64,000 nucleotides of DNA, taken from contig JAYKXP010000176.1 of assembly GCA_037176845.1 (NCBI GenBank), positions 1 through 64,000 of the forward strand, in the 5' to 3' direction. This stretch comes from Paramarasmius palmivorus (Eukaryota > Basidiomycota > Agaricomycetes > Agaricales > Marasmiaceae). Shown here one piece after another: positions 1 through 64,000 of the stretch; position 1 is the first letter of the stretch, and each line of letters opens with the position of its first letter. The notes beneath the pieces were generated by a model. The model did no database searches. It was given only the letters and a program-made list of their open reading frames with translations, and was not told where the DNA came from. Both the position numbers and the translations under genes were made by a program.

Positions 1-2120
1 CCCATGCCATTCACTTCAAAGGACAGTGTAAAAAGGAACTGTCCCCGACCTCTGGGATAGTGCATAACACAACACTCACATTTTGACAGCAGCCCTTTGC
101 GGATAGGAGCATGCGAACCGCGAAGTCTAAGTTGTGGCCCATAGTTGTGGTGTGAGGAAAAGACAATACTTGCGCCATTGGAAAGTCATACTACGACTGC
201 GATACACACAGATGTAGAAGAAAATCGTCTGTTCAAGCGCCGAGTGGAGTGTACTTTATGAAGAAAGGTAGGGTACCAGACAGCAAGAATAGGATGGGGA
301 AATGATTTCTGGAACAAAGGCTTCTGATGGTTGCGCATCGTGAGGTGAGAATTTTCGAGCACCGACGGTCTTCATTCTGCGTCTATCGTACAGATGAATC
401 CAAAACGGAACTGTTCGGTCGTCGGGAGAAGTTCAGCGACCCAAACCGAAGGAGAGTTGTGAAGATATGCAAATCAACGTCTTCCTTGATGACAAAGATT
501 TTCTGTTCAAAAGAACCTTTCAATGACTGGATATCTATAAGACAGACACAGTGCCTCACCGAATACTCATGAGAGCGTTTGTTTTGTGACACTATGGTGA
601 CGGTTCGAGTAAAAAAGGGTGTCCTGAGGTCCCTCCGAGCTCACGCGCCCGCCCAGAGTTATGTACAATTTAGATTGTGCAAATCCACGCGCGATTGGCG
701 CCTACTCACTCGAATCACAGAAATTCCACAGAGCTATACTTACTGGCGAGTTCAACTACTAGTACAAGATAAACGGACGCAATACGTGAATAAGAGCAAT
801 ATTTCGACAAAAGACATAAGATCTTATAATCCGGAGATCAGAACGCCAACCAAACCTTTCCTCTGGTCACCAACGTCGTCCTCTTTCTCCTTCAAACACC
901 CTTCTCCTCCAGTGTCCTACCTGTACTATCTCTGATACAAGTCTTCTTAACAGCATTGAGCAACGCTGCCTATCCCATGTTCTCTTACCACTCCGCTATG
1001 AGGCCGAGAAGAGCATTAAATTATACAGAAGGAGAACGAGTAAAACAGTACACTCACCGTCCAGGCCAAGCACCTTACATCCTTCGTCCCCAAATCCTTT
1101 CCGGCATTCGAAGCTTCAAGAAGCGTTGCGTCTCCTCCATACACACTTGCGTTTGTGAGGTGATCACACAAAGCCGCGGGGCGAGGTTAGCACCATACAC
1201 AACCGATACGCATGAGTGAACGTGAAATCGCCATATGGCCGAGCTATGAACTCGTGACAAACAGATAAACAGAGGTAATTCGACGTGAGAAGGACGATAC
1301 CAAGCTCGGACACTTGAGCAGCTTTTTGTAAGCGTCTTTCTTGTGCTTCTTCCGAGATAGCTTCGCCGCTATTGATTGAAACACGAGTCAGCACACATCA
1401 ATAAGGAAGGGGCCAGACATGAAAAATTAACGAACAATGGCACGAGAGCTGAGGTCTTGTCGATACACGATGACGTCACAGATATACTATCTGTCGAATG
1501 TTAGCATTATCTACATGCTAAGAACAATGATGCGACTGAGGCATTCCCAAAATTCACCTCGTCTGTACCAATCTTATCCTGTCCTGCCTTCTGAACAGCG
1601 TATTGACACGACCGCTTCGACCAAAGTTGTAAGCACGCACGCCATGCACAATCTTGAGGTCCGGGTTCACTGATGGGTTAACATCATCGGGGCGTACACT
1701 ACGCAAAGCGTCAGACAAGGAAACGGGTCAGTGATAGAGAGCATGAGCAATCTCGCAGTCTTGAAGAGCTCAAATCACCCTTAAATTGTCGGCTTTCAAG
1801 AGTCTTATGGAACCGGAGACTTGATACGGCCACAGATAAGGAAGATTGATATCACATGGATTACGGTCCACGCATGAACTACACGCGTGGAGGAGCGTTC
1901 GCATCGATGGTTCACAGCAGGAGTAAGAAACGCAGATGAGCATATGTTGAAGATAGAGTTAAGTGGGCGACCGAACGCACCCAAATCCACTCAACGCCCG
2001 TGGTGCGAGCGCAGCGTTCAGACCAGACACTGGGCCGAGGAACGAAACCGCGGAGAACATCTCAGATGCATTGAAAGGGTAGTCGTGGCTGTTTTCGCAG
2101 GAAGAATGGAAGTTACACAC
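1..2120. other. No recognisable gene
   Basis: Open frames here are short, overlap on both strands and show none of the splice-linked domain order seen in the real genes of this window. Codon patterns look random and no protein motif, tRNA or obvious repeat was recognised. It may be intergenic or old degraded DNA. Confidence 0.5.
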
Positions 2121-2929
2121 CTGAAATGCCCACATAGCACGCTCTCAATTTACACTTGCCGAGATCTTTACCACGTCCTCGCCGGGAAACGCATCCAGTT
2201 AGAGCCGGCCATCTTCATCGAATCAAGCGAGGCCAGAGTAGATACAACACACTGTTCAGCTGTACACGCACACTGTCAGTTTTTCTCCAGGCATGCACGG
2301 GAGAGAACGTACATAAGTGACTCCTTGGTTCCAAACCCTTTCGTTGCCTTCCGAATAGCTTCATAGTCGTTTGTTGGATCATATCCAGGGACTGGCGGAG
2401 CTGGTTGATGTGGATTCTGCATATCGGGCGTTGGAACGGGTGCATTAAGATAGTATGAAATCGGTGGGCTTCGGCCTGGCGGAGGCATAGGTGGAGGAGC
2501 ATAGCTTTGGTTCATCGGAGAATTGGGCGGCGGGAAGGCAGGTGGCTGATGGTACGCATTTGGTGGACCGGGCGGCGTGATATAAGATGGATTCTGGACG
2601 ATTTTAGATGTTAGTAGAGAGTATATTCTGCAGTGGAAGAGCCACGCACATAGCCTGGACGATGGCCTGGAGGTGGACCAGGAGGCGGCGGATAGTACGG
2701 TTGCTGTTGATATGGGTTCTGAGAGCCAGGGTGTGAATGCACGGGGATCGGCGGAGGCCCTGATGGTGGCTAAATATCAATCAGAGTCAAAATAAACTCA
2801 TCAATAGACATCAAGCATGATCCTTACCGGTCCTGGAGGAGGTTGATATCCATATCCACTCTGAGGGGGTTGATTTGGGTATCCGTATTGAGGCTGTTGA
2901 CCTGGGTATTGTGGTTGGTAGTACGACAT
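2121..2929 (-). pseudogene. Annexin relic (proline-rich head plus broken first annexin repeat)
   Basis: Three exons read well on the minus strand: 2828-2929, 2650-2769 and 2276-2593, with introns ending in AG and a TACTAACA branch point in the second. They give a Met-start head rich in Pro, Gly, Gln and Tyr, as in the long N-termini of fungal and animal annexins. It then enters the first annexin repeat with the hallmark YEAIRKATKGFGTKESLM, after which a stop follows 11 residues later. Further downstream (to about 2121) broken pieces still resemble the rest of repeat 1 (TLASLDSMKMA, then DVVKISA and ERAMWAF) but in shifted frames and with a stop. Annexins bind membranes through four calcium-dependent repeats. 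Only part of the first is left, so this cannot be a working annexin. A GTACGT at the break could be an old splice donor, but no acceptor in phase was found. Confidence 0.75.
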
Positions 2930-3671
2930 GATGGTGGGGGTACAGAGGAGGACTGCGCTTTGGATGTTTATGTCGTTTATGTATACCTAGAAGCTCATGG
3001 CAGTGTAAGACAAGCGACACTGCATTGTGATCAGTAAGCGATAACGCGGAGGCAGTGTCTCGTGACTTTTTCCACGCTGCTTCTTTGTCTTGGCTTGACT
3101 CCTTCAATCTGAGAGCGCGACTTGGAGTGTGTAGCTGCATTCGGGGCGAAGAGCATTTTTGATACAACGATAGTCATGGTTGAGGTTGAAGGATACTGTG
3201 GGAACCATCACTCCGAGTTACTAAACGCTGTGGGAAAACCTAAGTTACCTATAAGTATAACCGAATTGTACATGCTTCCACCGCTACATCGTGACAAACC
3301 GAGGTAATTTCATTATCTTACTTGTCCAACTGTGAACGGATACTATTATTTATGTACCTCAGCGACCCTTGATTCATTAGCATTCGAATCCAGCACAATC
3401 CCACTTGGAAGTACTCGCTTCACCCAAGATTGTATGCGCAAACACCCGTTCAACACCAATTATGTTTTGAAGGTAATTACCTACCCATAACCAATGCTCG
3501 TTACGCTATCTATACCAACCGAGGAGACACTGATGTACATGAAAGATCCTTCCCAGCTGCGTAAGGCATGCATAGGGTATGCAAACTGGAGGAAACAGGA
3601 GAAACGCAGGACGCCTTTCGACTGATGGTTCTACGCGACAAAATGAACTTCAAGTTTCCTCGCTTTTCACC
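2930..3671. other. Intergenic, no gene seen
   Basis: This stretch lies upstream of the annexin relic start. Only short overlapping frames without recognisable motifs are present. It may hold the former annexin promoter. Confidence 0.4.
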
Positions 3672-3764
3672 GACGCCAGCAGGATTCGAGCCTGCGCCCT
3701 CAAAGAGGAACAGATCAAGTGTTATATTCTAATCTGTCGCCGTAACCACTTGGCTATAGCGCCT
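3672..3764 (-). tRNA. tRNA-Ser (anticodon AGA) with an 11-nt intron
   Basis: On the minus strand the sequence folds as a class II tRNA. The acceptor stem GGCGCTA pairs with TGGCGTC over seven positions with two G-U pairs. A D-arm GCC...GGC is present. The anticodon stem ACAGA/TCTGT encloses loop TTAGAA with anticodon AGA. A long variable arm follows, and the T-arm GCAGG-CTCGAAT-CCTGC is perfect. Between the base after the anticodon and the 3' stem there are 11 extra bases, the usual place of a nuclear tRNA intron. Mature length would be about 82 nt before CCA, typical for tRNA-Ser. Confidence 0.92.
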
Positions 3765-5119
3765 CTGAGTTGGGTCCAGCAGCCGTAGATATAGCTTCTA
3801 GCCATGATAAAACGAGCAGAGCACATACGTGTCGCCAGCCTCTCGAGTCTCCACACGTTGGAAGGAAATATTTTCCCGAAACGGTGAAAACTATGGCCTA
3901 CACCTTAACGCGTAGGAGCCGTGATCTCAAGCGCTTAAGTAGCGGGTAAATCTTCATGTGTGTAACGCCTACGCCTACTTCTCAACATCTATGCATCCCT
4001 TATAATCTCCTGTCTCCCATTATCCGTTTACCTGGATTATCACTATATAAATAAGCCCATTTCCTTACCTTCGTTAGTCTTATTTTGCCCAGCACTTGTC
4101 CCTACGTTGTTATAAAACCTCGTTGTGTCCAGGTCTCGGGTGAATTAAAGCTCCAAGCTACCATACCTAGACGTCTCGTCTAGGGAGCTATTACAATGTG
4201 ATACGTACCATCATACGCGTGGAATACGAAGGTTTCATCATCGACTTCTCCCGTCCGATTCAATTTCCTCAACTATTTCCTGCCACTCAATCCCCCTCTC
4301 GTCAAGTGTCGTAGCCAGCGCCCACCTGCGTAGATGGTAATAGATTTAAAGCAACCTCGTTCGCTCATTTCCCGTGGCATCTCAGATACGACGACAGGTC
4401 AATAACCAATCGCACGCCCTGCGTACCAATTAATTCATTACTCGCAGGCCTACACGATGAATTTACCCAGCATAGAATTCTTCTTCTCTGCTCCTTCCCC
4501 TTTGCTTTTTCCTGCATTCTCTGTCTATATCCTCGAATTGGTCTACATTCGTCGACCTTGTCGACGAGTCCCATCATGATCATCACGTAACGCTCCAACA
4601 TCGAAATCAGAGACGAAACCCACAAGTACTAGGGAACCCTGTTCGTTGTCGCTTCACATCTCTGACAATCAGATCTTCATCGACTTGCAGGTTCGTGGGA
4701 GACTATTTTGAGTTGTCGCCCTCGTGCTCGGTGTTGCAACCACTTCTTCATGGGAAGTCGAAGCGAGATCTCTTGTCCGCGCGACTCAGCAAGTGGCTTG
4801 ATAATCATTGAGATGTTTCATGCTCCACGAGTGTATTGTATGATTGCAGCTCGCGGAACAGCAATGGCGATGATATCCGTTGGTAATTCCTTTTCTTCAC
4901 CATCATCACCTGTGCTCATCTATCAGAATACCCAGCCTCCCGTCCTCATTTCAGCCACGGCCTCGTATGATATCGATACTGGTTCCAAGCACTATTATTG
5001 ATTCTGATTAATGTGATGACTGGTGAGCGGGGTCGGGTTTACGCATGGTGAGGCTTTTCTAGTCTCACTAGTCAGAGGAATATAAAGTCGAAACACCATG
5101 CAATCCCAATATAGGTCCC
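3765..5119. other. Noncoding stretch before the seven-helix gene
   Basis: No supported gene. AT-rich TATATAAATA occurs near 4045 and short frames overlap on both strands. The last few hundred bases presumably contain the promoter of the gene starting at 5120, but no defined element was recognised. Confidence 0.4.
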
Positions 5120-6483
5120 ATGTCGGCAGCAACAGCAGATCTTGACCCATATTTGACAGTGGAGAATGTCTTTGTAAAGCCTGTTTTCAGGATATCGGTG
5201 GGTAGTCTTCCTGAAACTTTCGACAGTATCACGTGCTCATATACAACAGGTCATGTCCTTTCTCTATGGTAATCCTCGGAGCATCTTACGTCGCGATCTC
5301 ACCTGATGCTTCTTTCAAGGCCTTTACACATACCTCTTTGGCGGCTGCATCCGGATTCTGATGAAACGAAACGGCCGCCGTAATCGAGACCTATACCTTG
5401 CATGGAGCATCGCTCTCTACCTTCTCATTTCTACGCTCAATGTCATTGAGACATGCAGTCTGTTTGGTCAAGCTGTAACGTTCTTCAACGCGTCAGCGGC
5501 AGGGGAGTACAGTACAGCGATGGCATATGTTCGGCGTCATGATGGCCTCAAGACTATGTGGGAGTAAGTGAGCGGATAATCTTCTGAGGATAGCTCTGTT
5601 GATGATGTGTGTAGCGTACTAACCCAGGTGTTTGGGCTCTCAACTGCGTACGTCAGTCTCTCAGTGCGACCACGATCACCACTCACACACGGAGTATAGC
5701 TTCCTCTCCGACACTATGCTGGTACGCCTCCTTCGGACTATAGGAAGTACTATCTAACTGTTTGATAGATGCATCGGTGTTATATCATATGGGGATCCAG
5801 CAGGCGAATTGCAGTTCTAATGATCATGGCCTTGATAACTGTAGTCGGTATGTCTCACGCCCTGGTCGTGACGCGCTTCTAATCCGAAAGTAGCTATAGC
5901 GGTTATTCAAGCGGTTATGACAACCTTTATCGCCCCCCAGTATCCTTCGAAGCAAATGTTAACGTCATACTTAAGCTTCACCTTTCGAGTCACCAATACG
6001 GTCTTCAATTTTGGGTTGACTGGACTAACCGGTGTGTGGGACTATTTTTTCGCCGAGATCTTCACTGATGTCGTATCACTAATCAACTATTATTCATCAG
6101 CGGGACGTATATGGTGGATAGCCCGCAGAATCGACATGCAGAAGAAATACTGCACTATCGTGGCCATTTTGTGTGTGACCTCGATCTCTGACATTGATAT
6201 ATCTTACTGACAACTCGCTTGCACAGACTGGAGTCTGGGATAATATATCCCATGGTACAAATCCTAGATCTCACTTTCAACTACGTCATTTTCCCGCAAC
6301 AGTCCAGAGCACCGGGATTTCCTTTCGATCTATTTGAAGTCGTCTACCATGCTTGCGTGAGTGCACTATCTGTTATTAAATCATTCTGTGACTAGAAAAT
6401 CGGTTTAGGGAATTGCCCCTGCGTTGATTATCGTGCGAGCAGAGGCCAGAAAGACCGTCGAGACTGAGGTTTCAGAGTTGTGA
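5120..6483 (+). CDS. Agaricomycete seven-helix integral membrane protein, 295 aa
   Basis: Ten exons join in one frame: 5120-5197, 5250-5268, 5320-5563, 5615-5647, 5700-5721, 5769-5847, 5894-6031, 6101-6170, 6227-6356 and 6409-6483. All introns are GT-AG and 46-56 nt long. Several exons are very small (19, 22 and 33 nt), as usual in this family. The product has about seven hydrophobic segments: one around FLYGLYTYLFGG, then LYLAWSIALYLLISTLNVI, the LSDTMLMHRCYIIWG segment, AVLMIMALITVV, YLSFTFRVTNTVFNFGL, WWIARRI followed by a helix, and LDLTFNYVIF, ending in a charged tail. The 'MHRCYIIWG' box after helix 3 is typical of the large family of fungal membrane proteins of unknown function often annotated only as integral membrane proteins. 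No ligand or pathway can be given. No break was seen, so it is probably an expressed resident gene. Confidence 0.85.
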
Positions 6484-7380
6484 GGAATATACAGAATAGT
6501 TAGATGATCCCGTCCAAGTTTGATTTTTCGGCGACTGTAATTGATGTCTATAATACGAATAAGGTTTTGTTTCTAAAAGTCATCAACATGTCGTACCTGG
6601 TCTCTTCTACTAATGATCATAAAATGGGAATAAGTTATCTCTGGATGCTTAGAGGATATAAGAAGCTGGGCCAGGTCGGAAGAGGCTCAAGTAGTTGCTC
6701 CACAGATTGATGCTTTCGTGTCGTGTCAGCTTTCCGATTGCAAGTAAAATCATGGGATTTCAACGATCGGAGATCTGTATGATGGAGGAAGGTCAGTCAA
6801 TTTAGACCCAGTGCGTGCTCATATCAGTAGTGGTCTATACCAGGAATAAATGTGTAGATATACACTTGATGTGAAGCCTGATATGGAATGGTTGTTCCCG
6901 GCCCGAAGGATGTGCCAGACCCACGAGTAGCGACCAGGAGCAGATGGGTTTCGTATATATGACTGGAAAACGTATGCTTGCTCAAAACCAGGAAACATGA
7001 ACGTCGAGCGCAAGGATAACACCAAGCAACAAGCCTTGTTATGCCGAAGGCTCGGCCGCAGTTTGACAAGACTTCATAAATATAGGTGCGAACCTAAGTC
7101 TCTGAGCTCTTGTAATACTTATCTTCAGGTTGGAGACGAAAGGTAGTAACGCGAACACGGCGAAGCGAGTTTGTGGCACGTGCCAGGACCTCGGACACCG
7201 TTTTTCCAAATACAAAAATTTTCGTTTTGCTCTCCTTCCATTCCTAGAGCTAGCCTCCCTTCAACACATTGGCGAGTTTTTTGGGCCTGAGGTGCATATG
7301 TCATAAGATTCTTCCGTTTTTAGCTATGCTGATATCCTTGGAGATTTAGGCAACCATCTGATTCCCTTTAAGCTTCGTTT
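6484..7380. other. Intergenic, no gene seen
   Basis: Short frames only; no recognised motif. It separates two plus-strand genes and likely holds the 3' region of the membrane-protein gene and the promoter of the GH76 relic. Confidence 0.4.
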
Positions 7381-9111
7381 TTGTTTGTCGCTCTCTGCAT
7401 CGCCCATCTTTCCATCGGATTCACCCTTATGTTCTTCGCTAGGCAAACTGAACCGAGTATTGCCTTTAGGAGACCCTATTCGAAGCGTTGGAAGTACCAA
7501 CGTTTGGCCAACCTTAGGCACCACCATACATATTGTCACCCCTGCTCCCGATCGCTCTCAGCACCTCACCGCTTATGCTTGATAAATAATGACGCTCATG
7601 GCGAGATACGGACCATACTGGAAGGCATCTTGTATGAACAGGTGAGCCTCAAAATTTCTCTTAACGTGCCTATTGCTCAGTTACCCGGTCTAGATCAGCT
7701 CACCTTAGCGGATGCTTTCTTCAATGCTATCAGACCTTGCCGCCTCACCTTTGCCAACCCTAGCATCGTGGAAAATGCCTGGACATACGCTCGCAATCGT
7801 ACGGTCCTCGATGACATTGTCGGTGGAAAGGTACGAGGGGATCTGGGAGTTAAAGGAGAGGGTATGCAGTTGACTTGCGTGGAAGGTGAGTTTAAGGCTG
7901 TGCTCGGTGCTGACAACAATGAAACTGACATAGGAATACGGACACAGAGAGCCTATTAGGGGGAACGACCGACGTGGGTTTGAGTCTGCCACTATGTTCA
8001 CAAGAATCGATAAAATTTTGATTACAGTCAGAAACGTCGGACACATTTGACAGTAGTTCTTCTGGGTATGTTAACCGTTCTGTCTAGTCTGTATATATTC
8101 CTCATCTCTTCGTTGTATGGTTCTTCATGTACGTTTATATTCTCCTCATGTTCGTCCTTTCTTCACTCCTACCTGCGGTTCAGATTATCCGCATTTCTTT
8201 ACCAAATGACATTGGACCAAAAGTATCTATTTGCCGCAAGACAATCTGCGGACTTTATCTACCGGAATTTCTATCGCTCTCCTGGTTTAGTACTCCCAGG
8301 TATCAGCCACCAAGACTGTTCCTCCCCACAGGGACAGTATCTCATGGTTGCATCGGCGTACTGGATACAGGGGTTGGCCGTTTTGTATGACGCTACCGAC
8401 AAGAGGAACGGAACATTGGTGGACTTGTATGTTCGTTTCAGGTGTTCGCTAGCATCGGGCTGATTTCGGTCCAATAGGTTATAACAAAGCGTTGTTGCTG
8501 CAACCAGTAGGGTGGGGGACTGGATAAGGGAGGACGGTGTACAGGGTCAGTATATCTCCGTAGTCGCTCCTATGGTCTCCTAAAATCTCTTAAATTCAAA
8601 ACCAGGGAATGACCAGAATCCAATGGTTAACGGTGACCTTATACGGGCTTTAACTACTGCATACACCCGTCTTGATTTCGGAGACTTGAAATCCTATATT
8701 GGGCATTATCTTGGTGTGCAAGTATGTTGTTGTCATGGATGTTGATATAATTGGAGCTAAAATTGGGCTCTACATGACTTAGCTGCCTCTCCTGTGAACA
8801 ATAGCAATATCTACGCTGGAAAATGGAGCGGACCATCTTCATCTTCCCTTTCTCCACACCCGTACAATCAAACCGCAGCAGCGGCTGTTTTATTAGCTGG
8901 CATATTTGTTCCTACACTGGAGTCCAACACGAGTTCCGCTTCCAGCTCCGGAACAGGTGCAATGCCAAGCCCGACAGGTGAAAATGCAAGAGATAAGGGG
9001 AGAAAGCCGGTGGGTGCGATCGTTGGCGGAACTCTGGGAGGTTTAGCATTGCTGGGTTTTGTGTTGCTAGGACTGAGGTCGGGAGGAAATTCACGGAACG
9101 CATGTAAGTAA
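7381..9111 (+). pseudogene. GH76-like alpha-1,6-mannanase relic with C-terminal membrane anchor
   Basis: The middle and 3' parts read through in-phase exons: up to 7885, then 7948-7973, 8028-8065, 8184-8426, 8490-8545 and 8606-8721, then from about 8761. They give blocks characteristic of basidiomycete GH76 enzymes: ENAWTYARNRTVL, SLLGGTTD, YLFAARQSADFIYRNFY, YWIQGLAVLYD, VVAATS, GDLIRALTTAYTR, SYIGHYLGVQ, and NNSNIYAGKWSGP. A Ser/Thr-rich linker and one hydrophobic helix (AIVGGTLGGLALLGFVLLG) follow. GH76 enzymes cleave or transfer alpha-1,6-mannan in the cell wall. The N-terminal third is not convincing in any single frame. At the conserved VQ-Tyr-Asn site the frame meets TAA at 8758-8760. 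The last codons after the helix lie in the end of the transposon at 9087, so the tail is foreign. Decay plus transposon truncation is the best reading; a functional splice form is not excluded. Confidence 0.7.
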
Positions 9112-9123
9112 CGTTACTGACAT
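9087..9123 (+). repeat. Left terminal inverted repeat
   Basis: Begins AAATTCACGGAACGCATG and ends GTAACGTTACTGACAT. The reverse complement is at 16771-16807, differing only at 9096. The inner part GTAACGTTAC is itself a palindrome. Confidence 0.9.
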
Positions 9124-9985
9124 CGATGTCAGTAACGGTCAAGGGGATTGCGAGTAACTGTACTATAACATACCGTGAACATCAAGTAATAGTCACAGTA
9201 AAGAACAGTTCTGTGCATTACAGTGAGGGGAACAGCGTTACCGTTCCACCACTCGCCGTCGTCGATGTCGATGTCGACGACCATCATCGATCATCGTCGG
9301 CCATGATGTCATTGGCCACGTTGGTCCTGTCAATAATTTCCCAGGGTCGACTAACACGTCAGCGCTTGGAGATCTGTCAAAGCGCTGAATCTAACCTCCA
9401 TCCTCACTTCGTACCGAAATCGCTCTCCTTTCCTATTTACCCAATCAATCATTAGGCTTACTCTCTACAATACAATTTAATTCACGACCTTTGCAGCCTT
9501 TTCTAACACTGTGCGTGTGGACCCGTCACATTCAACACCCTCTCGGCGTTATCAAAATTGATGTAGAAGCCGCCAAATCCTCTCATTGTCAACATCCCTC
9601 ATCCCTTGCCAACGTTCTCTCAAGATCTCGCATACAACTTGCATGTATAGAGCTAGAATATGCATTGTGGCCTTGGGATTAAGTCTTACTAGCTAACTTG
9701 AAAGCAACACTCCTCTCAAAGTTTCGGAGATATCAACCAAGTCGTTGGGGTCCTCATTGATATCGATGATAGGCAAAACAAATTTCACATTCTTGGCCAA
9801 CATATTGGAGCTGTGCCTTTCTCATTTCCGGTTGCTGAACACCCCAGGACTTCTGACCCCTCGACTCCGATGTTCAACATACTGGTCTGTATTCTATTGC
9901 TGATTTCGTACTATCGGTCCTCAAAGATTTTTAGAAACGTGCATGGCATGCCTTCCGTGGGGTTGACCCTGCAAAAGACCGGAAG
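9124..9985. other. 5' noncoding region of the 7.7-kb transposon
   Basis: It starts with further CAGTAACG-like short repeats up to about 9245, then a self-complementary GTCGATGTCGATGTCGACG stretch, then unremarkable sequence. No coding exon was recognised. It presumably carries the transposase promoter. Confidence 0.5.
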
Positions 9986-12900
9986 ATGCAGCCGCTACCA
10001 CCCAAAGCTGGACGTGTTGTAAAATCCTCCATCCCGGCAAAAAAGCAGATGCAGATAGGCAATGAGAGTACTAAGGAGGAAAACGGCAATGAGAGTCCAT
10101 CGGGTACGTATCAATTGGCTAGATCTCTGTGATTCTAATTTCCCTGATAAACGCAGATGAACATCCTCGCAAAAAAAGAAGATATCACTCACCAGAATCC
10201 TCCAAAAAGAGGTCTTCTCGCTCATCACACCATCGTGGTCGCTCTACCCATCGTTCCTCACGCCGTAGGGAGCATAGAAGAAGAAGATCCCAGTCGAGTG
10301 ACTCATCCTCTCGTTCAGCTCATTCCCGTTCACGCTCCCGTTCACGCTCCCATTCTCAATCCCATTCCCACTCTCGGTCTCATTCACGCAATCGTTCTCG
10401 TTCCCATCGACATTCTCGCTCCCACCGACGCTCGCGTTCAACAAGCCCCAAGTCAACACTTAAACATTCACTCCACAAGTCCAACCTAACCAATACGCGG
10501 TCCCAGCCTGCTGATAAAGCCGATCTAGTCCATTCAAAGGATGAGATTGATGATGGCAAGGCTACTGAGATTCGTCCTAGCGACTTAGATGGTGGTTGGA
10601 CAGGTTATCCGCAGGGCAATTTCACTATGAGCTGCTCTTGGGTGGAGTTTGATGACTTCAATGAACTGAAAGTCAACTGGGCATACAATGCATATGGTGG
10701 ACGTCAGGTCAAGGGTGCTTCTATTGATGCGGATGACCCAAACCAAGGCCAACGGAGCTATCGGAACTGTATTGGCAGCATTCAGTGCGACAACCCGGAC
10801 TGCAACGAAATCATTCGCCCCAAGTCACGGCTGGATGCTCGCCAGAAACAAACAGGAGAGCTTTGCGCATGCAACCTACGAGATGAGGACATAGGAAAGC
10901 TACTCACCAACTACCGCCTACGGCTTATTCCATGCCCCAATGTTGCCAAAATGATCAAGTGGAAGGGTGGTGTCGTATACTGGAATGGAGTTGACCACAA
11001 TCACGGTGCCTTCGATCAGGTAAAAAGACTTGCGCCTCTGGAGAAAAAGCGAGTGGAGGCTCTCGTAAAGGCGAACCCAACTGCTACTCCACGAGAGTTA
11101 CGAGCAGGAAACACAGCTACTGGTGAATCGCTAAGACAGATCAACACCAGGTTCTCAAGCAAGGAGTTTGTTCGCACTGAGGTTCGAAAGGTCCGGGGAC
11201 CTAAGGAACCATCTGGGGACAAGTTGCTTTCACGGTTTGATGCACTTCAGGAGGAGTGTCCCAACTTTGTGATAGCGTCGCACATGCTCAGTGGGGTCAA
11301 CATCATCTCTGGTCAGACTCAGTGGATGGCAGAACGACTAGTTCATTCAAATCAAACCATGGATGGATTCTCTGGTCTTGTCTCCGATGCTGCTCATGGT
11401 TGGTTTGCAGTATCAACATCTCTCCTCATAACCACCTCCGTTTTCAGCCCTACAATGCAGTGTTGGGTCCCAGGGTTGTATTCGTATAGTAATGGTGCTA
11501 CTGCCGTTCACTACGAGTACCATTTCCTTGCACTCATGCGTTCAGTCCGAATAACAAAGACACAGCTTGGGAGGGAAGTTGAAGATCGTGATTTTGCAGG
11601 GGTATGTTTCCGTATCTTAATTACGCTACAAAAGCTGAGTCTTCATTGCGTCCAGACTGTCGATTTTAGTCAGGCCCAACGCCAAGGGTTTGTGGAAGCA
11701 TTTGTACGCTTCTGGAGTGAGGATCCTGGAAATACACGGACATCCGACGAGCTCAGAGCTGCAGCTGCACTGCTATTGCGTGGTTGTGCACAGCACTTTC
11801 GAGCTCAGGTTACTCGTGTCAAGAAAATAGTCGCCATCGTGCCACAAGACCAGCGGAAGAAGTTCAAAGTCCTTTCTTACCGTTTACTCAATGCTACTTC
11901 CATCAATGAGTTTCAACGCACCGCTAAAGCCCTTGCTCTACGATTTCCAAGGGCCAAGCCATGGGTTTCATGGTGGGCTCGCCCGGAAGTTGCTCAAATG
12001 CTAGTCCTTGACCCTTCCAATGAATCTGACATTCGAAATACACTCCCTGACACAACGAATCCCCAAGAGGCAGCACACTTTAGCATGTATTCGGCACAGG
12101 GAAAGGGTCATGAGCTATTTACGGGTCTGAAGAAGTGTTACTTGATGGCCAAGGAGCATGAGGACACTTGGGATGCTGCAAAGCGTGCGTGTATTATTGC
12201 TGTCAATTCACCTGGTCTGATTCTAAATCTGTGATATAGAAGGTGTTCGTCTTTGGTATGGGAAATCACCGCTGGAGCGGCGTCAACAGCTCAAGAAACA
12301 GATCAATCGAACTCATCGTCATAGGGCTCCGGATGCAGTACGAAAGCGGCAAAAGGCAAAGGGTGAGAACATCCGTTCTTATCGCCCATCCGACACCGTT
12401 GATGCCTTATTGGGGAAGCGGCGTACAAAGGGTCCTCTTGCACCACGTTCATACTCTCCACCGTGTCCTAGACCTCCTTTAGCACCGCGTATACGCTCGC
12501 CATCCCCACTACAGTCAGAAGCTTCCTTTCATACTGCTGCTGAAAAGTCCAACCTGGATGATGCCCCAATTATCCAAAGTCAACCAACGCAGGACAAACC
12601 AGCTCAGCGCCAAACCTCTGTTCATCGTCAAGATGCAACAGTTGTTCGTGCGGCATATCACATGGAGCATGATGGGAGTACTGGAAATCTCCGGCTACTT
12701 GTGGGGTCGAAGCTCAAGCAGCTCACTGGATATTCATGGCAGCAGAACTCCTGTTGGTTGGATTCGTGTCTAGAAGTGCTCTTCTGGGCAGAGACAAGGA
12801 ATTGGGTTGATCTGGCATCTATCTTCGATACTGAGGACCTCAGCAGTCCACCTCTTCCATTCGAACCAATTTATTCCGCACTCGACCAACGACGCCGACT

Positions 12901-15738
12901 TTTGCTATCCAATTCATCCACCGACACCATTTCCAAAGCTTTGCTTGATCAGAAAGTAAAGCTACGCCGATATATCATCAAGAACAGGTGGACCATAAAA
13001 CAGACAGAGGATGCCTTTGAAAATGACACAGCTTGGTTGTCAGAGGCACTATTGTCTTCTCAAGCTAATGTTCAGCTCGGAAACCATTTCGGTCTACATA
13101 CACTCACAATCAAATGGTGTTCTGGGGACGATTCTTTGACCCACTGGTGCTCCAAAGAGACACCTGCCCATGCAATTGTACAACAGATTGACCGTAAACA
13201 CCCTCTTCTACTACTTCCCTCCTCCGACTACAATATGTGCAACGGCAATTTCGAGACATTCCTACGCTTTCGTTCGACCGATTTCATATCACATGCGGAG
13301 GAGAGAGGGAATATATCATGCTGGCGAGCACGAGATGGCAATTTATGGTGCCGGGGCAGGGCACTGACTGCGCGGATCATTGTTTCACTTCCGAGTACCC
13401 TAGTTGTCCGGGTTGAACGAGAGACAATGGAGGATGAGTGGGAGTTCCCACATGTTGTTCACCCAGTCCCAGGAGACGAGGCTCGTCAGGTTGGTCTCGA
13501 GTATGAAGTTGCAGGTCGTATTTTCTGCGACGGAATTCATTATACAGCCCGGTTTGTTGCAACGACAAATACACCTACTCGGGCAAAGGGAGTATATTTC
13601 TATGATGGTTTAGGTGTAAACGGAGGACTTCCTGGGCACAGCATAAAGGAATCGGGAGGTCTTGCGGCTAATCTTGGCGGCTGGAACACTCCAATGCCGA
13701 AGAACTACAAATCATATCAAACCACCACCATCATCTACAAACTACGTGGCGGGAAAAAGGCTCAGGAATGGTTCTGGAGGCGTCAACACCACCTTCTTGA
13801 ATCGAAACTTGCCATTACATTGAGCGAGAATTTCCCTCAAGAAGCAGTTTCTCAGCCAAGAATAACCCAAAGCGATGTCACACAGCTATCATCCAGCAGT
13901 ATGTTGTGGTTGCAGGAGGCTTCACGTTCCAAGGTCTCACACGTCGAATATGTACGCTCGGACTTGGTTTCCGAACCTATGATTCCTCACTCACGATCAG
14001 ATCCGGTTATCTCTCTTGACGCGGAGCATGCCGGTATCTTTCATGGTACGTGGATCCATTTTCTAGATCTCAATCTTTGATACAATCTCAAATCCTGACA
14101 TCTTCTCAAGATGACGATTCAATCAAGGAATTCTTCGAAGAATCTGCTGCATCCTCCCGTGTCAAGCGATCACCGTCATTCTCCTCATCACGGTCATCTT
14201 CTCCGGAACAGCCGTTTATGTATTCATCCTCACCTGCCACACCAATACCATTCAACTGTCGATGTGGCGAGAAGGACGAAGGGAATCATCAGCGGGTCAT
14301 GCAAGATGCTATTCAGTGTGATTCTTGCGATAATTATTCGCATGTTGCTTGCCAACCTACAGGTGATCTGGTATCATCATCAGACACCTTTTTCTGTCAC
14401 GAATGCTTGGACATAGGGATGGATCATCAGGGACAAAGGTGCGTATCACAATGAATGATGGGTTATTTCACGTTTGAATTGACTTTGAACTCACAGTAAT
14501 CACAATGACATTCATCGCGGGCAGGAGCGACTATTGTGAGTGACATTAGCTTATAAACTGGCTTCATAGCTAATTGATTGATGTAGGCGAGGAAAGACAG
14601 TATTGGTCAAAGATGGACCATTATTTTGGTACCCCGCACGATTGATCCACCCGCACTCCAAGTCGAAGTGGACAGTAAAGTGGTGGCGCCACAATCAGGT
14701 GGCTCAAGGATGTAAACATTCTCCTGGCGACTATGAGATTGTCTCTACCTCGAGGATTGTTGATGGACTATGGCAAGACGTTAGCGGAAGGCGTAATGTT
14801 CGGGTCAGTGCTCATTGTTTGACACTATGTGATAATTCTTACATCCCATAGCTCGGTAAATGGATGACCACTCCAGAGCTACGCAGATCCGAGCTAGATC
14901 GAGAGGAGATAATAGAGGATCCAAAGAAATCACTTCCATACTCACCAGATATCGATGCCGCACTTCGCCCCCATAGAGATCGGTTTTGGCAAGTGATATT
15001 TGATCGCCAAAACATTGACATTGACGACTTTCCCACTATCGCCTTCATGCGCCAACATCGTCTGAACGTTGCTCCGTTTAATGGTGGAATATCCCTTGAG
15101 ACTCAGTCCCAAATCATTAACTGGATCTACAACCACGTCCCGGGTGTAGAAAAAGCCGCTGCTCCACTTTGGATTGTGGATGGAAGCCTTCAGGACGCAA
15201 TGATTCTATGGATCAAACACCGTGACTATGCGGAATTCGAAAGGTACCCAGACTGTCCTTCCAACCAGAACCAGAAGGAGAGTTTCATTCGGGAGAAAGC
15301 ATGGCAGAGATTGCAGGATTATACTGGCGCAGATGAGAATGGAAATAGAGACTGGAAAAAAGTGGTTGATGTTGACCGAGAGGCACTGGCAGCTCTAGAA
15401 AGGACGATGTTTGATCAGTCAAAAGATGCCGGCCATGCAGGAAACTGCCAGTGGGGACTCGACGTGGGAATACATCAAGATGGCTGGTATCCTTACAGCC
15501 ATTTCGATTTCGGGCAGGTGGACAACGAACGTGATGATGAAGAAGAACAAATGGTGGGTGTATAACTCATGTACATGTCAAGGATACTAACTATTCTGTC
15601 AAGCCCGGACGACGATTTGAATTGGATGAATATACTAAAGCATGGAGAAAGGCAGAGCAAGTACGGTGTGAAGAAGAGGAAAGGCAGCGTCGCGAAAAGC
15701 CAAGGCCAAAGCCGACCCGAGTATATAAAAGAAAGTGA
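9986..15738 (+). CDS. Giant transposase fusion: SR - GCM zinc domain - DDE - UCH-like peptidase - PHD - reader (1772 aa)
   Basis: Nine exons keep one frame: 9986-10103, 10157-11601, 11656-12184, 12240-14045, 14111-14438, 14497-14535, 14587-14803, 14852-15553 and 15604-15738. Residues about 50-120 are Arg/Ser repeats. About 190-290 is a WRKY/GCM-type zinc domain (CDNPDC ... C ... HNH). Then comes a MULE-like DDE transposase with probable acidic residues D450 (SDAAHGW), D524 (VDFSQAQR) and E659 (PQEAAHF). A second half carries a ubiquitin-hydrolase-like Cys box, QQNSCWLDSC with C869, a His box GIHYTARF with H1131, and YFYDG with D1153. A C4HC3 PHD finger occupies about 1348-1405, followed by a Trp-rich FWYPARLI...VKWWR segment (about 1422-1494) that resembles a small chromatin-binding beta-barrel. 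The chain ends in a charged helix. WRKY/GCM zinc domains in transposases and peptidases in large eukaryotic transposons are known. I infer that the peptidase may cleave the chain itself or remove ubiquitin-like tags from chromatin. All catalytic residues appear present. Confidence 0.8.
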
Positions 15739-16089
15739 CATATTTCGGTAGTTTCACAATATTCAATGTGTTCTCGCACTGCACGTACTCGGGTTTCTCT
15801 CCGAGACTTGTTTAGTCATCAACTAGCAAACTATTTTCCTATAAACTAGAGGTATTCAAGTATCTAATAACATACTCAGTATAGGTTTATTCGTACGGGA
15901 ACGCACTTACTATACTCTTGCAAGTTGGATGAACACATCACACGCACCTTCCGTTTTTGGTACCTGGGTCTTTAGAGCAGACCGACTTACCATTTCCGGC
16001 ATTCCTGTCCAACACTGTTGAACCCTAAGCGCTCGTTGGGGGCAACCCCGGGCCGAAGTCTCGTACACCCGGGTTTCAGTACATTGTAA
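15739..16089. other. 3' region of the transposase gene
   Basis: Noncoding, inside the 7.7-kb element. It contains TATA-like and GC-rich short stretches but no gene. It leads into the subterminal repeat array. Confidence 0.5.
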
Positions 16090-16345
16090 TGAGCATGTAA
16101 GTAAGTGCGAGGAATGTGAAGGTGAATGTAAGGTATGTGTAAGTAACTGTAAGTAATGTATAAGTAACTGTAAGTAATGTGTAAGTAACTGTAAGTAACG
16201 TGTAAGTAACGTGTAAGTAACGCGTAAGTAACTGCAAGTAACGTGTCAGTAACTGTAAGGAACGCTCACGTAACTGCAAGGAACGTGTCAGTAACTGTGA
16301 GGGACATGTCAGTAACTGTGAGGGGCAATCGCATAATTTGTAAGT
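16090..16345. repeat. Subterminal GTAAGTAACTGTAAGTAACGT array
   Basis: About twenty imperfect 9-11-bp units of the form GTAAGTAAC(T/G)(G/T) run head to tail. They fade into CAGTAACTGTGAGGGACATGT units to the right. The same words occur once or twice inside the terminal repeats and at 9124-9245 in opposite orientation. In Mutator, hAT and CACTA elements such arrays bind transposase, which is the likely role here. The minus-strand open frame across it is only a translation of the repeat. Confidence 0.85.
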
Positions 16346-16770
16346 AACAGTCGGGAGGGTTTGACAACTCTGAAGAAAGTATTGATCTTGTTCAGCATAC
16401 CTCTGGGCTCTCAGTTGACCCTCCCAGGGTGCCGTCTGGCGGTTGTGGGCTCAAGAACAAACTACGACATTCAGATAGCTGATATGAATGTTTCAGAGAC
16501 AACAACTGTGTATATTCGCAAGTAATGACCACTAGTGATCAATCCTTCTACTGAGTTGCCATCATCGAGACTGAGTTCGGACATTTTCGTATGTTTTGAC
16601 GCTCCTACAGACCGTGGGAAAAACAATACTTCCACCATACGAGGCACGTAGGAGTTGCCCATATTACATCCAAGTGACTATTAGTCGCTCAGTGATAAGC
16701 GAGAAACCATTTGAGGGCTTTCAAGTAACATGAAAGTGTCATGAGAGGGGCATGTCAGTAACAGTAAGTA
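16346..16770. other. Unremarkable right flank of the repeat array
   Basis: Inside the transposon, between the GTAAGTAAC array and the right terminal repeat. It has two more CAGTAACAGTAAGTAATG copies near 16758. No gene. Confidence 0.5.
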
Positions 16771-16807
16771 ATGTCAGTAACGTTACTTACATGCGTTACG
16801 TGAATTT
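16771..16807 (-). repeat. Right terminal inverted repeat
   Basis: Reverse complement of 9087-9123 with one mismatch (T for G). Outward similarity continues for about 12 more bases. Confidence 0.9.
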
Positions 16808-18526
16808 TATAACGACCCCTATACGTCGAGCGTATATTTTGGTACTTCCCGTGTGTTTCTTTTCCGTTGACCATCACCTTCATCGTTGATCCATTCTTCA
16901 AACCAACACTGCACGTTTACGAGTCCATTGAATCGCTCGTCATCTTACACTTTCCACAGAGTACCTCCACACAACACTCCCTCAGCTGCCTGTGGTAGAC
17001 AAAACACACTATCGGCTACCATTGGTTCCAACATCGACGCTACCCAGCCTGTACTACAAGATATATCCCATCTTTCAGAGGTACCTCGTCTTGTCACTCT
17101 CTGCTCACCTGTCGCTCACTATTCCTCATCTGCGTAGCCATTGGGGCCGTCTCCGGTGGATTCGATGTTGGCTATGTTAGGACAGATCGGACCGATGAAC
17201 GAATACTGAGCAAGGTACGTATGCAATCTTCATCTGCCTCTCTCACCATTACCGTGTCATCCAGACCCCTCAAGCCGTCCACCACTCCACTATGTTAGAT
17301 AAAGCACACTATCATGATTTGTTTCCAACATTCACACGCTACCCACTATTCGACAAATCAGCAACCCCACTTTTGACTTGAACCCTACGACTCGTCCTGC
17401 GCAGTTAACCCGTCATGCCATTCCCTGGATTATCGTTGCTCACTGTCACCTATTCCGTAGCCGATGGGGCGTCTTCGCTGATTACAATGTTGGTTAGATT
17501 GAGCTGGTGAGCATGGGTTCTTTAGCTTCTTACCTACCGCAACTACCGCTGTCCTAATCGTTACTCCCACCCTGCTTAGCAAAAGGGCTCTAGATACGCC
17601 TAGACCGCCCGTCGCCGCACCCTTTACGTTGTTGCTCTCTCCCAATCTCTCGTCAAGCCCCCACCAATTCCACTTCTTACATTCAGTTGACTCGGTCCTT
17701 TACCACGACACCTTTAACCTGCCCCACTTGCTACCCACGGCCCCTACTTCAAATGTCAAACGAACGAGAGACTATTATTCAGCCAATGCACGTCGCTGCC
17801 TGATCGCTGGCGTTTCCAAGGGAAGTAATTCGAATGTTTGAGACCATAGGCTCTTAGGCACGTTTTCCATCTGTTCCACTTAACATTCCTTGTCTTACCT
17901 TGGCGTCTTGCCTCGTAGAAAGATCCAGCTCCTCCTTGTTTGAAGCGAGGGTATGTTGCAAATCCTACTGCATTCATACTGCTCCGTAGCCGCTCATACC
18001 CCCTACGATTGCTCGCACGAGCCTCACCATCGTTCCCGTTCGAACCCTTCGGAAAGGATGAGTGTAGTGATGTAATCTTTGAGAAAGGGAACGGTACGTC
18101 ACCTCATGACTGGTGCCAATCATTCATCTCACCACTAGTTCTGCATTAGTCTAGCGATTGGCATACATCCTTTCGTCTCGAAGATTTTTCATACACACTC
18201 CCCATTTCCACCCCCCACCGTCTTTCAGAGCAAGATGTGGGTACGACTGTCACCCCCTTCATCGTTCCAGGTATGCTCTCCGTTCACACCCCTTGTTTCC
18301 GTGACTCATTGACCATCGAAAACCTACGACCATCCTGTGCTTAGGGTAACAGCGGAGACGGAGTGTCGTTCTAGTCTTCGTACATACCTGTATTTCACTA
18401 TTGCACCCCATGCGCGCGCGCTTCGGGATTTTGCTCAATGATCTATGAAGAATCTGTTTCAATCCCGAGATCTGAATATGGCAAGTTGAGGAGAAAAACA
18501 TAGGGAACTACCACATTGTACTATGA
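16808..18526. repeat. Array spacer, copy 1
   Basis: From about 16865 this matches 22833 onward in direct orientation. Shared words include GACCATCACCTTCATCGTTG, CACTTTCCACAGAGTACCTC and GGTACGTATGCAATCTTCAT, and later GGTACGTCACCTCA. It belongs to the unit that was duplicated together with genes A-D. GTACGT and AG words hint at an ancient spliced transcript, but no frame is kept between the copies, so I call no gene. Confidence 0.6.
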
Positions 18527-18625
18527 TGCATTAAGAGGGAATCGAACCCCCGGCGGGTCGAACCAGGAATCTGTTGTGCTAACTTGGAATGGCAACGACC
18601 CAGGTTACCACTACCCCATTAATGC
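18527..18625 (-). tRNA. tRNA-Gly (anticodon GCC) with a ~27-nt intron
   Basis: On the minus strand the acceptor GCATTAA pairs perfectly with TTAATGC. The D-arm is GGGT-AGTGGTA-ACCT and the T-arm GGGGG-TTCGATT-CCCTC. The anticodon stem GGTCG/CGACC holds loop TTGCCA (anticodon GCC), followed by an insert of about 27 nt before the 3' half of the stem, the normal intron position. It lies 0.7 kb downstream of gene A. Decayed versions lie at matching places below genes B, C and D. Confidence 0.85.
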
Positions 18626-19337
18626 GGTAGCCCGTTTGGTGGTTTTGTTTGATCGACACGTCTATTTTTGTAAACCCCGATACAAAAGATGCATTTCAGG
18701 GTGGGAGGAACGAGTATGTAACTGTGGAATCAAAACTAAATAAACGATATAGCGTTGTGTGGAATAATCGGAGTCAAGTGGTAATGGCACTTGACAAATT
18801 GCAGCTGAACTATTAACGCGCTGAGGATAAATAATGAGTCGAGATGGGTCTTGGGTGACAGATCGAAATAAAGTAGTTATATGGAATAAAAACGAGGTTT
18901 TCCGTGGCTCGTTGTTCTTTACTCGCAGTCAGACAGAGTCAAATCCCATACATACATAGACAAGTGACGTGGCGGGGTATAACATGGTTTTCGTTGATTT
19001 GAAGCCGTGTCTGTTGCGTACCAATGAATCAAGCAGGGTCCAAGTCAATGAAGAAATTTTGGGTGTTTCGAAATCGGTAAGGAGGTGGTATGAATATGGA
19101 TATATGTGAATCCAATCATAAGAAAATGGTTGAAACAATAGAGCAGAGAGAAATTATACATAGCAAACATGACGGCGCTAAATATCAGGGGAACTCGATG
19201 AATGAGAAGTTTGCGAGAAACATATGTACAATGTAACAGTCGGAATAGATAAAACGGAACAGGTCAAGTTTTGCAAAGAGTAAATAGGTGAATCGAAGCC
19301 AAGGAGGAACAAAGTCGTAACAGAGCTAGTAACGAAG
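18626..19337. other. 3' flank of gene A
   Basis: Noncoding. The part from about 19020 to 19330 is conserved below copies B, D and the C remnant, for example GGAACTCGATGAATGAGAAG and CGGAATAGATAAAACGG. It probably represents the 3' untranslated region of this family. Confidence 0.55.
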
Positions 19338-21459
19338 CTAATCCTTCCAAGAACCAGGCATGTTCAGCGTATCATCGACAACCTCTTCGAATCGATCCGG
19401 TCTCTTTGTACCGATGACTTCCATCTCTGGGTATCCCATGCTCCGGGCCCAATCCGAGGTTTTAGGGTCGAATCCACGTGCGACTTGCCATTCTTCGAGA
19501 GCTGTGTAGTCTCCTTTGCTCCATGATTTGTATTGGGGGTCGTAGGACGCAGAGACTACCGGAAGATCCCACCTATAACACTCGTCTTCCGAGACTTTGG
19601 ACTCTCCAATCTCGTCAAGAGACCAGAAACCTGGATTTCGCAACCATGCCTTGGATTCCACCACTTTTATGGGAGGTGATTCAATGAACAGGTATACCTG
19701 TGATGGTTTGGGGCGAGCCTCCTCAGGTGCTTGATCATCTTTCATGGGTGGAATCATCAAAGTATATTCCTCCATGGTTTTATACGTCGAAGGATCTTCA
19801 CCCGGAAGGGATATGTAGGATTCATATCTATTGCCGGACCGGGACCACAGTTCAATGCGACCACCTGTGAGACACGTAACTGTCCTTGCCCTATGAGCTT
19901 GTCAACCAGACATACAAGAAGAGGCATCCGTACAATATCTCTCCGTCTCTATACCCGTGACATTGTGTTCATTGAAAATTTTAGGAGATTGCGACAACCA
20001 TGTGGGTTCGATGGATGGTACGAGCTCGTAACCGAGATCATGCCAGGGAGGTTCAATTGTGTTGTTGCGAAGATTCAGCTTGAAGCTACAAATAAATGAG
20101 CCAGGTAAGCGAACCCCAATGGCAACGTACCGAAGATATCCGTCATCAGTTTTTACCACTGTGCGCTCTGGTCTAGATTTCTCTGCGTCCATGATATCGA
20201 AGAAAAAAAATGGGAATTGCGACAACCTCGCAACCGCCTCCATTGTTGACCTAGAGTAAACAGTGCCGACCTGAACATGCGAACAGTCGCGAACGAAGAC
20301 TGGGAATCTGCAGTCGCGAATGAAGGCTGGGAATATGCAGTCTAGGAATATGCAGTCTTGAAGCGGTTGATTGCTGAATACCAATTGATAATCCCTTGGC
20401 CCGAGTTTGCGGAGGGATTCACCAATATCCGCCATTGATAGCATCGGAAACTTTGACTCTAGTTCACAGAGAGATTCAATAATAAAGTCGAGTCGATGCC
20501 GTTGATTCGCCATTGATAGCAATTGAGAATCTACCCTTGACCCTAGTTTGCGGAGAGATTCAATAATAATGTTGGGTTCCAGCATCTGGACATGCGGTAT
20601 CCCCTCCGGCACACTCCATACACATTGGAATTTGTCGAACATCTTTCGAGCCCCGATTTCCGTACCCCTGGTTATCTTCCCTTGCATATCAACCAATATA
20701 TCGCGAAAAAACCAGCCTTCTTGATTCTGAGGGCACAAATTTATCGTTTGTATACTGCAGCTCTACATACAAACACTTACCACGAGTTTCAAAAAGGAGA
20801 CTACTTTCCAGAACGGATCTATGTCGATATTACATTTCCAAGGCACCAATTCTGGGCAAACCAGTCAGCATAAACTAACAAGAGAGCAAAAGAACCTTAC
20901 CACCGTGGAATATCAGCATCGGGATCTTTGATCGATTAATTGCAAAAAGCTGCAACATGTTCGGCGATCTAGGAAGTTGATCAGGCCTCCAGTGTATCCC
21001 GGACAAGTCTTAATTGCATACCTGTCATCTGAGAATTCTCGAAAATTATCCTCCCAGACACGATGTGCGCCTTTGCCTTTGTATGTCATTGCAGTGAACT
21101 TGACTCCGCTGCCCACAAACTGCACAGTATATACAGTTCGTCGAGCTTTATGGCAGGCGATAATCCTCGACCTTGTACAGTCCCAGTCAAATTTAGAAAT
21201 CATCTGCGAATCTAAGTCTTTTATCATGATGATATCGCCGAGAATCACTTCACGAAACTATATACACATGTATTCAGCCTCCAATAAGTTAATATTCTGA
21301 ATGACCAACCTGGTCGTAAGTAGAACGCTTCGCCACAGTCCCCTCGACGCTATTCCCAATGACATTGATAGTATGGATCGTTCCGTGGTTGTTGACCTGA
21401 TGCCCACCGACATTGTTGGTGATGGTACCAACGACGAAATCAGAGCACTCCGTGAGCAT
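19338..21459 (-). CDS. Paralogous array protein, copy A (614 aa, function unknown)
   Basis: Six exons in phase: 21310-21459, 21022-21257, 20901-20968, 20781-20851, 19934-20726 and 19338-19864. The start gives an N-terminus M-L-x-E-C-x-D-F-V-V-G-T-I-T-N-N-V followed by GGHQVNNHGTIH. Next comes a conserved block with YTVQFVG and YKGKGAHRVWEDNFREFS, then LQLFAINRSKIPMLIFHG. A large central domain carries DMQGKITRG, GTVYSRSTMEAVARL and WLSQSPKIFNEHNVT. The C-terminal domain has VYLFIESPP, WSLDEIGESKVSEDEC and RGFDPKTSDWARSMGYPE. Agaricales genomes hold many such proteins; no function is known to me. Copy A has three tandem ESLRKLG-type repeats of about 22-26 residues in exon 5 that the other copies lack. 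All splice sites are GT-AG, so it looks functional. A second donor (exon end 19916) is also in phase. Confidence 0.75.
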
Positions 21460-22829
21460 ATCTCGATTTTCGGATTCACGTCGAGGGGAAGCGTGAAGGA
21501 GTAACAGGAAAGCCCAAGAAAGGGCGAACATATGTATTTTGAGCCCTACAGCATTGAACAGTAATGGGCACGCGACTGATAGAAGCTGACTGAGCAGTTG
21601 ATGCAGATGTACAGGAATGGTATGGGCGTTGGGTGCCACTTGACACGAACCATGCGGTGGATCAGTTGGTCAGTCGGTTAAACATACATGCGGCGAAATT
21701 TAGGTTTACATTCGGATCGGAATCAAAAGACTTGGGCAGCCAGCACGGACTCTGTGGACTGTCAGAAGCTGTAGAGCGATTACATCTCTCGGCGCAAACC
21801 AGTAACGCTGCCTTGCGCGGTGATGAAATCAACATTCTTCAACAGCATTATGAGCTTCAGTTGACCACAGGACTGAACGCTCATGAACATGTGGTGATTG
21901 CGCAGTAGAAGAAGCAAATCCTCAGCGCGTATTTTATAATAGACACCAATAGGAAATGAGGTTTCCACCTATACTCTGAAGCCCTGACTCAATGGTCAAC
22001 GTGCGTGGTATGGTCGACTCTTAAGGGATAATCACGCGTGTCAGCCCTGGCGACCATGATCAAAGATTCCATTGACGGAGGAGTGTGGAAGAAATGCATC
22101 TATGCGACGGAAGGTGAACAGCAGCGCACGATATCAGTGGGAAGAAGCAATCAAGGCAAAAGCAAAACGCACATAAAGACTAATATTCGTCGTAAGTTAA
22201 ACGAAACAGGGAATAGTGTGAAGGATAGACTTGAAGCCGGAGAAGAATGGAATCGTTATGGGGCTAATCCCTCCGTAACACTGATTCTGACCTCTTTGAA
22301 TCTATCGGGCGTTTCTGAATCGATGACTTCCAGCACGCAATTTTCCTTGCGAGTGTTAGATACAGCTTCATGTTGATACTTGAAGTAACTCTTGAACGTT
22401 TGGACTTGCGAATAATCTGTCTAGTATTTGATGTGGAGGCGGCGGGATAAACAATAATTTTAGATCTATGATTGGACAGTAAACGCACGTGAGCATATAC
22501 TGACTACACACGACATGAACTGAAGGATCCAAATCATCCGATATCGGTTGTCTACTGAGTACCAGGACCACTTAAATTGCAGGTGCCCACAATTTGGCGA
22601 TGCTAACTTTTCACAAGGGGGTATTGGATGAATCAGGTTCGCGGAGCAGATGCGAATAGTAGCCACCGAATGGACGCTTCTTTTTTGAACCCAAAGATAG
22701 AAAGTGAAGAGAAGAGAAGCAATGGAGAACGCGGAGAAAGCTGTCCAGTGGGAAGGAAGATATTCGGTGACGTCAATTGACACGTGGAAGACGCGTAAGC
22801 GTTGTCGTCGCGCTGTCGTTTCTTCTTCG
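21460..22829. other. 5' flank of gene A
   Basis: Noncoding. The region 21540-22040 resembles the flank upstream of copy B (27060-27660), with shared words such as AGCATTATGAGCTTCAG-like and AGAAGAAGCAAAT. The family promoter should be here. Nothing else was recognised up to 22829. Confidence 0.5.
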
Positions 22830-24575
22830 TTGACCATCACCTTCATCGTTGATCCATTCTTCAAGTAGACACTGTACGTCTACAAATAGGCTCACTCGCT
22901 CGTCATCTTACACTTTCCACAGAGTACCTCCACACAACATTCCCTCAGCTGCCTATGGTAGACGAAACACACCATCGGCTACGATCGGTTCCAACATCGA
23001 CGCTACTCACCCTGGACTCATTGTTGGTCACTCTTCCTCCTCATCTGTTTAGCCGTTGTGATGTCTCCGGTGGACTCAATGTTGGCTAGGTTAGGTTGGA
23101 CGTTGTTTGGATTAGGACTGATCGGACTGATGAACGAATGCTGAGCAAGGTACGTATGCAATCTTCATCTGCCTCTCTCACCCTTATCGTATCATCCAGA
23201 CGCCCCCAAGCCGTCCACTACTTGTCTCCCTCACGTCAACACAGCTCGTTGTTCCCTACCGACACCAACTTAAACCATAGGGCTATATATCTTTGACGCA
23301 CATCGCTTCCTCTCCCTCAAACACTCCTTTCGATGCGTCAGATGCCGTTTCCAAGAGTGTTTGTCGGAGAGGTCAAAGCCCAGCAAGAGGCAATCGGTTT
23401 TGAGGTACGCAGTTCATTTTACCTTTTCGCTCAACGTTGTGATAACCAGGATACAGTTTTCGACGTTGTCAGATAAACCGGAGAAAGGTACGCACGAGTC
23501 TATTCCATTTAACACTTCTCATCATCGTACTCTCTAAACCTTTTACTGCCCATCAAGACCCCTACCAATCCCGTTTCCATCGAGAACGTCAGATGCTGTG
23601 TTCCTCGGCAATGACCATTCCATACCGCCATTTTGGTACTCGTTACTTTTCGGACGAGAAAGTTGTATTCGCCCCACGCACGCCCCTTTATCCTCCCCGC
23701 GATCCCTGCGCTTGATGTCGCCGCTCCGGTACAGGGGAAATCGGCTTTTAGGAACACAGTCTGCTGTTGAGGCTGAAAATGGAGGGTACGTCATCGATTG
23801 TACCAACACGTCGTCCCTCTCACCCTCTCCATAGCTGCTGTTCCCCATCCTCTCGAGGTCTGTCATCTCCAGACTGCCTTTACCATTCATCTTCTCCTAA
23901 AACCCAGGTCTGGCATAGTTTCGTTGTCAACCTATACCCTATGGTTAACACTCCATTATGCGCTCGCTCTTCATTCATGAAGTGGAATGGTACGTCACCT
24001 CACGACTCTTCTCCACCGTTTATCTCACTGCGAATACCAGTTCCCTGCTCGTTTCGCTATCGATTTATACCCTCTGGTCTCGCATCCGTTCTCGCCTCTC
24101 TCCCCGTGCCCAAACCAGAATGATGCATTCGATCCGTCGTGATGTACGCCCAACTCTCATTTCCCTCTCACACGTTGTTTATACGTTACAGGAGCTGCCC
24201 GTCGACTTCGCGAAGAAGAGGAGATTCAAAAGGAGAGGATACGCCACGGCCCGAGGCCTCGTTCCCTTTCATCGAACGGCGTACTTACGACACCCCATGA
24301 TCGTCAATGTATGACTCCTCATCTGAGGTACGGCTTCTTCTCGCGCTTCTCGTATTCATTACTCATTGGATGTTACAGTATGTAGAAGAAAGAAAGCAAG
24401 ATTCACGAGCAGGGCAAGATACGTCACATCTGGCTTTCGAGATGGGAGGGGACTGACATGCCGTTGTTCACCGTACAATGATCACGATCTATGATAAACG
24501 ATATATTGTCAGTTCCACGTAATGAGCGAATGCGTGATAGAAGAAAAACAAAATGATATATCGATCAGATCAGCA
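22830..24575. repeat. Array spacer, copy 2
   Basis: Direct, diverged copy of the block beginning at 16865. The first 350 bases are the most similar, the rest patchy. It marks the boundary between duplicated units A and B. No protein is supported. Confidence 0.6.
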
Positions 24576-24605
24576 TGGATTAAGAGGGAATCGAACCCCC
24601 TGCGG
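24576..24605 (-). pseudogene. tRNA-Gly fragment (unit B)
   Basis: Only the T-arm and 3' acceptor half are left, GGATTAAGAGGGAATCGAAC on the plus strand. It matches the tRNA-Gly at 18527-18625 and has the same position relative to gene B. Confidence 0.7.
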
Positions 24606-25094
24606 GAGAATGTCACATAGAGCTGGAGGTCTCAAGGGCGTTATTGTGATTATTCAGAGCTGGTTATTGACCCTCATCAAAAGATGAAGCGCGAGGCTTG
24701 CATGATTCCTTCTCGGTGATTTTTATGCGCAGAGAGGCGTTATGGAAGATCGAGCCCCAGATGAGACTGGTTATTCTTATTTCTATCTCATGTCTAGATC
24801 GACAACGAAATTTGAATGTTTCTGGTCATTGTGATGCTCGAACTCTACTCGGAATTGGTGAGGGAATACGATGATGACTCGGATTTGCGTAAGGAAATGA
24901 TCGAGACGAGGGTGCAGATGATACAGAACAGACATGAATTCCCTAAATATTTAGGAAACTCGATGAACGAGGAGTCTGCGAGACGCATATAGTACATGGT
25001 AACATTCGGAATAAATGAAACGGAAGAGGTCGAGCTTCGCAAGAGTAAGTAGGTGCATCGAAGGCAAGGAGGAACAAAATTGTGAGTAACGAAG
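24606..25094. other. 3' flank of gene B
   Basis: Noncoding. 24940-25090 matches the conserved 3' flank of copy A (GAACGAGGAGTCTGCGAGAC, CGGAATAAATGAAACGG). The long minus-strand frame crossing into the gene is a shadow. Confidence 0.5.
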
Positions 25095-27004
25095 CTAATC
25101 CTTCCAAGATCCAGGCATGTCCGGCGTATCATCGACGACCTCTTCAAGTCGATCTGGTCTCCTTGTACCGATGACTTCCAACTCTGGGTAACCCATGGTC
25201 TGTGCCCAATCCGAGGTTTTTGGGTCGAATCCACGTTCCTTTTGCCATAATTCGAGAGCCGTGTAGTCTTCTTTTTTCCATGAATGGTATCTATGTCCAC
25301 AGTATGCCGAGACAACCGGAAGATCCCACAAATGACACTCCTCTTCCGACACCTTACATTCTCCAGTCTCATCGAGGGACCAAAAATATGCATTTTCAGG
25401 CCATGCCTGGAACTCCCCCATTTTCATGGGGGGTGATTCAATGAACAGGTATACGTGTGATGGGTTGGGGCGAACCTCCCTGGGTGCTTGACCATGCTCG
25501 AACGGTTTCCTACGGTATGTAAATCCATCGACGAACCGGGAACGGATCACAACCTGAAATCCTGGATCCCACGTAACTGTTCTTGCCCATGAGCCTGTCA
25601 ACCGCAGACATACAATAAGAGGAATCCGTACAGTATCTCTCTGTCTCTATATCTGTAACATTGAGTTCATTGAAAGTTTTGAGCGATTGTGACAACCATG
25701 TCGATGAAAAAGCGACCCTATAGTCGATTGTGCACCATAGAGCTTTGAATACTGATTTGAATCCAGGTACGCTAAGATTCAGCTCGAAGCTGCAAATGGA
25801 TGAGCTAGGTAGGTGAAGCCCAATGGCAACGTACCGAATACGTCCGTCATCGGTTTTGACCATTCTTGACACCATTGACTGAGCTAGTCCTTCTAAATAT
25901 TCGAATCCAAGGGAAAAATGCGGCAATTGCGACAACCTGGCGACTGCCTCCATTGTTGAACTACAGTAAACAGTGCCGACCTCAATATGCGAGCATGACT
26001 GAACAAAGCTTGGGAATTGGGTGTCATGACACCGAGCTTCCACCACTGATAGCACGGGAGAATCCGCCCTTGACCCGATTCTTCGAAGAGCTTCGAAGAT
26101 AATGTCGGGTTCCAGCATCTGTACGTGAGTTATCTTCTCCGGAACACCGTCACTCCATAACTTTCCGAGAAAAGTGAAGACCTGTCGACCCTGGATACTG
26201 GAACCACGGGTTAGCTTGCCTTGCATATCAACCCATATCTCTCGTTCAACCCAGCCATCTTGGTGCTGAGGCCGCAAAGTTATGGTTTATATAATGCAGC
26301 TCTCAATCCAAAAACTTACTTACCAGGAGTTTCTGAAAGGAGACTACTTTCCAGAATGGGTCTTTGCGATCATCACACTCCCAAGGCACCAATTCTGGGC
26401 AAACCAGTCAGCATTGATCAACGAGAGAAAGAAAGGGCTATACCACCGTGGAATATCAGCATTGGGACCTCTGACCGATTAATTGCAAAAAGCTGGAACA
26501 TGTCCGGAGATCTAGTGAGCTGATCAGGTTTCCACTATCTCCTAGACAAATCACAGCTATACATGCCTGTCATGTGAAAATTCCCGAAAATCCTTCTCCC
26601 AGAAGTGATGCGCGCCTTCGCCTTTGTATGAAAATGCAGTGAACTTGATTTTGCTACCCACAAGTTGCACGGTGTATACAGCTCTTCGAGCTTTGTGGCG
26701 AACGTAAATAGCCTGACTTGTCCAGTTCCAGTCATATTCAGCAATCATTTCAGAACGTATGTCTTTTATCATGATAACATTGCCGAGTATCACTTCCTGA
26801 AACTGTATAAACATATATTTAGCCACAGATGAGTTAAACTACATAGTTACTCGCCTGGTCGTACATAGTGCGCTTTGCGACTGTGCTCTCGGTACTATGT
26901 CCAGTGATAACGTTCCCGTGGATCGTCCCATGGTTGTTGACCTGATGCCCACCCACGTTATTGCTAATGGTACCAGCGACAAATTCTTGGCACTCCTGAA
27001 GCAT
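25095..27004 (-). CDS. Paralogous array protein, copy B (~552 aa, unusual splice sites)
   Basis: Exons 26855-27004, 26567-26802, 26444-26511, 26324-26394, 25632-26265 and 25095-25594. The first four have exactly the lengths seen in copies A, C and D (150, 236, 68 and 71 nt). The product keeps GGHQVNNHGTIHG, YTVQLVGSKIKFTA, LFAINRSEVPMLIFHG, HQDGWVEREIWVDMQGKL, GTVYCSSTMEAVARL and the C-terminal VYLFIESPP and RGFDPKTSDWAQTMGYPE blocks. Introns 1 and 2 begin with GC instead of GT. The last intron would be only 37 nt, because the next acceptor would create an in-frame TGA. It could still be made by GC-AG splicing, but early decay is equally likely. Confidence 0.6.
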
Positions 27005-27683
27005 ATGTCGCCTTTAGGATTCACGTTGAGGGGAAGCGGTGATGAGTAACAACAAAGCAAAGCCTAAGACAGGGCTGACATATGTACTTTGAGCCCTACA
27101 GCATTTGACAGCAATGGACACGCGGCCGACAGAAGCCGATTGGACAGTTTAACCAGGTGTACAGGATTGATATGGGTGTTGAGTGCCAATCAGCATGCAC
27201 TATGCATGCACTGGGTCGGTTAGAGACACATGCGGCAAATGTGAGATTTGGATTCAGACTGGAAGAAACAGTGGGCATAGCACGGACTCTGTGAATTGTC
27301 GGAAGCCGTGGAGCGATCCCATCTTTCGGTGCAAACCAGTACTCGCTGCCTTGCGCTGTGATTAAATCAAAATTACTTAACAGCATTGTGAGCTTCAGAT
27401 GACCAGTCTAGGATTACTTATTCGTGGGCACAGGGCTTGAGCGCTACTCAACATGTGGTGGTCGCACAGCAGAAGAAGCAAATACTGGGGCGCTTATTTC
27501 ATGAGAAGGACAAGAATAGGAAATGAAGTTCCCACATATACTCTGAAGTCCAGGCTCGACTCTTCTGGATTCCCGGCGACCAGAATTCAAGATCCCATCG
27601 ACGTTGGCAAAGACATAGGCGTCAAACATCATCATCGATGGTCGTAGTGTGGGGCAAAAAGAGAGCTGTTGCTATTGGCTATG
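27005..27683. other. 5' flank of gene B
   Basis: Noncoding. Similar to the flank above copy A and, more weakly, to the ends of units C and D. It ends at the tRNA relic of unit C. Confidence 0.5.
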
Positions 27684-27750
27684 GCATTATGGGGAACTGA
27701 ACCCCCGCGCGATACGAGTGCAGGTGTTTTTTCCACTGCACTGTTAATGC
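27684..27750 (-). pseudogene. tRNA-Gly relic (unit C)
   Basis: GCATTAAC at the 5' side and CATAATGC at the 3' side still pair, and a T-arm GGGGG-TTCAGTT-CCCC is visible. The middle is too altered to give a D-arm or an anticodon loop. It lies just where the tRNA-Gly of the unit should be. Confidence 0.6.
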
Positions 27751-28422
27751 TATTCGGCGTTACGTGGAAAGGATGATTCATAGAGTTGTAGAGGTAGTTT
27801 GAAGTCTTAAGGGTGTCATGGTTCGGAGCTGACTTCTGATAGGCGTGAAAAGATTTGGGGCTAGAGGCTCGCTTGATTCAGTTGAGGCACCTGTTAGTAC
27901 ATAGAGAGGTGTTATGGAAGCTTGAATCCCTGGGGGATAGCTGAATATCGGTCTTCAGCTTAGTACTGTTCCATTAATGCTACATTACATATCAATTTCT
28001 TGGTGCATCTACCACAAGAGAATCGATATCGAGCCGTGTCCAGATCGATGACGTAATTTTGGATGTTCCGTGCCGTTGAGATACTCAAATTTTGCTCGAA
28101 ATCGGTAAGGGAGTAAGTATAACGACGGATATATCTTAAATGGATGGTTAGGACAATGGAACAGAAGGATACGACATGATTGCTGTCCAAATATCCGCTG
28201 AGGAATTCGATTTCGATGAATGAGAAGTCTTGGAGATGCTTATATGTACAGTACATAGTAATATTCGGAATAGATAAACCGGCAGAGCTGAGAGCGTAAA
28301 AGTCACATTGAAGAAACAAGAATAGGACTATGCATGTATGCAGGAAAGGAGGAAGAGTATACGACGAGAGCGAATTCACCGATACCAGGTCAACAAAGCG
28401 GAATTCACAGAGGCGAAACGTA
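27751..28422. other. 3' flank of gene C, now separated from its gene
   Basis: 28060-28330 matches the conserved 3' flanks of A, B and D (TTTTGGATGTT, GAAATCGGTAAG, CGGAATAGATAAA). It has no complete gene directly above it because the 30-kb element lies in between. This shows that it is the far end of copy C. Confidence 0.65.
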
Positions 28423-28560
28423 CTAAGACCGAAATCCCATCATGGTATCATCGACCTCCATATCATCAACCTCCATATTGTCGACCTCCATATCATCGAC
28501 CACCATGTTATGAACCTCCGTATCGTTAACCTTCTCAACCTCCATATCTTCAACCTCCAT
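28423..28560 (-). pseudogene. C-terminal end of copy C, cut off by the 30-kb element
   Basis: Minus-strand frame with about seven tandem pentapeptides close to MEVDD, then a short tail and a TAG at 28423-28425. The VDDT before the tail matches the VVDDT motif at the end of copies A, B and D. Joined to the other half of copy C at 58527 after removal of the element and one AT, the frame is continuous. Confidence 0.6.
28446..28560. repeat. 15-bp minisatellite in the copy C tail
   Basis: Seven to eight units of TATCATCGACCTCCA with substitutions. On the coding (minus) strand each unit encodes M-E-V-D/E-D/N. It is an expansion of a sequence present once in the other copies (GTATCATCGAC-ACCTC). 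Confidence 0.8.
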
Positions 28561-28584
28561 CGGGAAAATAGACACAGGATTTAC
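28561..28584 (+). repeat. Left inverted end of the 30-kb element
   Basis: CGGGAAAAT followed by ATAGACACAGGATTTAC-like sequence. Its imperfect inverted partner is at 58503-58526. Confidence 0.65.
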
Positions 28585-29037
28585 ATACGTTTACGTCCAT
28601 TTAAATCAGCGAAATACATGTAAATTAGTGAAATACATTTAAATGAATTTCGATGATTTAAATGAAAAAAAATAGACCTCCCTTATTAGGTTTCATTTTG
28701 TTTCATTTAAATGGATTTAAATGGGCCAAAATCATTTTATTCATTTAAATGTATTTCAACGATTTACCTTCATGTACATACACTTACATCCATTTCGCTC
28801 ACGTAGCCAGTATACAGCTTACGAAAACCAAATATACGGCCAATTATAGGTACATTGATGTGATATGGACAATACATGTACACACAAAGCAGACAAACGA
28901 ATCTAATACAACAGAGCAAGCGAGTATCCATACAGTTCCATTCCTAGGTCCATAGGCGAATAGCAATAACAATAAGCATCCTGCAAGCGTAAATGTAAGC
29001 CCAAGTTCGTATAGAATGTCATTATCATACTGTTCAT
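28585..29037. repeat. Left subterminal AT-rich repeats
   Basis: Repeated CATTTAAATG, GAAATACATTTAAATG and TGATTTAAATG words from about 28596 to 28770, several of them palindromic. The rest up to the DUF6698 gene is noncoding. The style matches the right end (58220-58470). Confidence 0.65.
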
Positions 29038-30480
29038 TCAATAATCTTCTCTAACGGTCATCGTTGCCTCAAACTCCATCCCCTGAGATTCCCGCTGTGA
29101 ATTCTTCTTCATACCCTTCTGCGCACCCTTCTGAGAACCCTTTTGAGAAGCATTACCGGAGACCTTCTTTGCTGGCTTGACTATTGCGGGCTTGGTGATG
29201 GGCTCCTTGCCAGTGGTAGGCTTGACGACTGCAGACTTGACCGCTGAGGACTTGACAGCTGCGAGCTTGATGGCGTTGGGCTTGACAGCAACGGACTTCT
29301 TGGGAGCAGCCTCTTCTTCGTCGTCGTCCTCCTCACTGTCCTCCTTCCCCGCATCCTCATCCTTCTCCTCCTCCTCCTCCTCCTCGCTATCGTTGTCATC
29401 TTCGTCGTCAGTGTTGTCCTTCGCACTCCTCTTCGACTTCTCCTTCTCTGCAGCCTCAAGTTGAGCCTCCAGCTCCTTAGCCTTCTTCTCGTCTGCTCGC
29501 TTTTTTGCCTTTTCAGCACGGTTCTTCTTCAACCGATCAATGGCGCTATCCTTGGAGGGCTTTTCGAGCTGTTGCTTGTTTGTCACCAGTCCAGCAGGGT
29601 TGCCAAAGACGTTACTGTATACGAAATGAAGTAGGTGTAATAGAATGTTGAATGACTTACTCGTTCCAGAAACTGAAGATCCTGGTTCTCAAATCGTCGT
29701 CTTCCTTCAACTCTTTGATGTCTTTGTCCTTGTTGATGGTAAGAACATCCACGATGTTGTAATACATCGATCGCAAATCAAGACCGCCATCTCGGTCTTC
29801 CCATCCAACCACAGTGCTGATAGCGAGGTAAGTCTAGGAAGTGGTCAGTACGTGAACCCTCAAATGAAAACCACGTACCAGTATTTGGTAGTACGCAATC
29901 ATTGGAGCATTGAACTTGACAAGCTTGAGTTTCTGCGCGATACAATTCTTGCGCGGCTTGGCAGGCGTAACTAAAACCGACTTGGCTCCAGTTAGAGAAC
30001 ATTTGGCAATCTGAAACCAATAAGTAGCGTAAACCATTAGCATACATCAAGTGATATGACTTACGCGCATCGGGAGATAGCCTTCGAACAAGCCCGTCTC
30101 TGCATCTTCGTTAGGATCGTCTACGGTCTTGCGTTTCTCTCGGCAATACATATAGCATAGAAAATCATCAGATTGAATCTGTATCTTCTTTTTTTGCATG
30201 CGTGTCACAGCCCTGGAAAGCATCAGCATGTGAAAGATGATCAGTAAACCACGTACGCTTGAGCTTCTTTTACACTCTCCAGAAACATGTCTGGAAAGTA
30301 TTCCACTGGAGCAATCAACTTGGTGATATCGAAGCTGTTGAGGCCACGATTCTCCTTTGATGAGGACACGAGCTGCGTCACTAAACGATCCTGGAATGGA
30401 TTTTCGAGAAGCCAGCCGGCTACTTGCTCGCTGCATCGGTGAACGTCCATCGATCTTGCGCATACAAGTTCTTCGTCCAT
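29038..30480 (-). CDS. DUF6698-like protein (417 aa)
   Basis: Five exons in phase: 30257-30480, 30065-30212, 29879-30010, 29661-29833 and 29038-29614. The core reads LFEGYLPMRIAKCSL...VTPAKPRKNCIAQK...AYYQILTYLAISTVVGWEDRDGGLDLRSMYYNIVDVL...FSFWNDNVFGNP. This follows the order of DUF6698 proteins, which are abundant in agaricomycetes and tend to lie near KDZ elements. A long tail of Glu/Asp blocks and Lys-rich, Ala/Val/Lys-rich stretches follows (roughly residues 230-417), probably disordered. The start at 30480 is the first Met of the frame; an earlier exon is possible. Function unknown. Confidence 0.7.
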
Positions 30481-30881
30481 CTGCAGCCATGGAGTCTCCA
30501 GTGATGTATCAAGCTACATTAACTAACTATGATCAGGGATGCATCAGCTATGGCAAGTAACGTGTCCACATAAGGAAATTTAGAGCAGTGCCACCAGAGT
30601 AATAGTCCTTTCACCACACTAAAAAGGCCCTGCGCTGAATTGAACCTTAGCTACACTGGAACACTTCACTGGCCACAATAACTACTAAGCCATTCAGTCT
30701 GTGATAACCTATGAAGTGTACATTAAGATATCACCTCATATTTGAAGCGTCTGGGAAATAAATACATGGCTATTACCAAGTATAGTAACCAGAAAAAAAA
30801 TAAAAATACAAAAAAAAACCGCAAAATCAAGCCTCACAGAAATATACAAAAAAGGAAAGAGAATACCTTTGAACACGTCCA
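30481..30881. other. Intergenic between DUF6698-like and KDZ genes
   Basis: Noncoding with an A-rich run near 30790-30860. A tRNA-like stretch near 30600-30690 did not fold well enough to call. Confidence 0.45.
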
Positions 30882-33800
30882 CTACACAAATAAACCTTCT
30901 TCCCCAAAGTCTTCATCCTCCTCTATATCACTCCACAATGTATCCCCATCACCATCCTCGCCTTCTATGTCATCGGCAGAGTCCTCGCTCTCGTGTTCGT
31001 CACTCTCTACTGCGTCTGTACCCCCAATAACTCGCTGAAACATGGAACTAAATCTTGCCTTCAACCCCCACTGCATTTGTGCCTGCGCCACGGCATACGC
31101 TCTTTTGCCTTCTGGGGTAGCGGAGCTAGGCATGGGCTGCAAATCTGCACACCTCTCCCACTCCTGAGCACGCCATTCCAAATATGCCAATGTTCGCCTC
31201 ATCTCCTCCTTCACCAGTAAGATTTCCTCTTTGGCACGCAACAGACGCGATCGACTCTTGCACCATTCCGAGCGAAGAATGTCGTTGTTGTTCTCGTCGG
31301 CACCATCCTCCAGGTCTAATCTTCCACCAGCCCACCATATCCAGGAATGTGACTTTCTGGTCTCTCCGGTGCCATGCACAGTTCTATGATCTGCAGCTGT
31401 ACGATCAGGGTGAATCAGATCTGAGGGAAAGAAAAAGGATGGTTTGGAGGGATTGGAGTTGGAGGAAAGCGAGTGACTCTGGGAATGCACCGTAGGAACA
31501 CCGTCACCCCAGCGTTTCAATTTGCTGCCCAACAGCCTAGTAAACTCCGCTTCTTCTTCTTCAGTATCTTCTTCCTCGTTCCCCTTTCGCCCTGGCCCAA
31601 TCCTAACCAACGCTGGATCTCTCATGGCTCGCAAGTCTTCGTCCTTTAGAGGCTGTAAAGTCTTCTCCCATTCCCCATCACCCCAGAGCTTTAGAAGGGC
31701 AAAACGACAAGCACGATAACGGTTGGCATAGAAATGAACCCTATTGACCACCCTATTGATAACCTCTCTAGCCTTTCCCGACTCGCGTTGACCTCGGACG
31801 TTAGTGTTCTTGAATAACGTCATCCGGCTCTTGATTCTGAGAGTGTGCCTAATGCCATGGAGTGCATCATGGCACCGAGCCACTTCCAACCTAGCCTCCA
31901 CTGCTGCAATATTGGGATGGCACACGCGATGTCTATCTTCGGCGGGAATGTCTGAAGGTAGCCATATCTTGATATCGGCGGGGTCGACGTCAGAGGAGTC
32001 CTCGCGCTGGTCGATGTCTTCGAGATATTGGACAAGACCGGGCATGTAGATAGGCATGAGCTGTTCGTATGTGTTGAAAAGCTTTCCCAAAGAGACACGC
32101 AGTTCCTCGACCTTCTTCTTTTGCCTTGTAGTGGGATCGTTCTTCAGCTCTTTTAGCCGTTGCAGCAGGTCGTCTCTATTCCGTATTTCGAATAAGCACG
32201 GGCGTCTTGAGCTGGTACCAAGAACTCACTGTACGTTACGCATCTCTAAACCCATGACTATGAAGCCGGCACTTGACACAGCATGGTAATGCGTGCCCCC
32301 TTTTGCCAGCCTATTTTCCTCTTCCAGCTCCAGCTCCTGCAGGGCTTTCTCTTCACTCATAACTGTTGGATAGATTTCAGAAACCATGCAATAGGAATCA
32401 AGACAAGGGACTCACACTCCTCCCTGATCCTATAGGGGTTGGGTATGTCTTTCTTAGGATGAGGTGCGTTTTCCCATCGTAAACACATCTCTGACCACTC
32501 CTCGACTAGAGTATCTGGGAGGTTTGAGGTCAACCCTTCGTGCTCTGAGCTGAATCGCTGATGGTCTTTTGTGGCCTCTCGATAGCGTTTACAAAGGGAT
32601 GCACCTGTATATATGATCACAAGGCGTGTTTCAGCGACGAACATAAAACTTACCCATGCCCACGTATTTGTCCCAATTCCAGCCTCCCACCTTGGAATCC
32701 ACGTAATCCTCCCTAGAACCAGGGCCCATGGTCTTCGTGGCATTCCCCAGATTGTTGTGTTCGCCCCACAAACGCTCCAGGGATTCTCCGTCCGTTTGAC
32801 CAGCTCCAGGTATGAAGTTCAGGGAATACTGCTCATGGTCCTCCTGTCGGTGACCAGGCTCATGTAATTTCCCTATTCCAGGCGTGGTATGCATATCGAA
32901 ATGCAGGATTTTCGGCCAATGATCTTTCATCCTATCAAAGAGGTGCAAGAACCATTGACAGGCTATGTCGTAGATAACCAACAGCTCCAGAAGGAGTAAG
33001 AAATCGCGGAGCGCTTTGCCAAACACCCAATCCATACATCTATACCTATTCTGTGACGTTAGGGCTGGGCAAACCTTGGTGAATGGGAGCAAATGCTTAC
33101 CTCTCCCCTTTGTGCAAGTTACACAGCCTCACGAACATATCACTACGGCCACATGCAACCCCTCCAACCCCCGTGTAGCGCAGACCCTTGGAAAACTTGG
33201 TATTTTGCTTTGCCAGCGCGGCGAGCGAAACGCAGTTACTAATCTATCCCAGAGATCACACAACCCGTTAGGACCGCCTCATAAAACTGCCTTGATAAAG
33301 GAAATGAACATACCTCGTCTTCCGCATCACCCTGGAGGCAGAACTCCTCATAAGGCGCCCGCTTGACAAAATACCCCATGCCTTCATTTAAAGGCGGGTC
33401 TCGAGAATGAGAGGAAACGAGCTGTTCCTTCAGCCGGAAATTGGCATCCAAACACAGGCATAATCTATATAGGAACCTGAAGATATCATCAGCCGATTAA
33501 GGTACGGTGTGATGAGGAGACGCGCCTCACCTTTTAGGATCTAATTCCCAACCAGGTGGCAGGTTTTTCCCCGGATGAGGACATGATGGACACTGCAACA
33601 CCAACCGGCCTTCTCCAGCCTCTTTCTCTGGAATTCCGGATGAATCATGTCCCAAACCACTCCAGATGAGCATCTTCAAGTGCCTCCATTGCCTGATCAT
33701 ACGCAAAAGCGGACGATAACGCGATTTCGGAATGTTCAACCGCGCGTTGTCCGTCTGCTTCTCAAGCCCTCGATAAAAGTCGTAAGTCGAACCGTTCGTG

Positions 33801-34784
33801 GTAAAAGAGTTGATATGGAGAGATTCCAGGAATGAGAAGGTGGCCACGGTTGTAATTCGGCCGTTCGTGCATGTAGCGGGGTAAAGCCCACATCGAAGAA
33901 GCTGAATGTACTGTTCCGAACCTCGCTGTGGGCAACCACAGAAGACGAGGTTGACCCTATGGATACCGTTCGTGTGAAGAACCAACAGCTTGGAATGGCC
34001 AGGCTTTCCCTGAGGACAGGTGTTGCTGGAATGATTTAATTGAATCTTGTGCCCCAGCTCTTTGAGGGATGTCTTCTGAAAATGGTCCCCATTCCACTGC
34101 TAAAATCAACACAATATCAGCGCGTAAAACACTTCTCTTGCAAAACAACACACACCTGAATGACGTGAAAGGGGTTGCGCTGGTGTCTTTTCAAGCAGCA
34201 CCTTTTACAGACCAGATCCCAGCCAAAGCAGTCCTCGCACCGATACCTAGCTACTCGATCGTCTCGCTTCTCTCCGCTAGGATCGAAGCCTCGACAGTCC
34301 GCGCAACCTTCCGCGTGCAGGGAGTCTCCGCGTCCCTTTGAGCGTAGAAGCTCCGACAGGAAAACTTCTCGGAAACACGTCTTCCAGTACTTGTTAGGCC
34401 TTTTCTGGGGATAAGTAAGCTTTTCAGCCATGGAAAAAGGAAAAAGGTACCACACACCGCTCGCCAACTCTTGTTCTTTCTCTTTTTTCCAACCGTCGGT
34501 CCCTTTGCGAGCTCCTCAGCCAAAGGAATATCCTCCCACACCCCGGAGTATTCATCCTCGTTTGCCAAATGGCTCACTTGATTCGAGTTGGCTTGTTCAG
34601 GCCATTGAGTCCACTGAGTCGCCTGGTTCCATTGAGACCTTCCCTTGGCCGGGGATGAATGTACGACGCGAACCGATCCCGCCTTCGTCAAAGTCTCCTC
34701 CCTACTACGGACAATTTCGTGATCAAAGCCGACTTCCAAGCGCTGATGCGAAGTGTTCTTCTTGATTCTCTTGCGGTTCTTCAT
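30882..34784 (-). CDS. KDZ transposase with CxC2 cysteine cluster (1151 aa)
   Basis: Nine exons in phase: 34458-34784, 34156-34404, 33531-34096, 33314-33476, 33101-33243, 32654-33045, 32416-32604, 32230-32362 and 30882-32175. Residues about 110-192 hold a CxC2-type zinc cluster (CADCRGFD ... YRCEDCFGWDLVCKRCC ... HQRNPFHVIQ). Next comes the usual VLHTNGIHRVNLVFCGC and ATCTNGRITT region, then the KDZ catalytic domain. That has YDIACQW with D509 and the block FIPGAGQTDGESLERLWGEH with D568, E570 and E573, followed by a helical C-terminus with SWIWWAGG and an acidic end. KDZ enzymes (Kyakuja-Dileera-Zisupton) are cut-and-paste transposases. No stop or frameshift was met, so it may be active. The TET/JBP gene ends only 65 bp upstream on the same strand. 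Confidence 0.9.
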
Positions 34785-34849
34785 TGTACGCGACCAAAGA
34801 AAAAAGTGATTAGGTAATATAACTTGGAAACTAAAACGAGATCGACAAG

Positions 34850-36672
34850 CTACAGTACGGCGCGAAGTTCTTCTAATGTAGAGTACAAGGACATGCGATT
34901 CATGTGGGCGGTGTCTTTCTTTAACATAGCATCCCGATAGCTCTTCTCATCATCCTCCTTCAACTGCTTCTCGGTACGAAATCCATTCTCTCTCCAGCGA
35001 AAGATCGCCCCTGCTGTGTACTGCGTAAAGGACACGCGTTGACTACCTGGAAAGTTTGTGAGAGCTCCATTTCACGCAAAGAACGTCGGATTCTTACCTT
35101 GGGCCACCGGTAGGTTGGAGTGAGTGATGGCAGCAGAAGGTATTGCTATGGTAGCACCATGTGGGAAATCCACGACTAACTTCAGCTCCCATAGCACCAA
35201 CTGACCACCCACACGGTGGTCAAATTGGCCTAAAGCAGTAACAAAACACCATCCATAAGCCCAATTGAAATGATCCCGGTGCTTGAACGTCCAAACATCG
35301 CCCCCGAAGTTGAACGTGGCCGCTGAAAACACACCCGGAAAGTTGCGACGCAAGGAAGGCTTCTCGCGATACATGTCGTCGATGACCACCTGGTATTCAC
35401 CATGAAGGCGTGGAGCCCAGAGAGAGAAAGCCGCTGGCAAAACCTTTAGCACGCAGGAGCTTTCGGAACGCTTAACTTACCATTGTGGTACGCCGCCAGC
35501 CTCCTGACACCTGGATGAGCAACTAACCTAGCATGAGGTGAGTAACCTTTGTGAGATGTACTGTTAACCTCTTACCTATCAAGTACGGGGCTCATCTCCT
35601 TGTTATCCAAGGAAATGGGAGATGCAGACCCCATTCCCATGGCTACACCGACATTATAGGCGCGAAACATCCCGCGGCGGTGTGCTCCTTCACTGGGAGA
35701 CACATGGTTATTACCTTCCTCCGTGATGGCTTGAAACACGGCGTCCATAGCGGACACATAGTCGTCGGACCGTGGCCTCCCACACAGAACGCTGATAACG
35801 CGCCCTTCACGGTCTACAATCGGGCAAGGGGTACTAAACAAATGATTCAGTTTTTCGTCGTGGGGGCAAGGAAGAAGACTCACATCCCGTCCCACCGGAT
35901 ATGTCGAAACCCCAGGTCATCCAACTCAGACAGGGTGTAAGATTTTGTGGCATCCAAAAGCATCTTCTTAGAGCCTGGTTTCCCGGTGTGTGCTCCTTTG
36001 GCGGCTTCCAAATCGGACGTTGAAAAAGCCACGGAAATGGGATGTGCTTGTTTCACGACGTGTTGTTGCGCATGTAAAGAAGGCTCAGCACCCCACAAGG
36101 AATAAGACTGAGCCTTCTGACGTTTGCGTTTTGCACGGCGACGTGCGTTGGATGCCTTCTGGCCCACATTCTTCATCGCCGGAGGAGCACTCGTAGACGC
36201 GGTGTGCAACTTAGACGGTGGGGATGAGACAGGCGCTGTTGCGACCAACGGTGGAGTCGGCGTCTTGGTTTTCGACCTCTTGGCTTGCTTGTAGCGTGGG
36301 CTCGGATCGTAATCACCGTCGCTGCTGCGGTCTCCATCATCGGAGTTGCCTGCGAGCGAGAACTCGCCTTCCTCTTCGCTAGTATCACCGTTAGCAACGA
36401 CGTTCCTAGTACTCCACAATGGCAGCACGTACCTCATGTCGCTCAAGATATCACCACCAAAAAGATCCTCCAAGCTTGGGGGATTGGGACCAAGATCCTG
36501 CTCCAGAGTTAAATCGGGTTCTTGCCGCTCCGCATCTTGCACGAGAGAAGGAAAGTTGACAGAGGCGAGGGTCGGTATAAGGACGTAAGGCTGGAGCCTC
36601 GTCCTAGGCTTCTTGTAGCGATAAGTCAGCAGGTAACGAACGCAGGTGGATGTGCTCTCTTACCGAAACCAT
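34850..36672 (-). CDS. TET/JBP-like 2OG-Fe(II) dioxygenase (524 aa)
   Basis: Six exons in phase: 36664-36672 (only ATG plus two codons), 35884-36611, 35576-35833, 35481-35527, 35098-35433 and 34850-35046. The N-terminal half is low-complexity and basic. Residue 240 onward follows the agaricomycete TET/JBP family: WDGITPCPIVDREGRVISVL, RRGMFRAYNVGVAMG, AAFSLWAPRL, FNFGGDVWTFKHRD with iron ligands H399 and D401, then GGQLVLWELKLVVDFP, a distal His H452 in SAAITHSN, and SFTQYTAGAIFRW. Such enzymes oxidise 5-methylcytosine or thymine in DNA. In basidiomycetes the family has expanded together with KDZ transposons (Iyer and colleagues), and here it lies 65 bp above a KDZ gene. The three iron ligands are intact. 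The tiny first exon is inferred from an open frame, donor and branch point. Confidence 0.82.
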
Positions 36673-37454
36673 GGTACGGTAGTCTTGTGGTAATGACAAG
36701 CTAAAAGCGGAAAAAAAGGATCAGGACCGGTCTGGGGTGCAGAACGTAAGAAAGAAGGGCAGTTCCGGGGGATTGAAACGGCTCCCGGGGTTGGAAGCGC
36801 TAGCCCGTAAGCCTTGACCTCGACACCTGGCTCCTGGGGTTAGAAGCGTGAGTCCCGCTCCAGGGGGTTGAAGCGGGATAGGTGCGATTTCAAAGGTTCA
36901 AAACGTTGGTACCAAGGAAAGTGCTTACCTCTATGTGGGATTAGAACCCTTGTGGTCCTCTAAATACTCCAACCCTCTCCCCATTCCCGATTATCCGCTG
37001 CCCGGGTTGCAAGCGCATGAAACGCCCGCTGTCGCTCTCGACTTGCGATCACGATTGGAAACTCATACTCTTGGAGAATGTTGAAATTCTAGAGATGGCG
37101 TATATCGGAGTGGCGAGTACGTATGGCAGAGGGTATAATTGTGGAAGGTAGTGTTGTAGAAAGTGGTGAATGTTCTGGACGGCAGCAGAGGAAACGTCGT
37201 GGTTGCGCCCAATGTTGAGAAAGGGAAAGGTTGAGAAGGGTGTTACATGTCACGGGTTACCTGTCACCTGTCATGTGCCATTTTTTTGACGCTTTCATTG
37301 AAACCCTTCTTATCAGCGATCAGTGATCTTCCGCAATTCAATACATGGCAGCTGTCGGCCTCAGAGAAGCTCTCAACCGTGACCACGTTCTTTTTATCTT
37401 TGACGTCCTTTAACTGACATAAATCGTATAGGCGTTCATTGGCATCATGGGCGA
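36673..37454. promoter_or_regulatory. Divergent intergenic region with repeated GGGGTTGAAGCG box
   Basis: The region lies between the minus-strand TET/JBP gene and the plus-strand gene at 37455. Between 36763 and 37015 a box close to CTCCNGGGGTTGAAGCG occurs about five times: near 36763, 36781, 36830, 36860 and 37003. All are on the same strand, some only 18-30 bp apart. Such a cluster in a shared promoter region may bind a regulator or a transposase. No TATA box was assigned. Confidence 0.45.
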
Positions 37455-38376
37455 ATGAATTACTTCCTAGTAGAAGCAGAGGCTCACTTGAGGGAGTCGC
37501 AGCGGGCTGCGGCATTGGTTGAAGAGTTGTACGGTAAGAAATAAATAGTCAGATCTGCATTACCGATCTAACTAGCATCTGACAGCCGAGCAACCAAGGG
37601 ATGCTGTTACCGTTTCTGACGACGACGACGACGACAGCATGTACGACGATCCTGAAACAGACGAGTTGATCAGACAGGTGCGATCACCCACGGCAACTCC
37701 GTCTCGAGGAACAACATCATCCTCTCGCTCCCAGAGGTCTGCCACTCCTCAACCTTCCAGTAGCCAAACGCGAACCCAACGAGTTCGGGAGTCCACACCC
37801 ACTAGCACCCCGACAGCCCCTAGGTCTTCCTTTCCTCCTCGCTTGGCACCGTCAACTCCTCAGACCCCTCGTACTCCCCAGAAGAAATCGAAGAATAAGC
37901 CTGCTGGGGGTTATGTCATACTGTTTGGCAAAAATGGAGTTAGCGGTGTCTTTCAGGATTGGTGAGTACTGGAACCTCGTGTCTAACTGAATCATTGCTC
38001 ATCATTAACTTCTACAGGGCGCTTGGGGCTGGACCGGTTTACACTGGTGCAAAAGGCGCTATAGTTCAAGGTTACGCGACCTTCGATGCCGCAAGAAAAG
38101 CTTGGTCTGCCGTAGAAAGTTCTGGGCTGATCGCCTATCTCTCTCATCCTACTCATAAGGAGGATTGGTTTGTGGTATTGGCTGGAGCTGAGCCTGGTGT
38201 ATGTCAGAGGTACGTTATATCCATTTTTCGTAGGCGAGACACCGATCCCTATTCATAGAGAAGGTCTCATGGGCCGGATAGGCATGGAATATCTCGAACA
38301 CATCAAGGTAGAGGATATCCTAGTCTCGTCTTCTCAGAAGGAAGCTTTGGCAATGTTCCGACGTGGTCGTGCTTAA
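37455..38376 (+). CDS. RNase H1 N-terminal (viroplasmin-type) domain protein 1 (258 aa)
   Basis: Exons 37455-37533, 37586-37961, 38018-38196 and 38234-38376. After an acidic poly-Asp stretch and a Ser/Thr/Pro-rich linker, residues about 130-200 contain YVILFGKNGVSGVFQDW followed by GPVYTGAKGAIVQGYATFDAARKAW. That is the pattern of the small hybrid-binding domain found at the N-terminus of eukaryotic RNase H1. No RNase H catalytic domain follows. The last intron is only 37 nt; the longer alternative gives an early stop. Stand-alone domains of this type are common in agaricomycete transposon neighbourhoods. It might bind RNA-DNA hybrids; the role is unknown. Confidence 0.65.
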
Positions 38377-38966
38377 ATAGTTATCTAGTGTCCAGAATGT
38401 ACAACCTAACATACCCTACAATATCTATCTGCTGCGGAGTTCTTTTTCCTATTTGGTACCTATCTCAGCATTGTCTGTGGACTTCTAAGGACTCTGTTCT
38501 TGAAGAAAAATGTGTTTTGAAACGAGTATCTATCTATATCTATGGGAATCTATTTCTCGTGTATTCTTTGGTATTCAACTAGACACTTGGGCTATATAAT
38601 AAAATAGATACTGAGACATGTATTAAACAGTTTAGAGTAAAACGATGTTTGTTGAAAAGGTGAGAACAACCACTTTTGGTAGAAACGATAGTCTATATTT
38701 TTGCTTAAGAACTAGACCTCGTATCGACTAGTTGGGTATGTTCTTACCATTTCCCCCCTAGATTAAGATTGTTATGCCCTTTGGTACCTTTCTTAAGCAT
38801 TTTATTCTATTCCAAGATCATTCAAGCTCACAGGATAAGGCCTTAAGGTGTCAGCGTAGTATCTTCTACCTACATCGGCGCCAAAACAGACGCTGTATCG
38901 GCGTCAAAACAGACGCTGTGACTCGGAGTCGACTTGCCCCTTTTATCTTATTTATCAACCACTACT
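38377..38966. other. AT-rich intergenic region
   Basis: No gene. A 20-bp direct repeat (GGCGCCAAAACAGACGCTGT type, two copies) is at 38876-38920, close to the start of the next gene. Confidence 0.45.
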
Positions 38967-39815
38967 ATGCCGCGCACGAAAATCTATTGCAGTCGTCGTG
39001 CAAAGAAGGAGGCCGAAAGGGCTAAATCAGCTCGACATTATGAGAAGTACGTGCGTTACAGGTTTTCCTTGATCCTCTCTGACAGCGGGGAATAGGAATC
39101 GCGATGCCATCCTCGCCAGAAAGCGAGAGCTCCGCAAGGCACAAAAAGAACGACAACGACTCTCAGAGTGAGTAAGAGAGCGTCCAACACTACGCTCGCT
39201 AATCGCTCATATATCCGGTAGACAAACTGTTCGTATTGCGAAGAGAGAAGAACGGCAGGCTACTGAAGAGAAGCAACATACCAAGGAAGTGAAGCAGGCA
39301 GCGTGGGCTTCTGGATACGAGTGAGTGGTAATGGTTTTGGACTCATTTAGTTGCTCATGGTCTATTTTTTGGTCAGGGATGCGGTAGGCAAACTCAGACG
39401 TCTCGAACACGGCTTGAACAAGGAAACTGGGTCCTGTGTATCCAGACATCTCGATAACATCTGCACCGCCGTCCTTGCCTGGTATCAATCGTCTCGTACA
39501 TCGGATTCCCCCCTCGACTATCATCAACTAGTGTTTACTGCTATGCAGGGCGGCATCGACAGAGTATCCTCTGATATCCTGCGTCAGTTTGGGAGTGGTT
39601 TTCAAAAGGAGTGGCAGAGAAGTCAAACGCTGTCACGGCGTGTTACTCGTATATTGTGTTGCTTGGATGGGATGTCTATGGGTGTCATGGGAGAGGATTT
39701 GGACGAACTATATCAGGCAAGGAGACTCAGGCATCAGCGACAACCGTGGAGAAATTGGGTAGATGGAAAAGGTCTGGACAAGGAGGTTACCGAGGAAGAC
39801 ATGAACATGTATTAG
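38967..39815 (+). CDS. Basic coiled protein of unknown function (229 aa)
   Basis: Exons 38967-39046, 39096-39167, 39222-39320 and 39377-39815, all with GT-AG introns and matching phases. The first 85 residues are very rich in Arg, Lys, Glu, Gln and Ala (ARKRELRKAQKERQR) and should form a charged helix or coiled coil that might bind nucleic acid. The rest is mixed, with LEHGLNKETG and WYQSSRTSDSPLDYHQLVFTAM. Proteins with this head occur widely beside agaricomycete transposons, but I know no function. The tidy exon structure argues that it is real. Confidence 0.6.
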
Positions 39816-40165
39816 ATTGTACTCTTACTGGGGAGTTTCTTTAGGATACCCTAGACCGAACACTGCTGTATCCCTAGCGTGTACAGGCTGTTTCTTTGAC
39901 TATGAGTTGGAACAATCTAGACTATGCTGGAGTTTACGCGATACACTGCCTCCAGAAATCTGATGTTTCTGATATTTCTGATGGGGACCGGGTATTTTGT
40001 GGACTGTAACACATGGCTCCTTTGACTCGAAGTGTCGGTGTACACCAAAGGTCGGTCTTGTAAGAACGCTCGTTATTGGTATTGAGGACGATACAATTCA
40101 ATACAGGGTAGCCATACAGACAGAAAAACACTGACGCCGCAGTCTACGTTGGCTAAGGTATGTTT
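39816..40165. other. Convergent intergenic region
   Basis: Between the ends of two convergent genes. No motif or gene recognised. Confidence 0.4.
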
Positions 40166-41000
40166 TTACATGGAGTGGTTGTCTTCCTCGGACCCTTCAG
40201 CGCCTCTTACGGGATCATCCATGCCGCCATCTTGGCCCGATTCTTCACCGTCCGATTCTTCTTCGCTGTCCAAGTCAATGCTCATGGGTTCCGGAGGTTG
40301 AATGACCCGCACTTGACGTCCAGGGAGCCGGCCGTTGTAGGCTTCCGTGTAAGCATGGTGAGCTTGGTGCCAACTGGGGTACAGGTGGTAACAGTTGTGA
40401 GGAACCCCAAGGACCTGTTGTTGAGCCTCGGTGTGCCTACCAATATTTCTCTTAGAAGCTAGCGCGCCGTAGAGGTAGGGTGAACTCACCAATCGTAGAA
40501 GATGCCTACTTGCAGTCCTCGGAACACCACGTAGAACTTCGTGTGAAGCTCCGTGCCTGGTCGCGGTGTCAAAGTGTCTGGGTGTGGTGCGCCAGACGGT
40601 GCCGCGTTATTGGCGTTGTCGATGGCGGCGGTGGTGGGCAAATTGAGGGGAATAACCGTGCCGACGTTTTGCGTCGTTCCTGGAACCAGGCTCTCCACCG
40701 TGGTCGTGATGGTGGTGGTGATACGCCAGCCTGATGCCAAAAATCAGTAGGCGAGCCAGTTAGGTCTGCCGAGAAACGCACCGGGAAGGTTGAGAACGAT
40801 TTCGCGCGTCAATGAACCTGAAAAAGATTAGATACGTCCAAAATAGACGTTGAAAATGTACCTGGTGCGACCGGGGCTGTCTGGGTTGCTGAGGTAGCAC
40901 AAGAGTTCATGAGCGTCAGGTTGGGGCGTTGAATTCAAGAGCACATACTTTGGGTAGCTGCAGCAGGAGATGATGTGGTGGTGGGGTTTTGAGAGCTCAT
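40166..41000 (-). CDS. RNase H1 N-terminal (viroplasmin-type) domain protein 2 (208 aa)
   Basis: Exons 40949-41000, 40862-40888, 40782-40817, 40490-40730 and 40166-40436. Residues about 100-165 read FYVVFRGLQVGIFYDW and then VLGVPHNCYHLYPSWHQAHHAY across an intron, a clear RNase H1 N-terminal-type domain. The head is Thr/Ser/Pro-rich and the tail acidic (DLDSEEESDGEESGQD). There is no catalytic RNase H part. Three small exons (27-52 nt) at the 5' side are inferred from splice phase. It is the second such gene inside the 30-kb element. Confidence 0.68.
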
Positions 41001-41493
41001 ATTGTGAAAGTAAGAAAGGAAAAGAGTTTGGGGCTTTCTTGAAGTTCCAGATGTTTAAGATGCGTGTGGATCGCTGCCGATCTTGAGCCTGAACCGGTGA
41101 AATCGGAAGATAGAAGTTCAAAGAACTGTTCTAGAGAAGGGTGCCTTGGCGAACGGTACCGTTGTTCAGAGAAAAGGGTGCTGGGGTTGGAAATTGAGGA
41201 TAGGTGCGCAGTCAAACGCGTTCGCAAAGTCGGATAACAGGGCGTTTCGGCCGACTGTTGTGGTCTACGCATGCCCAATTAAGGGAAACGGCCGATTTGG
41301 ACGCGCTGTAAGGTGGTGCAATCATGCTGTGGAAGAACAAGCGACGGGTTAAACGGTAAGAACGCGGATAAAGGTAAGGACACTAAAAGGGTCCTCACCT
41401 TCCCCTTGGCCTTTGCACAACGACCCTAATCCTTGGAAAGGTGAAGCGTTGAAACCCTTGTTCGCCCATTTCTTGCTTATCTGTTGTCTAGCC
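41001..41493. other. Intergenic region with duplicated leader
   Basis: 41350-41400 (GGGTTAAACGGTAAGAAC...) resembles 42277-42340 above the next gene. This shows that gene starts and leaders were duplicated together. Nothing else seen. Confidence 0.45.
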
Positions 41494-41908
41494 ATGTCAA
41501 ACCGTGATAATTCCAAAGGGGTAGAGAAAACCTTTGTGCAGGGCAAAGTCCACGATTATTTGGAATCGTGTGGTGCGGGTACACGCGCCGAGTATAGCAA
41601 CGAGGTGGTGGAACGTTTCTACGCGAACTTTCGCGTCTCAGGTTCCTCTGCGGCGGAACAGGAGGCTCTGGACCGCTCAGAGATAATCCTGGATAAGCCT
41701 CCAGAACGCGAGGGACTGAGTCAGCAGGAATACGACCAACAGCTTGCCGAGTATTGCCGTCGTCAGGAAGCCCAAAAGGCTAGGATCGAGGTAAGCTTTC
41801 TGGCCCTTAGATTAGCAGAGACACGCGCTCACCTGGGATGTTCAGCAAATCAGGCGCTGGTTTCGCTATCGATACGGGCAGGAATGTGAGCGTCGAATGG
41901 GGGATTGA
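41494..41908 (+). CDS. Truncated paralogue of the following large gene (119 aa)
   Basis: Exons 41494-41790 and 41846-41908. The pattern of an N-terminal block, then SQQEYDQQLAEYCRRQEAQK, an intron, and QIRRWFRYRYGQE repeats the first 140 residues of the next gene (DEAYEDLLAEFQRLKDAE, intron, QIQRWFSYRYNNP). A stop comes a few codons later, so only the head remains. It may be a remnant, or a short product that competes with the full protein. Confidence 0.55.
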
Positions 41909-42430
41909 GGGCAAAGCATAAAGTGGTCTTGAGGCGATAGGCCCCGAATACGCGTATATCCTGTAAAAAGACTGCATGAGGACAAGCTTGAATAGCACAA
42001 AGTCAGATCCAACCTTGGTACGGTCCCTTCAAGTTCTGGCGAGTCAACTGCGCAAAATCAGCTGCTCTTGGCACCGGAAATCGGAAGGCCGATGCCTGAT
42101 AGTCGCAAGGTCGGTCTTGCAGCTGTATGGTGTCCTTTGAAATAGCAAAGGTGGTGTCGGCGTTGTATCATCCATCAGTAGAGCTGTTGCAATGTTGCCG
42201 AGGTGTATTGTTCTGAGCCAATCATGTCACTCAAATCGGCGATTGGCAGTCCTGAAAATAGGGTGCGTCGGTAAGTGACGGGTTAAAAGGTAAGAACAAG
42301 GTGAGAAAAGGTGAGAACACAAAAAGGGACTCACTTATGAGAAATAACCATCCTTGCCCCCCCGCAAACGATATCCTTCTCCTCATTGACAGTTCCAATA
42401 CCAAAAGTACGTCGGATTGTCCCCCCAATC
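41909..42430. other. Intergenic region
   Basis: No gene. The 3' part holds the duplicated leader GGGTTAAAAGGTAAGAAC. No further motif. Confidence 0.4.
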
Positions 42431-45400
42431 ATGCCTTCTCAAGCCCTGATCTGCCTCTTAACAGCCTCTGCCATTGCTATGCCCAACCCAGGATCCTTCA
42501 AAGGCGTTCAGCTGGCGTTTCTCGAAAGGGAACGTGCAGGCTATGACAATGCTCACAAGGACGGTGTTGGCCCTGAACACGTCGCAGACATCATTCGTCG
42601 GTTCTTGTTGCGCTTCCCAGTCACGAAGCCGCAGGATTATCAGCCTTCTGAAGAAGAACTTGCGGCAGTGGACGACAACCAGCCTTATCCTGAGCTGGCC
42701 GAGCCTACTCAGGCTGAAGGGATGAGCGACGAGGCCTACGAAGACTTGTTGGCGGAATTCCAGCGTTTGAAGGATGCGGAGGCGATGAAAGTGAAGGTGA
42801 GAATTCAACACGATTCAACCCTGTGTCATGAGTCACTGACTTTGTTTCATTGTTACGTCACGCTTCTTCTTCTTCTCGTTTCGCACCTACCAGCAAATCC
42901 AACGTTGGTTCAGCTATCGTTACAACAACCCAAAGCATCGGGACGACAAGGATCCAGATGCCCTCGCTGAGCTAACTGCTGCGCTCCGAGGTGTCAAGGC
43001 TAGTCCAGGTCGTCGTCGACCAGCTTGGCAGGTCTACGCGAAGATGAACGCAAAGGCTATAGAGGAGAAGCTTCAGGCAAAGATCGCGGAGATGAAGAAG
43101 GAAGCGGAAGGGGAAGGGAAAAAGGCAGAGCACAAGAAAGGTACATGATTATTGCTTTCAGATGACTTGTTCCTCTCTAATTTCTTTTCAGGAGAGAACG
43201 CCTACCTTCGTGTTCGCCAAAACCTGATCCGAACGGAATTTGGTGCACTCAAGAAGGAAGATCAAGACAAGTACTTCATTATGGCAAAGAAGGAGCACGA
43301 CGAGCGAGTTCGTCAATGGGAAAAGGAACAAAAAGCCCAGGCTGCCACAGATCCTGAATCCCGACAACGGTACGTGTTTCGACCAGACCCGTCAGATGGT
43401 TTACTCACATACAACCTTAGCTGCATTGAAAGGATTGCTGCCTTTATTGACCCCCTACTGGCTGGGATTACGGAAGCTACTGGTTGGCACTGTACCCTGA
43501 TCGCCGGAGGTCCTGAACCTGCGGATAACGGGAGATTGAACATGATCAGGTGAGCAATCTGCTGGTTCACATAGTTGGGTATTTGATCTGACCATAGTGT
43601 TCGCCGGGATCGTCAGCTGCCATTCTGGAGAGACCAAGGATCCGAAACCACTCAATTTCGGTTTCGCCAACCGGGTTGTGTATCAGAAATGCGTTGTACC
43701 TGCTTTCGCGGCGTATTTGCAGAGGGCTTTCTGTGCGTGTCCCCATTGATTTACTTATATCTTTCGGCTGACGGTTTTTATAGCCCCAGAGGATTGCGTA
43801 GCGATGGCTCTTCAGAATCCAGGGCCGTCACTAGCTTCCCTGGTAGGGGATGAAGTCTGTCATGATAGAGTGGATGGCTCTCTGGCAGCGCCTGTGCCTG
43901 TGTCCAGCCTGCCTGCTGAGACTGCCGCGGATGTAACCGCTTCAGGGCAGACGTCCAAACGCAGCTCTGTAGCTGCCTCTTCATCCAACCGTCCCACTCC
44001 AACCAATTCCTCTTTCACTAAAAGTTCCCATTCAACTTCTGCCTCAACTTCCGACACTCGTTCCACTCAACTCACTCATTCCAAATATTTCAACCCCGCC
44101 CCAGCTTCCAACAAGGCCAGCGCTACTTCATCTTCCAAGAAGACGTCTGCTCCTGGCGGTGGTCGGTCTTCCGTCCCTGGTGCTTCCAAGTTCAAGCCTT
44201 CTCTCACGAACCAGCAGAAACGTCAATTGCTCGCGGGTTCTGGGTCCAAGGGTAAAAAGCCTGTTCAGGATAGGCCCCTTTCCCCTGTTTTCCCTTCCCC
44301 ACCACCACCTTCTTTCACCTCATCACCACCTCCATCGCCCATTTCTTCCTCTGTTTCCATGGCTTCTTCTCCTCCTCCTTCCCCACTGCCTGCTAAAAGA
44401 ATGGGGCAGTTTGACGGTGCCTCTTCCTCGGGCCGGGCGTCTTCGCCTATCGACATAGATCTCCTTTCTTCCCCAGAGCGCTCACCGCCTAAGAAGACCT
44501 ACAAAGGCCACAATAGATCTTTGGCTTCATCATCATCCGCTCGTCGTTCTACCTTTGCCGGCGTTGTTCTTCCTCAGAGGAACAAATCCTCTGTGAGTCC
44601 TATGCGCCTCAAGGAGGAGCAAGATGTCGAGGAGTCTTTGAAGTCTGAGGAGGACACGCTGCCCTTATTCTTCAAGAGTGAAGACGAGGATAGCGGGTTA
44701 GGTCGCACCTCCACACCGTCCCCTCAGGCCTGCGGAGTTTCCAAACGACGCCTGAAGGATGCGGGTTGCCAACGCGGAGAACCTGCTAAAACCTCACGAG
44801 TAGAGCTAGGGTTTGACTCTCACAACTACGAGGTGGAGATTCCTAGGGCCGCTCGTACGGAAGATTACGTCGTCAAAATCATGGAGCTCGCCAGGGACGT
44901 CCGTATCAACCACAAGCTGCGTTCTGTCCTCCTCGCATTTCTCGGCCTAGAAAAGAAGAATGGCTTCTTGCCCCAATACTCCAACGACAGGTTGTCTGCT
45001 GTCGACCGTCCTACAGAGATCGGGGACTGGATCGCTCGAGCTCGTCGCCCCACCTACCGACCCATTTTTTTCCTTGCCGACGGTTCTATCCATCTGCCTG
45101 GCTTGGAGATATTTAGCCGCGAGTTTGTGCGCTGGTATCGATCCTTGCAGCCTCAGTGGCGTATTGATAACGAGCAATACGTTGAAGGGAAAGCTCGGCT
45201 CTCCCGGTCTGCTGAGAGAGAGATCGTTAGCCGGGATGAGTGGCCGGAGCTGTACAAGACTGGTGCCAATGGGGTCGCCAGTATTGTAGCCGCTCTTTGT
45301 TGGTGGAAGGACGCTGTACAGACTCTTCCTGAGGGGACTCCTCGTGAGCAGCAAAGGAAGGCCAAACACCTACGCGCTTACAAGGCGGCTGTGGACGACG

Positions 45401-45441
45401 CTGAGTATTTACTTTGGGCTATGGAGAGTCTGGAAATCTAA
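42431..45441 (+). CDS. Large uncharacterised agaricomycete protein (897 aa)
   Basis: Six exons in phase: 42431-42796, 42894-43140, 43192-43369, 43421-43549, 43617-43732 and 43784-45441. The N-terminal 265 residues contain QIQRWFSYRYNNPKH and an HMG-box-like stretch (RRPAWQVYAKMN ... FGALKKEDQDKYFIMAKKEH). The next block is the best-conserved part of the family: CIERIAAFIDPLLAGITEATGW, TLIAGGPEPADNGRLNMIS, NFGFANRVVYQKCVVPAF and SPEDCVAMAL. A long Ser/Pro/Lys-rich disordered stretch follows (about 370-700). The C-terminal domain has VRWYRSLQPQWRIDNEQY and WWKDAVQTLPEG. Many agaricomycete genomes contain such proteins near DNA transposons; the function is unknown. The acceptor of intron 4 (43616) was chosen because it alone restores the GRLNMIS-CHSG frame. 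Confidence 0.72.
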
Positions 45442-45840
45442 CCTGATAGAAACTGTAGATGTAGGGCTTGTTTTTTTTAACACGCTTGTGTTTTTTTCTT
45501 GCTTTGCATCTAGTTACCATCCCTAGCTACTTCCATTTTTGGACAATTTTCGATTCTATTTGTTTAGCATAGGTACGAAAGTGTTGATACCATTTTTGGC
45601 AAGTCAAATGGGATCAAAAAAATAGTATTTTAAAACATGGTCAAGATGAGGGGATATGTTCAAGGAAAAAGGGTACGTATATACGGATCAATGGCTCAGT
45701 TGGTTGTGCGTGTGATGTGAGATCATATTATGTGACCCACCCGCAACGCGCGTTCGACTCCCTTCGGTAACGTGCATTTTGCTAGTATACCCGAAGTCAG
45801 GTGATCACAAGTCGCGCTGTGCCCATTGTGATATTTCCCT
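45442..45840. other. Convergent intergenic region
   Basis: No gene. 45690-45775 has TGGCTCAGTTGGTT and GCGTTCGACTCC words that resemble tRNA arms, but stems do not close. Confidence 0.45.
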
Positions 45841-46688
45841 TTATAGCCCTTTCTGGGTATGCCAGTTAACGTTCATGATGTATCCTCTTCCAATGTTAAC
45901 TAACAGGTGTTGATGTATGGCAGGTGCCTCTACAGGTGCCATCTGCTCGTACGAATCATTGCGATACCAATAGAAGAGAAAGTGCGGCAACTTACTAATT
46001 TGAGTAGTGTATCGTACTCTTGGAAGCATTTATGTCTGTTTGCCACAAAGAGAAAGTCCATAAGGAACGGGCAATACCGCTGGAGCTCCCTAGCAGCTGT
46101 TTTTATGCGTTCTGTCTCCTTCGTAGAGCTAGAGATACATCAGTTGACAGTACACGATTCAAACATGTACAACACTCACAGGTTTTCTTCGATAGCAACG
46201 TGTGGCTCAAAGTTGTTGGTACTGGCTTGCCAAACTCCTACAACGTATGTAATAGACATCCATGGGTCGATCCCCCTAACCATGAGTTGTGATGCACGGA
46301 TGAGGTGGTCGGTAGCGTTTATCAAACCATCGACTTCGTCGCTAGAGATTCCCTGAGTACGGGGTAATAGAAGAACAAGGTACTGAACTCACGACTTATC
46401 CCCTTTGCGCCGAGCCTTTGCGACGACCTGTTTCAATACCACCTCGATAGCCTTCCGACGCTTACCACCCTTCTTGCTCGGTTTATCAACGTTGACGTCT
46501 TCTTCTTCCATTATCTCTGTCTCTCTATCATCTTCATCACTGCTTTCCTTATTCGACGCGTCTGACGTTGGGTCTATGCGTTGTCGTTTGGCCTTCGATG
46601 ATTGAACTGGAGACTTGGTTCGTTTGCTTGTGGAAACGCGTGTAACTGTATGTGTAGAAGATTTAGCAACCGTTTGCTTCGAAGACAT
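45841..46688 (-). CDS. Small basic/acidic protein of unknown function (~217 aa)
   Basis: Exons 46393-46688, 46180-46341, 45996-46089 and probably 45841-45942. The acceptors at 46342 and 46090 were chosen because nearer AGs would break the frame. The head is Lys/Ser/Thr-rich with an acidic run (SSDEDDRETEIMEEED) and a KKGGKRRKA patch like a nuclear localisation signal. The second half, DEVDGLINATDHLIRASQLM...WMSITYVVGVW...CPFLMDFLFVANRHKCFQEYDTLLKL, looks helical. It is loosely like helical cargo proteins of KDZ neighbourhoods, without a named family. The last exon is uncertain. Confidence 0.5.
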
Positions 46689-46998
46689 GGGGAAAGGATG
46701 GTGGTGGTAGGAAAGCAAGAGGGAAAGCGTTACTCACCGTGACAGCGCGTCTTTTGGGGCTCCCAAAGTTGCCCTAGTCAGAACACGTGCCTGTTATCAA
46801 TAGAAGCATCGACGGACGTGGAACGTGTGCTTACCTATTTGGGTAGATTAAACGCCTTGGGCGCTACTCTTATCTCTGGTCCCAAAGGCCAGACACCCAC
46901 AAGGGGTGGATACGAAGAACGAGGTCATATTCGTGTCAAGAAATACAGCTTGCAAGAAATACACGATGTAAGACTACAGTAATGATAGCGATACATGA
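46689..46998. other. Short intergenic region
   Basis: Between the 5' end of the small protein gene and the 3' end of the SPT5-like gene (both minus strand). Nothing recognised. Confidence 0.4.
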
Positions 46999-49900
46999 TT
47001 ATCTACGACGAGCATTGAATTGTTTCTGTAAGGTCTCTCTAATATCGTTCGTGACGTGAAGAACGCAGGCGTCCGACGGTAAAAACTTTAGCTTGGAATG
47101 AAAATCTATAACCCTCTCTGACATCAAGATCGCATATCCGTAAAGGAACAACTCGTCACCGTCTTTCGCAGAGGCGTGTCGATATGCTACAGTGTTGGCG
47201 TGTTCGCCACAAAAGATGAAGATCGGATCACGAGTGTTGGCGACAGGGTGCACAGGTTCTACCTGAACGTCGGGGGGAATCTCGTGCTGTTTTTTGTAGT
47301 AATCCACCACAGCATTCCTAGAGCTGTTATCGTGGGCTGTGACAACACAAACATTATCGACCTTGCCGGAAAACTTTCGAGTGCCAATCGTTCCATTGAT
47401 CCGCGCCTTGAACCAGAGATCCTTGTTGTTCTCGGAGTTGTAGAGCCAAGCCTGGCTTGGATGTCGTATCAGCAGCTTCCAGAGAGGAGTTGGTTGAACC
47501 ATCGCTATAGACTCCACAGTTGGCTCCTCATCATCGAACCTATGAGAAGGGTCCCATGCAGGACAGTACTCCTCTGAGGATTCACGAACACCACGACGAA
47601 TACGAACTGGAGGAGTTGTAGAGCGTACAGGGGCGATGTGATAGGTGTTCGGATGCCAATAGCCATTACGCTTCGGCATGAACACCTTGTTCATCGGCCT
47701 TTCGACGAGATGGAGTGGGAGCTGCCAGCTGTAAGCTCTATTAATAACTGATAGATAATATAGGAAAGAAAAACTTACAATTCATCGACGATATCATCAT
47801 AGTCCATCTTTGAATGCTGGCTCAGTCTACCCACGACCTGAGACTCTACGGTGACAGCCAACCCGCTATTTGTCGGCTGGTTGATGTGAACATCGTAGAC
47901 GGTAGCGATATGTCCCTTGTCTTGACATTTCTTGCCAGAGATGAGCACGCGATGACCTTTCCAAGGAATCATTCCTGTGTGCGCCTTTTTCAACCTCTCC
48001 GTCGCCTCCCAGTGTTCTAGAACGAACACCTGCTGAGGAATACGACGTAAAGCAAGGTTCTGGTTCCAGTCCTCGCGAAAACGATCCCACTGCTTGTCAT
48101 CAGTCACTTGATGAGGACCAATGACAGCAGCTTCCATCCAAGGTGTACTGTGGTATGCCTCAGGCTCGCGACGTAAGGTGTATCCGCGAGCGTGTTGTTG
48201 TCGATTGGCCAGACGGAAAGAGTTGGTATGACCGGAAAAGTCGTAGTTGAGCTCTACACGGCTATCCTTAACGGTAACGCGATCTTCGGAGAGGCTGACG
48301 ACGAAGCCTTCAACACCAGATATGTGACGTACACAGTCACCAACAAACCAAAGCTTCTGGAGCTTCCACCCAAAGCTCTGCTCCCCGACACGGATAGTCG
48401 CATGCGTACTCAGAAAATCAATGTTGTTTCCTGGACCTTCGTCGGGTATAGGATCGTGATAGTCGACGACAGGCCCAGAGCTGGAATGGGAGACAACTAG
48501 ACCTTCCTGTCCGTTTGGCGCACGAACAAGATCACCAAGGTCGAAACGCCAGTCGTCTATGGCAGGGAAGTTGGCGGAAATGGCAGAGTGCGTACAATCG
48601 AAAAGAATCCTGCCTTCTCGAGCGTTTGGCAGACGTCCTAACGGTTTGATCATCGAAATATCAACTATCTCGACCCTCATCCCATGCTCAAAGTGACCTG
48701 CAGGGTAGGATGGGAAGGGAGACGGAGTTTTAGGGATCCTTGGATACAGTGTGTGATCCCAGGCGTATTTTACACCATCCTGGTGCCAAGACGACTGAGA
48801 TTCGAAGACGAGACTCTGAACCAAAGGTACATGGTCCTTTGGGCATCGAGTTTTCAACGTTTCGTCGTATCTAGTAGCTGGAACTCGAGGAATGAAAATA
48901 ATGGTGACGGCGCGGTCGTCGATGTCGAGGATCAGAGCCGGATCGTCATAGTACAGCGGTAACCCAGGCTCTGGCTCGGCTGGTTCAAAGCTCTGAGCAC
49001 GAGTGGGTTTCCTGGGGGTTTTAGGCTTCTTCTTATTCGGCTTTTCCGTGGGACCCAGCCTGACCCATTGGTAGGATTTGAAGTACGGAAAATTGGGGTT
49101 TTTACGAGCTCCAACGAGTGATTCAGTAACGCTGGATATGCCGGACAGTGTGCGCGCAATATCCACTGGGTCAGTAATGAGTACCATGTCGACTCCTTGG
49201 GTATTGGTTCCTCGCTTTCGTCGTAAGAAGGCGCAACCGTGAATAGCTGCTGCAGCCTTGGCAGCATCACGGGTATGCACCAAGACGTACCCACAGCCGC
49301 GAGATACGGTTTGGAAGGATAGGAAAGTGGTGTCTTCAGGATGTTTCTTGCAGTAGCGTTCGAGGAACGATGTAACGTATTCCTCTTTGTACCGCTAGCA
49401 CACCGTTAGATAGACATTATTGCGCTGAAAGAAAGACCAAATACCTTGCACTTGACAATCCAGACTTCTCTGGCCTGATATTTGGCATAGTCGTCTTCCG
49501 GTTCATCGGCAGTAGTACCTCTTACGTTCCTCTTATCCACCTCAGCCATACAACCCATTTCTATGTCTTGATCGTCTTCGGAAAAGAGGGAATCGTGTTC
49601 CGAGTGAACGTCTTCATCGTCTCCGGAAAATAGTGAGTCGTGGTCTGAGTTGTTGTGTTGGTTATCCAGGGCGACGTCTAGGGCGTGATAATTCAACGTT
49701 TGGCCTTCGTCATCATCACCGTCGTTAATGAAGCCTTCATCTATGATTTGACGCGTTAGATGGTTGAGACTGACAGAGTAGAAGTGTACATACCTCCTTC
49801 ATCTTCCTCACTCTCATATCCTCCCCTATCCACAGCCACCCGCCTTTGTAGGACCTTTACAAAGGACATGGTTAAGCTATCCATGGTACCTTTACAAAGG

Positions 49901-52900
49901 ACACCGTTAAGTGCTTGGAAGATCTGTAGGCTATATTTTCCAGGATACGGCAGCTATAATCTCGAGGTTTTTGTCCAAAAAAGGCAAGAGCTTTGGGAGA
50001 AAGAAAGAGGCCGCTTTTTGGGTTCCAAAATAGGCAAGAGAGGGATTCCCAGGGTCTGGGTAACCCTAACAGGGTGTTCTAGGGCGCTTTTGGGCGCTTT
50101 TTTAGCGCTTTTTTCACAGGAAATATATTCCCACACTGCTGGCCACATCTGGGATGGTTCCCTGCTCCGCTTTTTGCTTCCCAAAATGGAAGGTGGTCTT
50201 CCCAGGGGCTGGGAAACCACTACTGGCCGCTTTTTGGGCGCTTTTGGGCGCTTTTTTGAGCGCTTTTTTAACAGGAAAGATATTCCCACACCTCCTGACA
50301 TCATCTGACATGCCTCCTGATGCCTCCCTGCTCCGCTTTTTGCTTCCCAAAATGGAAGGTGCCCTTACCTCATTTTTTTCCACCTAAAATCAATGTATTG
50401 GGGGGCTATTGGGGCATGCTGGGGGACTATAAAAATCGCATTTTTGAGAGAATGTGTTCTAATATGTCCTAGAAGTATGCCCCTGCAATTGGAGAGCAGG
50501 GGAATGCAAAAAAAGCGGTCCAAATATGGTAATTCAGGAAAATGGCCTATTGGATCTTGGGCTACAGGCCAGATATTGACATGAGGTAAGTTGGAGGACC
50601 TAGATACATTAAATACAAGCCTGGGCATACCAAATAGTACATAGATTAGTGGGATAATGGTGCTTAAATATCAAAAATACTGAAAATCTCCGAAATTGGG
50701 GGAATAAAATTACAGGATGGGATGTAATGCAGCTAGGGCTTAGATATTGTGAATCAGAGATGATATATATGTCCCCTTGCTTCGTTTACAATCCTGGAGG
50801 GCTAGCTATTTTTCCAGATTTACTACACTCAAATTCGCTTTTTTTAGACATTGGTAATACTGTATTACAGGGAATGATTGGAATAGGCTAATACTTGTTC
50901 ATAACCCACTCTAGGGTGTACAGATGATGACTACATACTTGCCCAAGCACTCCTGTATGTGCAAGACCATGTTCAATCCAATGTATTGTACATGTATGTA
51001 ATACACCCAGGAACTCATGAATAGCACCTCAGGGAAGCATACCAGCACCAAGGGGAGTTCAGAATCGAGTTCAGGCACCCAAAATACACTTTCCTACTAT
51101 GAAAGGACATTTTTTGAATACATCTGTATGTTGCTATATAAAAAATACATAAAAAATCGCATTTTTAGGGGTTTTTCTGTACTGGAGCATGGGGATTGCT
51201 CCTAAAATCACCAAAAGTGAATGAGAGACCTTTCACTATGCATAGAACAGGAATATCAATTGCCTCCATGGATCCCATGACAGGAACTCATATGCCAGAT
51301 GCATCAATTCCTGCACAATTACAGAAAACATGTACTATGGATGTAGTATTGCAAGGAGTGATCTGGGGGCTTGGGGGACCTCAAAATCGATCTCAGGATG
51401 AAAAATCAGTTAAGAATACATCCAGGTTTGAAGGAAATCCAATCACTGTAGCATGAGATATGTATCTGACAAGTTTTATGCATCAAGTTAACATACATTG
51501 CATATACACTTAAGCATTCAACTAAATGTACATGTATTGGAGTCAAATGTGAATGGATTTCCTTGACCCCAGACTCATTTTCTATCTTCTAGAGTGCTCT
51601 GAATTCGATTCTGATGTTTCCCAGAGTCCCCCCACCAATCCTTGAAGCCCTCTGATAATGCAGTGGGAGGGGGGGAGGGTTTTTGAGAATTGATGCATCT
51701 GGCATATGAGTTCCTGTCATGGGATCCATGGAGGCAATTGATATTCCTGTTCTATGCATAGTGAAAGGTCTCTCATTCACTTTTGGTGATTTTAGGAGCA
51801 ATCCCCATGCTCCAGTACAGAAAAACCCCTAAAAATGCGATTTTTTATGTATTTTTTATATAGCAACATACAGATGTATTCAAAAAATGTCCTTTCATAG
51901 TAGGAAAGTGTATTTTGGGTGCCTGAACTCGATTCTGAACTCCCCTTGGTGCTGGGATGCTTCCCTGAGGTGCTATTCATGAGTTCCTGGGTGTATTACA
52001 TACATGTACAATACATTGGATTGAACATGGTCTTGCACATACAGGAGTGCTTGGGCAAGTATGTAGTCATCATCTGTACACCCTAGAGTGGGTTATGAAC
52101 AAGTATTAGCCTATTCCAATCATTCCCTGTAATACAGTATTACCAATGTCTAAAAAAAGCGAATTTGAGTGTAGTAAATCTGGAAAAATAGCTAGCCCTC
52201 CAGGATTGTAAACGAAGCAAGGGGACATATATATCATCTCTGATTCACACTATCTAAGCCCTAGCTGCATTACATCCCATCCTGTAATTTTATTCCCCCA
52301 ATTTCGGAGTTTTTCAGTATTTTTGATATTTAAGCACCATTATCCCACTAATCTATGTACTATTTGGTATGCCCAGGCTTGTATTTAATGTATCTAGGTC
52401 CTCCAACTTACCTCATGTCAATATCTGGCCTGTAGCCCAAGATCCAATAGGCCATTTTCCTGAATTACCATATTTGGACCGCTTTTTTTGCATTCCCCTG
52501 CTCTCCAATTGCAGGGGCATACTTCTAGGACATATTAGAACACATTCTCTCAAAAATGCGATTTTTATAGTCCCCCAGCATGCCCCAATAGCCCCCCAAT
52601 ACATTGATTTTAGGTGGAAAAAAATGAGGTAAGGGCACCTTCCATTTTGGGAAGCAAAAAGCGGAGCAGGGAGGCATCAGGAGGCATGTCAGATGATGTC
52701 AGGAGGTGTGGGAATATCTTTCCTGTTAAAAAAGCGCTCAAAAAAGCGCCCAAAAGCGCCCAAAAAGCGGCCAGTAGTGGTTTCCCAGCCCCTGGGAAGA
52801 CCACCTTCCATTTTGGGAAGCAAAAAGCGGAGCAGGGAACCATCCCAGATGTGGCCAGCAGTGTGGGAATATATTTCCTGTGAAAAAAGCGCTAAAAAAG

Positions 52901-53224
52901 CGCCCAAAAGCGCCCTAGAACACCCTGTTAGGGTTACCCAGACCCTGGGAATCCCTCTCTTGCCTATTTTGGAACCCAAAAAGCGGCCTCTTTCTTTCTC
53001 CCAAAGCTCTTGCCTTTTTTGGACAAAAACCTCGAGATTATAGCTGCCGTATCCTGGAAAATATAGCCTACAGATCTTCCAAGCACTTAACGGTGTCCTT
53101 TGAAAAGGACTCTTGGATATGCTAACCATGTCCTTTACAAAGGTCCTACAGAGTCGGCTGCCACAGCAGCCTCCAAATCTAGCAGTTGACAAACGTCCAA
53201 TAGCGACGACGACGCCAAATCCAT
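46999..53224 (-). CDS. SPT5-like elongation-factor paralogue, first exon split by a foldback element (922 aa when joined)
   Basis: Exons 53151-53224 plus 49794-49846 (one exon cut by the 3.3-kb element), 49445-49740, 47779-49394 and 46999-47728. Omitting the element gives a continuous first exon. The order is that of Spt5: an acidic head (about residues 25-110), then an NGN-type domain from about 142 (EEYVTSFLERYCKKHP, GCGYVLVHTRDAAKAAAAIHG). After that come LVGARKNPNFPYFKSYQWVRL and several KOW-like beta segments (for example WFVGDCVRHISGVEGFVVSL and WKGHRVLISGKKCQDKGH). The C-terminus lacks the long CTR repeats of true Spt5. Spt5 binds RNA polymerase II and aids elongation. Diverged extra copies occur in agaricomycete genomes, and this one lies inside a transposon. 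With the foldback in place, normal expression is doubtful unless it is spliced out or a downstream start is used. The Met at 53222-53224 is the first suitable start. Confidence 0.7.
49847..53150. mobile_element. 3.3-kb foldback element (two ~1.46-kb inverted arms)
   Basis: The sequence from 49847 reads almost identically backwards from 53150. The arms run to about 51309 and from about 51684, with a unique centre of about 375 bp. They start TGTAGGACCTTTACAAAGGACATGG and end in its complement; only scattered mismatches and small indels were seen. No transposase or other protein is encoded. The open frames in the arms occur as mirror pairs and are not protein-like. Flanks CCGCCTT and GAGTC join without any target duplication to restore the SPT5-like exon. 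It is a non-autonomous element that depends on another transposase, or a recent inverted duplication. Confidence 0.85.
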
Positions 53225-53869
53225 AACGACGACGAGACCACAGTGTCCTGGAACGGTGCGTCAGCATTGACCTTAGGAATTTTTTTTAAATCTGAGACAT
53301 TATATTGGTATGTACGATTTTTGGGGGTTTTTTCTCTCATTATTCGTTGTAATATACATTGATTATCTATTCTACACGAAAAGGGAGTGAAAAGGGAGGA
53401 AACTTACGCTAGGAACGATGAGCAAGAGCCCCCGTCGTCGTTGATGGTGGTGGTAACAAGCAAGAAGTGAAAACTTGTTGCCAAAGCGCGCGCGGCAGGC
53501 TTGTGCTTGCAAATCTTGTGTTTGTACAAGCACGTGCTTCAACAAACACAAGATTTGCAAGCACAAGCCTGCCGCGCGCCGAGGACTTAGAAGTTTTCAC
53601 TTCTTGCTTGTTACCACCACCATCAAAGAGCTGTAAGTCCCTTTCCTCCCCTTAGTACGATACTAGTAGCGTAGATATACCAATAAAAGATGCATAAAAC
53701 ATTTATGATATTCAACCAATAAACTCCAGAGCCTTGTAAGGCTCTGTATCTTCTTTTTTTCATCCCTAAAATTAAAAAAAGGCTATGGACACTATGCTTA
53801 CGGTCCAACAGTTATCCAGGCTGCCAAACGCAGCATCCATTCATTCATTCACGTTCGTTACGCTGTACA
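53225..53869. other. Region between SPT5-like and Plavaka genes
   Basis: Divergent promoter region of about 640 bp containing the large hairpin at 53444-53620. No gene. Confidence 0.5.
53444..53620. repeat. Long near-perfect palindrome (hairpin)
   Basis: Inner arms of 38 bases at 53488-53525 and 53542-53579 are perfectly complementary. They begin GCGCGCGGCAGGCTTGTGC and are separated by a 16-base loop that itself contains AAGCACGTGCTT. Outer arms of about 30 bases (GTGGTAACAAGCAAGAAGTG and its complement) lie on both sides with an unequal gap. It could be a tiny foldback/MITE or a cruciform. It sits in the shared upstream region of two genes. Confidence 0.85.
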
Positions 53870-56800
53870 ATGGCCAAGAAACGCAAGAACACGACTCAAC
53901 CGGACGTTCAATGTCCGTACTGTGACCGGACATTCAAGCTGGGGAAATCTATCAACACTCATATCCGACAATGCAAATCGAATCCCATGCGATTAGTACA
54001 GCCGGCACCATTGGAGGAGATAGAGGACATTGAGATGGAGATTGGGATGGAGATGGAGATGGGGGAGGAAGAGATTAACGTCGATAATTATATTGAGGTT
54101 AGTCTTTCGTTCACGTCGTTTAGCCCATTACTGACAGATGAATCTCAGGAGGCAGACCATCCTGGGCCCATAGAGCTTGAAGCCGTGGCCAGGAGAGCGT
54201 CTATACGTACCTCAAGGCTTCCAGCTCGTTACCGCGAGTTCAATCTTTCAGCCGGATTTTCATTTCTGGAAACCTACGAATCACCAGAACCCGTAGAAGA
54301 GGAAGAACGGCAATATACCCCACATTATTCCCCATCCCCACAACAATCTCAATCCACCCAGATGTCACAGCAGTCCGAGCCGAGCGATGAAGGCCACCCC
54401 AACCAGAACTTGTTCTATGCCTCCAATCCAAACCGATTTGGCGTCTTCCGAGTCCACCGTTTCAACCTTCCATCCCGTGAACCAGAGTTTGGTATCGACG
54501 ACTTGGCCGATTCACGCAATTTCGACGTACAACCGACGTTTGAACGATCCCCAGAAGCTATATATGGCGTAACGCGTTCACAAGACGATCCGCCTTCTTC
54601 ACCATCCCCAGAAAGCCCCAGCTCTTCCGAGTCCGAGTCTGATCATGATTCCTTGGACGAAGAGCCAGGTCCTGTCGCTCCATTCGAAAATAGCACCATC
54701 TTTCACTTGATGAGCTGGTGCCTAGGTGTCTGTCGCGTTGCCAAGGGTGCTGGCGCAAAGATAATGGACCAGCTTGTCCACAATGTCATCCTTGCGCCAG
54801 ATTTCAACCCTGCTCATCTCACCGGATTCCGTTTTCAAGAACAGGAACGTCTCCTGGATGCTTACCGCTCCGGAGTGCCTGTTATTCCGGACAATGACCC
54901 GTCGACTTTAGGCTCGCCATCCTCTACGCCCTCTGAGCCGGCCAGAGATTCGACTACTGCCATACCATTCGTAGCTAGTGATGGCTGGTGCGTTGGTCAT
55001 GTCGATGTACCGGTCCCTTGTGCTGGTTACAAGATCAAGGAATCAGAAGCCCCCAAGTTTACAATCGACAATATCTACTATCGTAAACCTCTCGAAGTCA
55101 TCAGAGGAGAGTTTGCCGATACAGGCTTCTTCTCGATGCACCTCAAGCCATTCAAAGAGTTTTATCGACCTCACCCTGACGCACCAGTCGAACGTGTGTA
55201 CGGTGAGGTCTACACTTCGGATCGCATGCTAGAGATGGAGATGGATGTCATGAACCGTGTCCCCAAGGATAACGAGCATGAAGTCATCATAGCCGCTCTC
55301 ATGAACGGCTCCGACTCGACTCTGTTGACCCAGTTTGGAACGGCATCGCTATGGCCTGGATATTCTACCCTAGGGAATCTATCACAGTTCATACGTCTCC
55401 AGCCGTCAATGTATGCGATGAACGCAATTCTATTCGTTCCCTCTGTAAGTGTGGAGACTGTATTAGATTGACTGTCCAGCTGATCCCTTTCTAGCTTCCA
55501 GACTCGTTCAAAGGATGGTTCCGCGAGCATTTCGATAACAAGGTTCCCGCAGACAGCATCCTGCGACACTGCAAACGAGATCTGATCATGCTTATTTGGG
55601 GACTGATCTTCCTGTCACCTGAATTCGTTCATGCGTATTTGCATGGATACTTGCTAGAGTGCGCTGATGGTATCATCCGCCTCATTTTCCCTTGTCTCTT
55701 TACGCATACGGCGGACTATGTAGAAAAGTACGTCTATACCACTGGTACTTTCTACTCCGCTAACGCAATTTTTACAGGGTCATCTTGGCCAGCATCAAGT
55801 TTCTCGCCGCCTGCCCTTGCCCCGTGTGTCTTGTCAAGAAGTCACAGATTTCGGAGCTCGGTACCAAAACGGACATGCGTCGACGAGAGACCAAGCGACG
55901 TGTAGACACTCAGTACCGTAGGGATGAGGTTGAGAGGGTGCGAGAGCTCATCTACAAGAAGGGCTACGCAGTGGAGAACAAAGACATTAACGCGCAGCTC
56001 GCAGAATGGTCTGGCGTACCTACAAGGGTATATCCTTTCTTTTATTCCTATGATGCCCGCTAATACGTTTCATAGAATCCTTTTTCGACTCTTATGAGTC
56101 AAGCGAACGATGATTTCCACAATCTCTTTTGTGGCGACCTCATGCATGAGGTAACCGGCCGCTGGGAGGATGTATTTCGACATCTCTGCCGCTGCCTGTA
56201 CGCTATAAAGAAGGAGAAAATTCAAGTAATGAACGAGCGGTAAGTGTCATTTGGCTCCAATGAATTATATGCTAACCAAGGACTAGTTATCGGGAGGTGT
56301 CTACATTTGGGAACGGAACGATACGTAGGTTTCGAAACGACGTATCTGCCCTCAAAAAATTCGCTTGTCGTGACTATGAGGACCTCTTACAGGTAGGCGA
56401 CTCTCCGTTTAACAGGAACTCATACTTATAACTTAGTAGTGTTCAATGCCGTGCTTTGAAGGCCTTTTCGAGCAGAAGATGGATGCCATAGTCCAGGACC
56501 TTCTGTTCGACTTTGCAACATGGTATAGCTATGCCCACCTGCGTGTACAGACGGACTCTACCCTTGCAACCTTCGAGAAAGTTACAGGGTACCTGGGCAA
56601 GTCACTACGTGCCTTTGCGAAGGCCACCAAGGACATAGATACCTTGGAGTTGCCATCTGAAGCACGGAAGCGTCGTCGCAATGCCAAGGAGAATGGAGGA
56701 GATGGCGATTCTGGCCGACGGCGAAAGGAGTTCAACCTGTCAACGTTCAAGATGCACGCGTTGGGTCATCAAATTGCGAACACTAGGTATTATGGTGTTC

Positions 56801-58181
56801 CCTGCGGCAACGACTCTAAACCTGTAAGTAAAATCTCAGTATTCGAGGACGATTTATTGATTTTACCTCTAGTTCGAACGTGAACACGTCCGAATGAAGG
56901 CGTTGTATCCCAACACAAACAAGAAGAACTTTGTGTCACAGATAGCAAGACAAGGTCGTAATCAGCGACTCATGCACAAGCTTTCTGTGCAACACAAGTT
57001 CAAGACGACTCGACGTAAGAAGAAGGATCGATACATGATCCCTGACGTGGAGCCCTTGCCAAAATCAGACGCCAATAACCGCTACCAGATTGGCAGTACG
57101 GAGCGCTGTTTCCTGCGACTCAACAATTGGCTCGACGACTACAATAAAGATCCTTCAACCGTGGTATGTCTAACTCGTCTCTTTTACTTCGTATATTGAC
57201 GAATTTATCCCAGGATTTTGAGTGGAAACTACGTACACATCTCCTCGAGCGGTTAATCACCCCAGAGCAACGAACAGACCTCAAGGACAGCGATATACCC
57301 AAGTTACTCATCAGACAAGGACGAGTCTTTACCCACAAGCGCATGCGATTCAACTACACCGCGTACGACATGTGCAAGGCTCAAGATTTGATCAACGTCC
57401 GACGCCATCCAGATGTTATCATCTTGGCCGATGAACGCAGTGCACAAGAGCAAGGGCACCCTTATCTTTACAGGCGTGTCATTGGAATCTTTCATGCTCA
57501 CGTCATGAACAACACACGTTTCTCCAAAGGTCTGAACGAGCAGAGGATGGACGTATTGTGGGTTCGATGGTATCAATATGATAAGCATCACAAATGGGGC
57601 TGGGAAAGGAAGCGTCTTCCGCGATTATTCTTTCCACCTGCAACAGATCCTGACTCGTTTGGCTTTGTGGATCCTCAGGATGTCATACGAGGAGCCCATC
57701 TCATTCCCGTGTTCAGTTCAGAGGTTACGGATAGCTCACTGCCTGAGGATTCAGTAGCGCACGTGTTTGAAGAGTTTCATGAAGATAGGTTCGTAGTCGA
57801 GGAAGAAGATTGGGGATCATACAATGTCAATATGTGAGTATCCTGACCCTTGTACGATACTAAACTGACACTCTTGCTAGATTTGTTGATCGCGACATGT
57901 TCATGCGATATCGCGGCGGCGGTATAGGCCACCCTACAAGAGATGCAACACGCAGGTTAGAGGACGATGCTCGCCATGGTGACCAGCCTATACCGACGTA
58001 TGACCCATCAACAGGTGAAATGTTGGATGATGTGGAAGAGGCGGGAGATGCGGGAGATCAGCCGGATATTGACGTGGATGATGATAATGAGTCGGTGCGA
58101 TCTGGCGTATCACTCCGTAGTCTGGATGGTGTACCCGAGGATTACGATGATACAGATGTAGAATCAGACGACGAGGTGTAA
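53870..58181 (+). CDS. Plavaka transposase with N-terminal zinc finger (1290 aa)
   Basis: Ten exons in phase: 53870-54097, 54149-55444, 55495-55727, 55778-56027, 56076-56239, 56287-56392, 56440-56823, 56873-57163, 57214-57833 and 57881-58181. Residues 15-35 form a zinc finger (CPYC ... THIRQC). After a disordered acidic/Ser-rich part, the Plavaka core starts near residue 350. It has HLKPFKEFYRPHPDAP, VYGEVYTSDRMLEMEMD, LMNGSDSTLLTQFGTASLWP, KRDLIMLIWGLIFLSPEF, CPVCLVKKSQIS, FCGDLMHEVTGRWEDVFRHL and FNLSTFKMHALGHQIANTRY. The 3' part contains RFNYTAYDMCKAQD and an acidic tail. Plavaka is a DNA-transposase family of basidiomycetes. No break was seen. It is the gene nearest the right end of the 30-kb element and thus the best candidate for mobilising it. 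Confidence 0.88.
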
Positions 58182-58502
58182 TTAATAGTCCGTCTTGAAT
58201 GCATGTATAGTCTTCTTTAAAACAAGGTCTGATTTACTGTCATTTACTGTCATTTACATTGCCCGAAATCATTTGCTCTCATTTATTTGCCATTTACTTT
58301 CATTTACCGTCATTTACATTGCCCGAAATCATTTTCTCTCATTTATATGTCATTTACTTTCATTTACTTTCATTTAAATTGCCCGAAATCATTTTCTCTC
58401 ATTTATTTGCCATTTATTTCTCATTTACTTTCATTTAAATACTTTGAAATCATTTCACGCAATTTATACGACTAAAAAACACTGAAATCTATTTATTTCA
58501 AG
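58182..58502. repeat. Right subterminal CATTTAC repeats
   Basis: From 58230 to 58470 there are three to four tandem units of about 60 bp: TTGCCCGAAATCATTTNCTC followed by CATTTAT and CATTTACTT words. They resemble the AT-rich words at the left end and should be binding sites or ends of the 30-kb element. Confidence 0.75.
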
Positions 58503-58526
58503 GTAAATCTCGTGCTCATTTTCCCG
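58503..58526 (-). repeat. Right inverted end of the 30-kb element
   Basis: Its reverse complement starts CGGGAAAATGAGCACGAG, matching the left end at 28561 for nine bases and then imperfectly. It is followed outside by AT, as at the left. Confidence 0.65.
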
Positions 58527-60560
58527 ATGTCCGTAACATCGACCTCTTTGAATCGTTCCGACTTCCTAACGATTTCCATCTCTGGGAACCCCATGCTCCG
58601 TGCCCAATCAGAGGTTTTAGGATCAAATCCACGCGCGATTTGGAATTCTTCGAGAGCTGTGTAGTCGTCTTTGCGCCATGTACAGTAGCCAAGGCATGCG
58701 TCGGACATCCAGATCAGCGGCAGATCCCACCAAAAACACTCCTCTTCCGACACTTTGCGTTCTCCAGTTACATCGAGAGACCAAGAATATGAATTGTTAG
58801 ACCATGCCAGGCTTTCTATCGCTTTGATGGAGGGTGGTTCAATGAACAGATATACGTGTGATGGTTTGGGGTGAGCCTCCGGCGCTGGTTCGACATCCTC
58901 TGTGCGTGTCTCCCGGAAATAATATCTATCCTTGGATATCCCGTGCTCGCGAATCACATACATGGTCCGGGGTTCGATCCAAACACTTCGTACTCTTTCA
59001 AACGTATCCTTTCAATTGGCCCGGGGTTTGATCCCAACACCCCGTATTCTTTCAAACGTATCCTTGGATATCCTCTGTTTGCGTCTTCCAGACCTGGTCC
59101 GGGGTTCGATCCGAACATCATAAATTGGTTCAAACGTAGCTGCTCTTGTCTTATGAGCTTGTCAACCAGAGACCTACAATGACAGGAATACGTACAGTAT
59201 CTCTCTTCCTCTGGATCTGTAACATTGAGCTCATTGAAGATTTTAGGGGATTGTGACAGCCATATCTTGTGTGATGATGAAGGTGTGACAGTGTAATTGA
59301 TGAAATCACCCCCTGTTTGTTTGTATCGTGATTCCAGTGCGCGGAGATTCAGCTCTAAGCTGCAAATGGATGAGCCAGTTAGGCGAACCTCAATGGCGAC
59401 GTACCGAATACGTCCGTCATCAGTTTTGGTCATTGTTGACACTATTGACCGAAATCCTCCTTCGAATCCGACGGAATATTGTGGCAATTGCGGCCACCTG
59501 GCAACTGCCTCCATTGTTGAACTAGAGTAAACAGTGCCGACCTGAATATGCGACCAGTAGTGAACAAGACTTGGGAATTGGTTGTATTGACGTCGTGCTT
59601 CGGCCATTGATAGCAAGTGAGAATCCGCTCTTGACCCGATTCTTCGGAGAGATTGCAAGGTAATGTCGGGTTCCAGCATCTGGACATGCGTTATCCCCTC
59701 CGGAACACCGTCACTCCATAAAGGTACGAGATGGTAGAACTTCACTACACCCGAGATACGCGAACCTCGGGTGAGCTTCCCTTGCATATCAACCCATATC
59801 TTCTGACCATGCCATCCTTCTTGGTGCTGAGGCAGCACAGTTTTGGTCAGTATACTACAGCTCTAAATTCAAACAGTTACTTACCAGGAGTTTCCGAAAG
59901 GAGACTACTTTCCAGAATGGGTCTGTGCGATCATCACACTCCCAAGGCACCAATTCTGGCCAAACCAGTCAGCATAGACCAACAAGAGAGAAAAAGAACC
60001 TTACCACCGTGGTATATCAACATCGGGAACTGCGATTGATTAATAGCAAAAAGCTGCAACGTGCTCGGCAATCTAGGAAGCTGATCAGCCCCCCCACTAT
60101 ATCCTTCACAAACGCTTACTGCATACCTGTCTACTGAAAATTCCCCAAAATCCTTCTCCCAGAGATGATGTGCATCTCCAACTTCGCCTTTGTATAGAAT
60201 TTCAGTGAACCTGACTTCGCTGCCCACAAGCTGCACAGTGTATACATTTCGCCGAGCTTTGTGGCAAGCCCGGATCCCAGTACTTGTAAATTCCCAGTCA
60301 TGATTATAAAACGAACCTAACTCTTTCACCATGATAACATCGCCAAGAAGCACTTCACGAAACTGTATATACATGCATTCAGCCTCGAGTGAATATTTTG
60401 CATCACTCACCTGATCGTACATAGTACGTCTCGCCACAGTGCCCTCGGTACTATGTCCAATGATAACATTGCCATGGATCGTTCCGTGGTTGTTGACCTG
60501 ATGCCCGCCGATGGTATTGCTAATTGTACCAGCGACGAAATTTTGGCAGTCTTGAAGCAT
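58527..60560 (-). pseudogene. Paralogous array protein, copy C, 5' part (cut by the 30-kb element)
   Basis: Exons 60411-60560, 60127-60362, 60005-60072, 59885-59955 and 59196-59826 match the family lengths and splice sites. They encode GGHQVNNHGTIHG, YTVQLVGSEVRFTE, LQLFAINQSQFPMLIYHG, HQEGWHGQKIWVDMQGKL, GTVYSSSTMEAVAR and WLSQSPKIFNELNVT. The last exon (VYLFIEPP, RGFDPKTSDWARSMGFPE) runs into the transposon end at 58526, which supplies an artificial tail of about eleven codons to a TAA. Its start is unclear. Upstream of it a ~50-bp unit (ATACGTTTGAAAGAATACGG) is repeated about three times and brings an in-frame TGA. The true end is at 28423-28560. It is a broken gene, possibly still transcribed. 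Confidence 0.65.
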
Positions 60561-61169
60561 ATCTTGAATGTTTGGGTGACGCGTAGGGGAGTCGTGATGG
60601 GGGTAACAGTGAATAGAAGCGCAGGAATGGAAGAAAATATATGATATGAGCTTTGTGCGATATGTACGATTCGCGGTCCCTCGGAGGGGCATGCGGCGAT
60701 TGTGATAGGAGTGAAACAGGAAAACGCTACAATCCAACCGAAATACTTGGTGAATATTTGAATGCATACTCTAAGGTTTCTCTGTAGGATTGTAGATTTT
60801 AGTAATTCTCATGTACGGTTTCATCTCTGGACCCTGTTACATTTCGCGGAGACGAAATCAAAATCATTCAATGACATCTTGATCTTCAACTGGTCGCTCC
60901 CGGAGAGAGAACATATATCGTTTTATCCCTGCAGCATTTCACAGCAATTTTGATTGGACAAATTACACAAGAGGGAACAGAGATCACATCTGTTGATGTA
61001 CTCTAGTGAGGTGATGTCGGGGCTAGAGAAGCGGTGATGTGGTCTCGTTTGCCATTGTACGCTGCCGTTATTCAATATGTGGATTCGAATTAGCGCACTA
61101 GGACAGGAAAATGTAGCACTTTGTCCCGAAATCAACCAGAAATACACACTAAATGGATGAGTTAGCTAG
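60561..61169. other. 5' flank of gene C
   Basis: Noncoding spacer to unit D. Only weak similarity to the other 5' flanks. No gene recognised. Confidence 0.4.
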
Positions 61170-61238
61170 TGCATTAAAGGGGAATCAAATCCCCGGCTTG
61201 GACAAACTGATGGCAATGACTCAGGTTACCCCATTGCT
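61170..61238 (-). pseudogene. tRNA-Gly relic (unit D)
   Basis: The 3' half is good (T-arm CGGGG-ATTTGAT-TCCCC, TTAATGC), and TTGCCAT is still present in the anticodon region. The 5' acceptor strand and D-arm are broken. It occupies the same place below gene D as the intact tRNA-Gly below gene A. Confidence 0.6.
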
Positions 61239-61566
61239 GTGGTAGCTGGAGATACGGGTTATGATGTGACGTCTCGTTGATTCATTCCAAGTGTTTGTTC
61301 GTGCACATGCAAGGGCGACCAGGAGGTGTTATAGTTATCGATGTCAAGCCGTACCCGGATCAAATAACGAAATTTTTGAATGTTGCGTCGTTGAGATGCT
61401 TAAAATCCTTTTGAACAACAGCTCGAAGTTGATAAGAGATTATACAGAACAGACATCGATGCTCCAAATTCCGGGATACTCGATGGGCGAGAACTCTAAG
61501 ACGCATATATATACATGGTAACATCGGAATAGATAAAATAGAAATGGTGGTACTTGAGTAGCAGAG
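61239..61566. other. 3' flank of gene D
   Basis: Shares GTTGAGATGCTTAAA, CTCGATGGGCGAGAA and CGGAATAGATAAAATAG words with the 3' flanks of A, B and C. Confidence 0.5.
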
Positions 61567-63418
61567 CTATTCCCTCCAGGATCCAGGCATGTTCAGCGTA
61601 TCATCGACAACCTCTTCGAATCGATTCGGTCTCCTTGTACCGACGACTTGCATCTCCGGGTATCCCATACTTTGTGCCCAGTCAGAGGTCTTCGGGTCGA
61701 ATCCACGTGCGATTTGCCATTCTTCGATGGCCTTGTAGACTTCCTCTTGCCAATAATGGCGTACCGAGTTGGGCCGCATTACAGTGACCTCCGGAAGATA
61801 TAACCGAGCACACTCCTCTTCTGACATTTTTGGTTCTCCAGTTTCATTGAGGGACCAGAAATGTGGTTTAGTACGCCATGACTTGTCTTCTGTCAATGAC
61901 ATGGAAGGTGGCTCGATGAATAGGTAAACGTGACCTTCATATAGTGGGTTACCAAGTTCGGAAGCAACGCTACGAGACTTGATTTCAATGAAATAGCAAC
62001 GCTCAAACAACCCTATTTGACCATGAGATTTGCGATATTCACTAGGAAGTTGCAAGATGAACACGTACAATAGCACTCTTTGTCAGTATCGATGATATTG
62101 AGCTCATTAAAGATCTTCGAAGATTGTGACAACCATATCTTGTCAAATGAATGTTCAAGCTTGAGTCGGAATTTTATAGCTGCTATTGATTTGTTGTGAA
62201 AATCTATGCTTGTCAAATTGTCGCGGAGATCCAGTTTAAGACTGCAACCTAGGTGAGATGAGTAGGCGATAATTAGCTCTACTGGTACGTACCGCGTACG
62301 GCCCCCATCTACTACGATCATTGTTGCTATCATTGGATGCCACCGTCCACAGTAAAATGTTGGATAAAAAAGGGGAAATTGTGAACATGTTGCCTCTGCC
62401 TCCATTGCACTCCTGCAGTAGACAATGGATATCCAACTTCCGGGTGTAGAATATGTACCCCCTCGCTGACGCTCTGCTGCGGTCCAGAGCACGGAATGAT
62501 CTGCCCTTGACCCGACCTTTCGAAAAAATTCGAAGGAGCTGTCGGGCTTCAGCATGGACACGTTCTTTATCAGCTCTGGGATGTTTGGAATCCGCTCCCG
62601 AAGTAGTCCAAATTGATAAGGAAGTCCATACAATTTGCCTCTCATGTCTACCCATAGTGGCCGATACTTTGATTCGCCTTTCTCCTGAGCCTGCAGAACT
62701 ATGAGTTTTATGGTGCGCATCGAATTTTGAACTCACTTTCAGCTGGCAGAGATAGACCTCGCGCCAAAATGGTCCCTCTAACAAATCTTCATTGAAAGGG
62801 ACCATCTCTAGGCCCGAACAAACGATTTAGGGCAGAGATCAACGAGAGAAAATCATACTAACCACCATGGAATATTAGCATTGGGACATTTGATCGATTG
62901 ATTGCGAAGAGCTGGAACGTGTTTGGGGATCTAGTGATTTAATCGCACCTTGAGACAGTCCCCGATGGATCGCGAATACATACCTAGTATGTGACATTTC
63001 ATGAAAATCCTGCTCCCACATATCATTCGCGTCTTCGCCTTCATATGATATTGCGGTCAATTGGGCTCCCCTGTCCACCAACTCCACAGTGTATATGGTT
63101 CGTCGAGCTTTGCGGCGAGCGAGGATTCCTGTGCTTGTAAATTCCCAATCATATGCATCAATGTCTTCGGAGCGCAACTCTTTCAACATGATGACATCGC
63201 CGAGAATAACTTCACGAAACTATATCATCTATTCGGCCTTGGATGGGTTAACATTGTGAATGACTGACCTGGTCGTACATAGTGCGCTTGGCTACGGCGC
63301 CCTCGTTATTACGCCCAATGATAAGGTCTCCGTGAATAATACCGTGGCTATTGACCTGATGTCCGCCGACATTATTGGTGATGGTGTCAACGACAAAGTC
63401 ACAGCACTCCTGGAGCAT
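61567..63418 (-). CDS. Paralogous array protein, copy D (530 aa)
   Basis: Six exons in phase: 63269-63418, 62984-63219, 62863-62930, 62737-62807, 62069-62690 and 61567-62012, all GT-AG. The N-terminus reads CDFVVDTITNNV and GGHQVNSHGIIHGD. Then come YTVELVDRGAQLTAISYEGE, WEQDFHEMSHTR, LWVDMRGKLYG, VYCRSAMEAEATC, IWLSQSSKIFNELNIID, VYLFIEPPS, WSLNETGEPKMSEEEC and RGFDPKTSDWAQSMGYPE. It is the most diverged of the four, especially in exon 5, yet has no lesion, so it is probably functional. The role is unknown. The Asn/Gly-rich N-terminal motif is shared by the whole array. Confidence 0.75.
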
Positions 63419-64000
63419 GTATTTTCGGATTGACGTCTAGAGGAAGCGGCGATGAGTATCAGGAAAGCTAAGCCAAAGAGAGGACAAAATATATCCTTGA
63501 ACGCTACAGCATCTCACAGCAATACCGTAAAGGGACAAATCGAGCGAGGGTGAACAGCAAAAACATGGGCGTCGATCAGAACGTCGTATGAAGAGTCCAG
63601 AGTGCAGCGGAAACAAAGGGAAATAGAACGGACGTGAATGTGTCACGGTGCTCTTTGTCCCCCGAAATTCCTGTCCCGGAGTGAGAATTAGTTGCTGATC
63701 GCGTTGAAATGATCATCACTCACAGCATTGTTATCAGCTTCAGCTGACCACTCTGTAGGTACAAAATTGCGCGCCCACATGCATGTGCTTGCCGCATGCC
63801 AAACTAAAAACCAGAAACGTATTTACAGCGCTTGATTCTATGTGATAAACCAGAATAAGAAAGGATATTCCCGTATTCGCTCTGAAGCCCAGACCTCGAA
63901 GTAGAGTTTCTCCCAGAGTCCTGGATCGACATGAATTTTCCCGCGATGTCACATCCTAATCTGTCGCCGTAGCTATTTGAACGGACTTGGGTATATAGAA
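63419..64000. other. 5' flank of gene D with a tRNA-Ser-like fragment at the window end
   Basis: Noncoding. 63750-63920 resembles the 5' flanks of A and B (for example GAAACGTATTT-like and CTCTGAAGCCCAGAC). The last bases (about 63965-63985) contain CTAATCTGTCGCCGTA, the complement of the D-arm/anticodon part of the tRNA-Ser at 3672-3764. The window ends before more can be seen. Confidence 0.4.

Follow-up and report, generated by a model that had tools for sequence, protein, structure and literature searches.

Does a single transposon of about 30 kb in the agaricomycete Paramarasmius palmivorus move with two transposases? Between one pair of inverted ends, this locus carries a KDZ and a Plavaka transposase gene together with a gene for a TET/JBP dioxygenase, and the initial annotation saw in it either a new composite type or a Plavaka element that had taken in a KDZ element along with the TET/JBP module of the latter. 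The window analysed here, a stretch of 64,000 nucleotides, is part of contig C176, and the P. palmivorus genome that was searched amounts to 68.3 Mb in 393 contigs. The locus is almost certainly a Plavaka element holding a complete nested KDZ element of the Kyakuja type, with its own transposase and TET/JBP genes, plus a fold-back insert; the two sets of ends, the duplications and the empty sites are directly seen in the genome. The outer element is delimited as follows.

28558..58529, unstranded: outer Plavaka element including its nested inserts (29,972 bases; from ends, duplication and sister copies)
28558..28569, forward strand: left inverted repeat CATCGGGAAAAT (end reading)
58518..58529, reverse strand: right inverted repeat CATCGGGAAAAT, its reverse complement finishing at 58529 (end reading)
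28556..28557, unstranded: target duplication TC, left copy (both-end reading)
58530..58531, unstranded: target duplication TC, right copy (both-end reading)
28567..28789, unstranded: left AT-rich subterminal repeats of the ATTTA/TAAAT type (repeat scan)
58220..58455, unstranded: right AT-rich subterminal repeats (repeat scan)

The inverted ends with the CGGGAAAAT core that had been proposed from the sequence are borne out by the end analysis, and the repeat scan finds the AT-rich subterminal repeats at both of them; the inverted repeat itself, however, starts 3 bases further out than first placed, with CATCGGGAAAAT, and runs from 28558 to 58529. Genome searches with the outer ends return at least 18 matches to the left one and at least 24 to the right one, including those of the window itself. 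Restricting the listing to ends with at least three ATTTA/TAAAT words in 240 bases, and leaving out a core-like match within a fold-back (C240:6735), gives 21 ends of this sort at 17 other places, so that other copies with these ends do exist. At all 21 the CGGG is preceded on its outer side by AT (20 CAT, 1 TAT); therefore the AT read earlier as a flank on both sides belongs to the element end and is rejected as the target duplication, which is TC on either side. Identical flanking dinucleotides are found in all five elements legible at both ends (TC in the focal one, GT in C218, AA in C165, CA in C13, and GG in C177), an agreement that chance alone would produce in roughly one case per million (1/16 to the fifth power), and 2 bp falls within the 2- or 3-bp target duplication of Plavaka elements. 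The sister Plavaka copies are 67-95% identical to the focal one and hence are not recent twins. The 10-kb copy in C218 was considered as an autonomous relative and rejected, since only its ends match the window and no Plavaka is found among the matches listed. As a separate observation, this copy (C218:34215-44285) is a short Plavaka derivative whose main gene model looks by eye like a Helitron-type helicase, another case of nesting.

Outside these ends lies a host gene, of which two parts are recognized.

58532..60692, reverse strand: bulk of the host gene cut by the element, copy C (gene model and join test)
28423..28555, reverse strand: repeat-coded tail of the same host gene (join test)

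The gene is indeed cut by the insertion, but not into the halves first described: nearly all of it is on the right of the element, and the left side holds only about 45 codons of the repeat-coded tail. When the flanks are joined without the element and one TC, the host gene reads in a single frame into this tail, which speaks against flanks that had never been joined; the length of the joined frame is a weakly selective measure, with 184 residues here and 178, 141, 178, and 141 in four alternative joins. The gene is one of a tandem family (19338-21531, 25095-27004, 58532-60692, and 61567-63418) with a NNVGGHQVNNHGTIHG-like motif in the N-terminus, and a Pfam scan of one copy of the family returned no match. 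Further to the left, a gene model of 1,723 residues (9870-15565) likewise has no Pfam match.

Inside the Plavaka element, a second set of borders is found.

30484..45938, unstranded: nested KDZ element of the Kyakuja kind (15,455 bases, CAG..GTG; site found empty in C157 and C166; C212 has a related right end)
30477..30483, unstranded: KDZ target duplication CCATCTG, left copy (flank reading)
45939..45945, unstranded: KDZ target duplication CCATCTG, right copy (flank reading)

These are the KDZ-type ends for which a search between 28.6 and 37 kb had been suggested, and they were located at 30484 and 45938. The sister Plavaka copy in C157 matches window positions 28558-28645 and 28709-30484 and then passes straight to 45939-48730 (95%, 91%, and 89% identity), and the one in C166 exhibits the same gap pattern at 67-73% identity. 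Each of the two copies has flanking matches that overlap by 8 bases across the gap, and its sequence is continuous through the site, which in C157 falls on the DUF6698 start codon. The duplication is taken as 7 bp; 8 bp is possible and would shift the ends by one base. No inverted repeats were found at the two ends, which read CA..TG. The right end has a counterpart in C212, where related KDZ sequence goes 2 bases beyond the predicted end and then stops, while a genome search for another copy of the left end returned none, and its position is for that reason taken from the empty sites only. The duplication when taken as 7 bp, the CA..TG ends, the lack of inverted repeats, and the PF18758 domain all agree with Kyakuja, Zisupton (8 bp) being a less likely alternative.

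The genes of this nested element are the following.

30882..34784, reverse strand: KDZ transposase gene with CxC2 domain (PF18758 E 3.9e-37, PF18803 E 1.2e-31; splicing not unique)
34849..36603, reverse strand: TET/JBP dioxygenase gene of five exons (metal site HxD..H conserved; start codon uncertain)
40166..41000, reverse strand: gene model with an RNase H1 N-terminal (Cauli_VI) domain (PF01693 E 2.9e-08)
41494..45441, forward strand: gene model of unknown family (prediction only; parts match C212)

The KDZ gene is open only after a choice of splice sites, and 42 such choices read through, so that the exact protein is not fixed; the PF18758 hit has an E-value of 3.9e-37 on one of the 42 and of 1.0e-28 on the first model. 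The TET/JBP gene reported by the initial annotation is confirmed as encoding a TET/JBP-like dioxygenase of the AG (HxD) type by its gene model, predicted fold, and HxD..H site, this identity coming from the fold and not from sequence searches of solved structures, which gave no meaningful match with either the TET models or a profile of 44 proteins. The predicted product adopts the TET fold, with CcTet of Coprinopsis cinerea as the closest structures (PDB 7w5p, 8jkk, and 7vpn), although the structural alignment has only 14% identity and the activity of the window protein is a prediction. Its metal site reads HRD..H, that is HxD and not HxE, and among the 44 aligned proteins H381 and D383 are invariant and H434 is kept in at least 90%. 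The model is 98% identical to the P. palmivorus protein VNI00_017526. A Pfam scan of the 41494..45441 model reported nothing at E 0.001. Open frames at 37404-38373, also within the KDZ element, resemble by eye a second RNase H1 N-terminal domain.

Without its inserts, the Plavaka element measures about 11.2 kb (about 11,179 bases) and comprises three genes.

53870..58181, forward strand: Plavaka transposase gene (1,293 residues over nine predicted exons; PF18759 E 1.5e-25)
29038..30480, reverse strand: DUF6698 gene (PF20414 E 1.3e-16; present also in C157, C166, and C76)
46176..49869, reverse strand: Spt5-like gene, its first coding exon interrupted by the fold-back insert

Both transposase genes are thus present, as claimed, with their PF18758 and PF18759 domains. 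That both are unbroken stands for the Plavaka model, open over 1,293 codons, but for the KDZ gene only with chosen splicing. The eleven genes first counted between the outer ends, two transposases and nine others, are reduced to seven recovered models. Upstream of the Plavaka transposase gene, an inverted repeat of 46 nucleotides with directly adjoining arms (96%) was noticed at 53488-53579.

The naming of the Spt5-like gene is based on its Moniliophthora roreri homologue, P0002, which would carry an Spt5-NGN domain (E 1.8e-4; 21.8 bits, just below the curated cut-off of 22.4) and whose predicted structure mainly matches Spt5/NusG proteins (best E 1.5e-3, none under 0.001). The structure model is poor overall (mean pLDDT 31.6) and confident only around residues 131-210. 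The window protein itself returned no Pfam match at E 0.001, and no solved structure was hit by sequence at E 0.1. Sequence homologues number four, in Moniliophthora and Paramarasmius, only the candidates with the most shared words having been scored. Comparison with sister copies yields dN/dS values of 0.07-0.27 in the exons of the Spt5-like gene (6 comparisons), 0.02-0.16 in those of the transposase gene (8 computable, 4 saturated), and 0.04-0.16 in those of the DUF6698 gene (4 computable, 2 saturated), at least one stop codon being present in the sister copy in 10 of the 24 comparisons. Such ratios show the signature of purifying selection on all three genes between Plavaka copies. An Spt5-like match has a Plavaka match no more than 7 kb away on the other strand, in divergent arrangement, in 9 of the 23 contigs having one (C11, C53, C176, C240, C68, C106, C45, C393, and C31); C105, with the two on the same strand, is kept out of this count, and the remaining 13 contigs have no Plavaka match within 7 kb, C76 being cut by the contig end. 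The Spt5-like gene appears to belong regularly to this Plavaka clade. No description of Spt5-like or DUF6698 genes paired with Plavaka was found in open-licence papers.

The third component of the locus lies in the Spt5-like gene.

49837..53160, unstranded: fold-back insert of 3,324 bases (arms matching at 98.9%; CCACAGC at 49830-49836 and 53161-53167)

It is missing from the sister copy in C53, and comparison with this copy shows the first coding exon of the gene to be split by the insert. A fold-back of the same family lies between the same two genes, Spt5-like and Plavaka transposase, in another copy (C240:5986-9494), in inverted orientation relative to the focal one and with its right junction shifted by 3 bases; the sequences past the outer end of the two copies are unrelated. 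Inheritance of the fold-back as a passenger of the Plavaka element is made unlikely by this orientation and shift, and this reading is rejected. The fold-back of C240 is more likely a second, separate insertion into almost the same spot, and consequently it does not demonstrate that Plavaka copies carry passengers. Two fold-backs of one family, in opposite orientation and 3 bases apart at the right junction, occupy the corresponding gene in two Plavaka copies, a hint of a preferred target spot.

How, then, did two transposases come to lie between one pair of ends? In a true composite, the KDZ and Plavaka genes would both belong to one element as standing components and would work together in moving it, as the presence of the two between ends flanked by a matching 2-bp duplication could suggest. 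This is very improbable and the composite is rejected: in the C157 and C166 copies the KDZ part is missing from its site, this part has ends and a 7-bp duplication of its own, of which the left end has no other copy, and a search of the genome for a second KDZ-Plavaka compound found none. Moreover, TET and KDZ matches occur together, on the same strand and at most 7 kb apart, at at least nine other places of the genome, and these pairs recur where there is no sign of the Plavaka ends. The unoccupied site in two related copies thus decides for nesting and against a machine with two transposases, and of the two readings offered initially the one supported is uptake of a KDZ element, TET/JBP gene included, by a Plavaka element, with the CCATCTG duplication marking the event. 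Nesting comes as no surprise where the genome contains at least 178 KDZ and at least 105 Plavaka domain matches, several of which are exons of one gene.

A different doubt concerns the outer ends, which are numerous enough in the genome for two different Plavaka copies to flank the region by chance. The identical TC on either side, the single continuous host frame across the join, and the order of parts kept by sister copies on the left (C157 and C166) and on the right (C53 and C240) make such a coincidence highly unlikely. The nested arrangement may also have moved as one, the Plavaka transposase having brought the whole 30 kb here, KDZ and TET genes included. As the outer ends and the TC duplication are intact around the whole, the KDZ insertion could have preceded the arrival at this site; against this, the 30-kb compound has a single copy, and the only hint of a passenger, the fold-back in C240, fails because of its orientation and shifted junction. 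Transport of the entire unit is accordingly judged unlikely, with a small but real chance. In the preferred nested reading, a Plavaka element of about 11.2 kb would have inserted near the end of the host gene, duplicating TC. Two insertions into it, in either order, would account for the rest: one at the DUF6698 start, by a complete 15.5-kb KDZ element of Kyakuja type that brought its own transposase and TET/JBP genes and duplicated CCATCTG, and one in the Spt5-like gene, by a fold-back element of 3.3 kb. The Plavaka transposase most likely acts on the 12-bp inverted repeats and the AT-rich subterminal repeats, and the KDZ transposase most likely on the CA..TG ends.

Both elements have relatives among described systems. 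According to the accessible text of Kojima 2025 (PMC12730594), the PlavakaB lineage shares with the focal element the PF18759 transposase, the 2-bp duplication, and ends starting with CATC. The PlavakaB ends read CATCA..TGATG, however, as compared with CATCG here (4 of 5 bases identical), and for this reason the focal element is filed as Plavaka and not PlavakaB; it further differs by its DUF6698 and Spt5-like genes and by the lack of a TET gene in the Plavaka element itself. In the same text, Kyakuja elements lack inverted repeats, have CA..TG termini, and duplicate 7 bp of target, and AG-type TET genes are assigned to Kyakuja and Zisupton, PE-type ones to Plavaka and others. The nested element corresponds to the Kyakuja with AG-type TET/JBP described there in its KDZ domain, duplication, ends, lack of inverted repeats, and HxD TET, and differs by sitting in a Plavaka element and by two further gene models. 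The words nested, composite, and Spt5 are absent from the accessible part of that paper. KDZ1-3 of Cryptococcus neoformans, as far as the text available for them goes (PMC12810828), share the KDZ domain and have duplications of 4-8 bp, but exhibit inverted repeats of 139-241 bp and a CxC1 domain, in contrast to the CxC2 domain and the lack of inverted repeats here.

The idea of a two-transposase machine is thereby replaced by a nesting event supported by unoccupied sites, and exact ends and duplications are now available for one Plavaka and one Kyakuja family. The TET enzyme may help its own element escape methylation-based silencing, a role that is also a hypothesis in the accessible text of Kojima 2025 (PMC12730594), where transfer of TET genes between carriers is reported and no terminal structures explaining it are described. 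Through nesting, an HxD-type TET gene is physically located within a Plavaka unit, a setting in which TET could change carriers. The locus also draws attention to a Plavaka clade that has three genes under selection, one of them Spt5-like. It is a tentative possibility, more doubtful than not, that the divergent Spt5-like gene and the DUF6698 gene are regular equipment of this clade that would keep the element transcribed in silenced chromatin, and that the nested TET-KDZ element, if the 30 kb moves whole, would be a snapshot of TET passing between transposon superfamilies.
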